From contig CP021222.1 of assembly GCA_003999685.1 (NCBI GenBank), positions 1 to 64,000 of the forward strand: a DNA stretch of 64,000 nt. Direction: 5' to 3'. The position numbers and the translations under genes were made by a program. The notes under the pieces were generated by a model, which was not told the origin of the DNA, did no database searches, and worked only from the letters and a program-made list of their open reading frames with translations. Below are positions 1 through 64,000 of the stretch, piece by piece. The DNA comes from Taiwanofungus camphoratus (Eukaryota; Basidiomycota; Agaricomycetes; Polyporales; Taiwanofungaceae). Every line of letters starts with the position of its first letter. Within the stretch, counting starts at the first letter, position 1.

Positions 1-118
1 CCTAACCTAACCTAACCTAACCTAACCTAACCTAACCTAACCTAACCTAACCTAACCTAACCTAAACCTAACCTAACCTAACCTAACCTAACCTAACCTA
101 ACCTAACCTAACCTAACC
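1..118. repeat. Chromosome-terminal telomeric array (CCTAA)n
   Basis: About 23 tandem copies of the 5-base unit CCTAA (TTAGG on the other strand), nearly pure, with one CCTAAA variant near base 61. The C-rich strand reads 5' to 3' from the window start, which is the orientation of a left chromosome end, so base 1 is probably at or very near the physical terminus. The unit is one base shorter than the TTAGGG usual in filamentous fungi. It joins directly to a 5'-truncated retroelement at about 119. Confidence 0.93.
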
Positions 119-705
119 CGCCCCGCATGGCTCGGACAGGGTGCTCACGGGGATTCCCAGGTTTGTGCCATGACATGATGCTTCCTCAGTGGTCCACGCT
201 GCCCTTAGTAGACGCCCGGAAAGCGGCCCGGTCACATGATCGGTGCGGTACCGGCTAATTTGTTCCTATCTATACCCGGCCCGGATTAACCTCCGGCCCG
301 GGCTTCCTATCTGTTATCTCGGATCTTGAGCCTAGGCTTGCGATCCGGATTCTAATCTTAATCAGATGACTCTGACATCTGATCAGTAATGGTGTCTAGG
401 CGAATCTAGACAATGATGATTGCTCATCGCTGACTGATTAGGATAGGAGGGAGAGACGTGATTCGCTCCCACCCGCAACCCTTTGCCCTGGTTCGGTCAA
501 ATTGACTTAGTCACCGGCCCCCTGGCCATGACTCAACCATAAGCGTGACTTTGGTTGAACTTGGTTATAAGCGACGCTAGTGCTCTGATGAGACTTAGTC
601 GAAATTAGCCGTCCGATAGCGATATCGGGCTAATTAGTACTAGCTTCCTCTAAGCCTCCCCCCTGCCCTGCACTCGCAGCCCTTGTAGTGTTGATACATA
701 GACCT
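119..705 (+). mobile_element. Insertion 1: 5'-truncated type A pLTR, telomeric Penelope-like element
   Basis: This is the outermost insertion. It starts inside the type A pLTR (compare 6718 onward in the full copy) immediately after the terminal telomere repeats and runs to the normal pLTR 3' end just before CCTAA repeats resume at 706. It has no RT ORF. It contains a complete hammerhead ribozyme near its 3' end. The 5' truncation directly capped by telomere repeat fits a cDNA that was incompletely copied onto the chromosome end and then extended by telomerase. Confidence 0.85.
576..644 (+). ncRNA. Hammerhead ribozyme, type A pLTR copy 1
   Basis: The core has CTGATGA at 586-592 and GAAA at 601-604. 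Stem I is 9 bp (GCTAGTGCT with AGTACTAGC, one G-U). Stem II is 3 bp (GAC/GTC, loop TTA). Stem III is ATTAGC/GCTAAT plus CCGATA/TATCGG closed by a GCGA tetraloop. The predicted cleavage is after T635. The ends are open at stem I (type I topology). Hammerheads in pLTRs are an established property of Penelope-like elements. Confidence 0.93.
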
Positions 706-835
706 CCTAACCTAACCTAACCTAACCTAACCTAACCTAACCTAACCTAACCAGACCTAACCTAACCCTAACCTAACCTAACCTAACCTAACCTAACCTA
801 ACCTAACGCTAAATCCTAACCTAACCTAACCTAAC
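706..835. repeat. Internal telomere-repeat tract with element-borne variants
   Basis: CCTAA repeats. At 752-760 the motif CCAGACC appears, which is the 3' end of the element's terminal hairpin (compare 5429-5436). It is followed by the CCCTAA and GCTAAATCC variants seen again at 5437-5514. The distal part is therefore telomerase-type repeat and the proximal part is copied element sequence, marking the 5' end of insertion 2. Confidence 0.8.
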
Positions 836-1686
836 TGAAGGCGCTATCGCGCCTTCTCCATTTGGTAGTTTTGGGAAATAAGACGCTCGTCACGTGACTT
901 GCCCGAAAGGGCCGGACATGTGATCAGCATCCAGGCACGGACCGGTTGAGCCGCGAGGCTGGACTGGCCTGGGCACTACCTAGTTATGGTCACCAGCGCC
1001 CCTCTGCTGTGTTAGTCCATGATCCGGTGATCTGTGAGGTGTAACATGCTATGGCACGGTGCGGCAACTTGCCGGACGCGGTCCTAGTGAATATCCCGCC
1101 CCCGCCCCGCATGGCTCGGTGAGGGTGTTCCTAGGGATCCTCAGGTTTGTGCCGTGACATGATGCTTCCTCAGTGGTCCACGCTGCCCTTATCTAGGCGC
1201 CCGGAAGTCGGACCGGTCATGTGACTCGGTCGGCACCGGCCCGGATTGTTCTATTCCCACCCTTATCACCCTAACCGATGATAAGGGATCTCTTATCTAT
1301 GAGTCATCTTAAATGACTCCTTATCTTTACATCTGATTATTATCTCTGATCAGGTGGCGGTATTGGTAAAGGCTAGGGCGTTCTAGCCTGCCTTTTGTCG
1401 GCCCGCTGATAAGAGATAAGAGAAATAGCTCTAATGTGATTGGAGCTCACCACTACCTCATGGCCTGGTTGGTCAAATAGAATCAGTCATCGGCCTCCGG
1501 CCGATGACTCAGGGTCAATCATCTGATGACCCTGAACCATCGGTTAAAAGTACGACGAGAGTACTGATGAGCTCCTTAGCGAAACAAGTTGGTATCTGGC
1601 AACAGATACCTTTGTTTACTCTTGTCTTCTCTATTTTTCTCATCTCTTACTACGCTCGCCCGCCTATCGGCGGTCTCGCTCCACCT
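836..1686 (+). repeat. 5' pLTR, type B
   Basis: An 851-bp pseudo-LTR starting TGAAGGCGCTATCGCGCCTT, itself a hairpin, and ending CCACCT just before CCTAACC. It shares with type A the blocks around GTAACATGCTA and the CATGATGCTTCCTCAGTGG box, but differs elsewhere and carries a different hammerhead. It is duplicated at 5515-6365 and 22538-23388. Confidence 0.85.
1554..1626 (+). ncRNA. Hammerhead ribozyme, type B pLTR copy 1
   Basis: CTGATGA is at 1564-1570. Stem II is GCT/AGC with loop CCTT, followed by GAAA at 1581-1584. Stem III is ACAA/TTGT plus an inner 8-bp GGTATCTG/CAGATACC helix closed by GCAA. Stem I is 10 bp (GACGAGAGTA with TACTCTTGTC, one G-U). Predicted cleavage is after T1616. 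The sequence differs from type A in every helix, yet the catalytic core is the same. Confidence 0.92.
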
Positions 1687-1841
1687 CCTAACCTAACCAA
1701 CACCGCCGCCAAGCTGTCTCTCTACATCCGCCACCGCAAGCCCCTTACCTGGTGCACGACTGTCGGTATCTTCTGCGACGACTGCAATCGATTCTACAAG
1801 CCCAAGTCTGAGTCGATCTACTATCGTCCCCCGCCGTTCGC

Positions 1842-4800
1842 ATGGCTCCACCTTCCACACCCCGTTCTTCTTCCGTCGGTCCCGGGTCTGCCTCACTTAG
1901 GTCTGCAATTGCCCGGAATCTTGCCCCCGCGAGCTTATCGTACGCTATCGGGGCGGCATCGCTTGAGACTGTTGCCGATGAGTTCCGAGCCATTTTTCAC
2001 GCAGAGACCATTGACCAAGTCTTCTCAGCTATACCTCTCGTCTATCGAGAGGTGCTCCGTCCGGTGCTGGTTAGCGTTGCGGAAGCGAAGGAACGTTCTG
2101 TTTCTTTGCAGAAGCAATTGGGTGACCTTGAGTCGCACAAAGCTAACGGTTCGCTCCCCCACCAGTTACAGGGGCTCAGCGAACCCGTCTTCCAGAGCTC
2201 AAAACTCTGGCTCGAGACGTCGCCGGCGGAGCCCGCAGCTCTGATAACCGAGTTCCAATCCTTCCGTCGGAAGGCTCTTGACTTGGCCATCGCCCAAAAG
2301 CGAGCAGAGCTCGCGTTCTTTGATCGCGCATTAGACCCGACAGCAATGTTGGAGAAAATGCGGACAGTGGTTGACGAACAGTGGGCGCGCATTAGCCAGT
2401 CTAGTCGCGTTCCTGTTTGGAGGGAAACTATCGACGGCGGTCAACGCTTAGATACGTGGACCAATGACCCTGTCCTCGAGTCTGAGTACAAGCGATTCGT
2501 CGCTGTGCTCCCACGCTTTGCCTTCCGGGTAGTTAATATCCGTGAATCACAACTGGCACAAGCCGCGGCTCGAGCGCAAGCAAAGTCTGCCGTCAAGGCT
2601 GCAGCGGAGGTCGAGATGGGTGACGCCACCGAGAACCCTGCAGCTTTGAAAAAGCTGATCGATGATGCGGTTGATCGTCGTTTCAAAGGCGAAGGCAGCT
2701 CAAAGAACGCGGTAAGTTTTGTACATGGTTCTGTTCCAAAAAGCTTACCAGGCGCCGCTCTATCACGTATTTTAGGGAGCAAAGGCAAAGGCGCCAAAAC
2801 GATCGGTGCGCATGAGTACGGGAGGACGCCCTCCCAAACCTCCGCAGCGCAAGGCCAAGCAGCAGCAGGCCGCTTCCTCTGCGAAGAAGCAGAAGAAGAC
2901 CAAAGATCGGAAAGGCAAAGGGAGAGCGAAATAATTCGGTCAGTTATTCGCTCGCGACTCCGTTTCTCCCAGCCGTCGTCTTATCCAGACAGTATCCTAA
3001 TGTTACCCTTGCCAGTTGCAGCTCGCACCCTCCTTTATTTCGCTCCGGTTGCTTTAGTCGAAGCGGCGAGGTTCAGAAGCTGGGTGCATTGTGGCGAGGA
3101 CGTTATACTACCGCCGGACATTAGCATACACATATCTTGCGGTTTGAAATATATGTTGTACTCCCCCCCGAGCGGGGAACTCATTCAAACAGCGTTCGAT
3201 GATTTCTGTGAACGAATACGCTGGCGAGTGTATTTTAAAGTTAAACAGATTCAACTCGAACGGCAAGGTATAAGCCAACCACCTTATGATCCAGACTACG
3301 ACCTTAGGGCTAAGCGGGACTCGTCCGCCCCTAGGGCCACACAATATATCGAAAACGGTCTTAAACGCGGGCAAACATACGTCACTGATTACATACGTAG
3401 TGTCGTACCCGGTTTGAAAGCTAGAAGCCACCCTAATCGGCTTGTAGACCTGGACCGTGTTCGCCTCTGGTTGAACGAGCATAACTACCTCGTTCTCCAA
3501 ACGGACAAGAATCTCGGTGCGGCAGTAGTCACAAGGGAATGGTTCATTAATGGTTGCATGAATCTTCTGTCAAATACGGCTGACTATCAGGAAATTAATC
3601 CCGGTCAGCGACAGATGTATTTAGAAAAAGTTACAAAGCGGGTTAAGGAGTTAAGCGATTGGGTCGAAGGGGCTTTGCCTAACGATCAGACACTCCAATT
3701 AGCCAAATTCCTCCGGTCAAAATGTCCCGAGAGCGAGTTAGAGGAACCAAAGGTGCCTATCTTTTACGGGATCCCAAAAATCCATAAATCCCCAGTAAAG
3801 ATGCGACCTATTGTTCCATGTCACTCATGCGCTCAAGGGCCCGCGGCTAAAGTTGTATCTAAACTGTTGAAACCTATTATCGAGGCTGAGTCCTTTATTA
3901 TACACGGATCAAAACATCTTGCGATCCAGTTAGCAAAGGTCAAAACGTTAAAATGGAAAAAGTATTGGTTAGTGGCTGGCGACGTTGTCGCTTTCTACCC
4001 AAATGTACCACTCAGAGATTGTGTTGGCATTGTGTCCAAATTGTACACAAGACATCCTCTGGGTAGTCAGTCTATGGACCAGCCCCAGTTTTATAATGCG
4101 CTGTTTATCAGGTGCATGCAAACAGCCAATTACGATTTAATAGTCGACTTCAACGGTCGTACTTACTTTCAAAAACGAGGACTAGCTATGGGTGTGGCGT
4201 GTTCGCCTGACTTAGCTAATCTCTATGGATGCCATTTTGAAAATCAAGTATGGCCCGGTGGACAGGTTACTCCACCGTTCCTATATTATGGTCGATACAT
4301 TGATGATGTATTCGCCATAGTTGAAGCAGGTAGTGCGGCAGAAGCTTTAGAAGCCTGCCAAAGCCGTATATCTTATGATGGCTGCACTATAACATGGGAA
4401 GTGTCTGAATGGGCGACGCCATTCCTTGACATGCTTATTTATATAGACCCCGTTTCTAACCGGGTGGAACATAAGCCATATCGGAAAGCACTTAACCATC
4501 ATGAACGAATTCCATGGGTATCTCACCACCCGAAGGATGTGAAAAAAGGCACATTCATTGGGGAGATGAGCCGTTTAGCTACGCTAAGTTCTAAGTTGGA
4601 ACACTACCTAGATGCCCTTCATGGGCTTGTCGACCTGTATGTCGGCCGTGGCTATCCCCCTGCTCTGGTTACTTCTTGGCTTGATTCGCATAAAGCGGTA
4701 CGCTGGAAAGAACGTCTTGGAAAACCAAAATCTTCGACCGAAGATGCAGACCAAGTTGAGGGCGTACTTGCGATTAAGTCGAAGTTCAACCCCTCATGGG

Positions 4801-5345
4801 ATCAGTTCGATGTTCATGAATTAATGACACGTGTTACGGAATCGTGGGTGAAGGATTTATCTTTCTTTAAGTCCTTCTTTTCGGCGAGTTGGGAAAACTC
4901 GGCCGCTCCGATCTTTGAGTATTCGTCTGGGGGTCCTAAGGATGCGACCCTATCCAGCACAGTTCAGACCACGCTTGAGGAGTGGTGGGATCCCGCCCGA
5001 GTAGCCCAGCGCAAGCTGTCGCGCGAAACGGCGGCTGCGGAAGCAGCAGCAGAACTCGCCGCCGCTGAAGCCAGGCGGTCCGATCAAATCTCGAAACCGG
5101 TGGCAGTTGTCCATGACAACCGCGCGGACGAGGGCTGGGTTTGGACTGGGCGGTACCTGAAGAAACCCAACGGATTCATCGAAGCGGAGAAGGTCCCTGA
5201 CCTTTCCCAACTCGGGTTCTTAGACAAGCGCTGGCTTGTGTCGCGTAAAAGGGAAACCAATTTCGCTGACTTAGCAAGCAAATGGCGCAGAAGTGTAATT
5301 AATGCCCAAAGTACAGATGATGTACTATTGGAAATGGACATATAA
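1842..5345 (+). CDS. Reverse transcriptase of Penelope-like element, type B, 1167 aa
   Basis: An intact single-exon RT of the Penelope/telomerase-related class. Residues 1-540 are an N-terminal extension with a likely helical region. LQTDKNLGAAVV (about 549) is the DKG-like motif of these elements. PKIHK...KMRPI lies at about 645-655. RT motif A is GDVVAFYPNV (about 712, catalytic D), motif B is KRGLAMGVACSPDLAN (about 776), and motif C is YGRYIDDVFAIV (about 815, catalytic DD). FLDMLIYID follows at about 860. The C-terminal 250 residues contain no GIY-YIG endonuclease, which fits an element that primes on exposed telomere ends. ATG 1842 is chosen because the related copy starts at the equivalent ATG (7492). 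All catalytic residues are present, so the protein could be active. An overlapping open frame at the 5' end (1504-2244) is treated as a shadow. Confidence 0.93.
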   Translation: MAPPSTPRSSSVGPGSASLRSAIARNLAPASLSYAIGAASLETVADEFRAIFHAETIDQVFSAIPLVYREVLRPVLVSVAEAKERSVSLQKQLGDLESHKANGSLPHQLQGLSEPVFQSSKLWLETSPAEPAALITEFQSFRRKALDLAIAQKRAELAFFDRALDPTAMLEKMRTVVDEQWARISQSSRVPVWRETIDGGQRLDTWTNDPVLESEYKRFVAVLPRFAFRVVNIRESQLAQAAARAQAKSAVKAAAEVEMGDATENPAALKKLIDDAVDRRFKGEGSSKNAVSFVHGSVPKSLPGAALSRILGSKGKGAKTIGAHEYGRTPSQTSAAQGQAAAGRFLCEEAEEDQRSERQRESEIIRSVIRSRLRFSQPSSYPDSILMLPLPVAARTLLYFAPVALVEAARFRSWVHCGEDVILPPDISIHISCGLKYMLYSPPSGELIQTAFDDFCERIRWRVYFKVKQIQLERQGISQPPYDPDYDLRAKRDSSAPRATQYIENGLKRGQTYVTDYIRSVVPGLKARSHPNRLVDLDRVRLWLNEHNYLVLQTDKNLGAAVVTREWFINGCMNLLSNTADYQEINPGQRQMYLEKVTKRVKELSDWVEGALPNDQTLQLAKFLRSKCPESELEEPKVPIFYGIPKIHKSPVKMRPIVPCHSCAQGPAAKVVSKLLKPIIEAESFIIHGSKHLAIQLAKVKTLKWKKYWLVAGDVVAFYPNVPLRDCVGIVSKLYTRHPLGSQSMDQPQFYNALFIRCMQTANYDLIVDFNGRTYFQKRGLAMGVACSPDLANLYGCHFENQVWPGGQVTPPFLYYGRYIDDVFAIVEAGSAAEALEACQSRISYDGCTITWEVSEWATPFLDMLIYIDPVSNRVEHKPYRKALNHHERIPWVSHHPKDVKKGTFIGEMSRLATLSSKLEHYLDALHGLVDLYVGRGYPPALVTSWLDSHKAVRWKERLGKPKSSTEDADQVEGVLAIKSKFNPSWDQFDVHELMTRVTESWVKDLSFFKSFFSASWENSAAPIFEYSSGGPKDATLSSTVQTTLEEWWDPARVAQRKLSRETAAAEAAAELAAAEARRSDQISKPVAVVHDNRADEGWVWTGRYLKKPNGFIEAEKVPDLSQLGFLDKRWLVSRKRETNFADLASKWRRSVINAQSTDDVLLEMDI

Positions 5346-5410
5346 ATCGGTTGATTCGATTTGTTTAGCTTAAGGTTATTGGTGTAACTACCTTTTGCGT
5401 TTATTCGCAC

Positions 5411-5442
5411 TTAGGGTTGTCTGTTCAAACCAGACCTAACCT
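5411..5442 (+). other. Conserved 3'-UTR hairpin at ORF-module end
   Basis: TTAGGGTTGTCTG-TTCAAAC-CAGACCTAACC folds as GTCTG/CAGAC flanked by GGTT/AACC, pairing TTAGG with CCTAA sequence. It marks the end of the RT module and the start of the telomere-like tract. It is conserved at 11084-11114, 15522-15552, 20123-20153 and 22439-22469. A role as RT recognition or priming structure is inference. Confidence 0.6.
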
Positions 5443-5514
5443 AACCCTAACCTAACCTAACCTAACCTAACCTAACCTAACCTAACGCTAAATCCTAACC
5501 TAACCTAACCTAAC
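5433..5514. repeat. Element-borne telomere-like tract, type B
   Basis: CCTAA repeats with a fixed pattern of variants (CCCTAA early, GCTAAATCC late). The same pattern occurs in the tract before 836 and at 22460-22537, so this tract is copied with the element and not freshly added by telomerase. Confidence 0.8.
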
Positions 5515-6365
5515 TGAAGGCGCTATCGCGCCTTCTCCATTTGGTAGTTTTGGGAAATAAGACGCTCGTCACGTGACTTGCCCGAAAGGGCCGGACATGT
5601 GATCAGCATCCAGGCACGGACCGGTTGAGCCGCGAGGCTGGACTGGCCTGGGCACTACCTAGTTATGGTCACCAGCGCCCCTCTGCTGTGTTAGTCCATG
5701 ATCCGGTGATCTGTGAGGTGTAACATGCTATGGCACGGTGCGGCAACTTGCCGGACGCGGTCCTAGTGAATATCCCGCCCCCGCCCCGCATGGCTCGGTG
5801 AGGGTGTTCCTAGGGATCCTCAGGTTTGTGCCGTGACATGATGCTTCCTCAGTGGTCCACGCTGCCCTTATCTAGGCGCCCGGAAGTCGGACCGGTCATG
5901 TGACTCGGTCGGCACCGGCCCGGATTGTTCTATTCCCACCCTTATCACCCTAACCGATGATAAGGGATCTCTTATCTATGAGTCATCTTAAATGACTCCT
6001 TATCTTTACATCTGATTATTATCTCTGATCAGGTGGCGGTATTGGTAAAGGCTAGGGCGTTCTAGCCTGCCTTTTGTCGGCCCGCTGATAAGAGATAAGA
6101 GAAATAGCTCTAATGTGATTGGAGCTCACCACTACCTCATGGCCTGGTTGGTCAAATAGAATCAGTCATCGGCCTCCGGCCGATGACTCAGGGTCAATCA
6201 TCTGATGACCCTGAACCATCGGTTAAAAGTACGACGAGAGTACTGATGAGCTCCTTAGCGAAACAAGTTGGTATCTGGCAACAGATACCTTTGTTTACTC
6301 TTGTCTTCTCTATTTTTCTCATCTCTTACTACGCTCGCCCGCCTATCGGCGGTCTCGCTCCACCT
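5515..6365 (+). repeat. 3' pLTR, type B
   Basis: The second pLTR of insertion 2, in direct orientation and without visible differences from 836-1686. It ends CACCT and is followed by CCTAA repeats at 6366, which fits an RNA 3' end able to anneal to a TTAGG overhang. Confidence 0.85.
6233..6305 (+). ncRNA. Hammerhead ribozyme, type B pLTR copy 2
   Basis: Identical to the ribozyme at 1554-1626: CTGATGA, GCT-CCTT-AGC stem II, GAAA, a long GCAA-capped stem III and a 10-bp stem I. Predicted cleavage is after 6295. Confidence 0.92.
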
Positions 6366-6444
6366 CCTAACCTAACCTAACCGAACCTAACCTAACCTAA
6401 CCTAACCTAACCTAACGCTAATCCTAACCTAACCTAACCTAACC
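6366..6444. repeat. Telomere-like tract between insertions 2 and 3
   Basis: CCTAA repeats containing the type A variants CCGAACC and CGCTAATCC. The proximal part therefore belongs to insertion 3, which begins inside its own inter-module tract. Confidence 0.75.
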
Positions 6445-7295
6445 GCCGGACTTTCCCAGTCCTGCGCTTAGGGTTGCCTTAAAATAGATAGGCGCCTTAC
6501 GTGTCACATGATATGTTCGGCACTTAGTACGGACCGGCCCTTCATTGCGGCCCGGTGCGCGCCGTTCCCGCATGCTAGCGGAGCGCGCGATAACTACTAT
6601 GGTCCCCAGCGCCCCTCTGCTGTGTTAGTCCATGATCTGGTGATCTGTGGGTTGTAACATGCTAGAGCACGGTGCGGCAACTTGCTGGACGCGGTCCTGA
6701 TGAGTATCCTTCCCCCGCCCCGCATGGCTCGGACAGGGTGCTCCCGGGGATTCCCAGGTTTGTGCCATGACATGATGCTTCCTCAGTGGTCCACGCTGCC
6801 CTTAGTAGACGCCCGGAATGCGGCCCGGTCACATGATCGGCGCGGCACCGGCTATGTTGTTCCTATCTATGTCCGGCCCGGATTAACCTTCGGCCCGGAC
6901 TTCCTATCTCTTATCTCAGACCTTGAGCCTAGGCTTGAGGTCTGGATTCTAATCTTAATCAGATGACTCTGACATCTGATCAGTAATGGTGTCTAGGCGA
7001 ATCTAGACAATGATGATTGCTTATCGCTGATTGATTAGGATAGGAGGGAGAGACGTGATTCGCTCCCACCCGCAACCCTTTGCCCTGGTAAGGTCAAACT
7101 GACTTAGTCACCGGCCCCCGGGCCCTGACTCAACCATAAGCGTGACTTTGGTTGAACTTGGTTATAAGCGACGCTAGTGCTCTGATGAGACTTAGTCGAA
7201 ATTAGCCGTCCGATAGCGATATCGGGCTAATTAGTACTAGCTTCCATTAAGTCTTCTCAACGCTCGCAACTCCTTCGTCGTTGCTCGCTCCACCT
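6445..7295 (+). repeat. 5' pLTR, type A
   Basis: An 851-bp pseudo-LTR starting GCCGGACTTTCCCAGTCC and ending GCTCCACCT before CCTAACC. Other complete copies are at 11208-12058, 15646-16503, 20247-21108, 21183-22043, 23567-24427 and 25239-26105. A 94-codon open frame (6682-6966) recurs in most copies but shows mainly amino-acid-changing differences. Confidence 0.85.
7173..7241 (+). ncRNA. Hammerhead ribozyme, type A pLTR copy 2
   Basis: Same sequence and fold as 576-644: CTGATGA, GAC-TTA-GTC, GAAA, stem III with GCGA tetraloop and 9-bp stem I. Confidence 0.92.
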
Positions 7296-7491
7296 CCTAA
7301 CCTAACCAATCAGCGACTTCCAAACTGTCTCTCATCCCGCATCTCGGTTTTCGACGGCGCTACAGGGTCCTGCCTCCTACTCCACCGCCTGTCAACCCTA
7401 TCCAGGAATACCGTTTGCTTGCCCTTTGCTTCGCTAGGTGTCCCATCTCATTCCACTTCTTACCCGCTGAGACACCCTGCCCCTGCTTAAC

Positions 7492-10400
7492 ATGGCCAAT
7501 CGCCTACCTCGTTCTGGACCCACCCGTTCGACTTCCGCCGGACCAGGTGGAGCATCACTTCGCGCCGCTATCGCACGGAATCTTGCTCCCCCCTCGTTGG
7601 CTTATGCCATGGGAGCGACGACACTTGAGACTATTGCCGATGAGTTCCGCGCCGTCCTTTCAGCTGAGACATTTGACACCGTCCTTTCAGTTGTGCCTCT
7701 CGTATATCGGGAGGTACTCCGCCCGGTTTTGGCTAGCATTGCGGAAGCAAAGGAACGCTGCGTTTCCTTGTCGAAGCAAGTGGGTGAGCTCGAGGCTCAT
7801 CTTGCCAACGGTTCCCTTCCGCCCCAGTTACAAGGCATGGGGGAACCCGTTTTCCAGTCGGCGAAAGTTTGGCTGGAAACACACCCGGCGGAACCAGGGG
7901 CTCTTGCGACGAAATTTCAAACGTTTCGTCGCGAAGCACTTGCTTTAGCGATTTCGCAAAAGCGTGCTGAGCTCACGTTCTTCGAGGGCGCGCTGGACCC
8001 TACTACTATGTTGGGGAAGGCGCGCGATGTGGTCGATTCACAATGGGCCGCGATCTCTCAGAGTTCGCGTGTTCCTAAGTGGAAAACTTCTCTTGACGGC
8101 AACGTTGAGATTGAGGGATGGCAGAACGACCCCGTCCTCGAGTCGGAACACAAGCGATTCGTCGCTGTGCTCCCCCGTTTTTGCTTTCGTGTCGTGAATA
8201 TTCGCGAATCACAGTTAGCTCATGCGGCGACTCGAGCCAGTGCGAAGAGTGCCCTCAAGGCGGTTGCAGAGGTGGAAATGAGTGACACCACTGAGAACCC
8301 TGCCGCCTTGAAGAAACTGATCGATGATGCTGTTGATCGTCGGTTGAAAGGTGAGGGCACCTCGAAGAACGTTAAACAACAGGTCAGTTTTGTATATGGT
8401 TCAATACCTAAAAACTTACCTGGCGCCGCTCTCTCTCGTATTTTAGAAGGGCAAAGGCAAGGTGCCGAATCGTTCAGCGCGCATGAGTACAGGAGGACGC
8501 CCTCCCAAAGCTCCGCAGCGCGCGGCAAAGCAGAAGCAAGCCGCTTCGTCGAAAAAAGCTTCGACGAAGAAGAACAAAGGAAAAGGGAAAGGGAGACCGA
8601 ACTAATACGGTATGTCCTTCGGTCGCGACTCAGATTCTCGCAACCCTCCACCTATCCTGACGCAATACTTGATCTACCTACACCAGTCGGGGCACGCACC
8701 CTCCTTTACTTTGCACCGGCCGCTTTAGTCGAGGCACAGAGGTTCCGGACATGGGTTCATGTTGGCGACGATGTTAGATTACCGGCGGAGATCAGTATTC
8801 ACATTTCTTGCGGACTTAAGTACATGCTGTACGCTCCCCCCTCAGGGGAGTTGGTTCAAAACGCTTATGATGATTTTTGTGAAAGAATTCGGTGGAGAAT
8901 TCATTTCGCCTGCAAACAAAAAATTCTTGAGCGGCAAGGAATAAGTCAACCACCTTATGATCCTGACTACGACTTGAGATTAAAGCGTGATAGCAACGCG
9001 CCTCAAGCCAGCCAATATATCGAGCTTGGTCTTAAACGCGGGCAAACATACGTCACTGAATTCATACGCACTGTCGTACCCGGTTTGAAAGCTAGAAGTC
9101 GTCCTAATCGACTTGTAGACCTGGACAAAGTTCGCCTCTGGCTGGACGAGCATAACTACCTCGTCCTCCAAACGGATAAGAACCTCGGCGCTGCTGTAGT
9201 CACAAAGGAATGGTTCATTAACGGTTGCAATTTACTTCTGTCAAATACGGCTGACTATCAGGAAATTAATCCCGGTCAGCGACAGATGTACCTAGAAAAG
9301 GTTACTAAGCGGGTTAAGGAGTTAAGCGATTGGGTCGAAGGGGCTTTGCCTCATGATCAGACACTCCAGTTAGCCAAATACCTTCGGTCAAAATGTCCCG
9401 AGAGCGAGTTGGAAGAGCCTAAGGTTCCCATCTTCTATGGTATCCCAAAAATCCATAAGACACCAGTGAAGATGCGGCCGATTGTGCCCTGTCATTCATG
9501 CGCTCAAGGCCCCGCGGCTAAAGTAGTATCCAAGTTGTTGAAACCTATCATAGAGGCTGAGCCCTTTATTATACATGGCAGTAAAGATCTTGCTGGCAAG
9601 TTAGCAACGGTTAAAACACTAAAATATAAAAAGTATTGGTTGGTGGCCGGCGACGTCGTCGCTTTCTACCCTAATGTACCGCTCAGAGAATGCGTTGGCA
9701 TTGTCTCAAAACTGTATATTAGTCATCCATTGGGTAGTCAAACTACGGACCACCCCGAATTTTACAATGCCTTGTTTATTCGATGTATGCAATCAGCCAA
9801 TTACGATCTAATAGTTGACTTCAACGGTCACACATTTCTTCAAAAACGGGGGTTAGCAATGGGAGTGGCATGTTCGCCCGACCTCGCTAACCTATATGGA
9901 TGCCATTTTGAAAATAAAGTCTGGCCTTCTGGGCAGGTTAGCCCACCTTTTCTTTATTATGGGCGGTACATCGATGATGTATTCGCTATCGTTGAAGCAG
10001 GTAGTGCAGCAGAGGCACTTGAACTCTGTACCAGTCGTATTTCATACACTGGCTGTACTATAACATGGGAAGTGTCGGAATGGGCAACGCCGTTCCTTGA
10101 CATGCTTATTTATATTGACCCCGCTACCAACCGGGTGGAACATAAGCCGTATCGGAAAGCACTTAACCATCATGAAAGAATACCATGGATATCTCACCAC
10201 CCAAAGGACGTTAAAAAAGGCACGTTCATTGGAGAGATGAGCCGTTTAGCTACGCTAAGTTCTAAGTTGGAACACTACTTAGATGCCCTTAAAGGGCTTG
10301 TCGATTTGTACGTCGGCCGTGGCTATCCTCCTGCTCTGGTTGTCTCCTGGCTTGATGCACATAAAGCAGTACGCTGGGCGAAACGTTTGGATATAAAACA

Positions 10401-11016
10401 AACTTCGACCGAAAAAGCGGACGCGAATGATGGCGTACTTGTGCTTAAATCACAATTCAACCCTTCATGGGATTCTTTCGATATTCATGAATTAATGACA
10501 CGTGTCACCGGATCTTGGGTGGAGTCTTTGAGTTTCTTCAAAAACTTCTTTTCGGCGAGCTGGGAAAACTCGGCCGCTCCGATTTTCGATTATTCGGCTG
10601 GGGGTTCGCGGGATGCGACCCTATCCGGCACAGTTCAGACCACGCTTGAGGAGTGGTGGGATCCCGCCCGAGTAGCCCAGCGAAAGCTGTCGCGCGAAAC
10701 GGCGGCTGCTTCGGCAGCAGCAGATCGTGCCGCCGCTGAAGCCCGGCGGTCTGATCAAATCTCGACACTGGCGGCGGTTGTCCATGATAACCGCGCAGAC
10801 GAGGGCTGGGTATGGACTGGGCGGTACCTAAGGAAACCCACCGGATTTATTGAGGCGGAGAAGGTCCCTGACCTTTCCCAACTCGGATTCTTAGACAAGC
10901 GCTGGCTTGTGTCGCGGAAACGGGAAACCAATTTCGCTGACCTAGCAAGTAAATGGCGCAGAAGTGTTATTAATGCCCAAAGTGCGGATGACGTACTTCT
11001 GGAAATGGATATTTAA
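7492..11016 (+). CDS. Reverse transcriptase of Penelope-like element, type A, 1174 aa
   Basis: Intact RT closely related to the 1842-5345 protein over the palm and C-terminus, and more diverged in the N-terminal 400 residues. It has the DKG-like LQTDKNLGAAVV, PKIHK, motif A GDVVAFYPNV, motif B KRGLAMGVACSPDLAN, motif C YGRYIDDVFAIV and FLDMLIYID. An acidic, basic-flanked stretch around residues 350-370 varies between copies. There is no GIY-YIG domain. It starts at ATG 7492, about 196 bases after the pLTR. The flanking pLTRs and telomere-like tracts place it in a complete element. It presumably copies its own RNA at chromosome ends (family inference). Confidence 0.93.
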   Translation: MANRLPRSGPTRSTSAGPGGASLRAAIARNLAPPSLAYAMGATTLETIADEFRAVLSAETFDTVLSVVPLVYREVLRPVLASIAEAKERCVSLSKQVGELEAHLANGSLPPQLQGMGEPVFQSAKVWLETHPAEPGALATKFQTFRREALALAISQKRAELTFFEGALDPTTMLGKARDVVDSQWAAISQSSRVPKWKTSLDGNVEIEGWQNDPVLESEHKRFVAVLPRFCFRVVNIRESQLAHAATRASAKSALKAVAEVEMSDTTENPAALKKLIDDAVDRRLKGEGTSKNVKQQVSFVYGSIPKNLPGAALSRILEGQRQGAESFSAHEYRRTPSQSSAARGKAEASRFVEKSFDEEEQRKRERETELIRYVLRSRLRFSQPSTYPDAILDLPTPVGARTLLYFAPAALVEAQRFRTWVHVGDDVRLPAEISIHISCGLKYMLYAPPSGELVQNAYDDFCERIRWRIHFACKQKILERQGISQPPYDPDYDLRLKRDSNAPQASQYIELGLKRGQTYVTEFIRTVVPGLKARSRPNRLVDLDKVRLWLDEHNYLVLQTDKNLGAAVVTKEWFINGCNLLLSNTADYQEINPGQRQMYLEKVTKRVKELSDWVEGALPHDQTLQLAKYLRSKCPESELEEPKVPIFYGIPKIHKTPVKMRPIVPCHSCAQGPAAKVVSKLLKPIIEAEPFIIHGSKDLAGKLATVKTLKYKKYWLVAGDVVAFYPNVPLRECVGIVSKLYISHPLGSQTTDHPEFYNALFIRCMQSANYDLIVDFNGHTFLQKRGLAMGVACSPDLANLYGCHFENKVWPSGQVSPPFLYYGRYIDDVFAIVEAGSAAEALELCTSRISYTGCTITWEVSEWATPFLDMLIYIDPATNRVEHKPYRKALNHHERIPWISHHPKDVKKGTFIGEMSRLATLSSKLEHYLDALKGLVDLYVGRGYPPALVVSWLDAHKAVRWAKRLDIKQTSTEKADANDGVLVLKSQFNPSWDSFDIHELMTRVTGSWVESLSFFKNFFSASWENSAAPIFDYSAGGSRDATLSGTVQTTLEEWWDPARVAQRKLSRETAAASAAADRAAAEARRSDQISTLAAVVHDNRADEGWVWTGRYLRKPTGFIEAEKVPDLSQLGFLDKRWLVSRKRETNFADLASKWRRSVINAQSADDVLLEMDI

Positions 11017-11109
11017 AACTGTTAAGTCAGTTTGATTAGCATCGGTTACATCAGGTGTAACGTTATCTTAGTGTGTTGGTGTATTAGGGTTGTCTGTTCA
11101 AACCAGACC

Positions 11110-11207
11110 TAACCTAACCCTAACCTAACCTAACCTAACCTAACCGAACCTAACCTAACCTAACCTAACCTAACCTAACGCTAATCCTAACCTAACCTAA
11201 CCTAACC
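11110..11207. repeat. Element-borne telomere-like tract, type A
   Basis: CCTAA repeats with the ordered variants CCCTAA, CCGAACC and CGCTAATCC. The same order recurs at 15548-15645 and 20149-20246, so the tract is inherited element sequence. Confidence 0.82.
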
Positions 11208-12058
11208 GCCGGACTTTCCCAGTCCTGCGCTTAGGGTTGCCTTAAAATAGATAGGCGCCTTACGTGTCACATGATATGTTCGGCACTTAGTACGGACCGG
11301 CCCTTCATTGCGGCCCGGTGCGCGCCGTTCCCGCATGCTAGCGGAGCGCGCGATAACTACTATGGTCCCCAGCGCCCCTCTGCTGTGTTAGTCCATGATC
11401 TGGTGATCTGTGGGTTGTAACATGCTAGAGCACGGTGCGGCAACTTGCTGGACGCGGTCCTGATGAGTATCCTTCCCCCGCCCCGCATGGCTCGGACAGG
11501 GTGCTCCCGGGGATTCCCAGGTTTGTGCCATGACATGATGCTTCCTCAGTGGTCCACGCTGCCCTTAGTAGACGCCCGGAATGCGGCCCGGTCACATGAT
11601 CGGCGCGGCACCGGCTATGTTGTTCCTATCTATGTCCGGCCCGGATTAACCTTCGGCCCGGACTTCCTATCTCTTATCTCAGACCTTGAGCCTAGGCTTG
11701 AGGTCTGGATTCTAATCTTAATCAGATGACTCTGACATCTGATCAGTAATGGTGTCTAGGCGAATCTAGACAATGATGATTGCTTATCGCTGATTGATTA
11801 GGATAGGAGGGAGAGACGTGATTCGCTCCCACCCGCAACCCTTTGCCCTGGTAAGGTCAAACTGACTTAGTCACCGGCCCCCGGGCCCTGACTCAACCAT
11901 AAGCGTGACTTTGGTTGAACTTGGTTATAAGCGACGCTAGTGCTCTGATGAGACTTAGTCGAAATTAGCCGTCCGATAGCGATATCGGGCTAATTAGTAC
12001 TAGCTTCCATTAAGTCTTCTCAACGCTCGCAACTCCTTCGTCGTTGCTCGCTCCACCT
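11208..12058 (+). repeat. 3' pLTR, type A (insertion 3)
   Basis: Direct repeat of 6445-7295 with no differences seen. It is followed at 12059 by a pure CCTAA tract that separates it from the truncated RT of insertion 4. Confidence 0.85.
11936..12004 (+). ncRNA. Hammerhead ribozyme, type A pLTR copy 3
   Basis: Same core and helices as 576-644, including the GCGA-capped stem III. Confidence 0.92.
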
Positions 12059-12107
12059 CCTAACCTAACCTAACCTAACCTAACCTAACCTAACCTAACC
12101 TAACCTA
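12059..12107. repeat. Pure CCTAA tract (healed junction)
   Basis: About ten uninterrupted CCTAA units without the element-borne variants. They join RT codon 60 with shared bases AAC. I read this as telomerase-added repeat on a truncated cDNA. Confidence 0.78.
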
Positions 12108-15100
12108 ACATTTGACACCGTATTATCAGTCGTGCCTCTCGTATACCGGGAGGTACTCCGCCCGGTTCTGGCTAGCATTGCGGAAGCAAAGGAACGCTGC
12201 GTTTCTTTGTCGAAGCAAGTGGGTGAGCTCGAGGCTCATCTTGCCAGCGGTTCCCTTCCGCCCCAGTTACAAGGCATGGGGGAACCCGTTTTCCAGTCTG
12301 CAAAAGCATGGCTGGAAACACACCCGGCGGAACCAGGGGCTCTTGCGGAGAAATTTAAAACGTTTCGCCGCGAAGCACTCGCTTTAGCCATTGCGCAAAA
12401 GCGTGCTGAGCTCTCGTTCTTCGAGGGCGCGTTGGACCCTACTACTATGTTGGGGAAGGCGCGCGACGTGGTCGACACTCAGTGGGCTGCGATCTCACAA
12501 GGATCGCGGGTCCCTAAGTGGAGAACCTCTCTTGACGGGAACGTCGAGATTGAAGGTTGGCAGAACGACCCCGTCCTCGAGTCGGAACACAAGCGATTCG
12601 TCGCTGTGCTCCCGCGTTTTTGCTTTCGTGTCGTGAACATTCGCGAATCACAGTTAGCACATGCCGCGACTCGAGCCAATGCGAAGAGTGCCCTTAAGGC
12701 AGTGGCGGAGGTGGAGATGAGCGACACCACCGAGAACCCCGCTGCCTTGAAAAAACTGATTGACGATGCGGTTGATCGTCGGTTGAAAGGTGAGGGCACC
12801 TCGAAGAACGTTAAACAGCAGGTTAGTTTTGTACATGGTTCAGTACCTAAAGACTTACCTGGCGCCACCCTCTCTCGTATTTTAGAAGGGCAAAGGCAAG
12901 GCGCCAAATCGTTCGGCGCGCATGAGCACAGGAGGACGCCCTCCAAAAGCTCCGCAGCGCGCGGCAAAGCAGAAGCAGGCCGCTTCGTCGAAGAAGGCTT
13001 CGACGAAGAAGAACAAAGGGAAAGGGAAAGGGAGACCGAATTGATACGGTGTGTCCTTCGGTCGCGACTCCGCTTCTCGCAACCTTCCACTTACCCTGAT
13101 TGTATACTTGATCTTCCTACACCAGTCGGGGCACGCACCCTCCTTTACTTTGCACCGGCGGCTTTAGTCGAGGCACAGAGGTTCCGGACTTGGGTTCATG
13201 TTGGCGACGGTGTCAGTTTACCTGCGGACATCAGTATACATATTTCTTGCGGACTTAAATACATGCTGTATGCTCGCCCCTCAGGCGAGTTAGTTCAAAA
13301 CGCTTATGATGACTTTTGTGAACGTGTACGATGGAGAGTACACTTTGCCTGTAAACAAAAGATCCTTGAGCGGCAAGGAATTAGTCAACCACCATATGAT
13401 CCTGACTACGATTTGAGATTAAAGCGCGATAGCAACGCGCCTCAAGCCAGCCAATACATCGAACTTGGTCTTAAACGCGGGCAAACATACGTCACTGAAT
13501 TCATACGCACTGTCGTACCCGGTTTGAAAGCTAGAAGTCGCCCTAATCGACTTGTAGACCTGGACAAAGTTCGCCTCTGGTTAGATGAGCATAACTACCT
13601 CATCCTCCAAACGGATAAGAACCTCGGTGCTGCTGTAGTCACAAGGGAATGGTTCATTAATGGTTGCAACTTACTTCTGTCAAATACGGCTGACTATCAG
13701 GAAATCAATCCCGGTCAGCGGCAGATGTATTTAGAAAAGGTTACTAAGCGGGTTAAGGAGTTAAGCGATTGGGTCGAAGGGGCTATGCCTCACGATCAGA
13801 CACTCCAGTTAGCCAAATTCCTTCGGTCAAAATGTCCCGAGAGCGAGTTGGATGAGCCTAAGGTTCCCATCTTCTATGGTATCCCAAAAATCCATAAGAC
13901 ACCGGTGAAGATGCGGCCTATTGTGCCCTGTCACTCATGCGCTCAAGGCCCCGCGGCTAAAGTAGTATCCAAGTTGTTGAAACCTATCATAGAGGCTGAG
14001 CCCTTTATTATACATGGCAGCAAAGACCTTGCTGGCAAGTTAGCAACGGTTAAAACACTAAAATATAAAAAATATTGGCTTGTGGCCGGCGATGTTGTCG
14101 CTTTCTACCCCAATGTACCTCTCAGAGAATGCGTAGGCATTGTATCTAAATTGTACATTAGTCATCCATTGGGTAGTCAATCAACGGACCACCCCGAATT
14201 TTACAACGCCTTGTTTATTCGGTGTATGCAATCAGCCAATTACGATTTGATAGTTGACTTCAACGGTCACACATTTCTTCAAAAACGTGGGTTAGCAATG
14301 GGAGTGGCATGTTCGCCCGACCTAGCTAATCTATATGGATGCCATTTTGAAAATAAAGTCTGGCCTTCTGGGCAGGTTAGCCCACCCTTTCTTTATTATG
14401 GGCGATACATCGACGATGTATTTGCTATCGTTGAAGCAGGTAGTGCAGCGGAGGCGCTTGAACTCTGCACCAGTCGTATTTCATACACTGGTTGTACTAT
14501 AACATGGGAAGTGTCGGAATGGGCAACGCCATTCCTTGACATGCTTATTTATATTGACCCCGTAACCAACCGGGTGGAACATAAGCCGTATCGGAAAGCA
14601 CTTAACCATCATGAAAGAATACCATGGATATCTCACCATCCAAAGGACGTTAAAAAAGGCACGTTCATTGGAGAGATGAGCCGTTTAGCCACGCTAAGTT
14701 CTAAGTTGGAACACTACTTAGATGCCCTTAAAGGGCTTGTCGATTTGTACGTCGGCCGTGGCTATCCCCCTGCTCTGGTTGTTGCATGGCTTGATGCACA
14801 TAAAGCAGTACGCTGGGCGAAACGTTTGGACATTAAACAAACTTCGACCAAAGTGGCGGATGCGAATGATGGCGTACTTGTGATTAAGTCGCAATTTAAC
14901 CCTTCATGGGATTCTTTCGATGTTCATGAATTAATGACACGTGTCACCGGATCTTGGGTGGAGTCTTTAAGTTTCTTTAAAAACTTCTTTTCGGCGAGTT
15001 GGGAAAACTCGGCCGCCCCGATTTTCGATTATTCGGCTGGGGGTTCGCGGGATGCGACCCTATCCGGCACAGTTCAGACCACGCTTGAGGAGTGGTGGGA

Positions 15101-15455
15101 TCCCGCCCGAGTAGCCCAGCGCAAGCTGTCGCGCGAAACGGCGGCTGCCTCGGCAGCAGCAGATCGTGCCGCCGCTGAAGCCCGGCGGTCTGATCAAATC
15201 TCTACACTGGCGGCGGCTGTCCATGATAACCGCGCAGAAGAGGGCTGGGTATGGACTGGGCGGTACCTAAGGAAACCCACCGGATTTATTGAGGCGGAGA
15301 AGGTCGCAGACCTTTCCCAACTCGGATTCTTAGACAAGCGCTGGCTTGTGTCTCGGAAGCGGGAAACCAATTTCGCGGACTTAGCAAGTAAATGGCGCAG
15401 AAGTGTTATTAATGCCCAAAGTGCGGATGACGTACTTTTGGAAATGGATATATAA
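12108..15455 (+). pseudogene. RT of Penelope-like element, 5'-truncated (insertion 4)
   Basis: 1115 sense codons plus stop, open throughout, equivalent to residue 60 to the end of the 1174-aa type A RT. The natural ATG and about 59 residues were lost when the insertion was truncated. The first in-frame codons follow telomere repeat with no start codon nearby. All RT motifs (DKN, GDVVAFYPNV, KRGLAMG, RYIDDVF) are intact, so decay since insertion has been slight. A shortened protein from an internal start is conceivable, but nothing here supports it. Confidence 0.88.
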
Positions 15456-15645
15456 ACTGTTAAGTCAGTTTGATTAGCATCGGTTACATCAGGTGTAACG
15501 TTATCTTAGTGTGTTGGTGTATTAGGGTTGTCTGTTCAAACCAGACCTAACCTAACCCTAACCTAACCTAACCTAACCTAACCGAACCTAACCTAACCTA
15601 ACCTAACCTAACCTAACGCTAATCCTAACCTAACCTAACCTAACC

Positions 15646-16503
15646 GCCGGACTCTCCCAGTCCTGCGCTTAGGGTTGCCTAAAATAGATAGGCGCCTTAC
15701 GTGTCACATGATATGTTCGGCACTTAGTACGGACCGGCCCCTCACTGCGGCCCGGTGCGCGCCGTTCCCGCATGCTAGCGGAGCGCGCGTTAACTACTAT
15801 GGTCCCCAGCGCCCCTCTGCTGTGTTAGTCCATGATCTGGTGATCTGTGGGTTGTAACATGCTAGAGCACGGTGCGGCAACTTGCTGGACGCGGTCCTAT
15901 TGAGTATCCTTCCCCCGCCCCGCATGGCTCGGACAGGGTGCTCACGGGGATTCCCAGGCTTGTGCCATGACATGATGCTTCCTCAGTGGTCCACGCTGCC
16001 CTTAGTAGACGCCCGGAAAGCGGCCCGGTCACATGATCGGTGCGGCACCGGCTATGTTGTTCCTATCTATATCCGGCCCGGATTAACCTTCGGCCCGGAC
16101 TTCCTATCTTTTATCTCGGATCTTGAGCATAGGCTTGAGATCCGGATTCTTATCTTAATCAGATGACTCTGACATCTGATCAGTAATGGTGTCTAGGCGA
16201 ATCTAGACAATGATGATTGCTCATCGCTGACTGATTAGGATAGGAGGGAGAGACGTGATTCGCTCCCACCTGCAACCCTTTGCCCTGGTACGGTCAAACT
16301 GACTTAGTCACCGGCCCCCGGGTCATGACTCAACCATAAGCGTGACTTATGTTGAACTTGGTTATAAGCGACGCTAGTGCTCTGATGAGACTTAGTCGAA
16401 ATTAGCCGTCCGATAGCGATATCGGGCTAATTAGTACTAGCTTCCTCTAAGCCTCCCCTCCTGCCCTGCACTCGCAGCCCTTGTAGTGTTGATACATAGA
16501 CCT
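15646..16503 (+). repeat. 3' pLTR, type A (insertion 4)
   Basis: Complete pLTR with small differences from the insertion 3 copies (for example CTCTCCCAG at the start). Its 3' end is of the ATACATAGACCT kind shared with insertion 1, so at least two pLTR-end variants circulate. Confidence 0.83.
16373..16441 (+). ncRNA. Hammerhead ribozyme, type A pLTR copy 4
   Basis: Same core and pairing as 576-644. Confidence 0.92.
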
Positions 16504-16542
16504 CCTAACCTAACCTAACCTAACCTAACCTAACCTAACCTA
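16504..16542. repeat. Pure CCTAA tract (healed junction)
   Basis: Seven to eight clean CCTAA units joining the RT at codon 5. CCTA is shared between the repeat and the element at the junction. Confidence 0.78.
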
Positions 16543-19500
16543 CCTCGTTCTGGATCCACCCGTTCGTCTTCCGCAGGACCAGGTGGAGCATCACTTCGCG
16601 CCGCTATTGCGCGGAACCTTGCTCCCCCCTCGTTGGCTTATGCCATGGGAGCGACGTCACTTGAGACTATTGCCGATGAGTTCCGCGCCGTCCTTTCAGC
16701 CGAAACATTTGACACAGTGTTATCAGTCGTGCCTCTCGTATACCGGGAGGTACTCCGCCCGGTTTTGGCTAGCATTGCGGAAGCGAAGGAACGCTGCGTT
16801 TCTTTGTCGAAGCAAGTGGGTGAGCTCGAGGCTCATCTTGCCAACGGTTCCCTTCCGCCCCAGTTACAAGGCATGGGGGAACCCGTTTTCCAGTCAGCGA
16901 AAGTTTGGCTGGAAACACACCCGGCGGAACCAGGGGCTCTTGCGGAGAAATTTAAAACGTTTCGCCGCGAAGCACTCGCTTTAGCCATAGCGCAAAAGCG
17001 TGCTGAGCTCACGTTCTTTGAGGGCGCGCTGGACCCTACTACTATGTTGGGGAAGGCGCGCGACGTGGTCGACTCACAATGGGCTGCGATCTCACAAGGA
17101 TCGCGTGTCCCTAAGTGGAGAACTTCTCTCGATGGGAACGTCGAGATTGAAGGTTGGCAGAACGACCCCGTCCTTGAGTCGGAACACAAGCGATTCGTCG
17201 CTGTGCTCCCGCGATTTTGCTTCCGTGTCGTGAATATTCGCGAATCACAGTTAGCACATGCCGCGACTCGAGCCAATGCAAAGAGTGCCCTCAAGGCAGT
17301 AGCGGAGGTAGAAATGAGTGATACCACCGAGAACCCTGCTGCCTTGAAGAAGTTGATTGATGATGCTGTGGATCGTCGGTTGAAAGGTGAGGGCACCTCA
17401 AAGAACGTTAAACAACAGGTCAGTTTTGTACATGGTTCAGTACCTAAAAACTTACCTGGCGCCGCTCTCTCTCGTATTTTAGAAGGGCAAAGGCAAGGCG
17501 CCAAATCGTTCGGCGCGCATGAGCACAGGAGGACGCCCTCCCAAAGCTCCGCAACGCGCGGCAAAGCAAAAGCAGGCCGCTTCATCGAAGAAAGCTTCGA
17601 CGATGAAGAAGAACAAAGGGAAAGGGAAAGGGAGACCGAATTAATACGGTCAGTACTTCGGTCGCGACTCAGATTTTCGCAACCCTCAACTTACCCGGAT
17701 GAATTACTTGATCTACCCACTCCAGTCGGGGCACGCACCCTCCTTTACTTTGCACCGGCCGCTTTAGTCGAAGCACAGAGGTTCCGGACTTGGGTTCATG
17801 TTGGCGACGGAGTTAGTTTACCTGCGGAGATCAGTATTCATATTTCTTGCGGACTTAAGTACATGCTGTACGCTCGCCCTTCAGGCGAGTTAGTTCAAAA
17901 CGCTTATGATGATTTTTGTGAAAGAATTCGGTGGAGAGTTCATTTCGCCTGCAAACAAAAGATTCTTGAGCGGCAAGGAATAAGTCAACCACCATATGAC
18001 CCAGACTACGACTTGAGGTTGAAACGCGACAGCAACGCACCTCAAGCCAGCCAATATATCGAACTTGGTCTTAAACGCGGGCAAACATACGTCACTGAAT
18101 TCATACGCAATGTCGTACCCGGTTTGAAAGCTAGGAGTCGCCCTAATCGACTCGTAGACCTGGACAAAGTTCGCCTCTGGTTGGACGAGCATAACTACCT
18201 CGTCCTCCAAACGGATAAGAACCTCGGCGCTGCTGTAGTCACAAGGGAATGGTTCATCAATGGTTGCAACTTACTTCTGTCAAATACGGCTGACTATCAG
18301 GAAATCAATCCTGGTCAACGGCAGATGTACTTAGAAAAGGTTACTAAACGGGTTAAGGAGTTAAGCGATTGGGTCGAAGGGGCTTTGCCTCATGATCAGA
18401 CACTCCAGTTAGCCAAATTTCTTCGGTCAAAATGTCCCGAGAGCGAGTTGGACGAGCCCAAGGTTCCCATCTTCTATGGTATCCCAAAAATCCATAAGAC
18501 ACCAGTGAAGATGCGGCCTATTGTGCCCTGTCACTCATGCGCTCAAGGCCCCGCGGCTAAAGTAGTATCCAAGTTGTTGAAACCCATCATAGAGGCAGAA
18601 CCCTTTATTATACATGGCAGTAAAGATCTTGCTGGCAAGTTAGCAACGGTTAAAACACTAAAATATAAAAAGTATTGGCTTGTGGCCGGCGACGTTGTCG
18701 CTTTCTACCCCAATGTACCTCTCAGAGAATGCGTAGGCATTGTATCTAAATTGTACATTAGTCATCCATTGGGTAGTCAAACTACGGACCACCCCGAATT
18801 TTATAACGCCTTATTTATTCGGTGTATGCAATCAGCCAATTACGACTTAATAGTTGACTTCAACGGTCACACATTTCTTCAAAAGCGTGGATTAGCTATG
18901 GGAGTGGCATGTTCGCCCGACCTTGCTAATCTATATGGATGCCATTTTGAAAATAAAGTCTGGCCTTCTGGGCAGGTTAGCCCACCCTTTCTTTATTATG
19001 GGCGTTACATCGATGATGTATTCGCTATCGTTGAAGCAGGTAGTGCAGCTGAGGCACTTGAACTCTGTACCAGTCGTATTTCCTACACTGGTTGTACTAT
19101 AACATGGGAAGTGTCGGAATGGGCAACGCCATTCCTGGACATGCTTATTTATATTGACCCCGTAACCAACCGGGTGGAACATAAGCCGTATCGGAAAGCA
19201 CTTAACCATCATGAAAGAATACCATGGATATCTCACCATCCAAAGGACGTTAAAAAAGGCACGTTCATTGGGGAGATGAGCCGTTTAGCTACGCTAAGTT
19301 CTAAGTTGGAACATTACTTAGATGCCCTTAAAGGGCTTGTCGATTTGTACGTCGGCCGTGGCTATCCCCCTGCTCTGGTTGTTGCATGGCTTGACGCACA
19401 TAAAGCAGTACGCTGGGCGAAACGTTTGGACATTAAACAAACTTCGACCGAAGCGGCGGACGCGAATGATGGCGTACTTGTACTTAAGTCGCAATTTAAC

Positions 19501-20055
19501 CCTTCATGGGATTCTTTCGATATTCATGAATTAATGACACGAGTCACCGGATCTTGGGTGGAGTCTTTAAGTTTCTTTAAAAACTTCTTTTCGGCGAGTT
19601 GGGAAAACTCGGCCGCCCCGATTTTCGATTATTCGGCTGGGGGTTCGCGGGATGCGACCCTATCCGGCACAGTTCAGACCACGCTTGAGGAGTGGTGGGA
19701 TCCCGCCCGAGTAGCCCAGCGAAAGCTGTCGCGCGAAACGGCGGCTGCTTCGGCAGCAGCAGATCGTGCCGCCGCTGAAGCCCGGCGGTCTGATCAAATC
19801 TCTAACCTGGCGGCGGTCGTCCATGACAACCGCGCAGAAGAGGGCTGGGTATGGACTGGGCGGTACCTAAGGAAACCCACCGGATTTATTGAGGCGGAGA
19901 AGGTCGCAGATCTTTCCCAACTCGGATTCTTAGACAAGCGCTGGCTTGTGTCTCGGAAGCGGGAAACCAATTTCGCAGACTTAGCAAGTAAATGGCGCAG
20001 AAGTGTTATTAATGCCCAAAGTGCAGATGATGTACTTTTGGAAATGGATATTTAA
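16543..20055 (+). pseudogene. RT of Penelope-like element lacking the start codon (insertion 5)
   Basis: 1170 sense codons from about codon 5-6 of the type A RT to the stop, with no internal stops or frameshifts. The native ATG and about four following codons have been replaced by telomere repeat. All RT motifs are present, including YGRYIDDVFAIV. It differs from the insertion 3 and 4 copies by scattered substitutions, so it derives from a separate source element. Confidence 0.88.
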
Positions 20056-20246
20056 AACTGTTAAGTCAGTTTGATTAGCATCGGTTACATCAGGTGTAAC
20101 GTTATCTTAGTGTGTTGGTGTATTAGGGTTGTCTGTTCAAACCAGACCTAACCTAACCCTAACCTAACCTAACCTAACCTAACCGAACCTAACCTAACCT
20201 AACCTAACCTAACCTAACGCTAATCCTAACCTAACCTAACCTAACC

Positions 20247-21108
20247 GCCGGACTCTCCCAGTCCTGCGCTTAGGGTTGCCTAAAAATAGATAGGCGCCTT
20301 ACGTGTCACATGATATGTTCGGCACTTAGTACGGACCGGCCCTTCACTGCGGCCCGGTGCGCGCCGTCCCCGCATGCTAGCGGAGCGCGCGTTAACTACT
20401 ATGGTCCCCAGCGCCCCTCTGCTGTGTTAGTCCATGATCTGGTGATCTGTGGGTTGTAACATGCTAGAGCACGGTGCGGCAACTTGCTGGACGCGGTCCT
20501 ATTGAGTATCCTTCCCCCGCCCCGCATGGCTCGGACAGGGTGCTCACGGGGATTCCCAGGTTTGTGCCATGACATGATGCTTCCTCAGTGGTCCACGCTG
20601 CCCTTAGTAGACGCCCGGAAAAGCGGCCCGGTCACATGATCGGTGCGGCACCGGCTATGTTGTTCCTATCTATGTCCGGCCCGAATTAACCTTCGGCCCG
20701 GACTTCCTATCTCTTATCTTGGATCTTGAGCCTAGGCTTAAGGTCTGGATTCTAATCTTAATCAGATGACTCTGACATCTGATCAGTAATGGTGTCTAGG
20801 CGAACCTAGACAATGTCTTTTGCTTGACGCTGACTGATTAGGATAGGAGGGAGAGACGTGATTCGCTCCCACCTGCAACCCTTTGCCCTGGTTCGGTCAA
20901 ACTGACTTAGTCACCGGCCCCCGGGCCATGACTCAACCATAAGCGTGACTTTGGTTGAACTTGGTTATAAGCGACGCTAGTGCTCTGATGAGACTTAGTC
21001 GAAATTAGCCGTCCGATAGCGATAATCGGGCTAATTAGTACTAGCTTCTCCTAAGCCTCTTCCTTTCTTAGCGCACCAACAGCACCTGCGGCGCTGTTGT
21101 CTCTTCCT
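20247..21108 (+). repeat. 3' pLTR, type A (insertion 5)
   Basis: Complete pLTR. A one-base insertion (GGAAAAGCGG near 20620) closes the 94-codon frame seen in other copies, which argues against that frame being under selection. Confidence 0.83.
20976..21045 (+). ncRNA. Hammerhead ribozyme, type A pLTR copy 5
   Basis: As 576-644 but with one extra A in the distal stem III (GATAATCGG). The core and stems I and II are unchanged. Confidence 0.88.
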
Positions 21109-22043
21109 CCTAACCTAACCTAACCTAACCTAACCTAACCTAACCTAACCTAACGCTAATCCTAACCTAACCTAACCTAACCGCCGGACTTATCCAGTCC
21201 TGCGCTTAGGGTTGCCTAAAAATAGATAGGCGCCTTACGTGTCACATGATATGTTCGGCACTTAGTACGGACCGGCCCTTCATTGCGGCCCGGTGCGCAC
21301 CGTCCCCGCATGCTAGCGGAGCGCGCGATAACTACTATGGTCCCTAGCGCCCCTCTGCTGTGTTAGTCCATGATCTGGTGATCTGTGGGTTGTAACATGC
21401 TAGAGCACGGTGCGGCAACTTGCTGGACGCGGTCCTATTGAGTATCCTTCCCCCGCCCCGCATGGCTCGGACAGGGTGTTCACGGGGATTCCCAGGTTTG
21501 TGCCATGACATGATGCTTCCTCAGTGGTCCACGCTACCCTTAGTAGACGCCCGGAAAGCGGCCCGGTCACATGATCGGCGCGGCACCGGCTATGTTGTTC
21601 CTATCTATGTCCGGCCCGGATTAACCTCCGGCCCGGACTTCCTATCTCTTATCTCGGACCTTGAGCCTAGGCTTGCGGTCCGGATTCTAATCTTAATCAG
21701 ATGACTCTGACATCTGATCAGTAATGGTGTCTAGGCGAATCTAGACAATGTTGATTGCTCAGCGCTGACTGATCAGGATAGGAGGGAGAGACGTGATTCG
21801 CTCCCACTTGCAACCCTTTGCCCTGGTACGGTCAAACTGACTTAGTCACCGGCCCCCGGGCCATGACTCAACCATAAGCATGACTTTGGTTGAACTTGGT
21901 TATAAGCGACGCTAGTGCTCTGATGAGACTTAGTCGAAATTAGCCGTCCGATAGCGATATCGGGCTAATTAGTACTAGCTTCCACTAAGCCTCCTTCCTC
22001 CTGCCCTGCACTCGCAGCCCCAGTAGTATTGATACATAGACCT
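21109..22043 (+). mobile_element. Insertion 6: solo type A pLTR with part of its upstream tract
   Basis: CCTAA repeats with the CGCTAATCC variant (21109-21182), followed by a complete pLTR (21183-22043). Because the variant is present, the truncation point lies inside the element's own telomere-like tract. No ORF is present. Confidence 0.83.
21911..21979 (+). ncRNA. Hammerhead ribozyme, type A pLTR copy 6
   Basis: Same core and helices as 576-644. Confidence 0.92.
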
Positions 22044-22083
22044 CCTAACCTAACCTAACCTAACCTAACCTAACCTAACCTAC
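22044..22083. repeat. Pure CCTAA tract (healed junction)
   Basis: About eight clean units abutting a truncated type B RT end. Confidence 0.75.
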
Positions 22084-22085
22084 TC

Positions 22086-22373
22086 GCCGCCGCTGAAGCC
22101 AGGCGGTCCGATCAAATCTCGAAACCGGTGGCAGTTGTCCATGACAACCGCGCGGACGAGGGCTGGGTTTGGACTGGGCGGTACCTGAAGAAACCCAACG
22201 GATTCATCGAAGCGGAGAAGGTCCCTGACCTTTCCCAACTCGGATTCTTAGACAAGCGCTGGCTTGTGTCGCGTAAAAGGGAAACCAATTTCGCTGACTT
22301 AGCAAGTAAGTGGCGCAGAAGTGTTATCAATGCCCAAAGTACAGATGATGTACTTTTGGAAATGGACATATAA
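22086..22373 (+). pseudogene. RT fragment, last 95 residues (insertion 7)
   Basis: In-frame C-terminal tail of the type B RT, nearly the same as the end of the 1842-5345 protein (it shares the PVAVVHDNRADEGWVWTGRY stretch and the same final LLEMDI). The N-terminal 1070 residues and all catalytic motifs are missing. Confidence 0.88.
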
Positions 22374-22537
22374 ATCGGTTGATTCGATTTGTTTAGCTTA
22401 AGGTTAATGGTGTAACTACCTTTTGCGTTTATTCGCACTTAGGGTTGTCTGTTCAAACCAGACCTAACCTAACCCTAACCTAACCTAACCTAACCTAACC
22501 TAACCTAACGCTAAATCCTAACCTAACCTAACCTAAC

Positions 22538-23388
22538 TGAAGGTGCTATCGCACCTTCTCCATCTGGTAGTTTCGGGAAATAAGACGCTCGTCACGTGAC
22601 CTACCCGAAAGGGCCGGACATGTGACCAGCATCCAGGCACGGACCGGTTGAGCCGTAAGGCTGGACTGGCCTGGGCACAACCTAGTTATGGTCACCAGCG
22701 CCCCTCTGCTGTGTTAGTCCATGATCCGGTGATCTGTGAGGTGTAACATGCTATGGCACGGTGCGGCAACTTGCCGGACGCGGTCCTAGTGAATATCCCG
22801 CCCCCGCCCCGCATGGCTCGGTGAGGGTGTTCCTAGGGATCCTCAGGTTTGTGCCGTGACATGATGCTTCCTCAGTGGTCCACGCTGCCCTTATCTAGGC
22901 GCCCGGAAGTCGGACCGGTCATGTGACTCGGTCGGCACCGGCCCGGATTGTTCTATTCCCACCCTGTCATCCTAACCGATGATAAGGGATCTCTTATCTA
23001 TGAGTCATATCAAATGACTCCTTATCTTTACATCTGATTGTTATCTCTGATCAGGTGGCGGTATTGGTAAAAAGGCTAGGGCGTTCTAGTCTGCCTTTTG
23101 TCGGCCCGCTGATAAGAGATAAGAGAAATAGCTCTGATGTGATTGGAGCTCACCACTACCTCATGGACTGGTTTGTCAAACTGAATCAGTCATCGGCCTC
23201 CGGCCGATGACTCAGGGTCGATCAGCTGATGACCCTGAACCATCGGTTAAAAGTACGACGAGAGTACTGATGAGCTCTTAGCGAAACAAGTAGGTATCTA
23301 GCGATAGATACCATTGTTTACTCTTGTCTTCTCTATTTTTCTCATCTCTTACTACGCTCGCCCGCCTATCGGCGGTCTCGCTCCACCT
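22538..23388 (+). repeat. 3' pLTR, type B (insertion 7)
   Basis: Complete type B pLTR starting TGAAGGTGCTATCGCACC. The hairpin change GCGC to GTGC is matched by GCGC to GCAC on the other arm, so the 5'-end hairpin is preserved. Confidence 0.84.
23257..23328 (+). ncRNA. Hammerhead ribozyme, type B pLTR copy 3
   Basis: Stem II is GCT/AGC with loop CTT. The stem III helix is GGTATCTA/TAGATACC capped by GCGA. Compared with 1554-1626 the closing pair changed from G-C to A-T on both strands and the loop from GCAA to GCGA, which is direct covariation for this fold. Confidence 0.93.
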
Positions 23389-23436
23389 CCTAACCTAACC
23401 TAACCCTAACCTAACCCTAACCTAACCTAACCTAAC
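23389..23436. repeat. CCTAA/CCCTAA tract
   Basis: Telomere-type repeat with two CCCTAA variants, leading into a very short type B fragment. Confidence 0.7.
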
Positions 23437-23527
23437 CTAGCGATAGATACCATTGTTTACTCTTGTCTTCTCTATTTTTCTCATCTCTTCCTACGCTCGC
23501 CCGCCTATCGGCGGTCTCGCTCCACCT
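23437..23527 (+). mobile_element. Insertion 8: 91-bp 3' end of a type B pLTR
   Basis: Only the last 91 bp of the type B pLTR, starting in the stem III loop of the hammerhead. The ribozyme is therefore cut in half and non-functional. It is flanked on both sides by CCTAA repeats. Confidence 0.85.
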
Positions 23528-24427
23528 CCTAACCTAACGCTAATCCTAACCTAACCTAACCTAACCGCCGGACTTTCCCAGTCCTGCGCTTAGGGTTGCC
23601 TAAAAAATAGATAGGCGCCTTACGTGTCACATGATATGTTCGGCACTTAGTACGGACCGGCCCTTCATTGCGGCCCGGTGCGCGCCGTTCCCGCATGCTA
23701 GCGGAGCGCGCGTTAACTACTATGGTCCCCAGTGCCCCTCTGCTGTGTTAGTCCATGATCTGGTGATCTGTGGGTTGTAACATGCTAGAGCACGGTGCGG
23801 CAACTTGCTGGACGCGGTCCTGATGAGTATCCTTCCCCCGCCCCGCATGGCTCGGACAGGGTGCTCCCGGGGATTCCCAGGTTTGTGCCATGACATGATG
23901 CTTCCTCAGTGGTCCACACTGCCCTTAGTAGACGCCCGGAAAGCGGCCCGGTCACATGATCGGCGCGGCACCGGCTATGTCGTTCCTATCTATGTCCGGC
24001 CCGGACTAACCTCCGGCCCGGACTTCCTATCTCTTATCTAGTCTTCTGGGGCCTAGGCTCCGGGTCTGGATTCTAATCTTAATCAGATGACTCTGACATC
24101 TGATCAGTAATGGTGTCTAGGCGAACCTAGACAATGTCTTTTGCTTGACGCTGACTGATTAGGATAGGAGGGAGAGACGTGATTCGCTCCCAACTGCAAC
24201 CCTTTGCCCTGGTAAGGTCAAACTGACTTAGTCACCGGCCCCCGGGTCATGACTCAACCATAAGCGTGACTTATGTTGAACTTGGTTATAAGCGACGCTA
24301 GTGCTCTGATGAGACTTAGTCGAAATTAGCCGTCCGATAGCGATATTGGGCTAATTAGTACTAGCTTCCTCTAAGCCTCCCCTCCTGCCCTGCACTCGCA
24401 GCCCTTGTAGTGTTGATACATAGACCT
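23528..24427 (+). mobile_element. Insertion 9: solo type A pLTR with upstream tract
   Basis: CCTAACGCTAATCC variant tract, then a complete type A pLTR (23567-24427). The segment TAGTCTTCTGGGGCC near 24038 differs from other copies and introduces a stop in the 94-codon frame. Confidence 0.84.
24297..24365 (+). ncRNA. Hammerhead ribozyme, type A pLTR copy 7
   Basis: As 576-644 with a TATTGG arm in stem III, which still pairs with CCGATA through a G-U. Confidence 0.91.
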
Positions 24428-24440
24428 CCTAACCTAACCT

Positions 24441-25226
24441 AACACTTAGTACGGACCGACCCTTCACTGCGGCCCGGTGCGCGCCGTCCCCGCATGCTAG
24501 CGGAGCGCGCGTTAACTACTATGGTCCCTAGCGCCCCTCTGCTGTGTTAGTCCATGATCTGGTGATCTGTGGGTTGTAACATGCTAGAGCACGGTGCGGC
24601 AACTTGCTGGACGCGGTCCTATTGAGTATCCTTCCCCCGCCCCGCATGGCTCGGATAGGGTGCTCACGGGGATTCCCAGGTTTGTGCCATGACATGATGC
24701 TTCCTCAGTGGTCCACGCTACCCTTAGTAGACGCCCGGAAAGCGGCCCGGTCACATGATCGGCGCGGCACCGGCTATGTTGTTCCTATCTATGTCCGGCC
24801 CGGACTAACCTTCGGCCCGGACTTCCTATCTCTTATCCCGGATCTTGAGCCTAGGCTTACGGTCCGGATTCTAATCTTAATCAGATGACTCTGACATCTG
24901 ATCAGTAATGGTGTCTAGGCGAATCTAGACAATGATGATTGCTCATCGCTGACTGATTAGGATAGGAGGGAGAGACGTGATTCGCTCCCACCTGCAACCC
25001 TTTGCCCTGGTACGGTCAAACTGACTTAGTCACCGGCCCCCGGGTCATGACTCAACCATAAGCGTGACTTATGTTGAACTTGGTTATAAGCGACGCTAGT
25101 GCTCTGATGAGACTTAGTCGAAATTAGCCGTCCGATAGCGATATCGGGCTAATTAGTACTAGCTTCCACTAAGCCTCCCTTTCCTGCCCTGCACTCGCAG
25201 CCCTTGTAGTGTTGATACATAAACCT
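24441..25226 (+). mobile_element. Insertion 10: type A pLTR missing its first ~90 bp
   Basis: Starts at ACTTAGTACGG, an internal pLTR position, right after CCTAAC, with CAC shared at the join. It runs to a normal 3' end (AAACCT, a variant of AGACCT). Confidence 0.83.
25095..25163 (+). ncRNA. Hammerhead ribozyme, type A pLTR copy 8
   Basis: Same core and helices as 576-644. Confidence 0.92.
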
Positions 25227-26105
25227 CCTAACCTAACCGCCGGACTTACCCAGTCCTGCGCTTAGGGTTGCCTTAATATAGATAGGCGCCTTACGTGTCA
25301 CATGATATGTTCGGCACTTAGTACGGACCGGCCCTTCATTGCGGCCCGGTGCGCGCCGTTCCCGCATGCTAGCGGAGCGCGCGATAACTACTATGGTCCC
25401 TAGCGCCCCTCTGCTGTGTTAGTCCATGATCTGGTGATCTGTGGGTTGTAACATGCTAGAGCACGGTGCGGCAACTTGCTGGACGCGGTCCTATTGAATA
25501 TCCTTCCCCCGCCCCGCATGGCTCGGATAGGGTGTTCACGGGGATTCCCAGGTTTGTGCCATGACATGATGCTTCCTCAGTGGTCCACGCTACCCTTAGT
25601 AGACGCCCGGAAAGCGGCCCGGTCACATGATCGGTGCGGCACCGGCTATGTTGTTCCTATCTATGTCCGGCCCGGACTAACCTCCGGCCCGGACTTCCTA
25701 TCTCTTATCTCGGATCTTGAGCCTAGGCTTGCGGTCCGGATTCTAATCTTAATCAGATGACTCTGACATCTGATCAGTAATGGTGTCTAGGCGAATCTAG
25801 ACAATGTTGATTCCTCAGCGCTGATTGATTAGGATAGGAGCGAGAGACGTGATTCGCTCGCACTTGCAACCCTTTGCCCTGGTTTAGTCAAACTGACTTA
25901 GTCATCGGCCCCCGGGCCATGACTCAACCATAAGCATGACTTTGGTTGAACTCGGTTAAAATCGACAGCTAGTGCTCTGATGAGACTTAGTCGAAATTAG
26001 CTGCCCGCCCCTCCATAGGCGAGCTAATTAGTACTAGCTTCCTCTAAGTCCTCCTTTCAAGCCCGTATCGCACTCGCAGCACCTGCGGCGCTGCTCGCTC
26101 CACCT
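25227..26105 (+). mobile_element. Insertion 11: solo type A pLTR, divergent 3' end
   Basis: Complete pLTR (25239-26105) after only about two CCTAA units. The terminal 150 bp, including the hammerhead, differ from the other stacked copies and resemble the internal relic at 28832-29500, indicating an older lineage. Confidence 0.83.
25968..26038 (+). ncRNA. Hammerhead ribozyme, divergent type A (copy 9)
   Basis: Core CTGATGA and GAAA are kept and stem II is unchanged. Stem III is rebuilt as ATTAGCT/AGCTAAT plus an inner GCC/GGC pairing with a larger loop. Pairing is preserved although the loop sequence is different. Confidence 0.9.
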
Positions 26106-26125
26106 CCTAACCTAACCCTAACCTA

Positions 26126-26353
26126 ACCTGCAACCCTTTGCCCTGGTACGGTCAAACTGACTTAGTCACCGGCCCCCGGGCCATGACTCAACCATAAGCG
26201 TGACTTATGTTGAACTTGGTTATAAGCGACGCTAGTGCTCTGATGAGACTTAGTCGAAATTAGCCATCCGATAGCAATATCGGGCTAATTAGTACTAGCT
26301 TCCATTAAGTCTTCTCAACGCTCGCAACTCCTTCGTCGTTGCTCGCTCCACCT
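26126..26353 (+). mobile_element. Insertion 12: last ~230 bp of a type A pLTR
   Basis: Begins at CTGCAACCCTTTGCC after CCTAA repeats, with ACCT shared at the junction, and ends CCACCT before CCTAACC. It contains a full hammerhead. Confidence 0.83.
26231..26299 (+). ncRNA. Hammerhead ribozyme, type A pLTR copy 10
   Basis: As 576-644, but the stem III tetraloop is GCAA in place of GCGA, both GNRA, and the CCGATA/TATCGG helix is intact. Confidence 0.92.
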
Positions 26354-26406
26354 CCTAACCTAACCTTGTCTCCTCCTCCTAACCTAACCTAACCTAACCT
26401 AACCTA
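26354..26406. repeat. Innermost CCTAA tract with a ~13-bp element remnant
   Basis: Two CCTAA units, then TTGTCTCCTCCT (about 26365-26377), which resembles the last bases of the pLTR end at 21097-21108, then about five more CCTAA units. It looks like a minimal truncated insertion (number 13). Below this the telomeric stack ends. Confidence 0.65.
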
Positions 26407-26796
26407 AGTGCTCACTGTTTAGCTGACATTATCTCACTCACACTTTTCTCACTCTTCACTCATTGTCAGCTCACTGTTGGCTCACTGTCAGTTCACTGTC
26501 ACTTTACTGCTAGCTCACATTTCATATAAATTCACTGATGGTGAGCTAGCAGTATCAATTTTCATAGTCTTAAAATCTGTATGCTCAATCATGGTCTCAC
26601 AATCTGTGTCCTCAATCCTGCTTTTACTCACATTTGTCTATCTCACTGTTATATCAGTCCTAGCTGTAAACTGACTATTGTTTCACTGCCAGCTTATATT
26701 TGACAGGGGAAGTACTGATGGTGAGCTACAAGGATGAATTTTCAAGATATTCTCAAGCTTGTTGTGCTCAATCCTGCTTTGACTCTTTGGCTAGTC
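26407..26796. other. Subtelomeric non-coding stretch rich in CTCACTGT
   Basis: AT-rich sequence with irregular repeats of CTCACTG/CTCACTGTCAG. No gene is recognisable. It leads into the 309-bp satellite. Confidence 0.5.
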
Positions 26797-28560
26797 TGCT
26801 GCCCTTGTTCCCGGCCAAATATCTCATTTTAAAGCCTGTTCCCAGACATCACAAGTTGTCTACTTTTACAATTTTAGATTGTCTCTACCACAGTATATAG
26901 CCATTAAAGTTCACCAATGTTGAGTGATCTGAGGCTTTACAAGTATGCAGATTATCCTCAGCTATTTAGTCTAGCTCTCAGCTCACTGCAAATATATTTT
27001 TTATACTCACTGTCAAAAAACAGGTAATCACAGTGTCAAGGGCTGAATATTTCACTGTTCATGTTCAGCTTGTGTACAGACCTGCTTTGACACATTCTGA
27101 AGCCCTGTGCCTTTGTTTCCGGGCAAATATCCTATTTTAAAGCTTGTTCCCGGACACCACAAGATTTCCCATAGTCCAATAATGTTCAGGTCCGGGAACA
27201 AGCAAAGGACTGAGATAATGCCACATCTGTTGACCTCTCCATGGCTTATTGATCATGGTCTTTCCATCTGTGCTCTCAGAATTATCAATTTCTCACCAGA
27301 ACATCACTTGCTCAATGTCTGCTCTGTCACTGGTAATCACAGTGTCAAGAGCTGAATATTCAACTGTTCATGTCCAGCTTGTGTACAGACCTGCTTTGAC
27401 ACATTCTGAAGCCCTGTGCCTTTGTTCCCAGGCAAATATCCTATTTTAAAGCTTGTTCCCGGACACCACAAGATTTACTGTAGTCACATAATGTTCAGGT
27501 CCGGGAACAAGCAAAGGACTGAGGTAATTATACATCTATTAGACTGTCAGTGGATTGTTGATCATGCTCTTTCATGCTGTGCTCTCAGAATTATCAATTT
27601 CTCACCAGAACATCACTTGCTCAATGTCTGCTCTGTCACTGGTAATCACAGTGTCAAGAGCTGAATATTCAACTGTTCATGTTCAGCTTGTGTACAGACC
27701 TGCTTTGACACATTCTGAAGCCCTGTGCCTTTGTTCCCAGGCAAATATCCTATTTTAAAGCTTGTTCCCGGACACCACAAGATTTACTGTAGTCACATAA
27801 TGTTCAGGTCCGGGAACAAGCAAAGGACTGAGGTAATTATACATCTATTAGACTGTCAGTGGATTGTTGATCATGCTCTTTCATGCTGTGCTCTCAGAAT
27901 TATCAATTTCTCACCAGAACATCACTTGCTCAATGTCTGCTCTGTCACTGGTAATCACAGTGTCAAGAGCTGAATATTCAACTGTTCATGTTCAGCTTGT
28001 GTACAGACCTGCTTTGACACATTCTGAAGCCCTGTGCCTTTGTTCCCGGGCAAATATCTCATTTTAAAGCTTGTTCCCGGACACCACAAGATTTACTGTA
28101 GTCACATAATGTTCAGGTCCGGGAACAAGCAAAGGACTGAGATAATGTCACACCTGTTGACCTCCTCATGGCTTATTGATCATGGTCTTTCCATCTGTGC
28201 TCTCAGAATGATCAATTTCTCACCAGAACATCACTTGCTCAATGTCTGCTCTGTCACTGGTGATCACAGTGTCAAGGGCTCAATATTCAACTTTTTTATA
28301 ATCTGCTTGCACAGGCACCTGCTCTGAAGCATTCTGAAGCTCTCTGCCTTTGTTCCCGAACAATTTGACCTTAGTAAAGCTTGTTCCTGGACCTCACAAG
28401 TTTTTTCAGAGGCCAACAATGTCCATGCCCGGGAACAGGCAATGGAGTGAGATAATTGAACAACTAGGGAGTTCCCGAGTAGGTTATTGATGATGCTCTT
28501 CGATTCTGTCTACTCAGAATTGTCAAAAAGGGATGGGAAAGCTTGTTCCCGGACCTGACT
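26797..28560. repeat. Subtelomeric tandem satellite, 309-bp unit
   Basis: Units start at about 27112, 27421, 27730 and 28039 (exact 309-bp spacing), with divergent outer units near 26801 and 28348. The two middle units are almost identical. Each contains GCTTGTTCCCGGAC and, 34 bp later, its exact reverse complement (for example 27451-27464 and 27499-27512), plus a further TTGTTCCC copy. Short open frames of 82 codons repeat with the unit but are by-products of the repetition. Confidence 0.88.
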
Positions 28561-28831
28561 GGATTAGGGGGTCCTAATCCAGACAGCATATATATAGGAG
28601 ATCAGTGATGATGGAGAGAAGATGCGATGACGATGATGACGATGGACAACTCAACCTATCTAGCTGGCAACCTGACAGGTTGAGGGAGCGTGTGAGGGAG
28701 GAGAAGAAGAAAACAGAGAGGGGGGAAGGAGATGGGGAGAGAGGGGGGGGTGGTGTCATGGAGCCAGAAGGGGGGGTGCCGGGGGGCCTGGTTTTCCATG
28801 GGCCCCCCCGTGGAAGGAAGCCTATAGGTAG
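28561..28831. other. Hairpin and purine-rich stretch
   Basis: A 10-bp-arm hairpin CTGGATTAGG/CCTAATCCAG sits at about 28558-28583. Then follow TATATATA and GATGACGATGATGACGATGG-like simple repeat, and a G-rich tract (28715-28810). No gene was found. Confidence 0.5.
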
Positions 28832-29500
28832 GTGTAACATGCCAGAGCGCACTGCGGCAACTTGCTGGACGCGGTCCATATGGTATGTCTTACTGGTCTG
28901 TAGCCGCAGCTACATCAGGGACGTGCCTATTGGGATCCTCAGGTTTGTGCCATAACATGATGCTTCCTCAGTGGTCCACACTGCCCTTATCAGATGCCCG
29001 GAAAGCGGCCCGGTCACGTGACCAGCCTGGCACCGGCTATGTTGTTCCTATCTATATCCAGCCTGAATTAACCTCCGGCCCGGACCTCCTATCTCTTATC
29101 TCGGATCTTGAGCCTAGGCTCAGGGTCTGGATTCTAATCTTAATCAGATGACTCTGACATCTGATCAGTAATGGTGTCTAGGCGAATCTAGACAATGTTC
29201 TATGCTTGGCGCTGACTGATTAGGATAGGAGGGAGAGACGTGATTCGCTCCCACTTGCAACCCTCTGCCCTGGTTAGGTCAAACTGACTTAGTCATCAGC
29301 CCTCGGACCATGACTCAGCCTTAGGCTTGCCCTAAACTGAACAAGGTTATAATCGACAGCTAGTGCTCTGATGAGACTTAGTCGAAATTAGCTGCCCGCC
29401 CCCCCATAGGCGAGCTAATTAGTACTAGCTTCACTAAGCCTCTTCTTTCATACAGTCCTGCACCAGCAGCACCTTCGGCGCTGCTCGCTCCTCCTCCTAA
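28832..29500 (+). mobile_element. Internal relic of a type A-like pLTR
   Basis: Diverged pLTR retaining the GTAACATGC...GCGGCAACTTGCTGGACG box, the CATGATGCTTCCTCAGTGG box and a hammerhead. It is not flanked by telomere repeats: the end reads CTCCTCCTAATC with a single degenerate CCTAA. It lies internal to the satellite, so it probably marks a former chromosome end or a rearrangement. Confidence 0.8.
29359..29429 (+). ncRNA. Hammerhead ribozyme in pLTR relic (copy 11)
   Basis: CTGATGA, GAC-TTA-GTC, GAAA, stem I GCTAGTGCT/AGTACTAGC and stem III ATTAGCT/AGCTAAT with GCC/GGC inside. It remains fully pairable although the surrounding pLTR has diverged. Confidence 0.9.
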
Positions 29501-29560
29501 TCAAAAACTTGCTCTACACATCTGTCAACTTATTAATGTAGGTTGGATCTTAAATCTAAA

Positions 29561-30000
29561 TCCACGCGTTCTCAAACGCATAAACTCTATTTTTGAATCA
29601 CAAAATCAGTGTCCACATGTTCATGAACGTGTGGACACTGATTTCATACACATGACATCTGTGTTCATACGTTCGAGAATGCGTGGACTCTGTTTTTGAC
29701 TTACAAATTCAGCATCCACCTGTTCTCAAACGCATGGAATCAGTTTTGGACACACAGATTTCATGACCATGTGTTCAAGAACATGTGGTCTTTGTTTTCA
29801 ACTTACAAAATCTGTATCCACCCGTTCTCAAACGCATGGAATCAGTTTTGGACACACAAATTTCATGACCATGTATTCGAGAACGCGTGGTCTCTGTTTT
29901 CAACTTACAAAATCTGTATTCACCCGTTCTCAAACGCATAAAATCAGTTTTGGACACACAGATTTCATGCCCATGCATTCGAGAACACGTGGTCTCTCCT
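29561..30000. repeat. 102-bp subtelomeric tandem repeat with palindromic cores
   Basis: GTTCTCAAACGCAT recurs at 29722, 29824 and 29926 (102-bp steps), with degenerate units before. Each unit holds an imperfect palindrome of the type CCACGCGTTCTCGAACGCGTGG. The clearest is GTGTCCACATGTTC/GAACGTGTGGACAC at about 29610-29640. Translated frames repeat only because the DNA does. Confidence 0.82.
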
Positions 30001-31140
30001 TCAATTCATCAATCCTATATTCACCAGTCATACATATATTTGCCTTTTTTCTATTTATTTCACATTTATGCCACTCATTTTTACTCCATTTTTTCAATTT
30101 TTCCTGGGAAAACCCTAGTCCTACTCTAACATGTTTAGAAAAACTGATATAATCCAGCGTTCAACGTGTAGCACTGCCTCTTCAACCTGGTATGTTCTTT
30201 TGCAGCCTGTCGCCGTACTTATATCCTCATTAGATATTTCTAGCAATCATAGTTCGGATATTATAAGCGGTGAACGGTCAACGAAGCTAGCAAGAGACTG
30301 ACCAGAAGAGCAGGTATACGACGTACTGTAGAGCACCATCAGCAAGTTGTTGAAGGTAGAAATGCTGGACCTATGAGAGTGATTGCTCAAGGTAAGCTCA
30401 GATAGCTCAGAGAGCCCGGAGACCGAACTGCTGAGAAAAGTTGTGATTTTATTACTTTTCTTCGGCGGAGGTAGTCACCATGGATAACTTGGTTTTCGGC
30501 ACGGGTCAGAAACGCATATGAGTTTGTTAGCACTTCTTATTTGATAACGGAAGGCGGAGCCAGATGGAACCATCTTCCGTTGACAAATCGGACTTGTTGG
30601 AAACTCAGCATTCACGCATATCAGCCTCGCCTTGATCAGGAATTCGACAATCGAGGAGAGTGATATTCTCGCTCAGAAGCCTGAAGCCGCAGTTGCGGGT
30701 TGCGTCGCTCAGGATCAAGTTGGGGGTGGCTGTGTTCACTGGCCTGAGGTCGACGCAATAGAGAAGTTTCCACACGACGAATCATCCCGTTCGTAGTTGA
30801 CACTGAATATTGTTGAGCAGAGTCGGCTACCCAAGTGTAGTACGAAAACCAGGAAAAGACGCACCAGAACAACCTCGGGACTCGCAGGGGACCGCGTCGG
30901 GCTCTTGAACATGCATTGATTCAGTTACGGAATACTTATTGAGACACCGTATACCATATGCACGCAATTCATTCATAAAGACCAACAATTACCCTCATTA
31001 GAATCGATAGATCTCCGTGCAATCCACAATCTTGATATGCTCATTCCGTTGGTCTAAAAGCAAACCCTCCATCTCCTAGTCGTCGGCAGCTGCACCAGAT
31101 GGTGACGTTGCTAAGAATACCTTGGTACTGCGGGACACAG
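30001..31140. other. Intergenic, no gene recognised
   Basis: AT-rich at first, then of average composition. Short open frames (for example 30636-30872 minus) show no domain. This is the transition from subtelomere to the first ordinary gene and includes the 3' flank of the SET gene. Confidence 0.5.
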
Positions 31141-33263
31141 CTATACGCCCTCCCCGCCGAGCGCATCAGCGAGTGCGCGCCACGCCGCAGCGCAGCTCTC
31201 GAGTATAACGCGCTCCGAGAGGACGTGCGCAAGCGCGAGACGGGTTTTCGGCTGATCCGCAGGAACGTTCTGCGCCAAGCGAGAAGACGGGTGAGAAGGC
31301 AAGCACAGAGGGAGGACGCTCACATCGAGCAGCGCGCCCAGTTCGGCGACGCTCAGGTCCGGCCGTGCGCCGATGAGTGCGATCCTGCGGCTGAGGAGGG
31401 CACAAAGCAAGTGTGCGATCTCGCGGAGGAGCGGCGCAGCCTGGACCAAGTGGACGTTAGCCATGCAGGGCCAAAGATCGGAAGCCGTGGAGCATGGCGG
31501 ATGGGAGGCGTGGGGACGCACCAACGGCTCACTCAGTTCGAGCTCTATGCTGTCCTCCGCGGTACCTGCGAGCGTGCGCTCGAGCGTGACCTGGTCCTCC
31601 AGCACCTGCCCGAGGAGGCACACCAGTGCACCGACGTCCACGTCCACTCCCGCTCTCGCTCCCTCACCCTCTCCCGCATTCTCCCGCTCGCCGCCGCCCT
31701 CTCGCTCGCCGCGCCCACCCTGCCGACTCGGCGCGAGCCCCGCACAGTCAGGGAGCGCACAGACGGCGCGCAGCGCGGCATAGAGCCACAAGTGCACGCT
31801 CACCTGCGCGTCCGCATTCACGCGCAGCACCGGCACGAGGCCGGGGTCCGAGTCAGAGTCGGGGTCGGGGAGGGAGTCGAGGTCGGGGCGGAAGACAAGT
31901 GTGCTGGCGTCCGCGGCGAGCGACCAGAGCGAGCGGGTCCACGCGCGTGTGAGACGGGTGTACGTCTCTACAAAGGCGCACGGAGGTAGCGGAGCAGGCC
32001 GGCTCGCGGCTGCATCGTCGTCTCTGAGGAGGCAGCTCCACGTCCACGTGACGGCGTCGTGTGGGTTCCCGGGGACTGCAAAGCCGTAGCGCGCGAGGAG
32101 GGCGGCGTTGGTGAGATGGGCGCCGTACGTGTTGAAGACCTCGCTGTGTGCGGGGATGGGGCTGTTCGTGACCATGTCACAAGTGTCGGGTGCGGGCGGG
32201 AGCGAGGGAGGCGGCAGAGGTGATGGATGCTGGTTGGAGGAGGGGGATATCTGGTCCGAGGCGGAGGCGATAGGCAGAGCGTCGTCACGGTCGTGAGGGC
32301 ATTCAGCGAGAGAGCCACAGGTCGGGCAGACGTCGAAATCGCTCTGTAGGTAGCCATGTTAGTGTCGATAGCAGTCGGGGCGGGAGACGCACGCACCTCG
32401 AGATGAACGTGGTTCTCTGCGGTGTGGTTGAACCTGTGACAGCAAAGAGGGTTAGGACGTGGAAACTGGAAGGCGGAGGCTCGCGCACGCGTCTGCGATG
32501 GGGACCATGGAAAGGCCGTGGTATGCGTCAACGAGGAAGGCGCGAGAGCTGACGAGAGAGTAGGCGTGCAGGTAGCCGGATAGGGAGGACGGAATGGCGA
32601 GGCGGGCGAGAAGGGGGGTGACGACGGAGGCGTAATAGGCGCGAGCATCGTCCTGATGACAGGCCAGTGTTCTCCTGAGAGTGGGATGATAGGTGTGAGA
32701 GGACGCACCAGTGCATTGAGACCGCTCTCCGTGTGGAGCTCGTTCTCTACCTCCGTGCCAGCGATCCATCGCTTCGCCTGGTCACTGTCATCATCAGAGC
32801 CGGTGTCGGATGCACCCCAGAAGAGTGCGATGGGGACGGTGCTCGGGGGGAGGGACTGGAGGTAAGCGTGCCAGCGGGAGGCAGAACCTTTGAGGCTGGA
32901 TGAACGCTCGCACGGGCAAAGGGCGCACACACGCGGACGGACTCACATTTCCGTGTAGACGGCGAGTGCGAGGGCGAGGTGGGCGCCGTGGCCGCAGGGG
33001 ACAAGAGGAATGTGTGCGGACAGCGCACAGGATCGGGCCGAGAGGAGGGCGGTCTTGGGGATCGTCACCACTGTGCGGGCGGGGTCAGCACCGAGCGAGA
33101 GGCGATGCTGGGCTCACTCACGGGTGGTGCGGGGCGGGATGGGCGCGTGGTGGGCGAAAACGGCGATGCCGTGCGACGGGTCGTCCTCGAGTGTGATCGA
33201 CGGGGCGATGCGAATGCCGACGTCTTCTGCCCAAGCGAGCAGCGCCGAGAGTCGTTTGCTCAT
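31141..33263 (-). CDS. SET-domain protein lysine methyltransferase (SETD/RKM/Rubisco-LSMT-like), 618 aa
   Basis: Exons (minus): 33263-33122, 33070-32947, 32895-32709, 32652-32489, 32433-32397, 32343-31141; introns are 51-56 nt. The spliced protein begins MSKRLSALLAWAEDVGI, has HGIAVFA...LVTIPKTALLS (SET N-part), WIAGTEVENEL, VSSRAF, ADAFNH at about 203-208, then NTYG at 289-292 and LLARYGF, the usual order for SET enzymes with an inserted helical domain that methylate non-histone or ribosomal proteins using S-adenosylmethionine. A CPTCGSLAECPH cluster (224-235) may bind zinc. The C-terminus resembles the Rubis-subs-binding region by position only. Substrate unknown. It is divergently arranged with the helicase gene, with 504 bp between start codons. 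Confidence 0.85.
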
Positions 33264-33767
33264 CGGCAGCGGCGGCGACGGCGACGTCGGTGATCGAGGA
33301 GCTGCGGTGCGCAAACGACGACGATCGCTGCCGCTGAGTCTGAAATTGGTTTAGAGCATCGCGCACGCCGATGTTGTCGCCGCTGCTGTCGTCGTCGTCG
33401 TCGTCGTCGTCCTCGACGCTGATGTCTGTCTCTGGCTTGGCGCGTGCTGCTTGTAACCCCGCTGCTCCTGCGGGCGATCGGCGGGGGTGTTCTGAGCTTC
33501 TCGGTATTCGCTCCCGCTCTCCTCTGGGTGACCGCGTTCGTCTTGCTGCAGGCGCTGCCTAATTTTGGCCCGAGAGCCTCGTGTGTCCTTGGATTTCGAA
33601 GGCCTCGCCTCCCAAAATGGCTATCATTCTCGAATGGATGGCCCTGTAGGCGTCTGCTCGATGCGTGGCTGCACTGCGCCCTTGATGCGAGGTACGCCCC
33701 GCGTTGCCTTCATCTTTTCAACCACCATCTCGTCTCACACAAAACACTCTTACATTGAATCTCTACC
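33264..33767. promoter_or_regulatory. Shared divergent promoter region with (TCG)n microsatellite
   Basis: 504 bp between the two start codons of head-to-head genes. It contains a GTC/TCG trinucleotide repeat at about 33385-33416. Pyrimidine-rich sequence with CTCTACC lies just before the ATG at 33768. No clear TATA box was seen. Co-regulation of the two genes is possible but is inference. Confidence 0.5.
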
Positions 33768-36700
33768 ATGTCCGAAAGAAACAAACCTTGCAGGCTGTTT
33801 GCCAGCGCCGGCACCTGCAGGTTTGGCGAAAGGTGCAAGTACTCTCATGCACAGCCCCACGGTGCCCGCTCTCCGTCCCCAAGCACCACCCGCACGCGAA
33901 CGTCCACCGCTGCCCCAAGGGCCGCGAGCGGCGCACCTCCCAAGGTGTGCAACTTTTACTGGACCTCGGGCAGCTGCAATCGTGGATTCGAGTGCTCGTT
34001 CCGCCATGAGCGCCAACCTGCTGCCGTGGCCCAGCAGGAGCCCACCGAAACTGAGCAGACGCCCGCTGCACCAGACTTTTTCTCTGCAGAAGGCCTCGCA
34101 GTGCACAACGGGTCCGTGCGCGAGGAGGGCCACACCCTGACCCCCAGCGAGGCCCACAACCACATCCAGAAGTTCGTGCACGACAGGTACGTGTTTTCCG
34201 CGGCGTCGCACGTGCAGGGCTTTGTGCGCATCCTGGCGAGCGTCCATGACCGCAACAAAGCATGGGTGCGTGCGTGCTCACCGATGCTGCTGCTCTCAGA
34301 CTGCTAACAGTGCGCTGCAGAACTCGGACAATGCACAGGTGGGGGTGTCTCTCTGTACTCGTGTGGCTGCTGCTGACGACAACGCCGTGCAGGCATTCCT
34401 GGACATGATCGTCAACGTACGTCGTCTCCTAGCTGCAGTAGATCGGCGCTGCTCACGAACCGCTCGCCTGACAGGGCAACGCACTGCTGCGGATCGGAGA
34501 CGTGCTACGGTTCAGCCCCGTGTCCTTCCAGATCGGACAGGGTAGCAGCACGCTATCGTTCCAGAAGGGCTACTTCCCCGTCTTCGAGGTACGCGGGGGA
34601 CGTTGCGCGCACACGCCATGCTCACCACACGCACAGTACTTTGCATCGAACCTGGTGCTGAAGAGCACATTGCACAAGAACATCAAGTAAGTGGTGTGTT
34701 GTGACATTCACGGGTGGTCTCTGACGGTGTCGCAGCCACCTGTACACGGTGCTGGAGAACAACTGCGAGACGATCGCGGCAGTCATACAGAGCTGCGTCG
34801 GAGGCATGGTCAATGCCAGGTCATGGAGGGACCCGACACCGAACTTGCCTGCGATGCTGCAGAACAGCCTGGATGGCGTGGTCGTCTTCAAGACGCTGTC
34901 CACGGTCTTACTACAGTGAGTAGTCAAATGCCGTTGAGACGCGCATGGATTGAGGTTTGGATAGGTACCTTACCCGGTTCAAAGATGCGGTGCGCAACCA
35001 TCCCGAGATCGCGCAGCTCGCCTGTGACGTCGGGACCTGGCTCGAGGTCTGGGCCGACGGCGTGTCCGCGGACCCGCCGACGTTCCACGACACCATCCAC
35101 CTGTCGCCGTCGAACGTGCGCAACCTCACCATCACGCAGCTGCGCGAGGAGGTCGGCCGCCTGCAGGCGATTGTGCAGCGCGAGGCCGGCGCGGCGGAGC
35201 GCCTCCGGCGGCCCCCCGCGCGTCCCGTGCTGAGCCCCGCGCAGCGACGCCAGGCGCTCATCTCGCAACTCTCACAGACATACGACCCGCCCGGCGAGCT
35301 GAGGCCTGGCGGCCCACGGCACGACAACGACAAGGCGGAGATCGCGGCGGTGCGCGTGGCACCGACGCACGCAGAACTGCTCGCGCCCGCGCCGCCGTAC
35401 CTCCCCGTCGTCGTCTCGGACGCCCCACACCATCACGCGCGGCACTCGATGGAGCGCCATCTGGACATCCAGTTTCGGCTGCTCAGGGAGGAGCTGATGT
35501 GCGCGCCGTTCGTTGTTTGTGTAGTGTAGGCTGTGCTGACTTTCGCTGTTGCAGCGGCTCCATTCGATCGTCTGTCTCGGCGGTCCATGAGGATCTGGTG
35601 AGTATGTGGAAGGACACGGGCCGCAAGCGGGATGCGACAACGCTGGAGCAAGTGCTCGCCAAGAAAGGCGGTGCGTACAGAACGAGCGGCTACGACTCTG
35701 TTTTCTTCCAAATATACACAAACGTCGAGTTCACTCCTGTCAAGGCTGAGCGGCGCGACCTCACTGTCGGGCTGCTCATGGACGCCCCTGACCATCGTGC
35801 GGCTAGGGACAAAGACGCCAAGAAGCGTTATGACTACTGGGAGCACAGCAAGCGCCTGCAGGGAGGCAGCCTGGTCGCGCTGGTGCTGGTCACGCCGGGG
35901 GCATTCAAGGTCTTCCTCGGCGTCATCAGCTCGTTCAGCAAGGACATCGCCGAGTCGTCCAAGGCGAATGCGAAGCAGATCCAGGTACGCGTCTCGTTCT
36001 TCGACGCGGAGGTCGAGTTCATGGCGCTGCGGCGCGAGCGGATCTCGGCCGGTGCAGGGACGTTCGCGTTCCTCATGGACAACAGCGTCATGTTCGAGGC
36101 CGCGCGCCCGTTCCTCGAGCATCTCCAGTCGGTGGAGCCGACGGAAATCCCGTTTGCGCGCTACATCGCGCACAATGGCTCGCTGGAAAACGTCCCCATC
36201 CACCCGCCGCGGTATGCGACGGCCCCGGGGTTCATGTTCAATCTGGAATGTCTCGCCAAGCCTGGAAGGCGCAGACACATTCAAGCACTGAACATCATGC
36301 GGCCGAATTCGGTTGGAGTTGCCCGTCGACAGCTCCTTGAGCATAGCACGCTAGACCCCAGCCAGGTCGATGCCGTGGTGGACACCCTCACACGGGAAGT
36401 GTCGCTCATTCAAGGGTAAGTAGTCAATTGTAATGTTGCGCTGGATTGATGCCGAACTGTATGCTTTCTCAGGCCACCCGGGACTGGCAAAGTATGTGGA
36501 GTCTATGCAGCTTCCGGGTCGAACTTGGACTGATGACTTGCTCGCATACCTTCAGAGCTTCACTGCCAAGGAAATACTCCGGGTCTTGTTTGCGAGTGGC
36601 ATAAAGCCAATCGGTGCGTCGTTGTCCCCGATATACGGTTTCCCATGAGTGAACCGAGTTTGCGTACAGTCCTTATTGCTTTTACCAACCACGCTCTGGA

Positions 36701-39700
36701 CCATATGCTCACGTCAGTCTTGGACGCCGATATCACCCAGAAATTCGTTCGACTTGGCGCCCGCTCGTCTGATGAACGCATCGCTCAATATACCTTGGAC
36801 AAGCTCGAGAAGGTAGCGGGTGGGTCTATGATGCTTGACCGTCCCATCAAGCGGCAGTATGCCATTATGAAGAAATTAGAGGAGGACATGGGGAAGGTCA
36901 TGGAATCTATTCAACTTCCCACGTTGTCTTGGGAAACGATCGCAAAATACCTCGATATACATCATCCCGACCATTCTGAGCATTTCGTAATGCCACCTTA
37001 TTGGATTAGAGAGCTCTCGCGGCACATATGGGAAGAGGAGGAAGCCAATGGTGAATGGGCCACCATCAACAAGAGACAAAAGAAGACAGACGACAAGATG
37101 CAGCGTACATTCTATGGGTTTTGGAAGGAAGGGCGTGATATCGACTTCATCAGTCCACCCGCCCCGCAGCCGAATCGAAAAAAAGGAAAGTCAAAGCCAG
37201 CTGAAGGACCTACTGAGACAATGATAGATCCCGTTGTTGTCAATTTTTTCACTGCGCTCGGATTCGAATCCCAAGTCCCATCAGTGCCGACGACAAAACG
37301 CCCCACTGATGAGCTTCTGGAAGACAGCCACGTCTGGTCCATGTCTCTTGATGAAAGGAGTCGGCTAGCGGCTGAGTGGGAGGATAGCATCCGTTCTTTG
37401 GCATACAAATCTCACTTGCAGCATTATGAAGAGTTGCGCACCAGCTACAAGGAAGCATGCAAGGAGTATAACGATATCCGAGACGAGGCATGTCTTGGTA
37501 TACGATCATTTACCGAGTATTAATGGTGTATTGTGTGCAGACTCGCCGGCGTCTCCTTAGCCAGAAAGATTTGATCGGTTGCACTACGACTGGTACGTCA
37601 AGTCTGTTTTGTTTGATGCTAATCTGACGTGCTTTATAGGTGCAGCCAAGTTGACTTCGTTACTCAGCGTGAGCACATATGCTACCCCTTTAAAAGTTGA
37701 AGTGATTCAATCCCTCTGTAGAATATCTCGCCAAAGGTGTTAATGGTTGAAGAAGCAGGACAAGTTCTGGAAGCCCACATCCTGACGTCTCTTGTCTCTT
37801 CGGGTGAGCTCTATATTTCTGGTCATCTGGTAGTTTGCCTCATTTCATTTCCTTGTACTCTAGTACATCATTTGATTTGTATAGGTGATCCCCAACAATT
37901 ACGACCGACACTGGCGACGTTTGGTAAGTCTGATCTCAAACGTACCTCTTTGTCTGACCTCATTCTTGTATAGCGTTGTCAATGGACAGTGAACGCGGCA
38001 GAGAGCTGTTTAAGTTTGATCGATCTCTGATGGAAAGGCTTGCGGACTCTGGTCTGCCCATGTCTCAAATCAATGTGCAGCGCAGAATGCGGCCCACCAT
38101 CTCTCATTTTATCCGGTGAGTTCCGCTGTTGTCATGTCATCCTCCGAAACTGAGCCAGATCGTATATAGGACTATCCTTTACCCTAAATTGGAAGATAAT
38201 GAGGTTGTCCATGCTTACCCCCGAGTACAGGGCATGCAAAAAGATGTATATTTCATGAGCCACACTAACAAAGAAAACGGATCTGATGATTCCGTTTCGA
38301 AATACAATGAGTTCGAAGTGGGTGTTCCACTTAGATACCTTGCGCTTACTTACTAAATATAATCTTAGGTAGCAATGATACGGGATCTAGTGCTGTATTT
38401 CTTGAGGCAAGGTGCTTATAGTGGTGCCGGTGACATCGCTGTTCTATGCGCATATCTTGGACAATTACAGAAAGTGCGAGCAGCTCTCAAAGACCTCAGA
38501 ATTGCTGTTGCGGTAGATGAGCGAGATGAGGATCAGCTAGCACGACAAGGAATCGCAGACGAGACTGAATTCGAAGAAGTGGTCGTAGCGAGACACGTGC
38601 GTTTCAATCTGGCCGACATATTTTCGCTTGCTCATTTATCCGTAGATTCGACTGGGGACTGTCGATATCTTCCAAGGACAAGAGGCCAAGATAGTCATTG
38701 TCTCCTTGGTTCGGAACTCTGGAACTTTTGAAACAGGATCAGCATCCATCGGATTCCTCAAGGTATGTGTCAAGGGTCATACGACACGTCGGCCGGATAT
38801 TCATCTAGTATCCAGAGCTCTAACCGTATCAATGTTGCACTTTCTCGAGCAAAACACGGACTTTACATCCTTGGGAACGCAGCTAATCTTCGGAAGAATG
38901 AAACGTGGTCAACCATCATCAACGAGATGGAGGCTCGGGATCAGATAGGCCAGGGACTTCCCATCGTTTGTCCTCGCCACCCGGACCAAAAACAAATTAT
39001 CACAAAGCCCGGAGAACTCACACATCTCGCTCCGGGAGGTGGGTGCCTGTTACCCTGTGGATTCCGACTTGAGTGCGGACATATCTGTCCGTCTGCGGTA
39101 CGCCCGTCATATTTGGTGCTATATGTGAAGAGTAATAGAATTCGAACAGTGTCACGTTGCCCTCGACAACCATCGCACCATAAAATGTTCCATGCCTTGC
39201 AACGAAACTCCTTGCCCTCGTGCTCATCCGTGCTCACGACGATGCTCAGATGACTGTGGAAAGTGTGAGTTTCCGATACCTCGTATACGTCTGCCTTGTG
39301 GACATTTCAAGGATAAGGTTGCTTGGTGGGTTGTTGGTCATCTCTATCAACTAAATTGTATTTATACATTATGTATCCCGTAGCCACTTATTGGACAAGC
39401 TCGAGACGATCAAATGTCAGGAACGAGTCATCAAACAACTCCCCCGCTGCGAGCACCAAGCCATCCTCCCGTGTTGCCAAAGTCCAGCTTCCTTCCAGTG
39501 TAAGGAACCCTGTGGCGGCGCACTGTCGTGCTGCTCCAAGACATGCAAGTCTCGCTGTTCTGACTGCCAGAAAGCGAGTGGTGGAATGTCATCCATAATA
39601 TCTCTAGTGCAGAGGACGGCCCATATCACACACCCCTGCGATCGCTCGTTATACTGTGAACATCCTTGTGGCTTGGACTGTTCGCAAGACCACCATTGTA

Positions 39701-41798
39701 ATGACAACTGCAAACAGAAATGTAGGCAGTTGTGTAGTCATCATGAATGTCCCAAGCCTTGTTCAGAGCCTTGCGCACCCTGCATGGAACCGTGTACGTG
39801 GATATGTGCTCATCAAAGCTGCCCAGTTGTGTGTGGTTCGGTAAGCAACTTGTTTCAGTATGATCAATGTCTGGCTTTTCTAAAATGGTAGATGTTGAAG
39901 ATCTGCTCACGTCTTCCCTGCGATGAGCCTTGTTCGAACTTATTGCCGTGTGGTCACCCTTGCTCTTCTGGTGAGTGTTGCTAGGTCTTGGGACCGAAAG
40001 TATTGCCTGATTATTTCATCAGTCTGCGGTGAACCCTGCTCGAAGCAAGCTTGCATCCTCTGCCTACCTTTCGAGCGAAAGGCAGATGTTGTCGACCTCA
40101 TTATGCAACGGCGACTAGACGAGGTCGATTTAACGTCCAGCGATACAAGCGAACGATTGATTACGCTGAACTGCGGTCATATTTTCACTGTGGAGACACT
40201 AGACGGTCACTGTGGCATGGGCGACTACTATGAAATGGACATGATGGGCCGGTTCGTTGCAATCAAGGCCCCGCCTATCAACTATCAGAAACCACCCACT
40301 TGTCCAACATGTCGTGGGCCAATCACCTCATTGCGCTACGGCCGGGTCACGAAGCGCGCTACGCTCGATATCCTGGAGCAGAATGTTGCAAGCAATATGT
40401 CGCGTGCTCTTGACAAGCTCTCACCAGCAGTGGAGGCACTAGCCACCAATATGGACGCATTGATGGAGAAGGCAAGGCAACTTCAAAACGATGTTGAAGC
40501 TGTGTCGGATGTATCGGTAACACGGTCAGCCCAAGGCAAGGCGAGCGAACCGTTACCTGATAGCGAGCTAGGTGTGGGCGCAATGCAGTCTACACATGGT
40601 TTTTCTCGTGATGAGGCGAAGGCATGGGTTGCCGTTGTCAAGGACCTGCTAAAAGCCTATCGCAGCGCCGTTGCCATTGCTAATACCCGAGGGGCACATG
40701 TAAAAGCATACGAGGCGGCGCTCACGACGTTATATCGCCTAGAAATGGAGGCGATCGTGCGTGATCCTCTCAGGGCATCAGAGATACCTGAACCGCAAGC
40801 CTTCGCGGTAGTTAACGAGAAGATTGGGCAGCCACCACATAAGGCGGACACCCGTTTCCAAATTGAGGCAGCCTTCCTTGCGCTCGAATTGCGCTGGATG
40901 CTCGCACAGATTGCCCGGCATCGTGTAGATGGTCTTCCGCTGACACCGAGCGAAGAGGCCGCTATGAAGCATCGACGTTTGTGGACCTCTTTTGTGGATT
41001 TCATCTACGAGTCCTGCGTTGCGGATGCACACAAGATTCTTGTGTTGGCGGAGAGATCTTCGGCGTCCCGCCAGGCGGTACGGTCTATTGTTCATATTCT
41101 TCGGGCAGAATTTGAGCAGCTGCGGAATCATTTAATCAACGAGCGCACAGAACTCTTCAGGAACGGTCGCCTGACTGATGTCGAGCGTCGCAGGCTAGCT
41201 GAGAGGGTAAAGGCATGGAGCTCAGACATGATCAACATTGTGGAGCGGAACGAACGGGAGTACATTCGCAGTCGACCGTCACAGAGCCTAGGTGACTTGA
41301 TTATGGAGCGCACATGGTACAATGATAACTGTCGTAAGAAGGTACTGCGTTGGAAGAGAGATTGTGATGAGCTTGCGACGTTTATGCTCGTGGACAAAGT
41401 TTATCAACCACTTTCACTCCAGGAGCGACAGGATATCGTCAAAGCCTTTGGGTTCTGTGCGTGTCTGTTAAGATGTACAGCCTTGTTATTCTTCTCTGAT
41501 GCACGTCTGTTTGCAGCGCATAGAGGTCACTTTTATAACTGCGAGAATGGTCATACGTTCGTCATAACAGAAGTACGTTCTTCAATCTACCAGCTAGATC
41601 CTCCTGAAGTGTTAACCTTTATCTGCACTATAGTGTGGAGGGGCAATGGAGTCAGCAAGATGTCCCGAATGCAGCGCTCCAGTAGGTGGAGGAGGTCATC
41701 GGTTACACTCATCCAACACGCGAGCCAGAGAATTCGAGGCAATTGCGAGTGCACAAGGTTCACTCCCAGGTGTGTTTGACTGGACAAGAGATGCCTAA
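33768..41798 (+). CDS. ZNFX1/Hrr1-like SF1 RNA helicase with CCCH, NF-X1 and RZ zinc fingers, 2226 aa
   Basis: 26 exons by hand: 33768-34265, 34321-34338, 34393-34416, 34475-34588, 34637-34686, 34736-34915, 34965-35498, 35555-36415, 36473-36491, 36556-36613, 36670-37487, 37541-37592, 37640-37668, 37722-37803, 37864-37923, 37974-38115, 38170-38317, 38369-38596, 38646-38762, 38816-39097, 39150-39325, 39384-39840, 39892-39970, 40023-41456, 41517-41572, 41634-41798. All phases agree. Two CCCH fingers (C8-C17-C23-H27; C61-C70-C76-H80) precede Walker A GPPGTGK (about 760), TNHALDHML, Walker B-type VEEAGQVLEAHIL (about 1094), GDPQQLRPT (about 1120), DIFQGQEA and RINVALSRAKHG. NF-X1 cysteine/histidine repeats follow (about 1420-1690), and the protein ends in an RZ-type finger (NCENGHTF...CGGAM...CPEC). 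Relatives (fission yeast Hrr1, Neurospora SAD-3, worm ZNFX-1) act in small-RNA silencing, so a similar role is inferred. Intron 37488-37540 appears to be GC-AG. Confidence 0.88.
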
Positions 41799-44390
41799 AT
41801 GCACCACAAGTACCAGTATGGAGCCCGCTTCATTCTCATTGCTGTGTCTAAATTTTGTGCAATGTCTGGTTCGAGTCGTCGTAGCGGAGTGTATACAACT
41901 TGTATCGACCTCAAGCGAGCCTAGGAAATAGAGAGTATTTGCAATGACCTAGGGTTTTTGAATCTCAGGTCCTCCTCGTTCCAACGTCAACGTATTGTTT
42001 TTCTGACTGAGAGGACCATGTGAAGTACCGCATCACTGCAATGGCACACAATTGCCTACTATGTATGTCTCCAAGATATGTCATTATTGACGTACTGAGT
42101 TGGAGCTTTTCCCGCTGCTTGCCTATTCTTCTTGTCGCTGAGTTTGTTATGATCATTATTCGTGCGGGTGCTCTGCTCACCGAAAAACGCGATGCGATGT
42201 AATACGCGATTCGTGTCATTGGTGAGGACCAGGGTCCTTGAGTGCAACAGGAAAGCACCCATCGCGCACGCGGTGCCGGAGCAGCCATCGAGGTTCATGA
42301 GCAAGAAATTTGCTCAAGTTGGATTGTCAGCGCTAGCATTTGCTGGATACAGTTGGGGGCCGGTAGTCTTTCGTCAATGTGATGGGTCTTGGGAAACATT
42401 GTACATAGGATGAGGCAGGCGTCGGGTGGTGTTGCCGTGAAGGTGAGGTGAGGTGAAGGTGAGTCCTCAGCCGTATCGTAAATACGGAAAACCGGAAGTC
42501 TACTCATTGAGCACCACTTTGTACTCGTGGGTATGAACAATGGAGACTCCGGGTAACTGGCGAGTAGCCCTATGTCTCGTGTACATATGCGACCACCCAG
42601 TTGGCCCGCGGTTTGCCAGAGAACTCGACAAAAGAGAATGCCTAATTGTGGACCAGTAGAGGCCCGTCTCGAAGCTGGTGAATATGTAGCAGTCCGCCCG
42701 CGTGTGGACCGCAGCGATGCGCGAGCTCACAGACGCGGTGAACGGCCCTGCGCGACGTATCGCCGTCGAGCGGCAATACAATGAATGACTCGTTGCTCGA
42801 GTTGACATGGCAAGAGGCCTCTCGAGCTGGGCGAGGCGGACCATATCGGCGTGGACTTTAAGATGAAGTGGGCAGCCACGCGAGCGATTCCCTAGCCCTG
42901 TAGCCGGGTGCCTGCTCGTGCCTAAAGTGCATCCGTGAAAACATTGTGCATGCTTAGAACCACTAGAACTCGCTGGTGGTGCACCTGCTTCCGTGGAAAG
43001 CAAGTTTCTGCGCGGAACCGCACTTCACTCTTTCTTAATCCGTTGGAAGAGCAACATTCCTAACTGATTGTTAGATTGTCTTGAGAGGATTCAATGAATT
43101 GATACCCCATGACCACTTGCCAAGAATGGGTTGTGGTAGATAACGACAAGTACATGGTGAACACTTCTCGGACACTAATAATCCGTTCTGAACGCTCGTG
43201 CCTTGCAGTGAGAAGCACGCTGACCCTGAGAACTCTGGCTCTGAAATGAGCGACTGTGACCTAGTACTTATAGTCCACCACTCGGTATCGACCTACGGTT
43301 GTGCGTATCGTTATAAGCTGTTGGCCGAGTACGGTTCCCTGCCAAAAGTTCGACGTCGCTCGTTTAGTCATGCACAGACACGGCGTATTTCCTCTTGGCT
43401 GTATTCTGCGTGTATATTGCATCGGAGGAGGCGCAGGAAGTACTTTCACAGCAGGCGCTCGCTAGGACGCAGCCTCGGATAGAAGTCATGTGGAACAAAC
43501 CGATGAGGACGATACGAAAGCTGTTCTATAATTGTCAGAGTCAGTCAGACTCAGAAGTGCGCCTTCTGATTAGGTATTCGACATATGTCGGCGTTGATGG
43601 CAGAGGCGCTGTTCAAGAATATTTGTTGCCAAACTTTCGTACATTGTCATACCATTCTTTATGAACAGAAGGGCGGGCAAATCAACCTAGTTGTCATTGC
43701 TGATAGCCAAGTTGAGACTTGCCTTCTCTACTCCTGCATCCACTCTGTGAGAGGCGTGCTTGTCGTCGGTCCTTGTAACCACATGAAGGCGAAGGCGAAT
43801 TCGCTTCGACCGAGAAAGTAAGGGAGGGAAGAAAGATTTAGATGGTGCAGAACTTAGTCATCACAGCTGTGGTGGGCATCCCAAGTCTTCAGTCGTTGTG
43901 AGAGATAGGGAGTATAATATAGCATTTCATCCCGGCGACCACCGTGACTACGTTCAGCTCTGAAGTACGCTGATGTCCGTGAATGCTGAGACTCTAACAA
44001 GTCCGAATTGTCAACGGAAGATAATTCCCTTTGGTTAGGTCGCCTAGCCTTCCCTCTTTCTGTACGCACTTCTGAATGTGATACTTTATCGGCCACCAGT
44101 GCACTTGCAGCTTTGACTGTTCCCGCCTCTCGGTAAGGCCTGAGGTGTCATGCCCGCGATCTTCATCAAAAGCCGGTGACGGACATTTTCACCTTCAAAT
44201 GCTTTCTGCGATCTCATGTGACATGTTCAAGTGCTCATCTCTTCGTGCGTCCTTACGTGCCAAGTTCCCAAATCGTTGTTTCCACCTCAGGTGTCCTTGT
44301 GATAGCCCCTGATTGTCATGAGGCGCCGTCTTTTATCACTATCATTCGCAGCCGAGAGCTCCCGTGAGCCCTTGACTATTACCGTCGCAA
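41799..44390. other. Intergenic, no gene recognised
   Basis: 2.6 kb with only short, mutually overlapping open frames and no recognisable domain, plus a short GGTGAGGTGAGGTGAAGGTGAG direct repeat near 42443-42464. It includes the 3' flank of the helicase and the upstream region of the BTB cluster. Confidence 0.5.
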
Positions 44391-45213
44391 ATGGAGGCTC
44401 AAGCCTGAGGCAATACCACTAACAACTCTCCCCAGCCAGCGCGGCATGATCTTTTCTACTCCGACTCCTGGGTAGTGCCCGTACGTACTAGCGCCCTATT
44501 CTGACGCACTCTAAGCTGACCTGGGCGCGATGGCTGCAGGTGGAAGGCGTACTTTTCAAAGTGAGTCGCTATCCGTTCGAGTCAGAGTCGAGGGTATTTT
44601 GCGAGATGTACACGCCGAGGAGAGCGTCCCGGACGGCTCGAGTGACGACCAGCCGCTCATCCTCGAAGGCATAGAGAAAGACGACTCTGAACAGCTGCTG
44701 CGGGTGCTGTATCCTCGGTAGGTTGCTTAACATTGCCGATGAACGCAGGCTTACTCAGGCTTCGACCTAACACCACTTAGACGGGGCGGTCCTGCAGAAA
44801 GCGCGATGGTACTCCGTGCTCAAGCTTGCAGACATGTCGCAGTTCGACAGCATACATGCGTTCGCGATCCGAATGCTGGGTCGGATCCCGCACGATCCAG
44901 TGGAGCGCATCACCCTCGCGCAGCGCTACAATATCAAGGAGTGGCTCCTCCCTGCATTGAACAAGCTCGCGCAACGTCCGGGACCACTCAGTTGCGTGAT
45001 ACGGTGCAGCTCAGCATGGACTACGTCGTGAAGCTCGCGGCGGTGCGCGAGACGTTCGCGCCGCCCGCAGGCTGTGCATGCCCACGCGCGGGCTGCACCA
45101 TGTCGCGGGGGTATGTGAACCACCTGGGCCAGCTGACGGCAACGCGGGCCTCGCACGACTTTTCGAGCGCCATCCGATGGGTGTTCGACCAGGGTTCTTT
45201 CGTCATATATTGA
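44391..45213 (+). pseudogene. BTB/POZ-domain protein pseudogene (cluster member 1)
   Basis: Clearly homologous to the next three genes with the same three-exon layout: DLFYSDSWVVP at the end of exon 1, VEGVLFKVSRYPFE (from 44540), LLRVLYPR, then WYSVLKLADMSQFDS and RITLAQRYNIKEWLLPALN. It is broken in at least three places. A stop codon lies six codons after the candidate ATG (44406). A net 10-base loss follows CEMYT in exon 2. A further frame change after LAQRPGPLS in exon 3 restores the frame reading LRDTVQLSMDYVVKLAAVRE. The gene is therefore most likely dead, or reads through by unknown means. Confidence 0.78.
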
Positions 45214-45846
45214 GAGTACAGGGCGGCGTCTGTCGACTCAGGTCAGTAAGTGCTTCTGAGAGACACTCCGTGCTCTCTCCGCACTGATGTTGCAGATCTT
45301 TGATGGTCCTTCAGTGGATGCACCCCGTTCCTGAGGATCTTAGATTGTCTTATGAGTGCTAGTGCCTCTGCTCTGTCAAATTGGAGGTGTCGGAGAGCTG
45401 GAAGCTTTGAAGCTAGATATGAGTCGCTGCCAGCTGAAGCACTTGCGTCATTACCTGATCGTGATACACACCATAGGATGCGCTTATTTACTACTTCACT
45501 TGCTTTCATGTAGGCGCGTACTTTCTGTGGCGACAAGTAGGAGTTGAAACCTGAATTGAAATTATTTATCTATCAGCGGCAGTGCCCCATTCGTTCCAAC
45601 TGTCAGCGAAAGTTCCATTGTCTCAGCCTTGTCCTCACTTGTTGCTATCGAGTTTTACTCATGCGAGCCAACGTCTTCAATTACTCTCTTGGATTATTTG
45701 TAGTGTACAGATATAGCATACGTGTCTGCATGTGTGTTTCGTCTTCATCCCCAAACACGCATCATGATTTCCTCATATGCCATGAGGCAGCGTCTCGCAG
45801 GCTTATCGCAGGATCGCTCCTGTGTCCCTTTTCCCCACCGTAATCC
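45214..45846. other. Intergenic between BTB copies 1 and 2
   Basis: 633 bp without a supportable gene. It should hold the promoter of BTB copy 2. Confidence 0.45.
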
Positions 45847-46694
45847 ATGGGACCCAGCCACGATAGCACTAGCCAGCCTGTACAGCAGGTGAGACACGAA
45901 TCCTTCTACTTTGATTATGTTGTGCTTCGTGTACGTTTTGTCGTCCTTGTCTCAGGGGCCAGAGGCTGATATGGTCTCTACAGGTCGAAGGTGTTCTTTT
46001 CAGAGTAAATCGGCAGCCATTCGAAGACGACTCAAAGGTCTTCCGCGACATGTATATGTTACCTGTTGCTGAAGGTAGTGTCGTCGATGGGTCTAGCGAC
46101 AAGCACCCTCTCGTCCTTGAAGGCGTAAAGAAAGCTGAATTTGTGCAATTGCTGCGGGTCCTGTATCCACGGTGAGCCGTACTATGTACGACGTTCACGC
46201 ACTGTCAATATCCATTTATCGTGAGGTGCGCTAGAAAGTATGCTCAGAAGGACATCCTGACGGTGGATGAATGGATCTCTGTCCTGAAACTCGCGGACAT
46301 GTGGCAGTTCAACATGACGCGCAAGTGTGCAATCGTGGCGCTGCGCAAAATGCTAGCTAGCGACCTGCTGCAGCGCATCGTGTTGGCGCAACGCTTCGAG
46401 ATCAAGGAGTGGCTGCTTCCTGATCTGAATGAACTGGCACGGAGAGAGGAGCCCCTCGGGATGCATGAGGCAGAGCAGATCGGTCTGGAATTCGCATTCC
46501 GGGTGGCGGCAGTGCGCGAGAGTTACACCCTTGCTGGTCACTGCGACTGTCGATGCGCAGCCTGCGCAGACCCATGGCGTAGACAACAAAACCACCAAGC
46601 AGGGATAACGCGCGCACATCATGACTTCACCGAGAAAATCCAGAGCGTATTCCATACTGAACTCGCATCTCGTCCTGCCCCAGAAGAGACCTAG
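45847..46694 (+). CDS. BTB/POZ-domain protein (cluster member 2), 243 aa
   Basis: Exons 45847-45930, 45984-46171 and 46235-46694; introns 53 and 63 nt; total 732 nt. After a short polar N-terminus, FYFDYVVLRVEGVLFRV begins a BTB/POZ fold: KVFRDMYMLP, LVLEGVKKAEFVQLLRVLYP. The C-terminal half has the pattern typical of expanded mushroom BTB proteins: WISVLKLADMWQF, QRIVLAQRFEIKEWLLPDLNEL, EQIGLEFAFRVAAVRESY. BTB domains mediate protein-protein contacts and often recruit cullin-3 ligases, but no partner domain is present here. A Cys-rich loop (CDCRCAACAD) follows residue 190. It is the second of four tandem paralogs. The start is chosen as the only upstream ATG in phase. Confidence 0.8.
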
Positions 46695-48280
46695 TATAGC
46701 TCGCTTTCTATGTTATCATTCCGCTTTGATCAGGCCTATTTCACGATTTCTGGAAATGTCTCATTGTATAGGCTTCTGTATTCGTTGTTTCTCGTATGCT
46801 CTGTTCAGATGGTGGGAAGTTGAATCAATCCTGCCGACCGTCTCCTTCTTTCTTCCCTCCCAGTTGTTCTTGCACGTCAACTGGTTCAGCGCTGCATTAC
46901 TGGCACCCCTCCACCTTCTACGAGAGTGCCTCTCTGCTCGCTGATGCATCTTCGTCTGATCGGACTGGACGGACGTGGACGACTTGCTCCATTCGCAACG
47001 CCGCACACATGACTGAGATCGTCATGATCCAATTTGATTACCGCAATGGGTCTGAGTGCACAATTGGCAAATTATGATCTGCGTCTGCTGACAGGGTTCG
47101 CAACCTTGACTTCCATGAGTTGCCAATATGGAATACTCGTCGGACCTGATAGCAGCTTGGCCATTCATACAACCACTGGAACTGCAAGTAGAGTCGTGAA
47201 TACGCACTGCCTGTCACTAAACACTTCCGACAACTGGTGATCAAAACAGACATTGATCAAGAAGGTACTAGATTTCCTAGGTTCGATGCAGGGCAACTTT
47301 GACGATCTCGGAACTATCTAGCGGAATTTCTGGCAATGCTGATAGGGAGGAATACCTTGCTTGACAAGGTTTCTGGGCAACCTTAATTCGGGTGTCTATG
47401 GCTCATTTTTCGACTTACCGGCATATGCCTGGTATTACCTTGCTTGTCAAGGTTTCTTCGACCCCCACAATTGAAGCCTTGATCGAACTTACCGGATGTA
47501 ATACAGATTTGTGATGTTCATTTGCAAAGCCATTCAAAAGGTGTCACACCATAGTATATATTGTCATATAAAAATAATGTGCAAAAAAGTCAAGCAAGGT
47601 TTCTGCTGGCACAGGCAGTCCTTCCCGAGTATCAGACTGATATAGGGTGATAATCACGTGGTCGCGACCCTGTCGCACAGTGAAAGCTGGTTTTTCAGCA
47701 ACTGCGACGCTGTCAGGAAGGCGCACACCTCCTTGGAATATGGTAGCTGTCGTTGTTTCTCTGTCGCCCATCTGCAGTTCATTCATGCTTTCTCTCTTTC
47801 AATGCAGTCCGTGTGGGCGTTGAGTCGATCATCAGAGTGCAACTTTGTGCCCTCTAGTCAGCATCATCGCAGCTCTTGTTTTCGGTTCTAACATCACATT
47901 GAGATTTTTCTTCTGGGTATCATGGCATTTGACTATCATGCAGTATCGCATCAACTTGTTTCGGCTCGTCCTGTAGCCCTATCACTGGGACTGCCTTGAA
48001 CGTCTGCCATTGAAGAGGCTTCGTCGTTACTCCCGCAAACTCCGGATCGCACATCTTCTAATGACATGGCTAGTGCGACTGTCACCGTCCGCCTCGTTCT
48101 GGTGGGTCAACGTGGATCTAGTGATTCTAATGGTCCGGACCTCGTGTTCATCAGGTGCTCGAAGTTCGTTTCCCAAAGCGAACATTCGTGTATGCCACTG
48201 GCATGAGGCAGGGTCTATCGTATCGTAATATACGAAGAGCCAGGAATCCCTGGTACTCTTGCCTTACCGGCATTCCCTCG
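46695..48280. other. Intergenic between BTB copies 2 and 3
   Basis: 1.6 kb with no supportable gene. Two copies of TACCTTGCTTG(A/T)CAAGGTTTCT lie at about 47352 and 47435, each containing the near-palindrome CCTTGCTTGACAAGG. TATATAAAAATAA is near 47561. Confidence 0.45.
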
Positions 48281-49314
48281 ATGGAGCCTCTCAGAGTTTC
48301 ACCCGCAGTGCTCTCATTCCATATAGACTCTCCTCCATCTCCTACCGACTTATCGTTCGAGACAGCACCCTCGTCCCCGACAGCACCTGTCACGTCCGTC
48401 TTCTCACCATCAACACTCCCTTTGCCGACAGAGTCCCGCGATGCCAATACGAGAGACCACACGCGACCGACGAAACACGAGATGTTCTATTTTCAAGATG
48501 TGGTGTTTCTCGTGCGTGTTGTCCAAAACATCCAGTCCTCCGCTGTCTGAGACTCGGTCCTAGATCGAGGGTACCATCCTCCGGCTAACCCGTTATCCCT
48601 TCGAAAATAACTCCAAAGTCTTCCGTGACATGTACATGTTGCCTGTTGTAGATTCTAGCATCATCGATGGTTCGAGCGATGAGCATCCGCTTGTATTAGA
48701 AGGTGTGGAGAAGGCAGCGTTCGAGCAATTGTTACGGGTGCTATATCCACCATGGTTAGTCGTGCTTGCTACGTTCGATCGAGGGGGCTGATGCATATTG
48801 GATCAGGTACTACAACTGGAAGGAAGTACTCTCAGTAGACCAGTGGAAATCTGTTCTGAATCTCGCAGACATGTGGCAGTTTGATGAAGTAAGGGCCGCT
48901 GCGATCAGTGCGTTAGCCGGCAGTTTGAAAGATCCTGTGCAACGGATCGCCTTGGCGCAGCGTTATGGTATCACAAGCTGGCTTCTTCCTTCGCTGAATC
49001 AATTAGCGCAACGAGGAGAGCCACTTGGGCTTCGTGACGCGGAACAGATCGGCATCGACTTTGCGCTCAGGGTGGCGTCGGTACGTGAGTGCTTTTGTGG
49101 ACGTTTTGCTTACCGCGGTTCTCGCGGAAAATGGTCCTCGCGCCCGTGTCGTCCGGAGGGTCGGTTAGAGCACGACTTTTCAGATAGGATCCAGCAGGTC
49201 TTTTTTGAGGAACTTTCGACGACCACGAAAGAACAAGGATGCTACTTGAAGGACGAAGTGACAGGACCAATACAACAATCACCAAGTAATTCCCAGTGCA
49301 AAATCAAACGGTGA
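48281..49314 (+). CDS. BTB/POZ-domain protein (cluster member 3), ~309 aa
   Basis: Exons 48281-48511, 48564-48754 and 48807-49314; introns 52 nt; total 930 nt. A Ser/Pro/Thr-rich N-terminus (about 60 residues) precedes HEMFYFQDVVFL, then IEGTILRLTRYPFE, KVFRDMYMLP, LVLEGVEKAAFEQLLRVLYP and the C-terminal block VLNLADMWQF, QRIALAQRYGITSWLLPSLNQL, EQIGIDFALRVASVREC. The tail is basic. The start is uncertain: an in-frame ATG at 48203 would add 26 residues. Layout and splice phases match copies 2 and 4, so it is a tandem duplicate. Function beyond BTB-mediated binding is unknown. Confidence 0.78.
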
Positions 49315-49368
49315 GGAGCCTAAACCATGTAATGTCACGAAGAGCCTCACAGGTAGATCAACAGCCAT

Positions 49369-50290
49369 ATGTCCAATTACGATTGTCATGATACTGTCCA
49401 GTTGATGAGAGACATATCTGTCTATTCCGACTATGTGGTCTTCCTTGTGCGCACCATTTTGCGTCATTCAGGCACTTTGTAGCGACCAGGTTATTGCAGG
49501 TCGAAAGCGTCCTCTTTCGAGTGACCCGTTATCCTTTTGAAAATAATAACAAGGCCTTCTGCAATTCTATCAATAGCCGCACTCTAGACAACACAAGCGA
49601 TGAGCACCCTTTGACGTTGGAAGACGTGACAACAGACGAATTTGAGCAGCTGTTGCGCCTGTTGTATCCTCGGTAAGTGTCACTGGGTTCCCGAACAGAG
49701 CCGCGTTCATGGGACACATTAGACAAATCGGCAAGGAGGAGATTCTGTCCGCAGATCAGTGGATCTCTGTCCTGAAGCTAGCGGATAGATGGCAGTTCGA
49801 CGCGATACGGGACGATGCCATCGGCACACTGCGTGTGATGCTGAATGATTCCCCAGCACAGCGTATTGCCTTGGCGCAACAGTACAAGATCAGAGATTGG
49901 TTCGTACCTGCTCTTAACCAGCTGGCGCAGCGAGAAGAGCCCCTCCAAGAGCGAGACGTCGACCAGATTGGATTGGCCTTTGTGCTAAAGCTGGCAGAGG
50001 TTCGAGAGAGCTTTGTGCAAGTGGATACCCTGCAACAAGCCCCTGAGGAACCCATGGAGTATGGTACTAGCATACATAGGAAGGGGAGGTCGGAGCATGA
50101 CTTCACCGAAACGATTGAATATGTCTTCCGAGATGAGCTTCAGGACCACTCTTTATTACCAGTCGCAGCCGGTTCCGCGGGTCCTCTTGACCAAGAAGAG
50201 CCCGGTATGGTCGGCGTCTCCGATTGGGACCAGCCGGGGTCTGCTGCCGCGGAGAAATTTGAGCAAGACTGGCTTCCTGAAAAGTACTGA
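49369..50290 (+). CDS. BTB/POZ-domain protein (cluster member 4), ~272 aa
   Basis: Exons 49369-49446, 49500-49672 and 49723-50290; introns 53 and 50 nt; total 819 nt. YSDYVVFL, VESVLFRVTRYPFE, LTLEDVTTDEFEQLLRLLYP, then WISVLKLADRWQFDAIRDDA, QRIALAQQYKIRDWFVPALN and DQIGLAFVLKLAEVRESF. The usual FRDMYMLP segment is replaced by FCNSINSRTL and is about five residues shorter, a diverged BTB surface. It has an acidic, Gly/Pro-rich C-terminal tail not shared with copies 2 and 3. It begins 55 bp after the stop of copy 3, so its promoter is very short or lies within copy 3. Confidence 0.77.
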
Positions 50291-50705
50291 GTAGTAGTGA
50301 AGTAGACAACAGGTTGGAGAAACGCACGGACGAGGTCCGCTAGTGAAGAAGTAGTCAAGCAGTACATAGCCCGCAGGCATACTCATTCAGTATCGAGAGC
50401 TACTAGTTTGACAGACGAGCCACACGACGGCGATACCTCCCATAGACTTGCGCGACAATAATGATATGTGGAAATGACCAACCGCATTTTTTTGAAAGCT
50501 TCAAAATGATGTTCCGCAGAAACCACCCTACCCGACCCGTCGACTGATGAAACCGTCCTGAAGTCTCAAGGCGGTGGTTTCGGGAAATGATCACCAAGGG
50601 AAAGGAACACCATATCGAACGCTCACACCAAGTGCGCCAACTTTCCAGAATATATAAGCCCCTCCCAAAAAAAAAAAAAGACGACAAGCATGTGGTATAC
50701 ACGGT
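50291..50705. other. Convergent intergenic region
   Basis: Lies between the 3' ends of BTB copy 4 (plus) and the membrane protein (minus). It contains a poly-A run at 50669-50681. No gene. Confidence 0.5.
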
Positions 50706-52490
50706 CTACACCTGCAGAAAATCCGTCCGCAACGAGTCCGCGTCGCCCCTGTGCACCTTCTTGAACAGGATCGGCGACGAGCTCAGGAACGTACCCGCAG
50801 CCGACGGCGCCGTCGCCGCAGCCCGCACGCCCACGCCCACGCCCACGCCCTCCCGCGCGTCCCGCCCCCCCTCCCTGCCCTCGTCGGCGGGCAGGACCTC
50901 GCCCGGATCGGGCTGGGGCTGGCTCGCGAAGCTCCCGCCAGGCGGCGGGCTGCGCACGGGGACCTGCGCGTACGCCACACCGCCCGTGCGCAGGACCGCG
51001 TGGGGATGCGACTGCGAGGCGACCGACGTGACCGAGCCGTTCAGGAGCGCAACGCGCGCGCGCGCCGGCTCGCGTCCGCGGATGGACTCGCTGAAGCGCG
51101 CTGAGGACTTGGGCGTCGCGGGCGCCTGGCCGTAGCGGAAGGCGTGGTCGCGCGCGCGCTGGGTGTCGTAGAGGCGCCGGAGGACGAAGTAGGCGAGGAC
51201 GAGGAGGAGCGCGACGCCGAGGAGAGAGCCGAAGACCGCAGCGAGCACTGTTGGCGCCTTGGAGGACGGGGAGGATGCGTCGGCTGCGGGAGTAGCACTA
51301 GGTGGGACATTGTATCAGGATAGGAGGGTGAGCGAGGATTGGACGGAGGCTTACGAGGATGACGAAGTGCTGGTACTTGCTGTTGATGTCCTGCAGTGCG
51401 TATAATGGTGAGATCGCGGTCACAGCATACGGATAGTCCGGAGAAAAGAAGTGAGAAAGACGAGCAGAATGCCAAGGCCAGGTTGAATCATGGGCGAAGC
51501 TCTGAACTAAGACCAAGAGAAGCGATGCGGAGGATCAAATCAGGATGAACAGGTGACAGCAGATGAAGAAAAGCTCGATAAGCATAAAGCTAAAAGTAGG
51601 AGGAGCAACATAAGCCAGTGAGAAAATAATGCCCAAGTCGAAATGAGACCGAGCAATTGCATCCCACTGGATAAGGAAATGACAAGGAAGAGTACATTGG
51701 AAAGCAAGAAGAACAAGGTCTGATAGGACAGAAGCAACACCATAGAACAAGGGTGCGGAGGGAAAAAGTTCCGAAAGTCAATACGAGACAACACCGGCGT
51801 TATGCATGAATGGGGAGACGGCGTTCTGAACGACTGGAGGAACTGCAAGACCTAACGCGGTTCAAGGATGCACGAGCTTACCCGCTTTCCCATGGCGGCG
51901 GGACGGTCACGACACCCGTCGCCGATGCGTTTTCGCTGGTACCAACGTGACAGCGCATACGTTCAGTTCAGCAGGCTCTCCGCACGACAGAGACCGAGGC
52001 GGCGCACCTCCCGTCCGTGAATGTCACAAAGTCCACGTCCAGCCACGGGTTCTGCGCGGCCGCCGCGTCGAAGCGCGCCTCGAACGAGACGAAGTGCTCT
52101 GCCGGCGCCGACGGGTTGGAAGACGTGTGCTGGAAGAGCGGCTGCTGGAACTGCGTCTGGTCGGCGTACGCAGAGAAAAAGGCGATGGCGTCGTCGAACT
52201 GGACGCTGTAGTTTCCCTGGCGTCGCCATCGAGGCGGGGGGTGAGCACTTGGTGGGGGCGCGGCCGGTGATGAGGGGGGAAAGGAGACGCACATGTCCTG
52301 GGCCCTTGGAGCCGTAGATGGCGATGGCGGAGCCCTGGAAGGTGAGGTTCATGGTGGCGCCGTTGGCCTGGGCGACATGGTAGGTTCCCTGGAAGAAGCG
52401 GCTGAGATCGGGATCAGAGGGCGACTGGATGGCCCAGTTGCCGGAGTAGGAGAGAGGGGGTGACGACGAGTCGTCGAGGCTGAAATTCAT
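50706..52490 (-). CDS. Single-pass membrane protein with fungal extracellular beta-rich domain, 350 aa
   Basis: Exons (minus) 52490-52293, 52216-52008, 51935-51882 and 51297-50706; total 1053 nt, phases agree. The N-terminal part (FSLDDSSSPPLSYSGNW, FQGTYHVAQANGATMNLTF, GSAIAIYGSKG, YSVQFDD) follows the pattern of a widespread mushroom family with an extracellular domain, then a Ser/Ala/Pro linker, one transmembrane helix (about 171-193, VLAAVFGSLLGVALLLVLAY) and a basic, then Pro/Gly-rich cytoplasmic tail (GVGVGVGVR). No clear signal peptide precedes the chosen ATG, so an upstream exon may be missing. Intron 3 is 584 nt, about ten times the others. Function unknown; a sensor or adhesion role is only a guess. 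Confidence 0.75.
51298..51881 (-). other. Unusually long intron of the membrane-protein gene
   Basis: GTAAGC donor and CACCTAG acceptor, 584 nt, phase 2 preserved. A 102-codon hydrophobic frame inside (51848-51540) has no start context or homology that I recognise. Skipped exons or an inserted relic are possible. Confidence 0.45.
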
Positions 52491-54033
52491 GGAAGAGGAG
52501 TTACCGTGCTAGCTACGAAGGCGATTCGGAGTACGATTGAGCTCAGCTAGCGACGGTGCTCGGCAGGCATGGGAAGGAGCGGGAAAGGACTGTGCGCCAC
52601 TGATGGCGTATTGTTGTGATGGGAGAAGACTGGCGGTCAGTGAAGGATCTGTGAGAGTGAGAGCGACAGTCAGAGTGAGAGAACGGCGGGGTTAGAGAGT
52701 GCTCGCTGGACGACACGGCGACGAGGGGGTCGGTCGAAGTAGGGGGCAGAGAGCGCCTAGGTACTGTTTGGCTGTTCGAGATGGGACATGTCTCGGATGG
52801 GAGCCAGACGGTGATGCACTTGGACTGATGCGAGCTCTGCGACATCACGAAATGCTGTAGGGACTGCCATCCCACCGCAACTCAGGCGTTAATGCCAGGC
52901 CGCGTTGAGGTAGACATGGCGGACACAGTCGAGTGTCTGTGCTGGGAGCCACTATCAAGTCGACGGGATGTTGTTGATCTCAGTGACGCTGAGAGCAACA
53001 AAATGAGACAAATGAGATAAAAATGTATTGCGGAAAAAGGCTTGGAGCCGCCATCCAGCAGCGTCTAGTAGCAGCTCGTGAGGGGCGACACCCAGCGTGC
53101 CTTGCCATCTCGTTTCCAAGATCTAATGCAATCGAAAAATCTCGTCGCCGCTGCTATTGCTTCCGGTCAGCTGTCTCCTCCAGGCGCGGGACGGAGCGCG
53201 GAGGATGAGCATCAAATGCGGACGAGCAACACAAACGCAATGTATCTCCCAAACCGCCAGTGACCGGCGTCAGCGTCCTCCTTGACGTCGTCAATCGTTT
53301 CGGCGTAGACTTGAACGGGCTCTCTATCTGCGCCCATATGTTCCCAGTACAAGGCGACAGCCGAGAGCAAAGCCGCTCAAACTCCCAACAATCAACTTCA
53401 TGTCCAACGACGGTTGACGAGCGTGTGTTATGATTGGGTGTACACTATGGACCGCCTCCCCAGACGGGGGAGGCCTCTAATAATCGACACGGTCACGAGC
53501 CGTTCCAGCCATTGTACAGTAAGCAGCAGCAGAAGAGAAGCGAACAGTGTTGCGCGCGTCATTTTTGGCAGCAAGAACAAACAGCGAGCCTACTAGCTCC
53601 AGGCGGACCGTGAGGAAGAAGAAGAAAAAAAAAACCTTGTATCAGAAAGAATGGAGAACGACGAACCCGCAACATTCGTCGAGAGAATTACAAGTGCGCT
53701 GTAAGGATATCCGCGACCAAAGTGTGAACGGTGGTACAATATATACGTGTAAGTCAAGTGAGCACGACGGACAAAACAAATCGCACAAGAAAAAAAAAAG
53801 AAAGAAAGAAAGAAAAACAATCCGTCAACACGCACATTAACCATTTCCTTAATATACAGGATACGCACAGCCGGTCCCGCGTTGCGTATATCAGGGGCGG
53901 GGAGGCAGCTGGCGAACAGAAAGGAAAGAAAGAAAAAAAAATCGAACCCGGCGCGGATACCCACGGAAGACAAACCCCAAGCCGCCCATCTGCGCTTCTA
54001 GCCACGTCTGCCAGGCGGGAGAGCGACAAGGGC
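52491..54033. other. Divergent/3' intergenic region with purine-rich simple repeats
   Basis: Upstream of the membrane protein and downstream of the zinc-finger gene. It has a hairpin CCTCCCCAGACGGGGGAGG near 53456-53475, AAG/A-rich tracts at 53610-53635, 53790-53820 and 53920-53945, and no supportable gene. The A-rich tracts may be 3' UTR of the transcription-factor gene (T-rich in its transcript). Confidence 0.5.
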
Positions 54034-54322
54034 CTACGCCCTCATTCCAACGGCAGCGGAGACTCGAACTTGATCATTCCCGCCGTAGGACTCCCCGCCG
54101 CCGCCGCCACCGCCACCACCCCGGGGACTCCCACCAGATCCAGCGGACCCGGCGGCGCTCCGTCCATCAGGCGATAGCCCTGCTCCAGCATCGCCCCGGG
54201 GTGAGGATACCCCTCCCCGCCGTCCGCGCGGTGGGCTCCCGCGAGCGCCCCATCCGGGTACCCCGCCGGCAGCCCCACCGGGAAGTACGGGTGACCGCCG
54301 TGCTCCTGCATGTGGTGCAGGT

Positions 54323-54354
<32 letters not shown>

Positions 54355-56493
54355 GGGTGCGGGCTCGGGCTCGCCCCGCCGTACGCCTCCGCGAGCTGGC
54401 GGAAGTACGCCTCCTCCTCCCCCTCCTCCTCCCCCCCGCTTCTCCGCGCGCGCTCCTTCTCCTCGAACGCGGCCTGCACCTGCGCCTGCGCCGCGCGGAG
54501 GCGCGCCTGCTGCATCCGCAGCTGCTCCTGCTGCTGGCGCCGGAGCGCGCTCGCGTACTGGTGGTGGTGGGCTGGCGCGGCGGGGAGGCTCGGCGGGAGG
54601 GGGGCTGGGCCGATCGACGAGTGCGAGCTGCGAGGCGCGCGCGATGAGCCCGGATGAGGTGGTGGGCCGCGAGACGGAAGCTGGCGCTGCGAATGCGAAT
54701 GCGCCGCCTGTTGCGCCTGTTGCGCCTGTTGCGCCTGCTGTTGCGCCTGTTGCGCCTGTTGCGCCTGCTGGGCCTGGGCCGCCTGGTAGTGGTACAAACG
54801 GTCGAACTGCTCCATCTGCATCTGCGTCATTGCAGAGCTCCATGACGGAGAGTCGTCGAGACTGGGGGCGAGACTCGCTCCCGTACTCGCTTCCGCACTC
54901 GTACTCGTACTCCGCGCCGCGCCCACCGCCGCTAGATGGGCGGCCAGCATCTGCTCCTGCTCCTGCTCCTCCTCGCTCACGCGGGCCATCATCGTCGTCG
55001 GATCCTGCTGAGAAAGGTCGCTTGCGAGGGATGGCCGCGGCGGGTGCGCAAGGGTCTGCGGCGAGTGCCGATGGGGCGGTGCTGGGAGCGTGGAAGGAAA
55101 ACGGAGAGTCGTACGTTCCCCCGGGAGACGTCGGCTCGCGATCGTCTGGTGCGGCGGGATCGCCAGCTCCACCGGGAGCGAGTCGGTGTAGTGGCTCGAG
55201 GCCGCCGCGTCCATAGCCGCCTGCAATTGATAGTTCTGGTCGAGGCGCGCCCAGTGCTGGTAGTGGTCCAGGTCCAGGTCCAGGTCCTGAGGGGAAAGTG
55301 GATGCGTAGTAGTACGAGGCAGGAGCGGTGCCTGGACGAGCTGCTGTGGAGGGTCGTCGACCATGGAGGCCATATGGGCCGCTTGGAGTGGGTAGTGGTA
55401 GTATGTGTGAGTGTGTGAGTGGCTGGTGGAGTGGGGAGGGGAGGGCGGGATAGGGTTGTGGTGGTGGTGGTGGCGGGAAAGGGAGGAGGGGAGGGAGGGA
55501 TGAGGAGACGACGGCAGAGAAGGGTGGGAGGGTTGGGGCGGGGTGTGGCGGTGGCGGAGGGCCGCTGCTAGATCCGGGACGAGCCCCGTCTGCGAGCTCG
55601 GGGAGACTGAAGCTGAATGTGGGGGCGGAGGGGACGAGAAAGGACTGGCCGGGGAAATGGTAGGTGGGCGAGGCGGGGATGGCTGCTGCGGCGGCGGATG
55701 ATGATGGGGATGCGGAGGGGGCACGAAAGGACTGGCCGGGGTCACGAAAGGAATGGCTGTTGGTCGGCCGGATGCTGGGCCGATCGACGTCTGAGGTCTG
55801 GACGTGCCATGTCGTGCTGGCGGGGTGGTAGAGATGGCCGCCCTCGTAGCCGGTGCTGGTGCCAGGACGCTGGTGGACGAGCGACGGGAGGACGTGGGGG
55901 CCGTCTTCCTGCTTGATGGGCATCGAGCCGTTGTTGAGGGCGGCAGAGGCAGCAGCGGCGAGAGAGGGCTGGCCGCCGCGCTTGGTACGAGCCTGGGAGC
56001 CCTTGCTGGCGGCGGTCATGCTGGCGTGGAGGGAGGTGAGCTCGTGCATCATGCGCTCGTTCTGCTCCTGCTTGTCTGCGTGGACGGTCTGAGCGTGCTG
56101 GCGGAGGTTGTCGAGGCGCGAGAACTGCTTGCCGCAGTGGCAGGTGAAGGGGCGTTCGCCGGTGTGTTTCCTGGGAGAGAGTGGGAGAGAGTGAGGGGGT
56201 GGATTAGGGGGCGGGAGAGGGATGTACCTGATGTGCCTGGCGAGGTGTTCGCTCCTGCTGAAGACCATCCTGCACTCGCCATAGCCCCTGCACTGGAACG
56301 TCTTGGCGGGAGCGGGGCGGTAGCGCTTGTTGACGCCTGCAGCGACGGACGGGGGCGGGGGCGGTGGGAGGGGCGGGGATTGGACGACGGTGGCCATGTC
56401 GTCGTCGGGGAGGGTGTCTGTGGGATGTGTGTGGTGGTGGTGGTTGCTGTCGTTCACGTCGGGCTGCTGCTGCGGGGACTTTTGGCTGTCCAT
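54034..56493 (-). CDS. C2H2 zinc-finger transcription factor, ~800 aa
   Basis: Exons (minus) 56493-56228 and 56170-54034; a 57-nt GT-AG intron (56227-56171) splits the first finger's HIR/KH and is in frame, so the unspliced frame is also open. Finger 1 is C68-x5-C74-x12-H87-x3-H91 ([20 protein letters not shown]). After TGERPF, finger 2 is C99-x-C101-x12-H114-x4-H119 with an unusually short C-x-C. This pair resembles the Usv1/Rgm1/Com2-type stress and carbon regulators of yeasts. The rest is Pro/Ser/Ala/Gly low complexity with islands ([43 protein letters not shown]) typical of basidiomycete regulators, followed by a Gly/Arg-rich tail. A second long open frame (55745-54042) overlaps on the same strand. 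The frame after about residue 620 is the least certain part. Confidence 0.8.
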
Positions 56494-59400
56494 TGGCCCG
56501 TCGAAAGCGGGTGGTGCTGCAACCTAAAAGGTGCCTGAGAGGCCTCAATTAAGGCACGCCGGAGATTGAATGCGCCGCCGTGCCGGGTCCCAGGCACACG
56601 TTGCGGCACCGACATGCAGGCGCCACGGCCCATGTCGATCCCACCCTGCCGTGTTTCAGCTGTCGCCTGTGTGCAGTCTCTCCTTTCTGGCATGATATTC
56701 CCCGTGGTCTGCCCGCGGCCAGCCCCCGGTGCGATAACAACACCTGCCTAGTTCGGTGTCGACCACGTGCCCCGCCCGACGCCCTCCTCGCCGTGGCTAC
56801 ACATTTCCCCGTCGGCTGCTGCCCCCAGACACCCACCCAGCGCCCCCGTCCAACCCTCGCTAGGCCCAGGCCCGTCCGCGCGATCGTGACGGCCATCGTC
56901 TATCACCACTCGCCTATTGGCAGCTCGTCCTGCCCGCGGCCCGGTCCCTTCTGTCTCCCTTTGGCTCCTCTTGTCCGCCTCAAACCTCGTCTCGCTCACT
57001 CTAGACTCGCCCCATCCACCACCCCATCCCACTCTGCTCGCCCCCTCTCACGCCCACGCTCCCCCGGCCTTTCTACCGACCCTCGTCCAATCCCCCGTCC
57101 CCGCATCCACCCGACGCTCGCCCGACCGTGCGGATGCGCGATCTTCTGGCCACTCGTTCTCACCTCCCACCCGGCACCTCGGCCCTGCCCGCGCCACCCT
57201 CTCTCCCATGCCGGCCTCGCCGATCTGATCGCGCCCCGCACTCTCAACGCCCACAGCGGCCTGCGTGCAATGCCGACGCCCGTTCTGGCCAACCTTCCCA
57301 TGCACGGTTGGCCCTTGTGATGGCCTCTCGTCTGCCCTTGTCCTCCTTACGTCCTTACGGAGCCTCATCGATCATCTCGCACCGCTCGCCGCTCGCCGCT
57401 CTCCACTCTATCCGGCCAGCTTATCGCTGCGCAACATGTTTCTGCATAGATATGGTAATAGATCTCTCTCTACAGCGGTCCGCCATCTCCCAATGCCACG
57501 GAGTTGCACGCCAGTCCTGCTGCCCCTGCAAATCCCCCTACACACACACATACATCCAACCGCCCTGATCGACTGGCCGCGCGGGAGGTATCGACGCCCA
57601 TGCTCTGCTGACCACGATTGGCGCAGCACACCCAATCCGTGCCTTTTCCGCCAGAAACGGCCGTGTCCCCCGCAGTCGCGCTTCCGCACAGCCCGGCCTT
57701 CTTGCGCGCCACACCATCCTTCGTGAAGACCTGGGATCGATGCTGGAACCTGGGAACAAGCCCCGGGGTGTGCATGTGAGCCCCGCGCCCGCGCCCGCGC
57801 ACATGCAGGAAGCAGGCTGCTGACATGCCGAGGTCACGCCCGCGCAGGTGCACATGCAGGCGATGTGTAAGGCAAAGAAGGGACGCGCCGCCTTCCCCGT
57901 CGAGGCCCGGGCCCGGCGGACGACCGACCAGAAGACAGCAACCCCTGTGCGCGCCGTTAACGGACAGAAAACAGGCGCGCGTGCTTACGGCAGCGGCGTG
58001 ACCGTCGCCGGCGCCGCGACGATAAGGCGCACAATGTTATCGCGAGCGTGGAGCGGAGGCGTCACAGCAGACGCGAAGAAGCACTTTGTTCGGGTGGCTT
58101 GGCTTGCGGGAGGTGTCGAGACGTGCGGGGGCGGTGCGACGCGGATGTTCCGGGAGACGAGGCAGGGCATCCTGAGAGGCAAGTAACAGGCGAGCTCGCG
58201 GATCTAGAACTACGGTGGCCTGTAGAGAGAATGAATGCAACCGACATCGGTAATGAGCTCGAGAGAACGGAGGGATCGCAGTCTGGACTCGCCGCACATG
58301 CGCAAAACGTGCATCGAACGGTGTGCGCACGAGCTGCTTCGCGGGAGGGTAACCAGTATAAGCCATCTCGCACAAGCACAAGCACACACGCACACAGCAT
58401 TCGGCCAAGGAAAGAAAGGGGCTGATGATGGGCGCACACCGCAGCCACCGACGGGCCAAAGAGGACCCGGATAAGCTACCGAGTCTGGGGGACACACACA
58501 CACACAGAGATCGCGGCAAAGATAGACGCCCAGACCGAAGACCACGCGCCGGAGCCCGCGCCTGGCCATCGCCCAGATATGCAGCCCCCCAAGGAAGCCC
58601 CCGGCAATTTATCATTTCGGCCCTTGTAGCGGCGCCGATCGGTCCAGGCGCGGGGCCGTCCCCCCGCCGCCGCCGCCGCCGCACGCAGCTACCGCGCGCG
58701 GGCGCGCGTGCACGTTTTGTGGCAGAGTAGGATCGCTGCTTGCAGGCAAGAGCCGCAGCCCGAGGCTGGGCCCGCCGACTCTGCACAGCCAAGACTTGCG
58801 CACCCGCACTCGCGTCGCAGCCGTCGAGTCTCCGTCCAGGGAACACACGCGCAAGGACAGCCACGCAGGCAGGCGTAAAATTTTACATTTTACACGTCGG
58901 GCTGTCCGTTATCCGCGTGGGACTGGGAGCAGGAGACCGAGAAACAAGGGAACAAGGAAACAGCACCCGCGCGACAAGGGATGCGAGCTGTCTTCTCTGC
59001 AAAAAAATTTCGCTGGCGCGCTAGTAGGGCGCTGTGGCGTGAAACCATCGATGGGGATGCATACACGGAGCGCAGGACGCCGTGGACCGTATTGGCTGGC
59101 TAAACACGGCCGGAGCGTCTGTTGTTCCGCAGAGAGCACAGAGCACAGAGCCAAGATTCCAGGGAGGGCACGGAGTCCTGAGGCCGTGTCAGCAGCACCA
59201 CTAGGGCACGTCGGAGTCAACGACAGGTGAGATACAGGCGCGGACGAGGCCCGTGCCCCAAAAAAAAATATTCCGTCCAATCCAGCCGGCATTGGAGCAG
59301 ACAGAAGGCAATCAACGAGCATGTGAGTGAGAAAACACACAGGAATATGCCTCGGTAAGGAACCGCCAACGAACACGGCTTCCCCGCACGCCCTTCCTCT

Positions 59401-61782
59401 TCCGAGTGGAGCGAAAGACCGGTCGGCGTCCAAACAGAGAGCACAACCCAGGGCTGTGCCTCACCAAAGACCCAAAAAAAACCCTTTCCCCGTGTGTCCC
59501 GTCCCTCCAGACGCTGCGGGCAGTGGAGATATACTCGTTCCGATGTCGCGGCAAGTACGAACTGGTTCTAGTGCGCCTTGGGGCCTGTTCCCTTCCTTCC
59601 TTCACGACAAGTCCGAACCCAAGACGATCCGAATGAGCTGAAGCGTGCCCCTTCTCTGTCGCGAGTGGGAGAGATGAGACTGCACCGGGGGTCACCGGGT
59701 GGGCCTGGACGCCGCCACTGAAATTTTATAGTGTCCTATAATGTCCTAGCGGACAGACGCTTCCGCAAAAAAAAATCCGTGCAGCGGGTCGCAGCGTTGG
59801 CAGTCCCAACGCCGGCTCGATCGATTGTTTGAGCGAGACGAATAGATAACCCGCGCATCGCTGCCGCACCTATCGATAACAGCCCCCACCCGTCGTCCGG
59901 ACGGCGTCCACGTCGACTCTCCTGGTAATCCCTCCGGGTGACCATCCCCCGTATCCAGACCCGCGACGGCTCCGCATCACTACCGGACTCTACGACCGCC
60001 GCGTGTTCGCCGATGGCGCATTCTACAGGACACGCCGAGGGGGAGGGGAGGGGAGGGGAGGGGAGGGGAGGGGAGTGCGAGTCATTCGCTTCGCCGGCGG
60101 TCCCCCCGCTCGGTGTCGCAGCGGCGGCTCGAAGTGGAGGAGACGGGTCTTTCCGACGGGGGACCCAAGCCAGGGCAGGGGCCGCACCACCGGTCTGTCC
60201 GCTCGAACGAGCACAAGGGGACACCCACGCGGTGCGGACAGGCGCGATAATCGGCCGTTTGCGCTTTCCTCTGCACATTCAACCATCACCATCACCATTA
60301 CCATTACCATTATGCCGTTCGCGCGCCGCAGACCACCGGTGTGTCTGTGTCCGTGCTAGTACTAACACGTGGGCCGTCCTCGCCGCGCACCGAGCCCGTC
60401 CGGTCTGCCCTTCCGCGCACCACCAGCTCACAGACGGACCGTAGCGCGCACGATCAAGACAAGATAAACAAGCACGACGCGGGTTCCCCCGATGTGGGCC
60501 GCACGGTGCGTCCGTCTTTGACAAATCGCGTTCTCTCATCCCGCCATGGGACGGCATGCGGATGGGACGCAAGAACGTGGAGATGTGAGGGTGGGAGCGA
60601 GATGGAGTTTCCAGGTTAGACCCGCCAGCTAACCACCGCCAAGAATGGAAATATTGCGCGATAGCACAACTGAACGAAAGCACCACACACAGACAGCGAA
60701 GATGAAGGTCAGATTGACCCAGATGCAAGGCCATGATGGAGATTAGGGCGCGGAGTTCCTTCGCGTAGCAGACGAAGTTCGGGAAGGAGACTGTCAGGGG
60801 ACTTACAGGTATACAGAGGACGTCTGTATGACGTTTGGGGTAGCCTGAAATTGGGCGCAGACAACGGCATTTAGCTATACGTATGCTCCTCCTCCGTCGC
60901 GCGAAAACCGACGAACCTCAGAAGCAGGCACGAATTTTCTCGTCGTGCCAAGTATCACTGACGAACGGTAAGATAGTCGGGCTCGTTCGCACAAGAAGTG
61001 GGCGTACATGCGGCGGAGAAACGCATCGAACTACGTCTATCCCGCGATGGCCTGATGGTCCACAATCAAACCGCTTTCAGTCAGTCCGTCAAGACCGGTC
61101 CTGCTGGTCAGCACCTTTCGCACCGAGCCAGACCCGAAGCCTGACCAATCCGAGCACGACAATAGGATGCCAGCAGCACCGAATGTCTGCACTCATCCCG
61201 AAGGCCTGTCGAATAAGCGACAAATTGCTTTGAAGGAACACGCGACGGTTATGCGCACCTAGACGCCGCCAGCGTGCAAAGCGATGAACGGACGCAAAGC
61301 GCAGGCCATAGCTAGTGCATGAACAGTACGCTGAACAGAGAAGCACGCCGTTTTCAACGGTCCGCGCAACATGCACTTGATCTGTTCGCTGCCCATATGC
61401 GCGCCGCCTTGCAGTCGACGACATGCCCGAGGAGCGAAAAATGCATTGATGCCTGATTGCCTGATACTACAAGAACATACTGTCGTTAATAATCGACAAC
61501 TACGAGCGACAGATATCAACCTGTCGTCGAACCCATCAATGCAGCGCCGAATGGGGACTTAAACTACTCGAAGCGACTCTCCTCTTCTCCACGTTCAACC
61601 AGAGAACCAGGCAGCGAAACAAGTGTTGATAGTGTCCACTATGCTGGGCTTAGTCACCCTGAAGCGGACGTAGGCCGTCTCGCGAGGCAACGTGAGAATG
61701 ACAGATCACAAACAAGGTGACCATGTCTGTTCAACGGAAATAGAGACGACAGAAGCTTCCTGCACACGCCTATCGGCGGAGA
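56494..61782. other. 5.3-kb GC-rich interval without recognisable genes
   Basis: Many overlapping open frames on both strands reflect high GC, and none shows a domain or convincing splice pattern. The interval contains a CGCCGC run (58664-58682), a CA run (58491-58504), a (GGGGA)n tract (60039-60075) and an (ACCATC/ACCATT)n tract (60284-60312). It probably includes a long promoter or leader for the zinc-finger gene and the 3' flank of DBR1. Confidence 0.5.
60039..60075 (+). repeat. (GGGGA)n tract, potential G-quadruplex
   Basis: About seven consecutive GGGGA units with at least four G-runs of four, sufficient in principle for an intramolecular G-quadruplex. Confidence 0.75.
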
Positions 61783-63893
61783 TCAACGAGTTGATATATG
61801 AGGTGATTGATGCAATTCCTCAGATAACAAAGGCGGGTTGATTTTGTTCTCGACTTCCAACATGGAGCAAAATGCTCCTGTCTGGGGGTTGGGATAATAC
61901 GGTGCTAAAAGCGCAGGTAAGAACTGCATCGCGGAGCCCACTCAAGAAGGCACTCACGCTGCTGCTTCTTATTCGGACCCTCGGAGCCAGGCGGGGGAAC
62001 ATTCACCACAAACTTTTGGCATTCATCAATTCTTCTCACGTGCTTGCCCGCTATGACATGCTTCATAACCCACTCCAGCTCGTTCTGCACAGCCGCCCTA
62101 GCCTCCGCTTCATCAGGGTACGGGTGTTGGGAGTGGTCAAGTGACATGTGAGGATGAAAAGCCCGTGTGATAGCCAGCCATTCCGGATCAAATTCCAGCA
62201 CGGGTTCAGTGTGGAACTGAGTAGGGTCACTAGATTGTGGTGAGTTGAAATCGCTAGGCACGGTTACGTCGATGACCTGTAGCGGTAAATCGTTATGACG
62301 ACATTGGTACGTAACCAAAACATGAGAATGATGTACCTCGAGAAATTGTCTTTTGGGCAGACACTTATCAAGCGCTAGGAATTTAGTTGTTCTCAGAGGT
62401 GGCGGCGCAGGGGCAGGCGTCACGACATTTTCCACTTCGTCTTCCAGCATAATCTCTTCGGGATTATGTGATGACAGTTGCGCATCAGTCCTCTCCGTCG
62501 AGGGCACTTCCTGGTGAAATGCCTTCAATGATGACGCAACTATAAGCCCAGCTGAATCAGCCGCCTCGAATTCGTCATCCTCGATGATAATTTCGTCCGG
62601 GTTTGCGGCCCCCACAAGTTTCTCGCCATGGCTACTTGCGAGTTCCTTGCGACCCTCGTGGACGACTTCAGCCTCGAACCGACAATGGAGATGGGCTGAA
62701 AACCACCATTCAGGTTGAAGCGTTCTCAGCAAACCCATCATCGGGGGGGATCCGAGTGCGCCCTTGCTGATGTCGTCACGGAAATATGGTTTGCGCCTCA
62801 AGAGCTCGGAGACATTTCCGTGATGTTCAATAGATTGAGGCCAATCGTGAGAAAGAAAGATGGTAGGTGAAGAAAGCTACATGTGGTCACCGACGTCAGA
62901 GTCAGCGAGAACGAATCTAGGAAAAAAAGTGTGCATACCAATGATAGTCTACGAACATTGAATTCACGGATATGGTAGATACTCCTCATCGACCAACGGT
63001 TGTATGGAACTCTTTCCCAATGTCCTGACAGTTTGTTGAGTGACAGAACGCGCCGGGTGGAGAGTATGGTCATTATACCTTCTCTGAAATCTTTTGGCTT
63101 GAAAATCCCAGACGCCCCAGCAATTCGAATACCATTAACTTGAACGCACCCGGCATGGCCAAGGAAATAAATGTTGGGCGCGAGCCAGCCCCCGTGATAG
63201 CTGGTGGAGAGCTGTGAGACAAAAAAATTTCGACCATCGGAGAAAGCATTTACAGCTCCCAAAAGTAGTTGGAAGCCTCATGATTCCCTCCAATGACGAT
63301 GGTGAGAATGGGCGCCTTCTTTTCTCCCGTATAGTACCTGAAATCGGTTAAGATGGTCAGTGACAGCTACATGATACATTGAGCAGAATTCAAGCATAAA
63401 TCACGACATGGACAAATAGGCTTAAAGCCTCTGCCCATAAGACTCGAAGCCTAAATCATGGATAGATGCAACAGAAGGCTTTCTTCCCTGACATGTCTGC
63501 TGGGGAGGAGGTATGATGTAGACGGGTCTAGCGCGCAGCAATTGCACATGCATAGGATGCGCGTTTCGCGTATAAAACCTTCTAGATAACCTTGCCCAAT
63601 CGTGGATAGTGAACAGATGCAGAACTATGCGCCCCACCTACTTGCAGAATCCGCCAAGCTGACGATATTTATCTGGCACGGCCATGCACTGTAGATCTTG
63701 ATAGTTGCGGACTGCCTGGAAGTCACCGCAGATGAGAAGAAGGTCGATCTTGTATCCATGACGCAGCTCGAGCGATGCGATATGCGAGTAGATGGAGTCA
63801 AGCTCGCCGTGGCAGCAACCCTCGACCGCAATCTGGACAGAGTTAATGTGATGAATACTTCCTCGGACAGTTGAGGAAGACACAAACCTTCAT
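61783..63893 (-). CDS. DBR1: RNA lariat debranching enzyme, 489 aa
   Basis: Exons (minus) 63893-63888, 63832-63642, 63337-63254, 63200-63079, 63024-62939, 62876-62337, 62276-61958 and 61904-61783; total 1470 nt, all phases consistent. Dbr1 hydrolyses the 2'-5' bond of excised intron lariats in the nucleus. The metallophosphoesterase motifs are in order: GCCHGELD (near residue 7), [48 protein letters not shown]...[18 protein letters not shown] and WWFSAHLH. An acidic low-complexity linker follows, then the C-terminal domain ([23 protein letters not shown]) and the ending [20 protein letters not shown]. The first exon encodes only Met-Lys (6 nt). The second intron is 304 nt, the others 53-62. 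Complete within the window. Confidence 0.9.
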
Positions 63894-64000
63894 TGTTCGT
63901 GACATCTCTGTCAAGGATTGCGAAGTTGTAGACAAGTTGAATTGGCGATCGAATTCTAGCTGGGTAACCCTCGGTGATAAATGTGTGTGCTACACAAAAC
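63894..64000. promoter_or_regulatory. Upstream flank of DBR1
   Basis: The last 107 bp of the window, upstream of the DBR1 ATG on the minus strand. No distinct motif is seen and the promoter probably continues beyond the window. Confidence 0.4.

Follow-up and report, generated by a model that had tools for sequence, protein, structure and literature searches.

What builds the outermost 26 kb of this chromosome of Taiwanofungus camphoratus? The window analysed is the first 64,000 nucleotides of contig CP021222.1, and a stack of related units occupies its distal 26,406 positions. We consider it probable (about 85 %), judging from sequence, that this region arose by successive insertion, onto the chromosome end, of an endonuclease-less Penelope-like element (PLE) of two families, A and B, the copies having accumulated by the cycle proposed below.

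A stack of thirteen units at the chromosome end

The sequence-only reading of this region had described 13 units in one orientation, and 13 separate 3′ ends do fill positions 1–26,406. Within the window the motif CTCCTAACCTAAC is found 15 times. Two of these occurrences are pLTR/body junctions within the full-length elements, and the remaining 13 mark unit 3′ ends (at 704, 6364, 12057, 16502, 21107, 22042, 23387, 23526, 24426, 25225, 26104, 26352 and 26376). Every unit lies on the + strand with its 3′ end pointing inward, as follows.

1..116, +, terminal CCTAA chromosome cap
117..707, +, unit 1: family B single pLTR, 5′-truncated at pLTR-B 271
751..6367, +, unit 2: full-length family A element
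6373..12060, +, unit 3: full-length family B element; left pLTR has 71 of the 99 bp of the embedded array
12107..16505, +, unit 4: family B, 5′-truncated at body 367 (about codon 60)
16537..21110, +, unit 5: family B, 5′-truncated at body 201 (about ORF codon 5)
21110..22045, +, unit 6: family B single pLTR, start inside the embedded array
22081..23390, +, unit 7: family A, 5′-truncated at body 3365 (RT tail)
23438..23529, +, unit 8: final ~91 bp of pLTR A
23536..24429, +, unit 9: family B single pLTR, start inside the embedded array
24441..25228, +, unit 10: family B pLTR, 5′-truncated at 78
25235..26107, +, unit 11: family B single pLTR, start at the array edge
26123..26355, +, unit 12: family B pLTR, 5′-truncated at 625
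26360..26406, +, unit 13: final ~13 bp of a pLTR tail, then CCTAA; here the stack meets unique subtelomere
28833..29446, +, old pLTR-B relic (83.7 %) inward of the stack, without a CCTAA array at its 3′ end

The two full-length units have matching pLTR pairs, as had been claimed, with identity at 854/854 and 859/859 compared bases, and the truncation points listed earlier (RT codon 5, codon 60, RT tail, inside the pLTR, the last 91 bp and about 13 bp) are the ones we find. Truncation inside the pLTR applies to the units cut at pLTR-B 271, 78 and 625, but three others, which the earlier reading had counted among the truncated units, are complete single pLTRs. At the left pLTR of unit 2 a complete 80-bp embedded array (756–835) and the CCAGA of the body end stand in front. 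The ending of unit 13, with about 13 element bases, matches one pLTR tail type, which by eye is also present at chromosome end C3R.

The same two families at all nuclear chromosome ends

A search of other ends, which had been suggested as a check, shows that 28/28 nuclear ends stop in PLE sequence of these two families in the same orientation, and 26 of the 28 carry a CCTAA cap. The present stack, whose depth was thought notable when it was first read, is not special to this end, all 28 ends being of the same kind. All of the following are found in the outermost 35 kb of a contig and in the expected orientation: 39/39 scored RT matches (58 candidates), 88/88 pLTR-B matches, 62/62 A-type hammerhead cores and 100/100 of the B-type cores listed (from 133). 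Copies scattered through internal regions, which would have told against terminal addition, were looked for and are absent among the matches listed in the RT, pLTR-B and hammerhead-core searches.

The outer copies are also the younger ones in family A, where identity to the reference averages 99.6 % (n=13) for copies starting less than 1 kb from the end versus 97.0 % (n=18) for deeper ones (p=6e-5). The description of the stack as a chronological record stands to this extent, but recombination also reshapes the stacks (see below). The genome has a telomerase RT gene on C6, detected by its telomerase RNA-binding domain (PF12009, E 6.1e-14).

Reverse transcriptase and element type

Each full-length element carries a single long ORF.

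1842..5345, +, ORF1–RT fusion ORF, 1167 aa, family A
7492..11016, +, ORF1–RT fusion ORF, 1174 aa, family B

The RT domain matches PF00078 (RVT_1) with E-values of 1.3e-6 and 9e-5, the scores of both matches falling short of the curated cut-off. By eye it has the motifs PKIHK, GLAMGV and YIDDV, which we take to be of PLE type and by which we tentatively place it among PLEs. Pfam gave no GIY-YIG match, whether in the C-terminal 311 aa (E-values up to 10) or in the whole protein (up to 1). Searches of the PDB gave one chance match by sequence (E 0.98) and none by profile, and no relatives were found in viral contigs. The AlphaFold model of the RT part has a pLDDT of 31.5; that of the N-terminal part is weak and mostly helical (pLDDT 61.5).

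The pLTRs stand in direct, tandem or partial-tandem arrangement, as in PLEs generally, and the copies resemble endonuclease-deficient telomeric PLEs in that an endonuclease domain was not found, they are, among the matches listed, confined to ends with the 3′ end inward, and CCTAA adjoins the truncated 5′ end. The original proposal of a telomere-added, endonuclease-less PLE thus agrees with the RT domain, the GIY-YIG result, the end confinement and the orientation. Terminal addition of such an element is the best reading and is supported by these features together with 5′ truncation onto CCTAA and the outward position of the younger A copies.

The telomeric array within the pLTR and the 5′ ends of copies

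The pLTR contains a telomeric array of its own.

5435..5514, +, embedded telomeric array, 80 bp, family A, between body and pLTR core
11108..11206, +, embedded telomeric array, 99 bp, family B

Units 6, 9 and 11 (at 21,182; 23,566; 25,238) begin in or at the edge of this array, so they are not truncated within the pLTR core, and some of the CCTAA between units must be element-encoded. Over all ends, 50 of 91 de-duplicated copies have their 5′ end in the embedded array, which makes up 3.0–4.2 % of the traversed bases; the density of 5′ ends is 9.0 or 6.4 per kb in the array versus 0.23 elsewhere, the paired values depending on how array bases are counted. In three of these 50 the pLTR core is complete, but the array itself is not matched exactly. 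The 91 copies were obtained from 102 units (inner relic left out) by removal of cut block edges (97), two 'bodystart' units (95), duplicated C10L/C9R rows and the C5L relic (92), and finally C10L:80, whose junction repeats that of C9R:150. At the other junctions an overlap of at least 4 bases with the running CCTAA phase occurs at 8/40, with 0.6–0.8 expected (null 0.016–0.019); these 40 are 43 junctions less two without an upstream telomeric run and one duplicate.

We propose the following cycle. Element RNA ending in CCUAACC would pair with the TTAGG-strand 3′ overhang, which would prime reverse transcription, as the orientation of the copies and their constant CTCC-TAACC 3′ end suggest. The cDNA would proceed 5′-ward and may stop anywhere, mostly in its own 80- or 99-bp array, where it would leave a ready telomere seed; the 5′ ends are distributed in this way, and the stopping is our proposed cause. 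Telomerase would then add CCTAA, preferring 3′ ends that already resemble the repeat, a step for which the genome offers a TERT domain and an excess of microhomology. The new end would take the next copy, so that the youngest lie outermost, as the age gradient of family A has it.

Array starts might instead reflect inward erosion as far as the array and healing by telomerase, and not stopping of the RT or capture of cDNA. This explanation is quite possible, although we do not favour it. It predicts the same junctions, telomerase is present, and the other junctions have an excess of microhomology that is in keeping with 3′-end healing; nothing decisive stands against it, since array starts are found for both single pLTRs (16) and complete elements (17), which suits either model.

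Hammerhead-like motif and insertions longer than one unit

Both pLTRs of each full-length element contain a hammerhead-like motif (limits by eye).

1554..1626, +, hammerhead-like motif in left pLTR A; second copy at ~6233–6305
7173..7241, +, hammerhead-like motif in left pLTR B; second copy at ~11936–12004

Rfam gave no match in the window at gathering scores; a relaxed search gave RAGATH-1-hammerhead at 24.9 bits (E 0.8; gathering 56.3) in 20,000–26,400 and at 27.2 bits (E 0.053) in the C9R insertion. The stems differ between the families yet pair in both, by eye and by folding. A list of hammerhead occurrences picked by CTGATGA and GAAA has 100 entries, one of which (38,283) is a chance match outside the stack.

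The template of terminal addition could be an RNA circle, cut by the putative hammerhead ribozyme (HHR) and re-ligated, on which the RT may run more than one lap; we regard this as possible but unlikely. Two insertions are longer than one unit, C9R:1896-7930 and C14R:146-6107, with identical lap overlaps (416/416 and 281/281) and identical pLTR pairs (855/855 and 872/872). None of 23 units with a complete body starts at the HHR cut site, where linear HHR-processed RNA would start, and left and right pLTRs are mostly identical (17/26 pairs without mismatch and 22/26 with at most one, some of the 26 coming from a duplicated C10L block). However, the same data would be explained by a transcript that reads through a tandem locus, the proposal made for an Anolis PLE (PMC11167929), the C9R overlap is equally identical to C10L:10690, and one short copy, C9R:7949, starts at the predicted cut site as linear cut RNA would, possibly by chance. 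A third candidate, C10L:80, was rejected as a more-than-one-lap insertion: its overlap matches the body of another element (687/687) better than its own (686/687). A pattern of this kind can thus arise by recombination as well.

Recombination between ends

Terminal addition has also to be weighed against an origin of the stacks mainly by recombination between ends (break-induced replication or unequal exchange), with the elements as passive subtelomeric repeats. Tandem duplications at other ends (16,021 bp at C10L and 7,388 bp at C9R), pLTR pairs of mixed type, with 37 mismatches at C4L:1059 and with 6 mismatches and 2 gaps at C10L:12116, and a truncation junction common to C9R:150 and C10L:80 indicate that recombination also moves blocks, and the mixed pairs that not every 'full-length element' derives from one template. 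One type of boundary, A tail to B array (71 bp), is found at both C3L and C10L, and one short junction probe from the window (at 23,526) recurs at C6L, so not every junction is surely independent. Inter-end recombination would thus form a last step of the cycle, later duplicating and mixing blocks, as is observed at other ends.

As the main source of the stacks, however, recombination is improbable. Exact copies of the window junctions were absent for 12 of 13 probes in the other chromosome-end sequences compared, and two window junctions searched against the whole genome occur once each. Many ends have a near-identical family A copy outermost, and these copies begin at various 5′ positions; moreover, 38 of the 39 scored RT matches lack an internal stop, dN/dS between the families is 0.16, and the expected reciprocal product, a unit ending in the body without its pLTR, is seen in 0/71 complete units. 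An assembly artefact is very improbable, for although contig C5 is exactly 2,820,000 bp long, uncapped and ends within a pLTR, and C4L is uncapped too, the 26 capped ends run out into CCTAA and differ in their outermost units, 12 of the 13 window junctions are, as noted, absent from the other ends compared, and no exact block duplication was seen within the window except the pLTR pairs.

Comparison with known telomeric elements

Endonuclease-less telomeric PLEs are already known as a phenomenon, and we take Coprina to be their fungal representative; what looks new here is the anatomy, namely the array inside the pLTR, the candidate intron switch described below, and a hammerhead-like motif with differing but pairing stems. 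Set beside Athena and Coprina, the present elements comprise two families on 28 ends, with a 5-base CCTAA repeat, an 80/99-bp pLTR array and a candidate in-frame intron switch. With Athena of bdelloid rotifers and with Coprina they share the lack of a detected endonuclease domain, confinement to ends, and 5′ truncation followed by telomeric repeats, traits given for endonuclease-deficient PLEs in PMC3846280; embedded telomeric repeats are mentioned for Athena in PMC10088271. Terminons, the giant telomeric PLEs of rotifers, likewise have a hammerhead near a short telomeric stretch at the 3′ end and 5′-truncated head-to-tail copies (PMC6431247), but they reach 40 kb, whereas the element here is compact, with a repeat unit of ~4.7 kb and no accessory ORFs seen, and its hammerhead-like motif lies ~50–65 bp upstream of the telomeric end and is followed by a variable tail.

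Canonical Penelope shares with these elements the pLTRs, a stem I-open hammerhead (here a candidate one), and tandem and partial-tandem copies (PMC7761336, PMC11167929); in contrast to canonical Penelope, which has minimal type I hammerheads, the present elements gave no GIY-YIG match. PLE hammerheads are described in PMC7761336 as without helix III or tertiary loop contacts, whereas stem III of the motif here is long. Retrotransposons at or in telomeres also include MoTeR of rice blast, SART/TRAS of insects and HeT-A/TART/TAHRE of Drosophila, as outlined in PMC10088271 and PMC5537684. Unlike the present elements, those are LINE-type and not PLEs. Drosophila is the exception with regard to telomerase, whereas the genome studied here has a TERT domain.

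Since nearly all ends of a chromosome-scale assembly are readable to the cap, ~90 insertions can be measured together for age, stop point and capping. This makes testable what primer and template an endonuclease-less PLE uses, what role the pLTR hammerhead has, and whether a telomeric retrotransposon can help to maintain ends alongside telomerase.

Candidate intron and dual coding

The fusion ORFs of both families contain a candidate intron.

2712..2775, +, 64-nt candidate intron, family A, GTAAGT...TTTTAG
2776..2931, +, dual-coding overlap, read both as tail of the spliced protein and as linker of the RT fusion
8383..8446, +, 64-nt candidate intron, family B; spliced protein 349 aa, stop 8603

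If the family A intron is removed, the predicted product is 342 aa long, has a basic tail and ends at a stop at 2932. The A and B proteins are ~82 % identical, and intron and tail are intact in 23/23 distinct ORFs compared. An open alternative frame is by itself not significant, as 59 % of 20,000 synonymous recodings stay open in both families. The codon-position constraint is reversed in the overlap (p = 4e-5), where 25 % of A/B changes fall at fusion-frame position 3; at this position the RT part has 60 % and exon 1 has 59 %. The overlap is under dual constraint, and we infer from the sequences that the intron is spliced; it would switch between a basic-tailed protein of ~345 residues and the RT fusion. 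In the proposed cycle one reading frame would in this way yield two proteins, the spliced one of ~342–350 aa and the RT fusion encoded by unspliced RNA. Since the copies keep the intron, this unspliced RNA has to serve as transposition template too. If confirmed in RNA, the dual-coding intron would indicate how a PLE yields two products while its template retains the intron.

A more speculative suggestion, which we hold to be rather doubtful, is that the element is a self-capping telomere module, with its own array as landing and stopping site, an intron-retention switch that selects either a basic, nucleic-acid-binding protein or the RT fusion, and a hammerhead-made RNA circle, and acts as a second extension system beside telomerase. 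The unspliced genome would then be kept in a retrovirus-like manner, and embedded seeds would heal eroded ends, across all 28 stacks.

The tail of the spliced protein is lysine-rich and presumably AT-hook-like. We note that by eye this basic tail also has a histone-H3-like look (STGG).

Chromosome ends

The window is the left end of C3, one of the 15 contigs that make up a genome of 33,194,378 bp. We regard fourteen of these contigs as nuclear chromosomes; the remaining one (150,773 bp) looks mitochondrial, since it has AT-rich ends and no CCTAA cap. All 28 nuclear ends stop in one of two families (A and B) of telomeric Penelope-like elements (PLEs) with the 3′ end inward and the first match at most 177 bp from the contig end, as seen in the outermost 0.7–1.25 kb at 27 ends and in a separate examination of the 28th, the right end of C11; the same elements that stack in the window are thus found at the other ends. 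CCTAA-type repeats start 26 of the 28, the left end of C4 and the right end of C5 being uncapped. We note that C5 is exactly 2,820,000 bp long and that its uncapped right end stops inside a pLTR (the direct terminal repeat of the element), so that it looks cut.

In genome-wide searches, every match scored or listed was oriented as expected and no further than 35 kb from a contig end: reverse transcriptase (RT; 39/39 scored, from 58 candidates at first look), pLTR-B (88/88), A-type hammerhead cores (62/62) and B-type cores (100/100 among the matches listed, 133 in all). Reversed-pattern controls gave none. Scattered internal copies, which the sequence-only reading named as evidence against a telomeric stack, are therefore absent among the matches listed; the counts are minimum values for repeats, and internal relics may exist in diverged form. 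A profile match to the telomerase RNA-binding domain (PF12009, C6:759,844, E-value 6.1e-14) indicates a putative telomerase reverse transcriptase gene. Endonuclease-deficient PLEs restricted to chromosome ends, with telomeric repeats at the truncated 5′ end, are described in excerpts of PMC3846280, and the window stack is thus a variant of an already known phenomenon; excerpts of other papers describe PLEs close to Agaricus telomeres (PMC7473861) and Terminons with hammerhead-plus-telomeric 3′ ends and head-to-tail arrays (PMC6431247).

The window stack and its elements

Of 15 occurrences of the unit 3′ end CTCCTAACCTAAC, two are pLTR/body junctions within full-length elements, leaving 13 insertion ends; this agrees with the 13 units counted previously, whose truncation points are reproduced by the segment map. 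In both full-length elements the two pLTRs, reported as matching, agree at every base compared (854/854 and 859/859). The family A pair is the longest exact repeat in the stack, other long repeats being shorter stretches common to copies, and no block duplication within the stack appeared in an exact-repeat search (words with at least three CCTAA skipped). For twelve of the 13 junction probes, no exact copy at another end occurs in 266,115 bp of end sequence, which includes the whole 64-kb window and covers many ends in part; the remaining probe, at 23,526 and short (48 bases), has a second occurrence at the left end of C6. Two window junctions searched across the whole genome occur once each. 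Inward of the stack, at 28,833–29,446, lies the relic of an old pLTR-B (83.7 %), which contains a hammerhead core and ends CTCCTCCTAATC without a CCTAA array; it may mark a former chromosome end or be the product of a later deletion.

Each unit is laid out as pLTR, body and pLTR, and the pLTR has four parts:

Part i: telomeric array, between body and pLTR core (from the segment map)
Part ii: core, about 800 bp
Part iii: hammerhead-like motif, at the 3′ edge of the core
Part iv: tail, about 50–65 bp, of several sequence types, ending CTCC-TAACC

Mapped family B copies have an array of 99 bp (80 at the left end of C5) and family A copies one of 80 bp (75 in a single copy); in both reference copies (751–6367, A; 6373–12060, B) the array has the same irregular start CCTAACCTAACCCTAACC and the same end, GCTAA(A)TCC...

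The motif has no Rfam match at gathering score. Relaxed searches gave RAGATH-1-hammerhead (gathering score 56.3) at 24.9 bits (E-value 0.8) in 20,000–26,400 and 27.2 bits (E-value 0.053) in L018, a stretch of the C9 right end. Eight aligned sequences were chosen by CTGATGA and GAAA, which are therefore constant by choice; the flanking stems differ in sequence between A and B, yet by eye and by folding are predicted to pair in each. Folding against shuffles gave z-scores of −3.4 (B), −4.1 (A) and −2.7 (a third type). In the minimum-energy structures, A forms all three stems, B forms stems I and II with the core paired in an alternative way, and the third type has no proper stem II. PLE minimal hammerheads of unknown role are described in excerpts of PMC7761336.

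Order and exchange

Family A copies that start less than 1 kb from an end match the window copy at 99.6 % identity on average (n=13, itself included), deeper copies at 97.0 % (n=18; Mann–Whitney p 5.7e-5; Spearman −0.58), which supports outward growth of the stacks. At the left end of C10 (1–34 kb), however, a 16,021-bp PLE block is duplicated in tandem, one of the boundaries having a pLTR pair of mixed type, and the right end of C9 carries a 7,388-bp duplication (both from match spacings); a junction is common to C9R:150 and C10L:80 (right and left ends, respectively), and mixed pLTR pairs lie at C4L:1059 (37 mismatches) and C10L:12116 (6 mismatches). These show that ends also exchange blocks, so that of the proposed chronological record the outward order is supported, but the stack is not a pure clock.

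Where copies stop

After de-duplication, 50 of 91 5′ ends fall in the embedded array (52/95 before), which makes up 3.0 % of the traversed template by exact matching, or 4.2 % if a whole array is credited per such copy; this is 9.0 or 6.4 ends per kb, by counting mode, versus 0.23 elsewhere. Among the 50 are three with a full core and no exact array match. At 40 other junctions, element and CCTAA phase overlap by at least four bases in eight (chance expectation 1.6–1.9 %) and by at least two in 16 (15 %). Array preference and overlap are consistent with telomerase capturing telomere-like cDNA ends, but ends may instead erode back to the embedded array and then be healed, which predicts both equally.

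Template and intron insert

Compared pLTR pairs show no mismatch in 17 of 26 cases and at most one in 22 (some within the duplicated C10 block). Two insertions exceed one unit, the second-lap fragment being identical to the insertion's own body (416/416 and 281/281); for a third over-length insertion, recombination is the better explanation. The predicted hammerhead cut site is the start of one 65-bp copy (C9R:7949) but of none of the 23 units whose body is complete. A circular or multimeric RNA template explains the pLTR identity, second-lap fragments and 0/23 starts; read-through transcription of a tandem locus, an explanation put forward for an Anolis element (excerpts of PMC11167929), accounts for them equally.

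The PLE pLTR tail at the C9 right end (stretches L018, L067, L012 and L068) carries an insert:

C9:1,730,952–1,732,126 (−): 1175-bp insert in pLTR tail (L018, L067)
C9:1,723,564–1,724,738 (−): tandem copy (L012, L068)

It holds a group I intron in sense orientation (RF00028, 57.7 bits, gathering 50, E-value 1.1e-13), and these two tandem copies are its only matches in the genome (E-value ≤0.001). Group I introns require a T before the intron and a G at its end, and by eye the insert limits can be so placed. Possibly the intron reverse-spliced into element RNA, which was then copied onto the telomere.

Two reading frames

Each family has one long ORF (1167 and 1174 aa), the ORF1–RT fusion, containing:

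2712–2775 and 8383–8446: 64-nt candidate intron, GT...AG ends, CTTAC branch-like site

Without this stretch, the reading frame changes to give predicted proteins of 342 and 349 aa with a C-terminal basic tail, STGGRPPK...KGKGRxx, which we take to resemble an AT-hook. The GT–AG at the same spacing and a 52–53-residue tail are kept in all 23 distinct ORFs >1100 aa examined. Across the 156-nt overlap, dS and dN are 0.18 and 0.37 in the fusion frame and 0.70 and 0.26 in the spliced frame, and A/B changes at fusion positions 1/2/3 number 21/9/10, versus 97/66/248 in the RT part (chi-square p 3.5e-5). Within the candidate intron they number 2/1/7, as expected if it is also translated. From these patterns, which come from two families only, both frames look to be in use; openness of the second frame is by itself not significant. 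Excerpts of PMC3846280 record a Penelope ORF interrupted by a spliceosomal intron, and PLE intron retention; a limited literature search, judged by titles, found no intron-retention switch in a PLE.

Neighbouring window sequence

Inward of the stack are subtelomeric tandem repeats of 309 bp × 4.6 copies (27,023–28,456) and 102 bp × 3.2 copies (29,672–29,997). ORFs at 35,028–41,779 match ZNFX1 and an RZ-type zinc finger weakly, in both cases under the curated cut-off, and are perhaps a single NFX1-like helicase gene split by introns, and 61,905–62,876 (−) matches the C-terminal domain of the lariat debranching enzyme DBR1 (E-value 2.4e-26).
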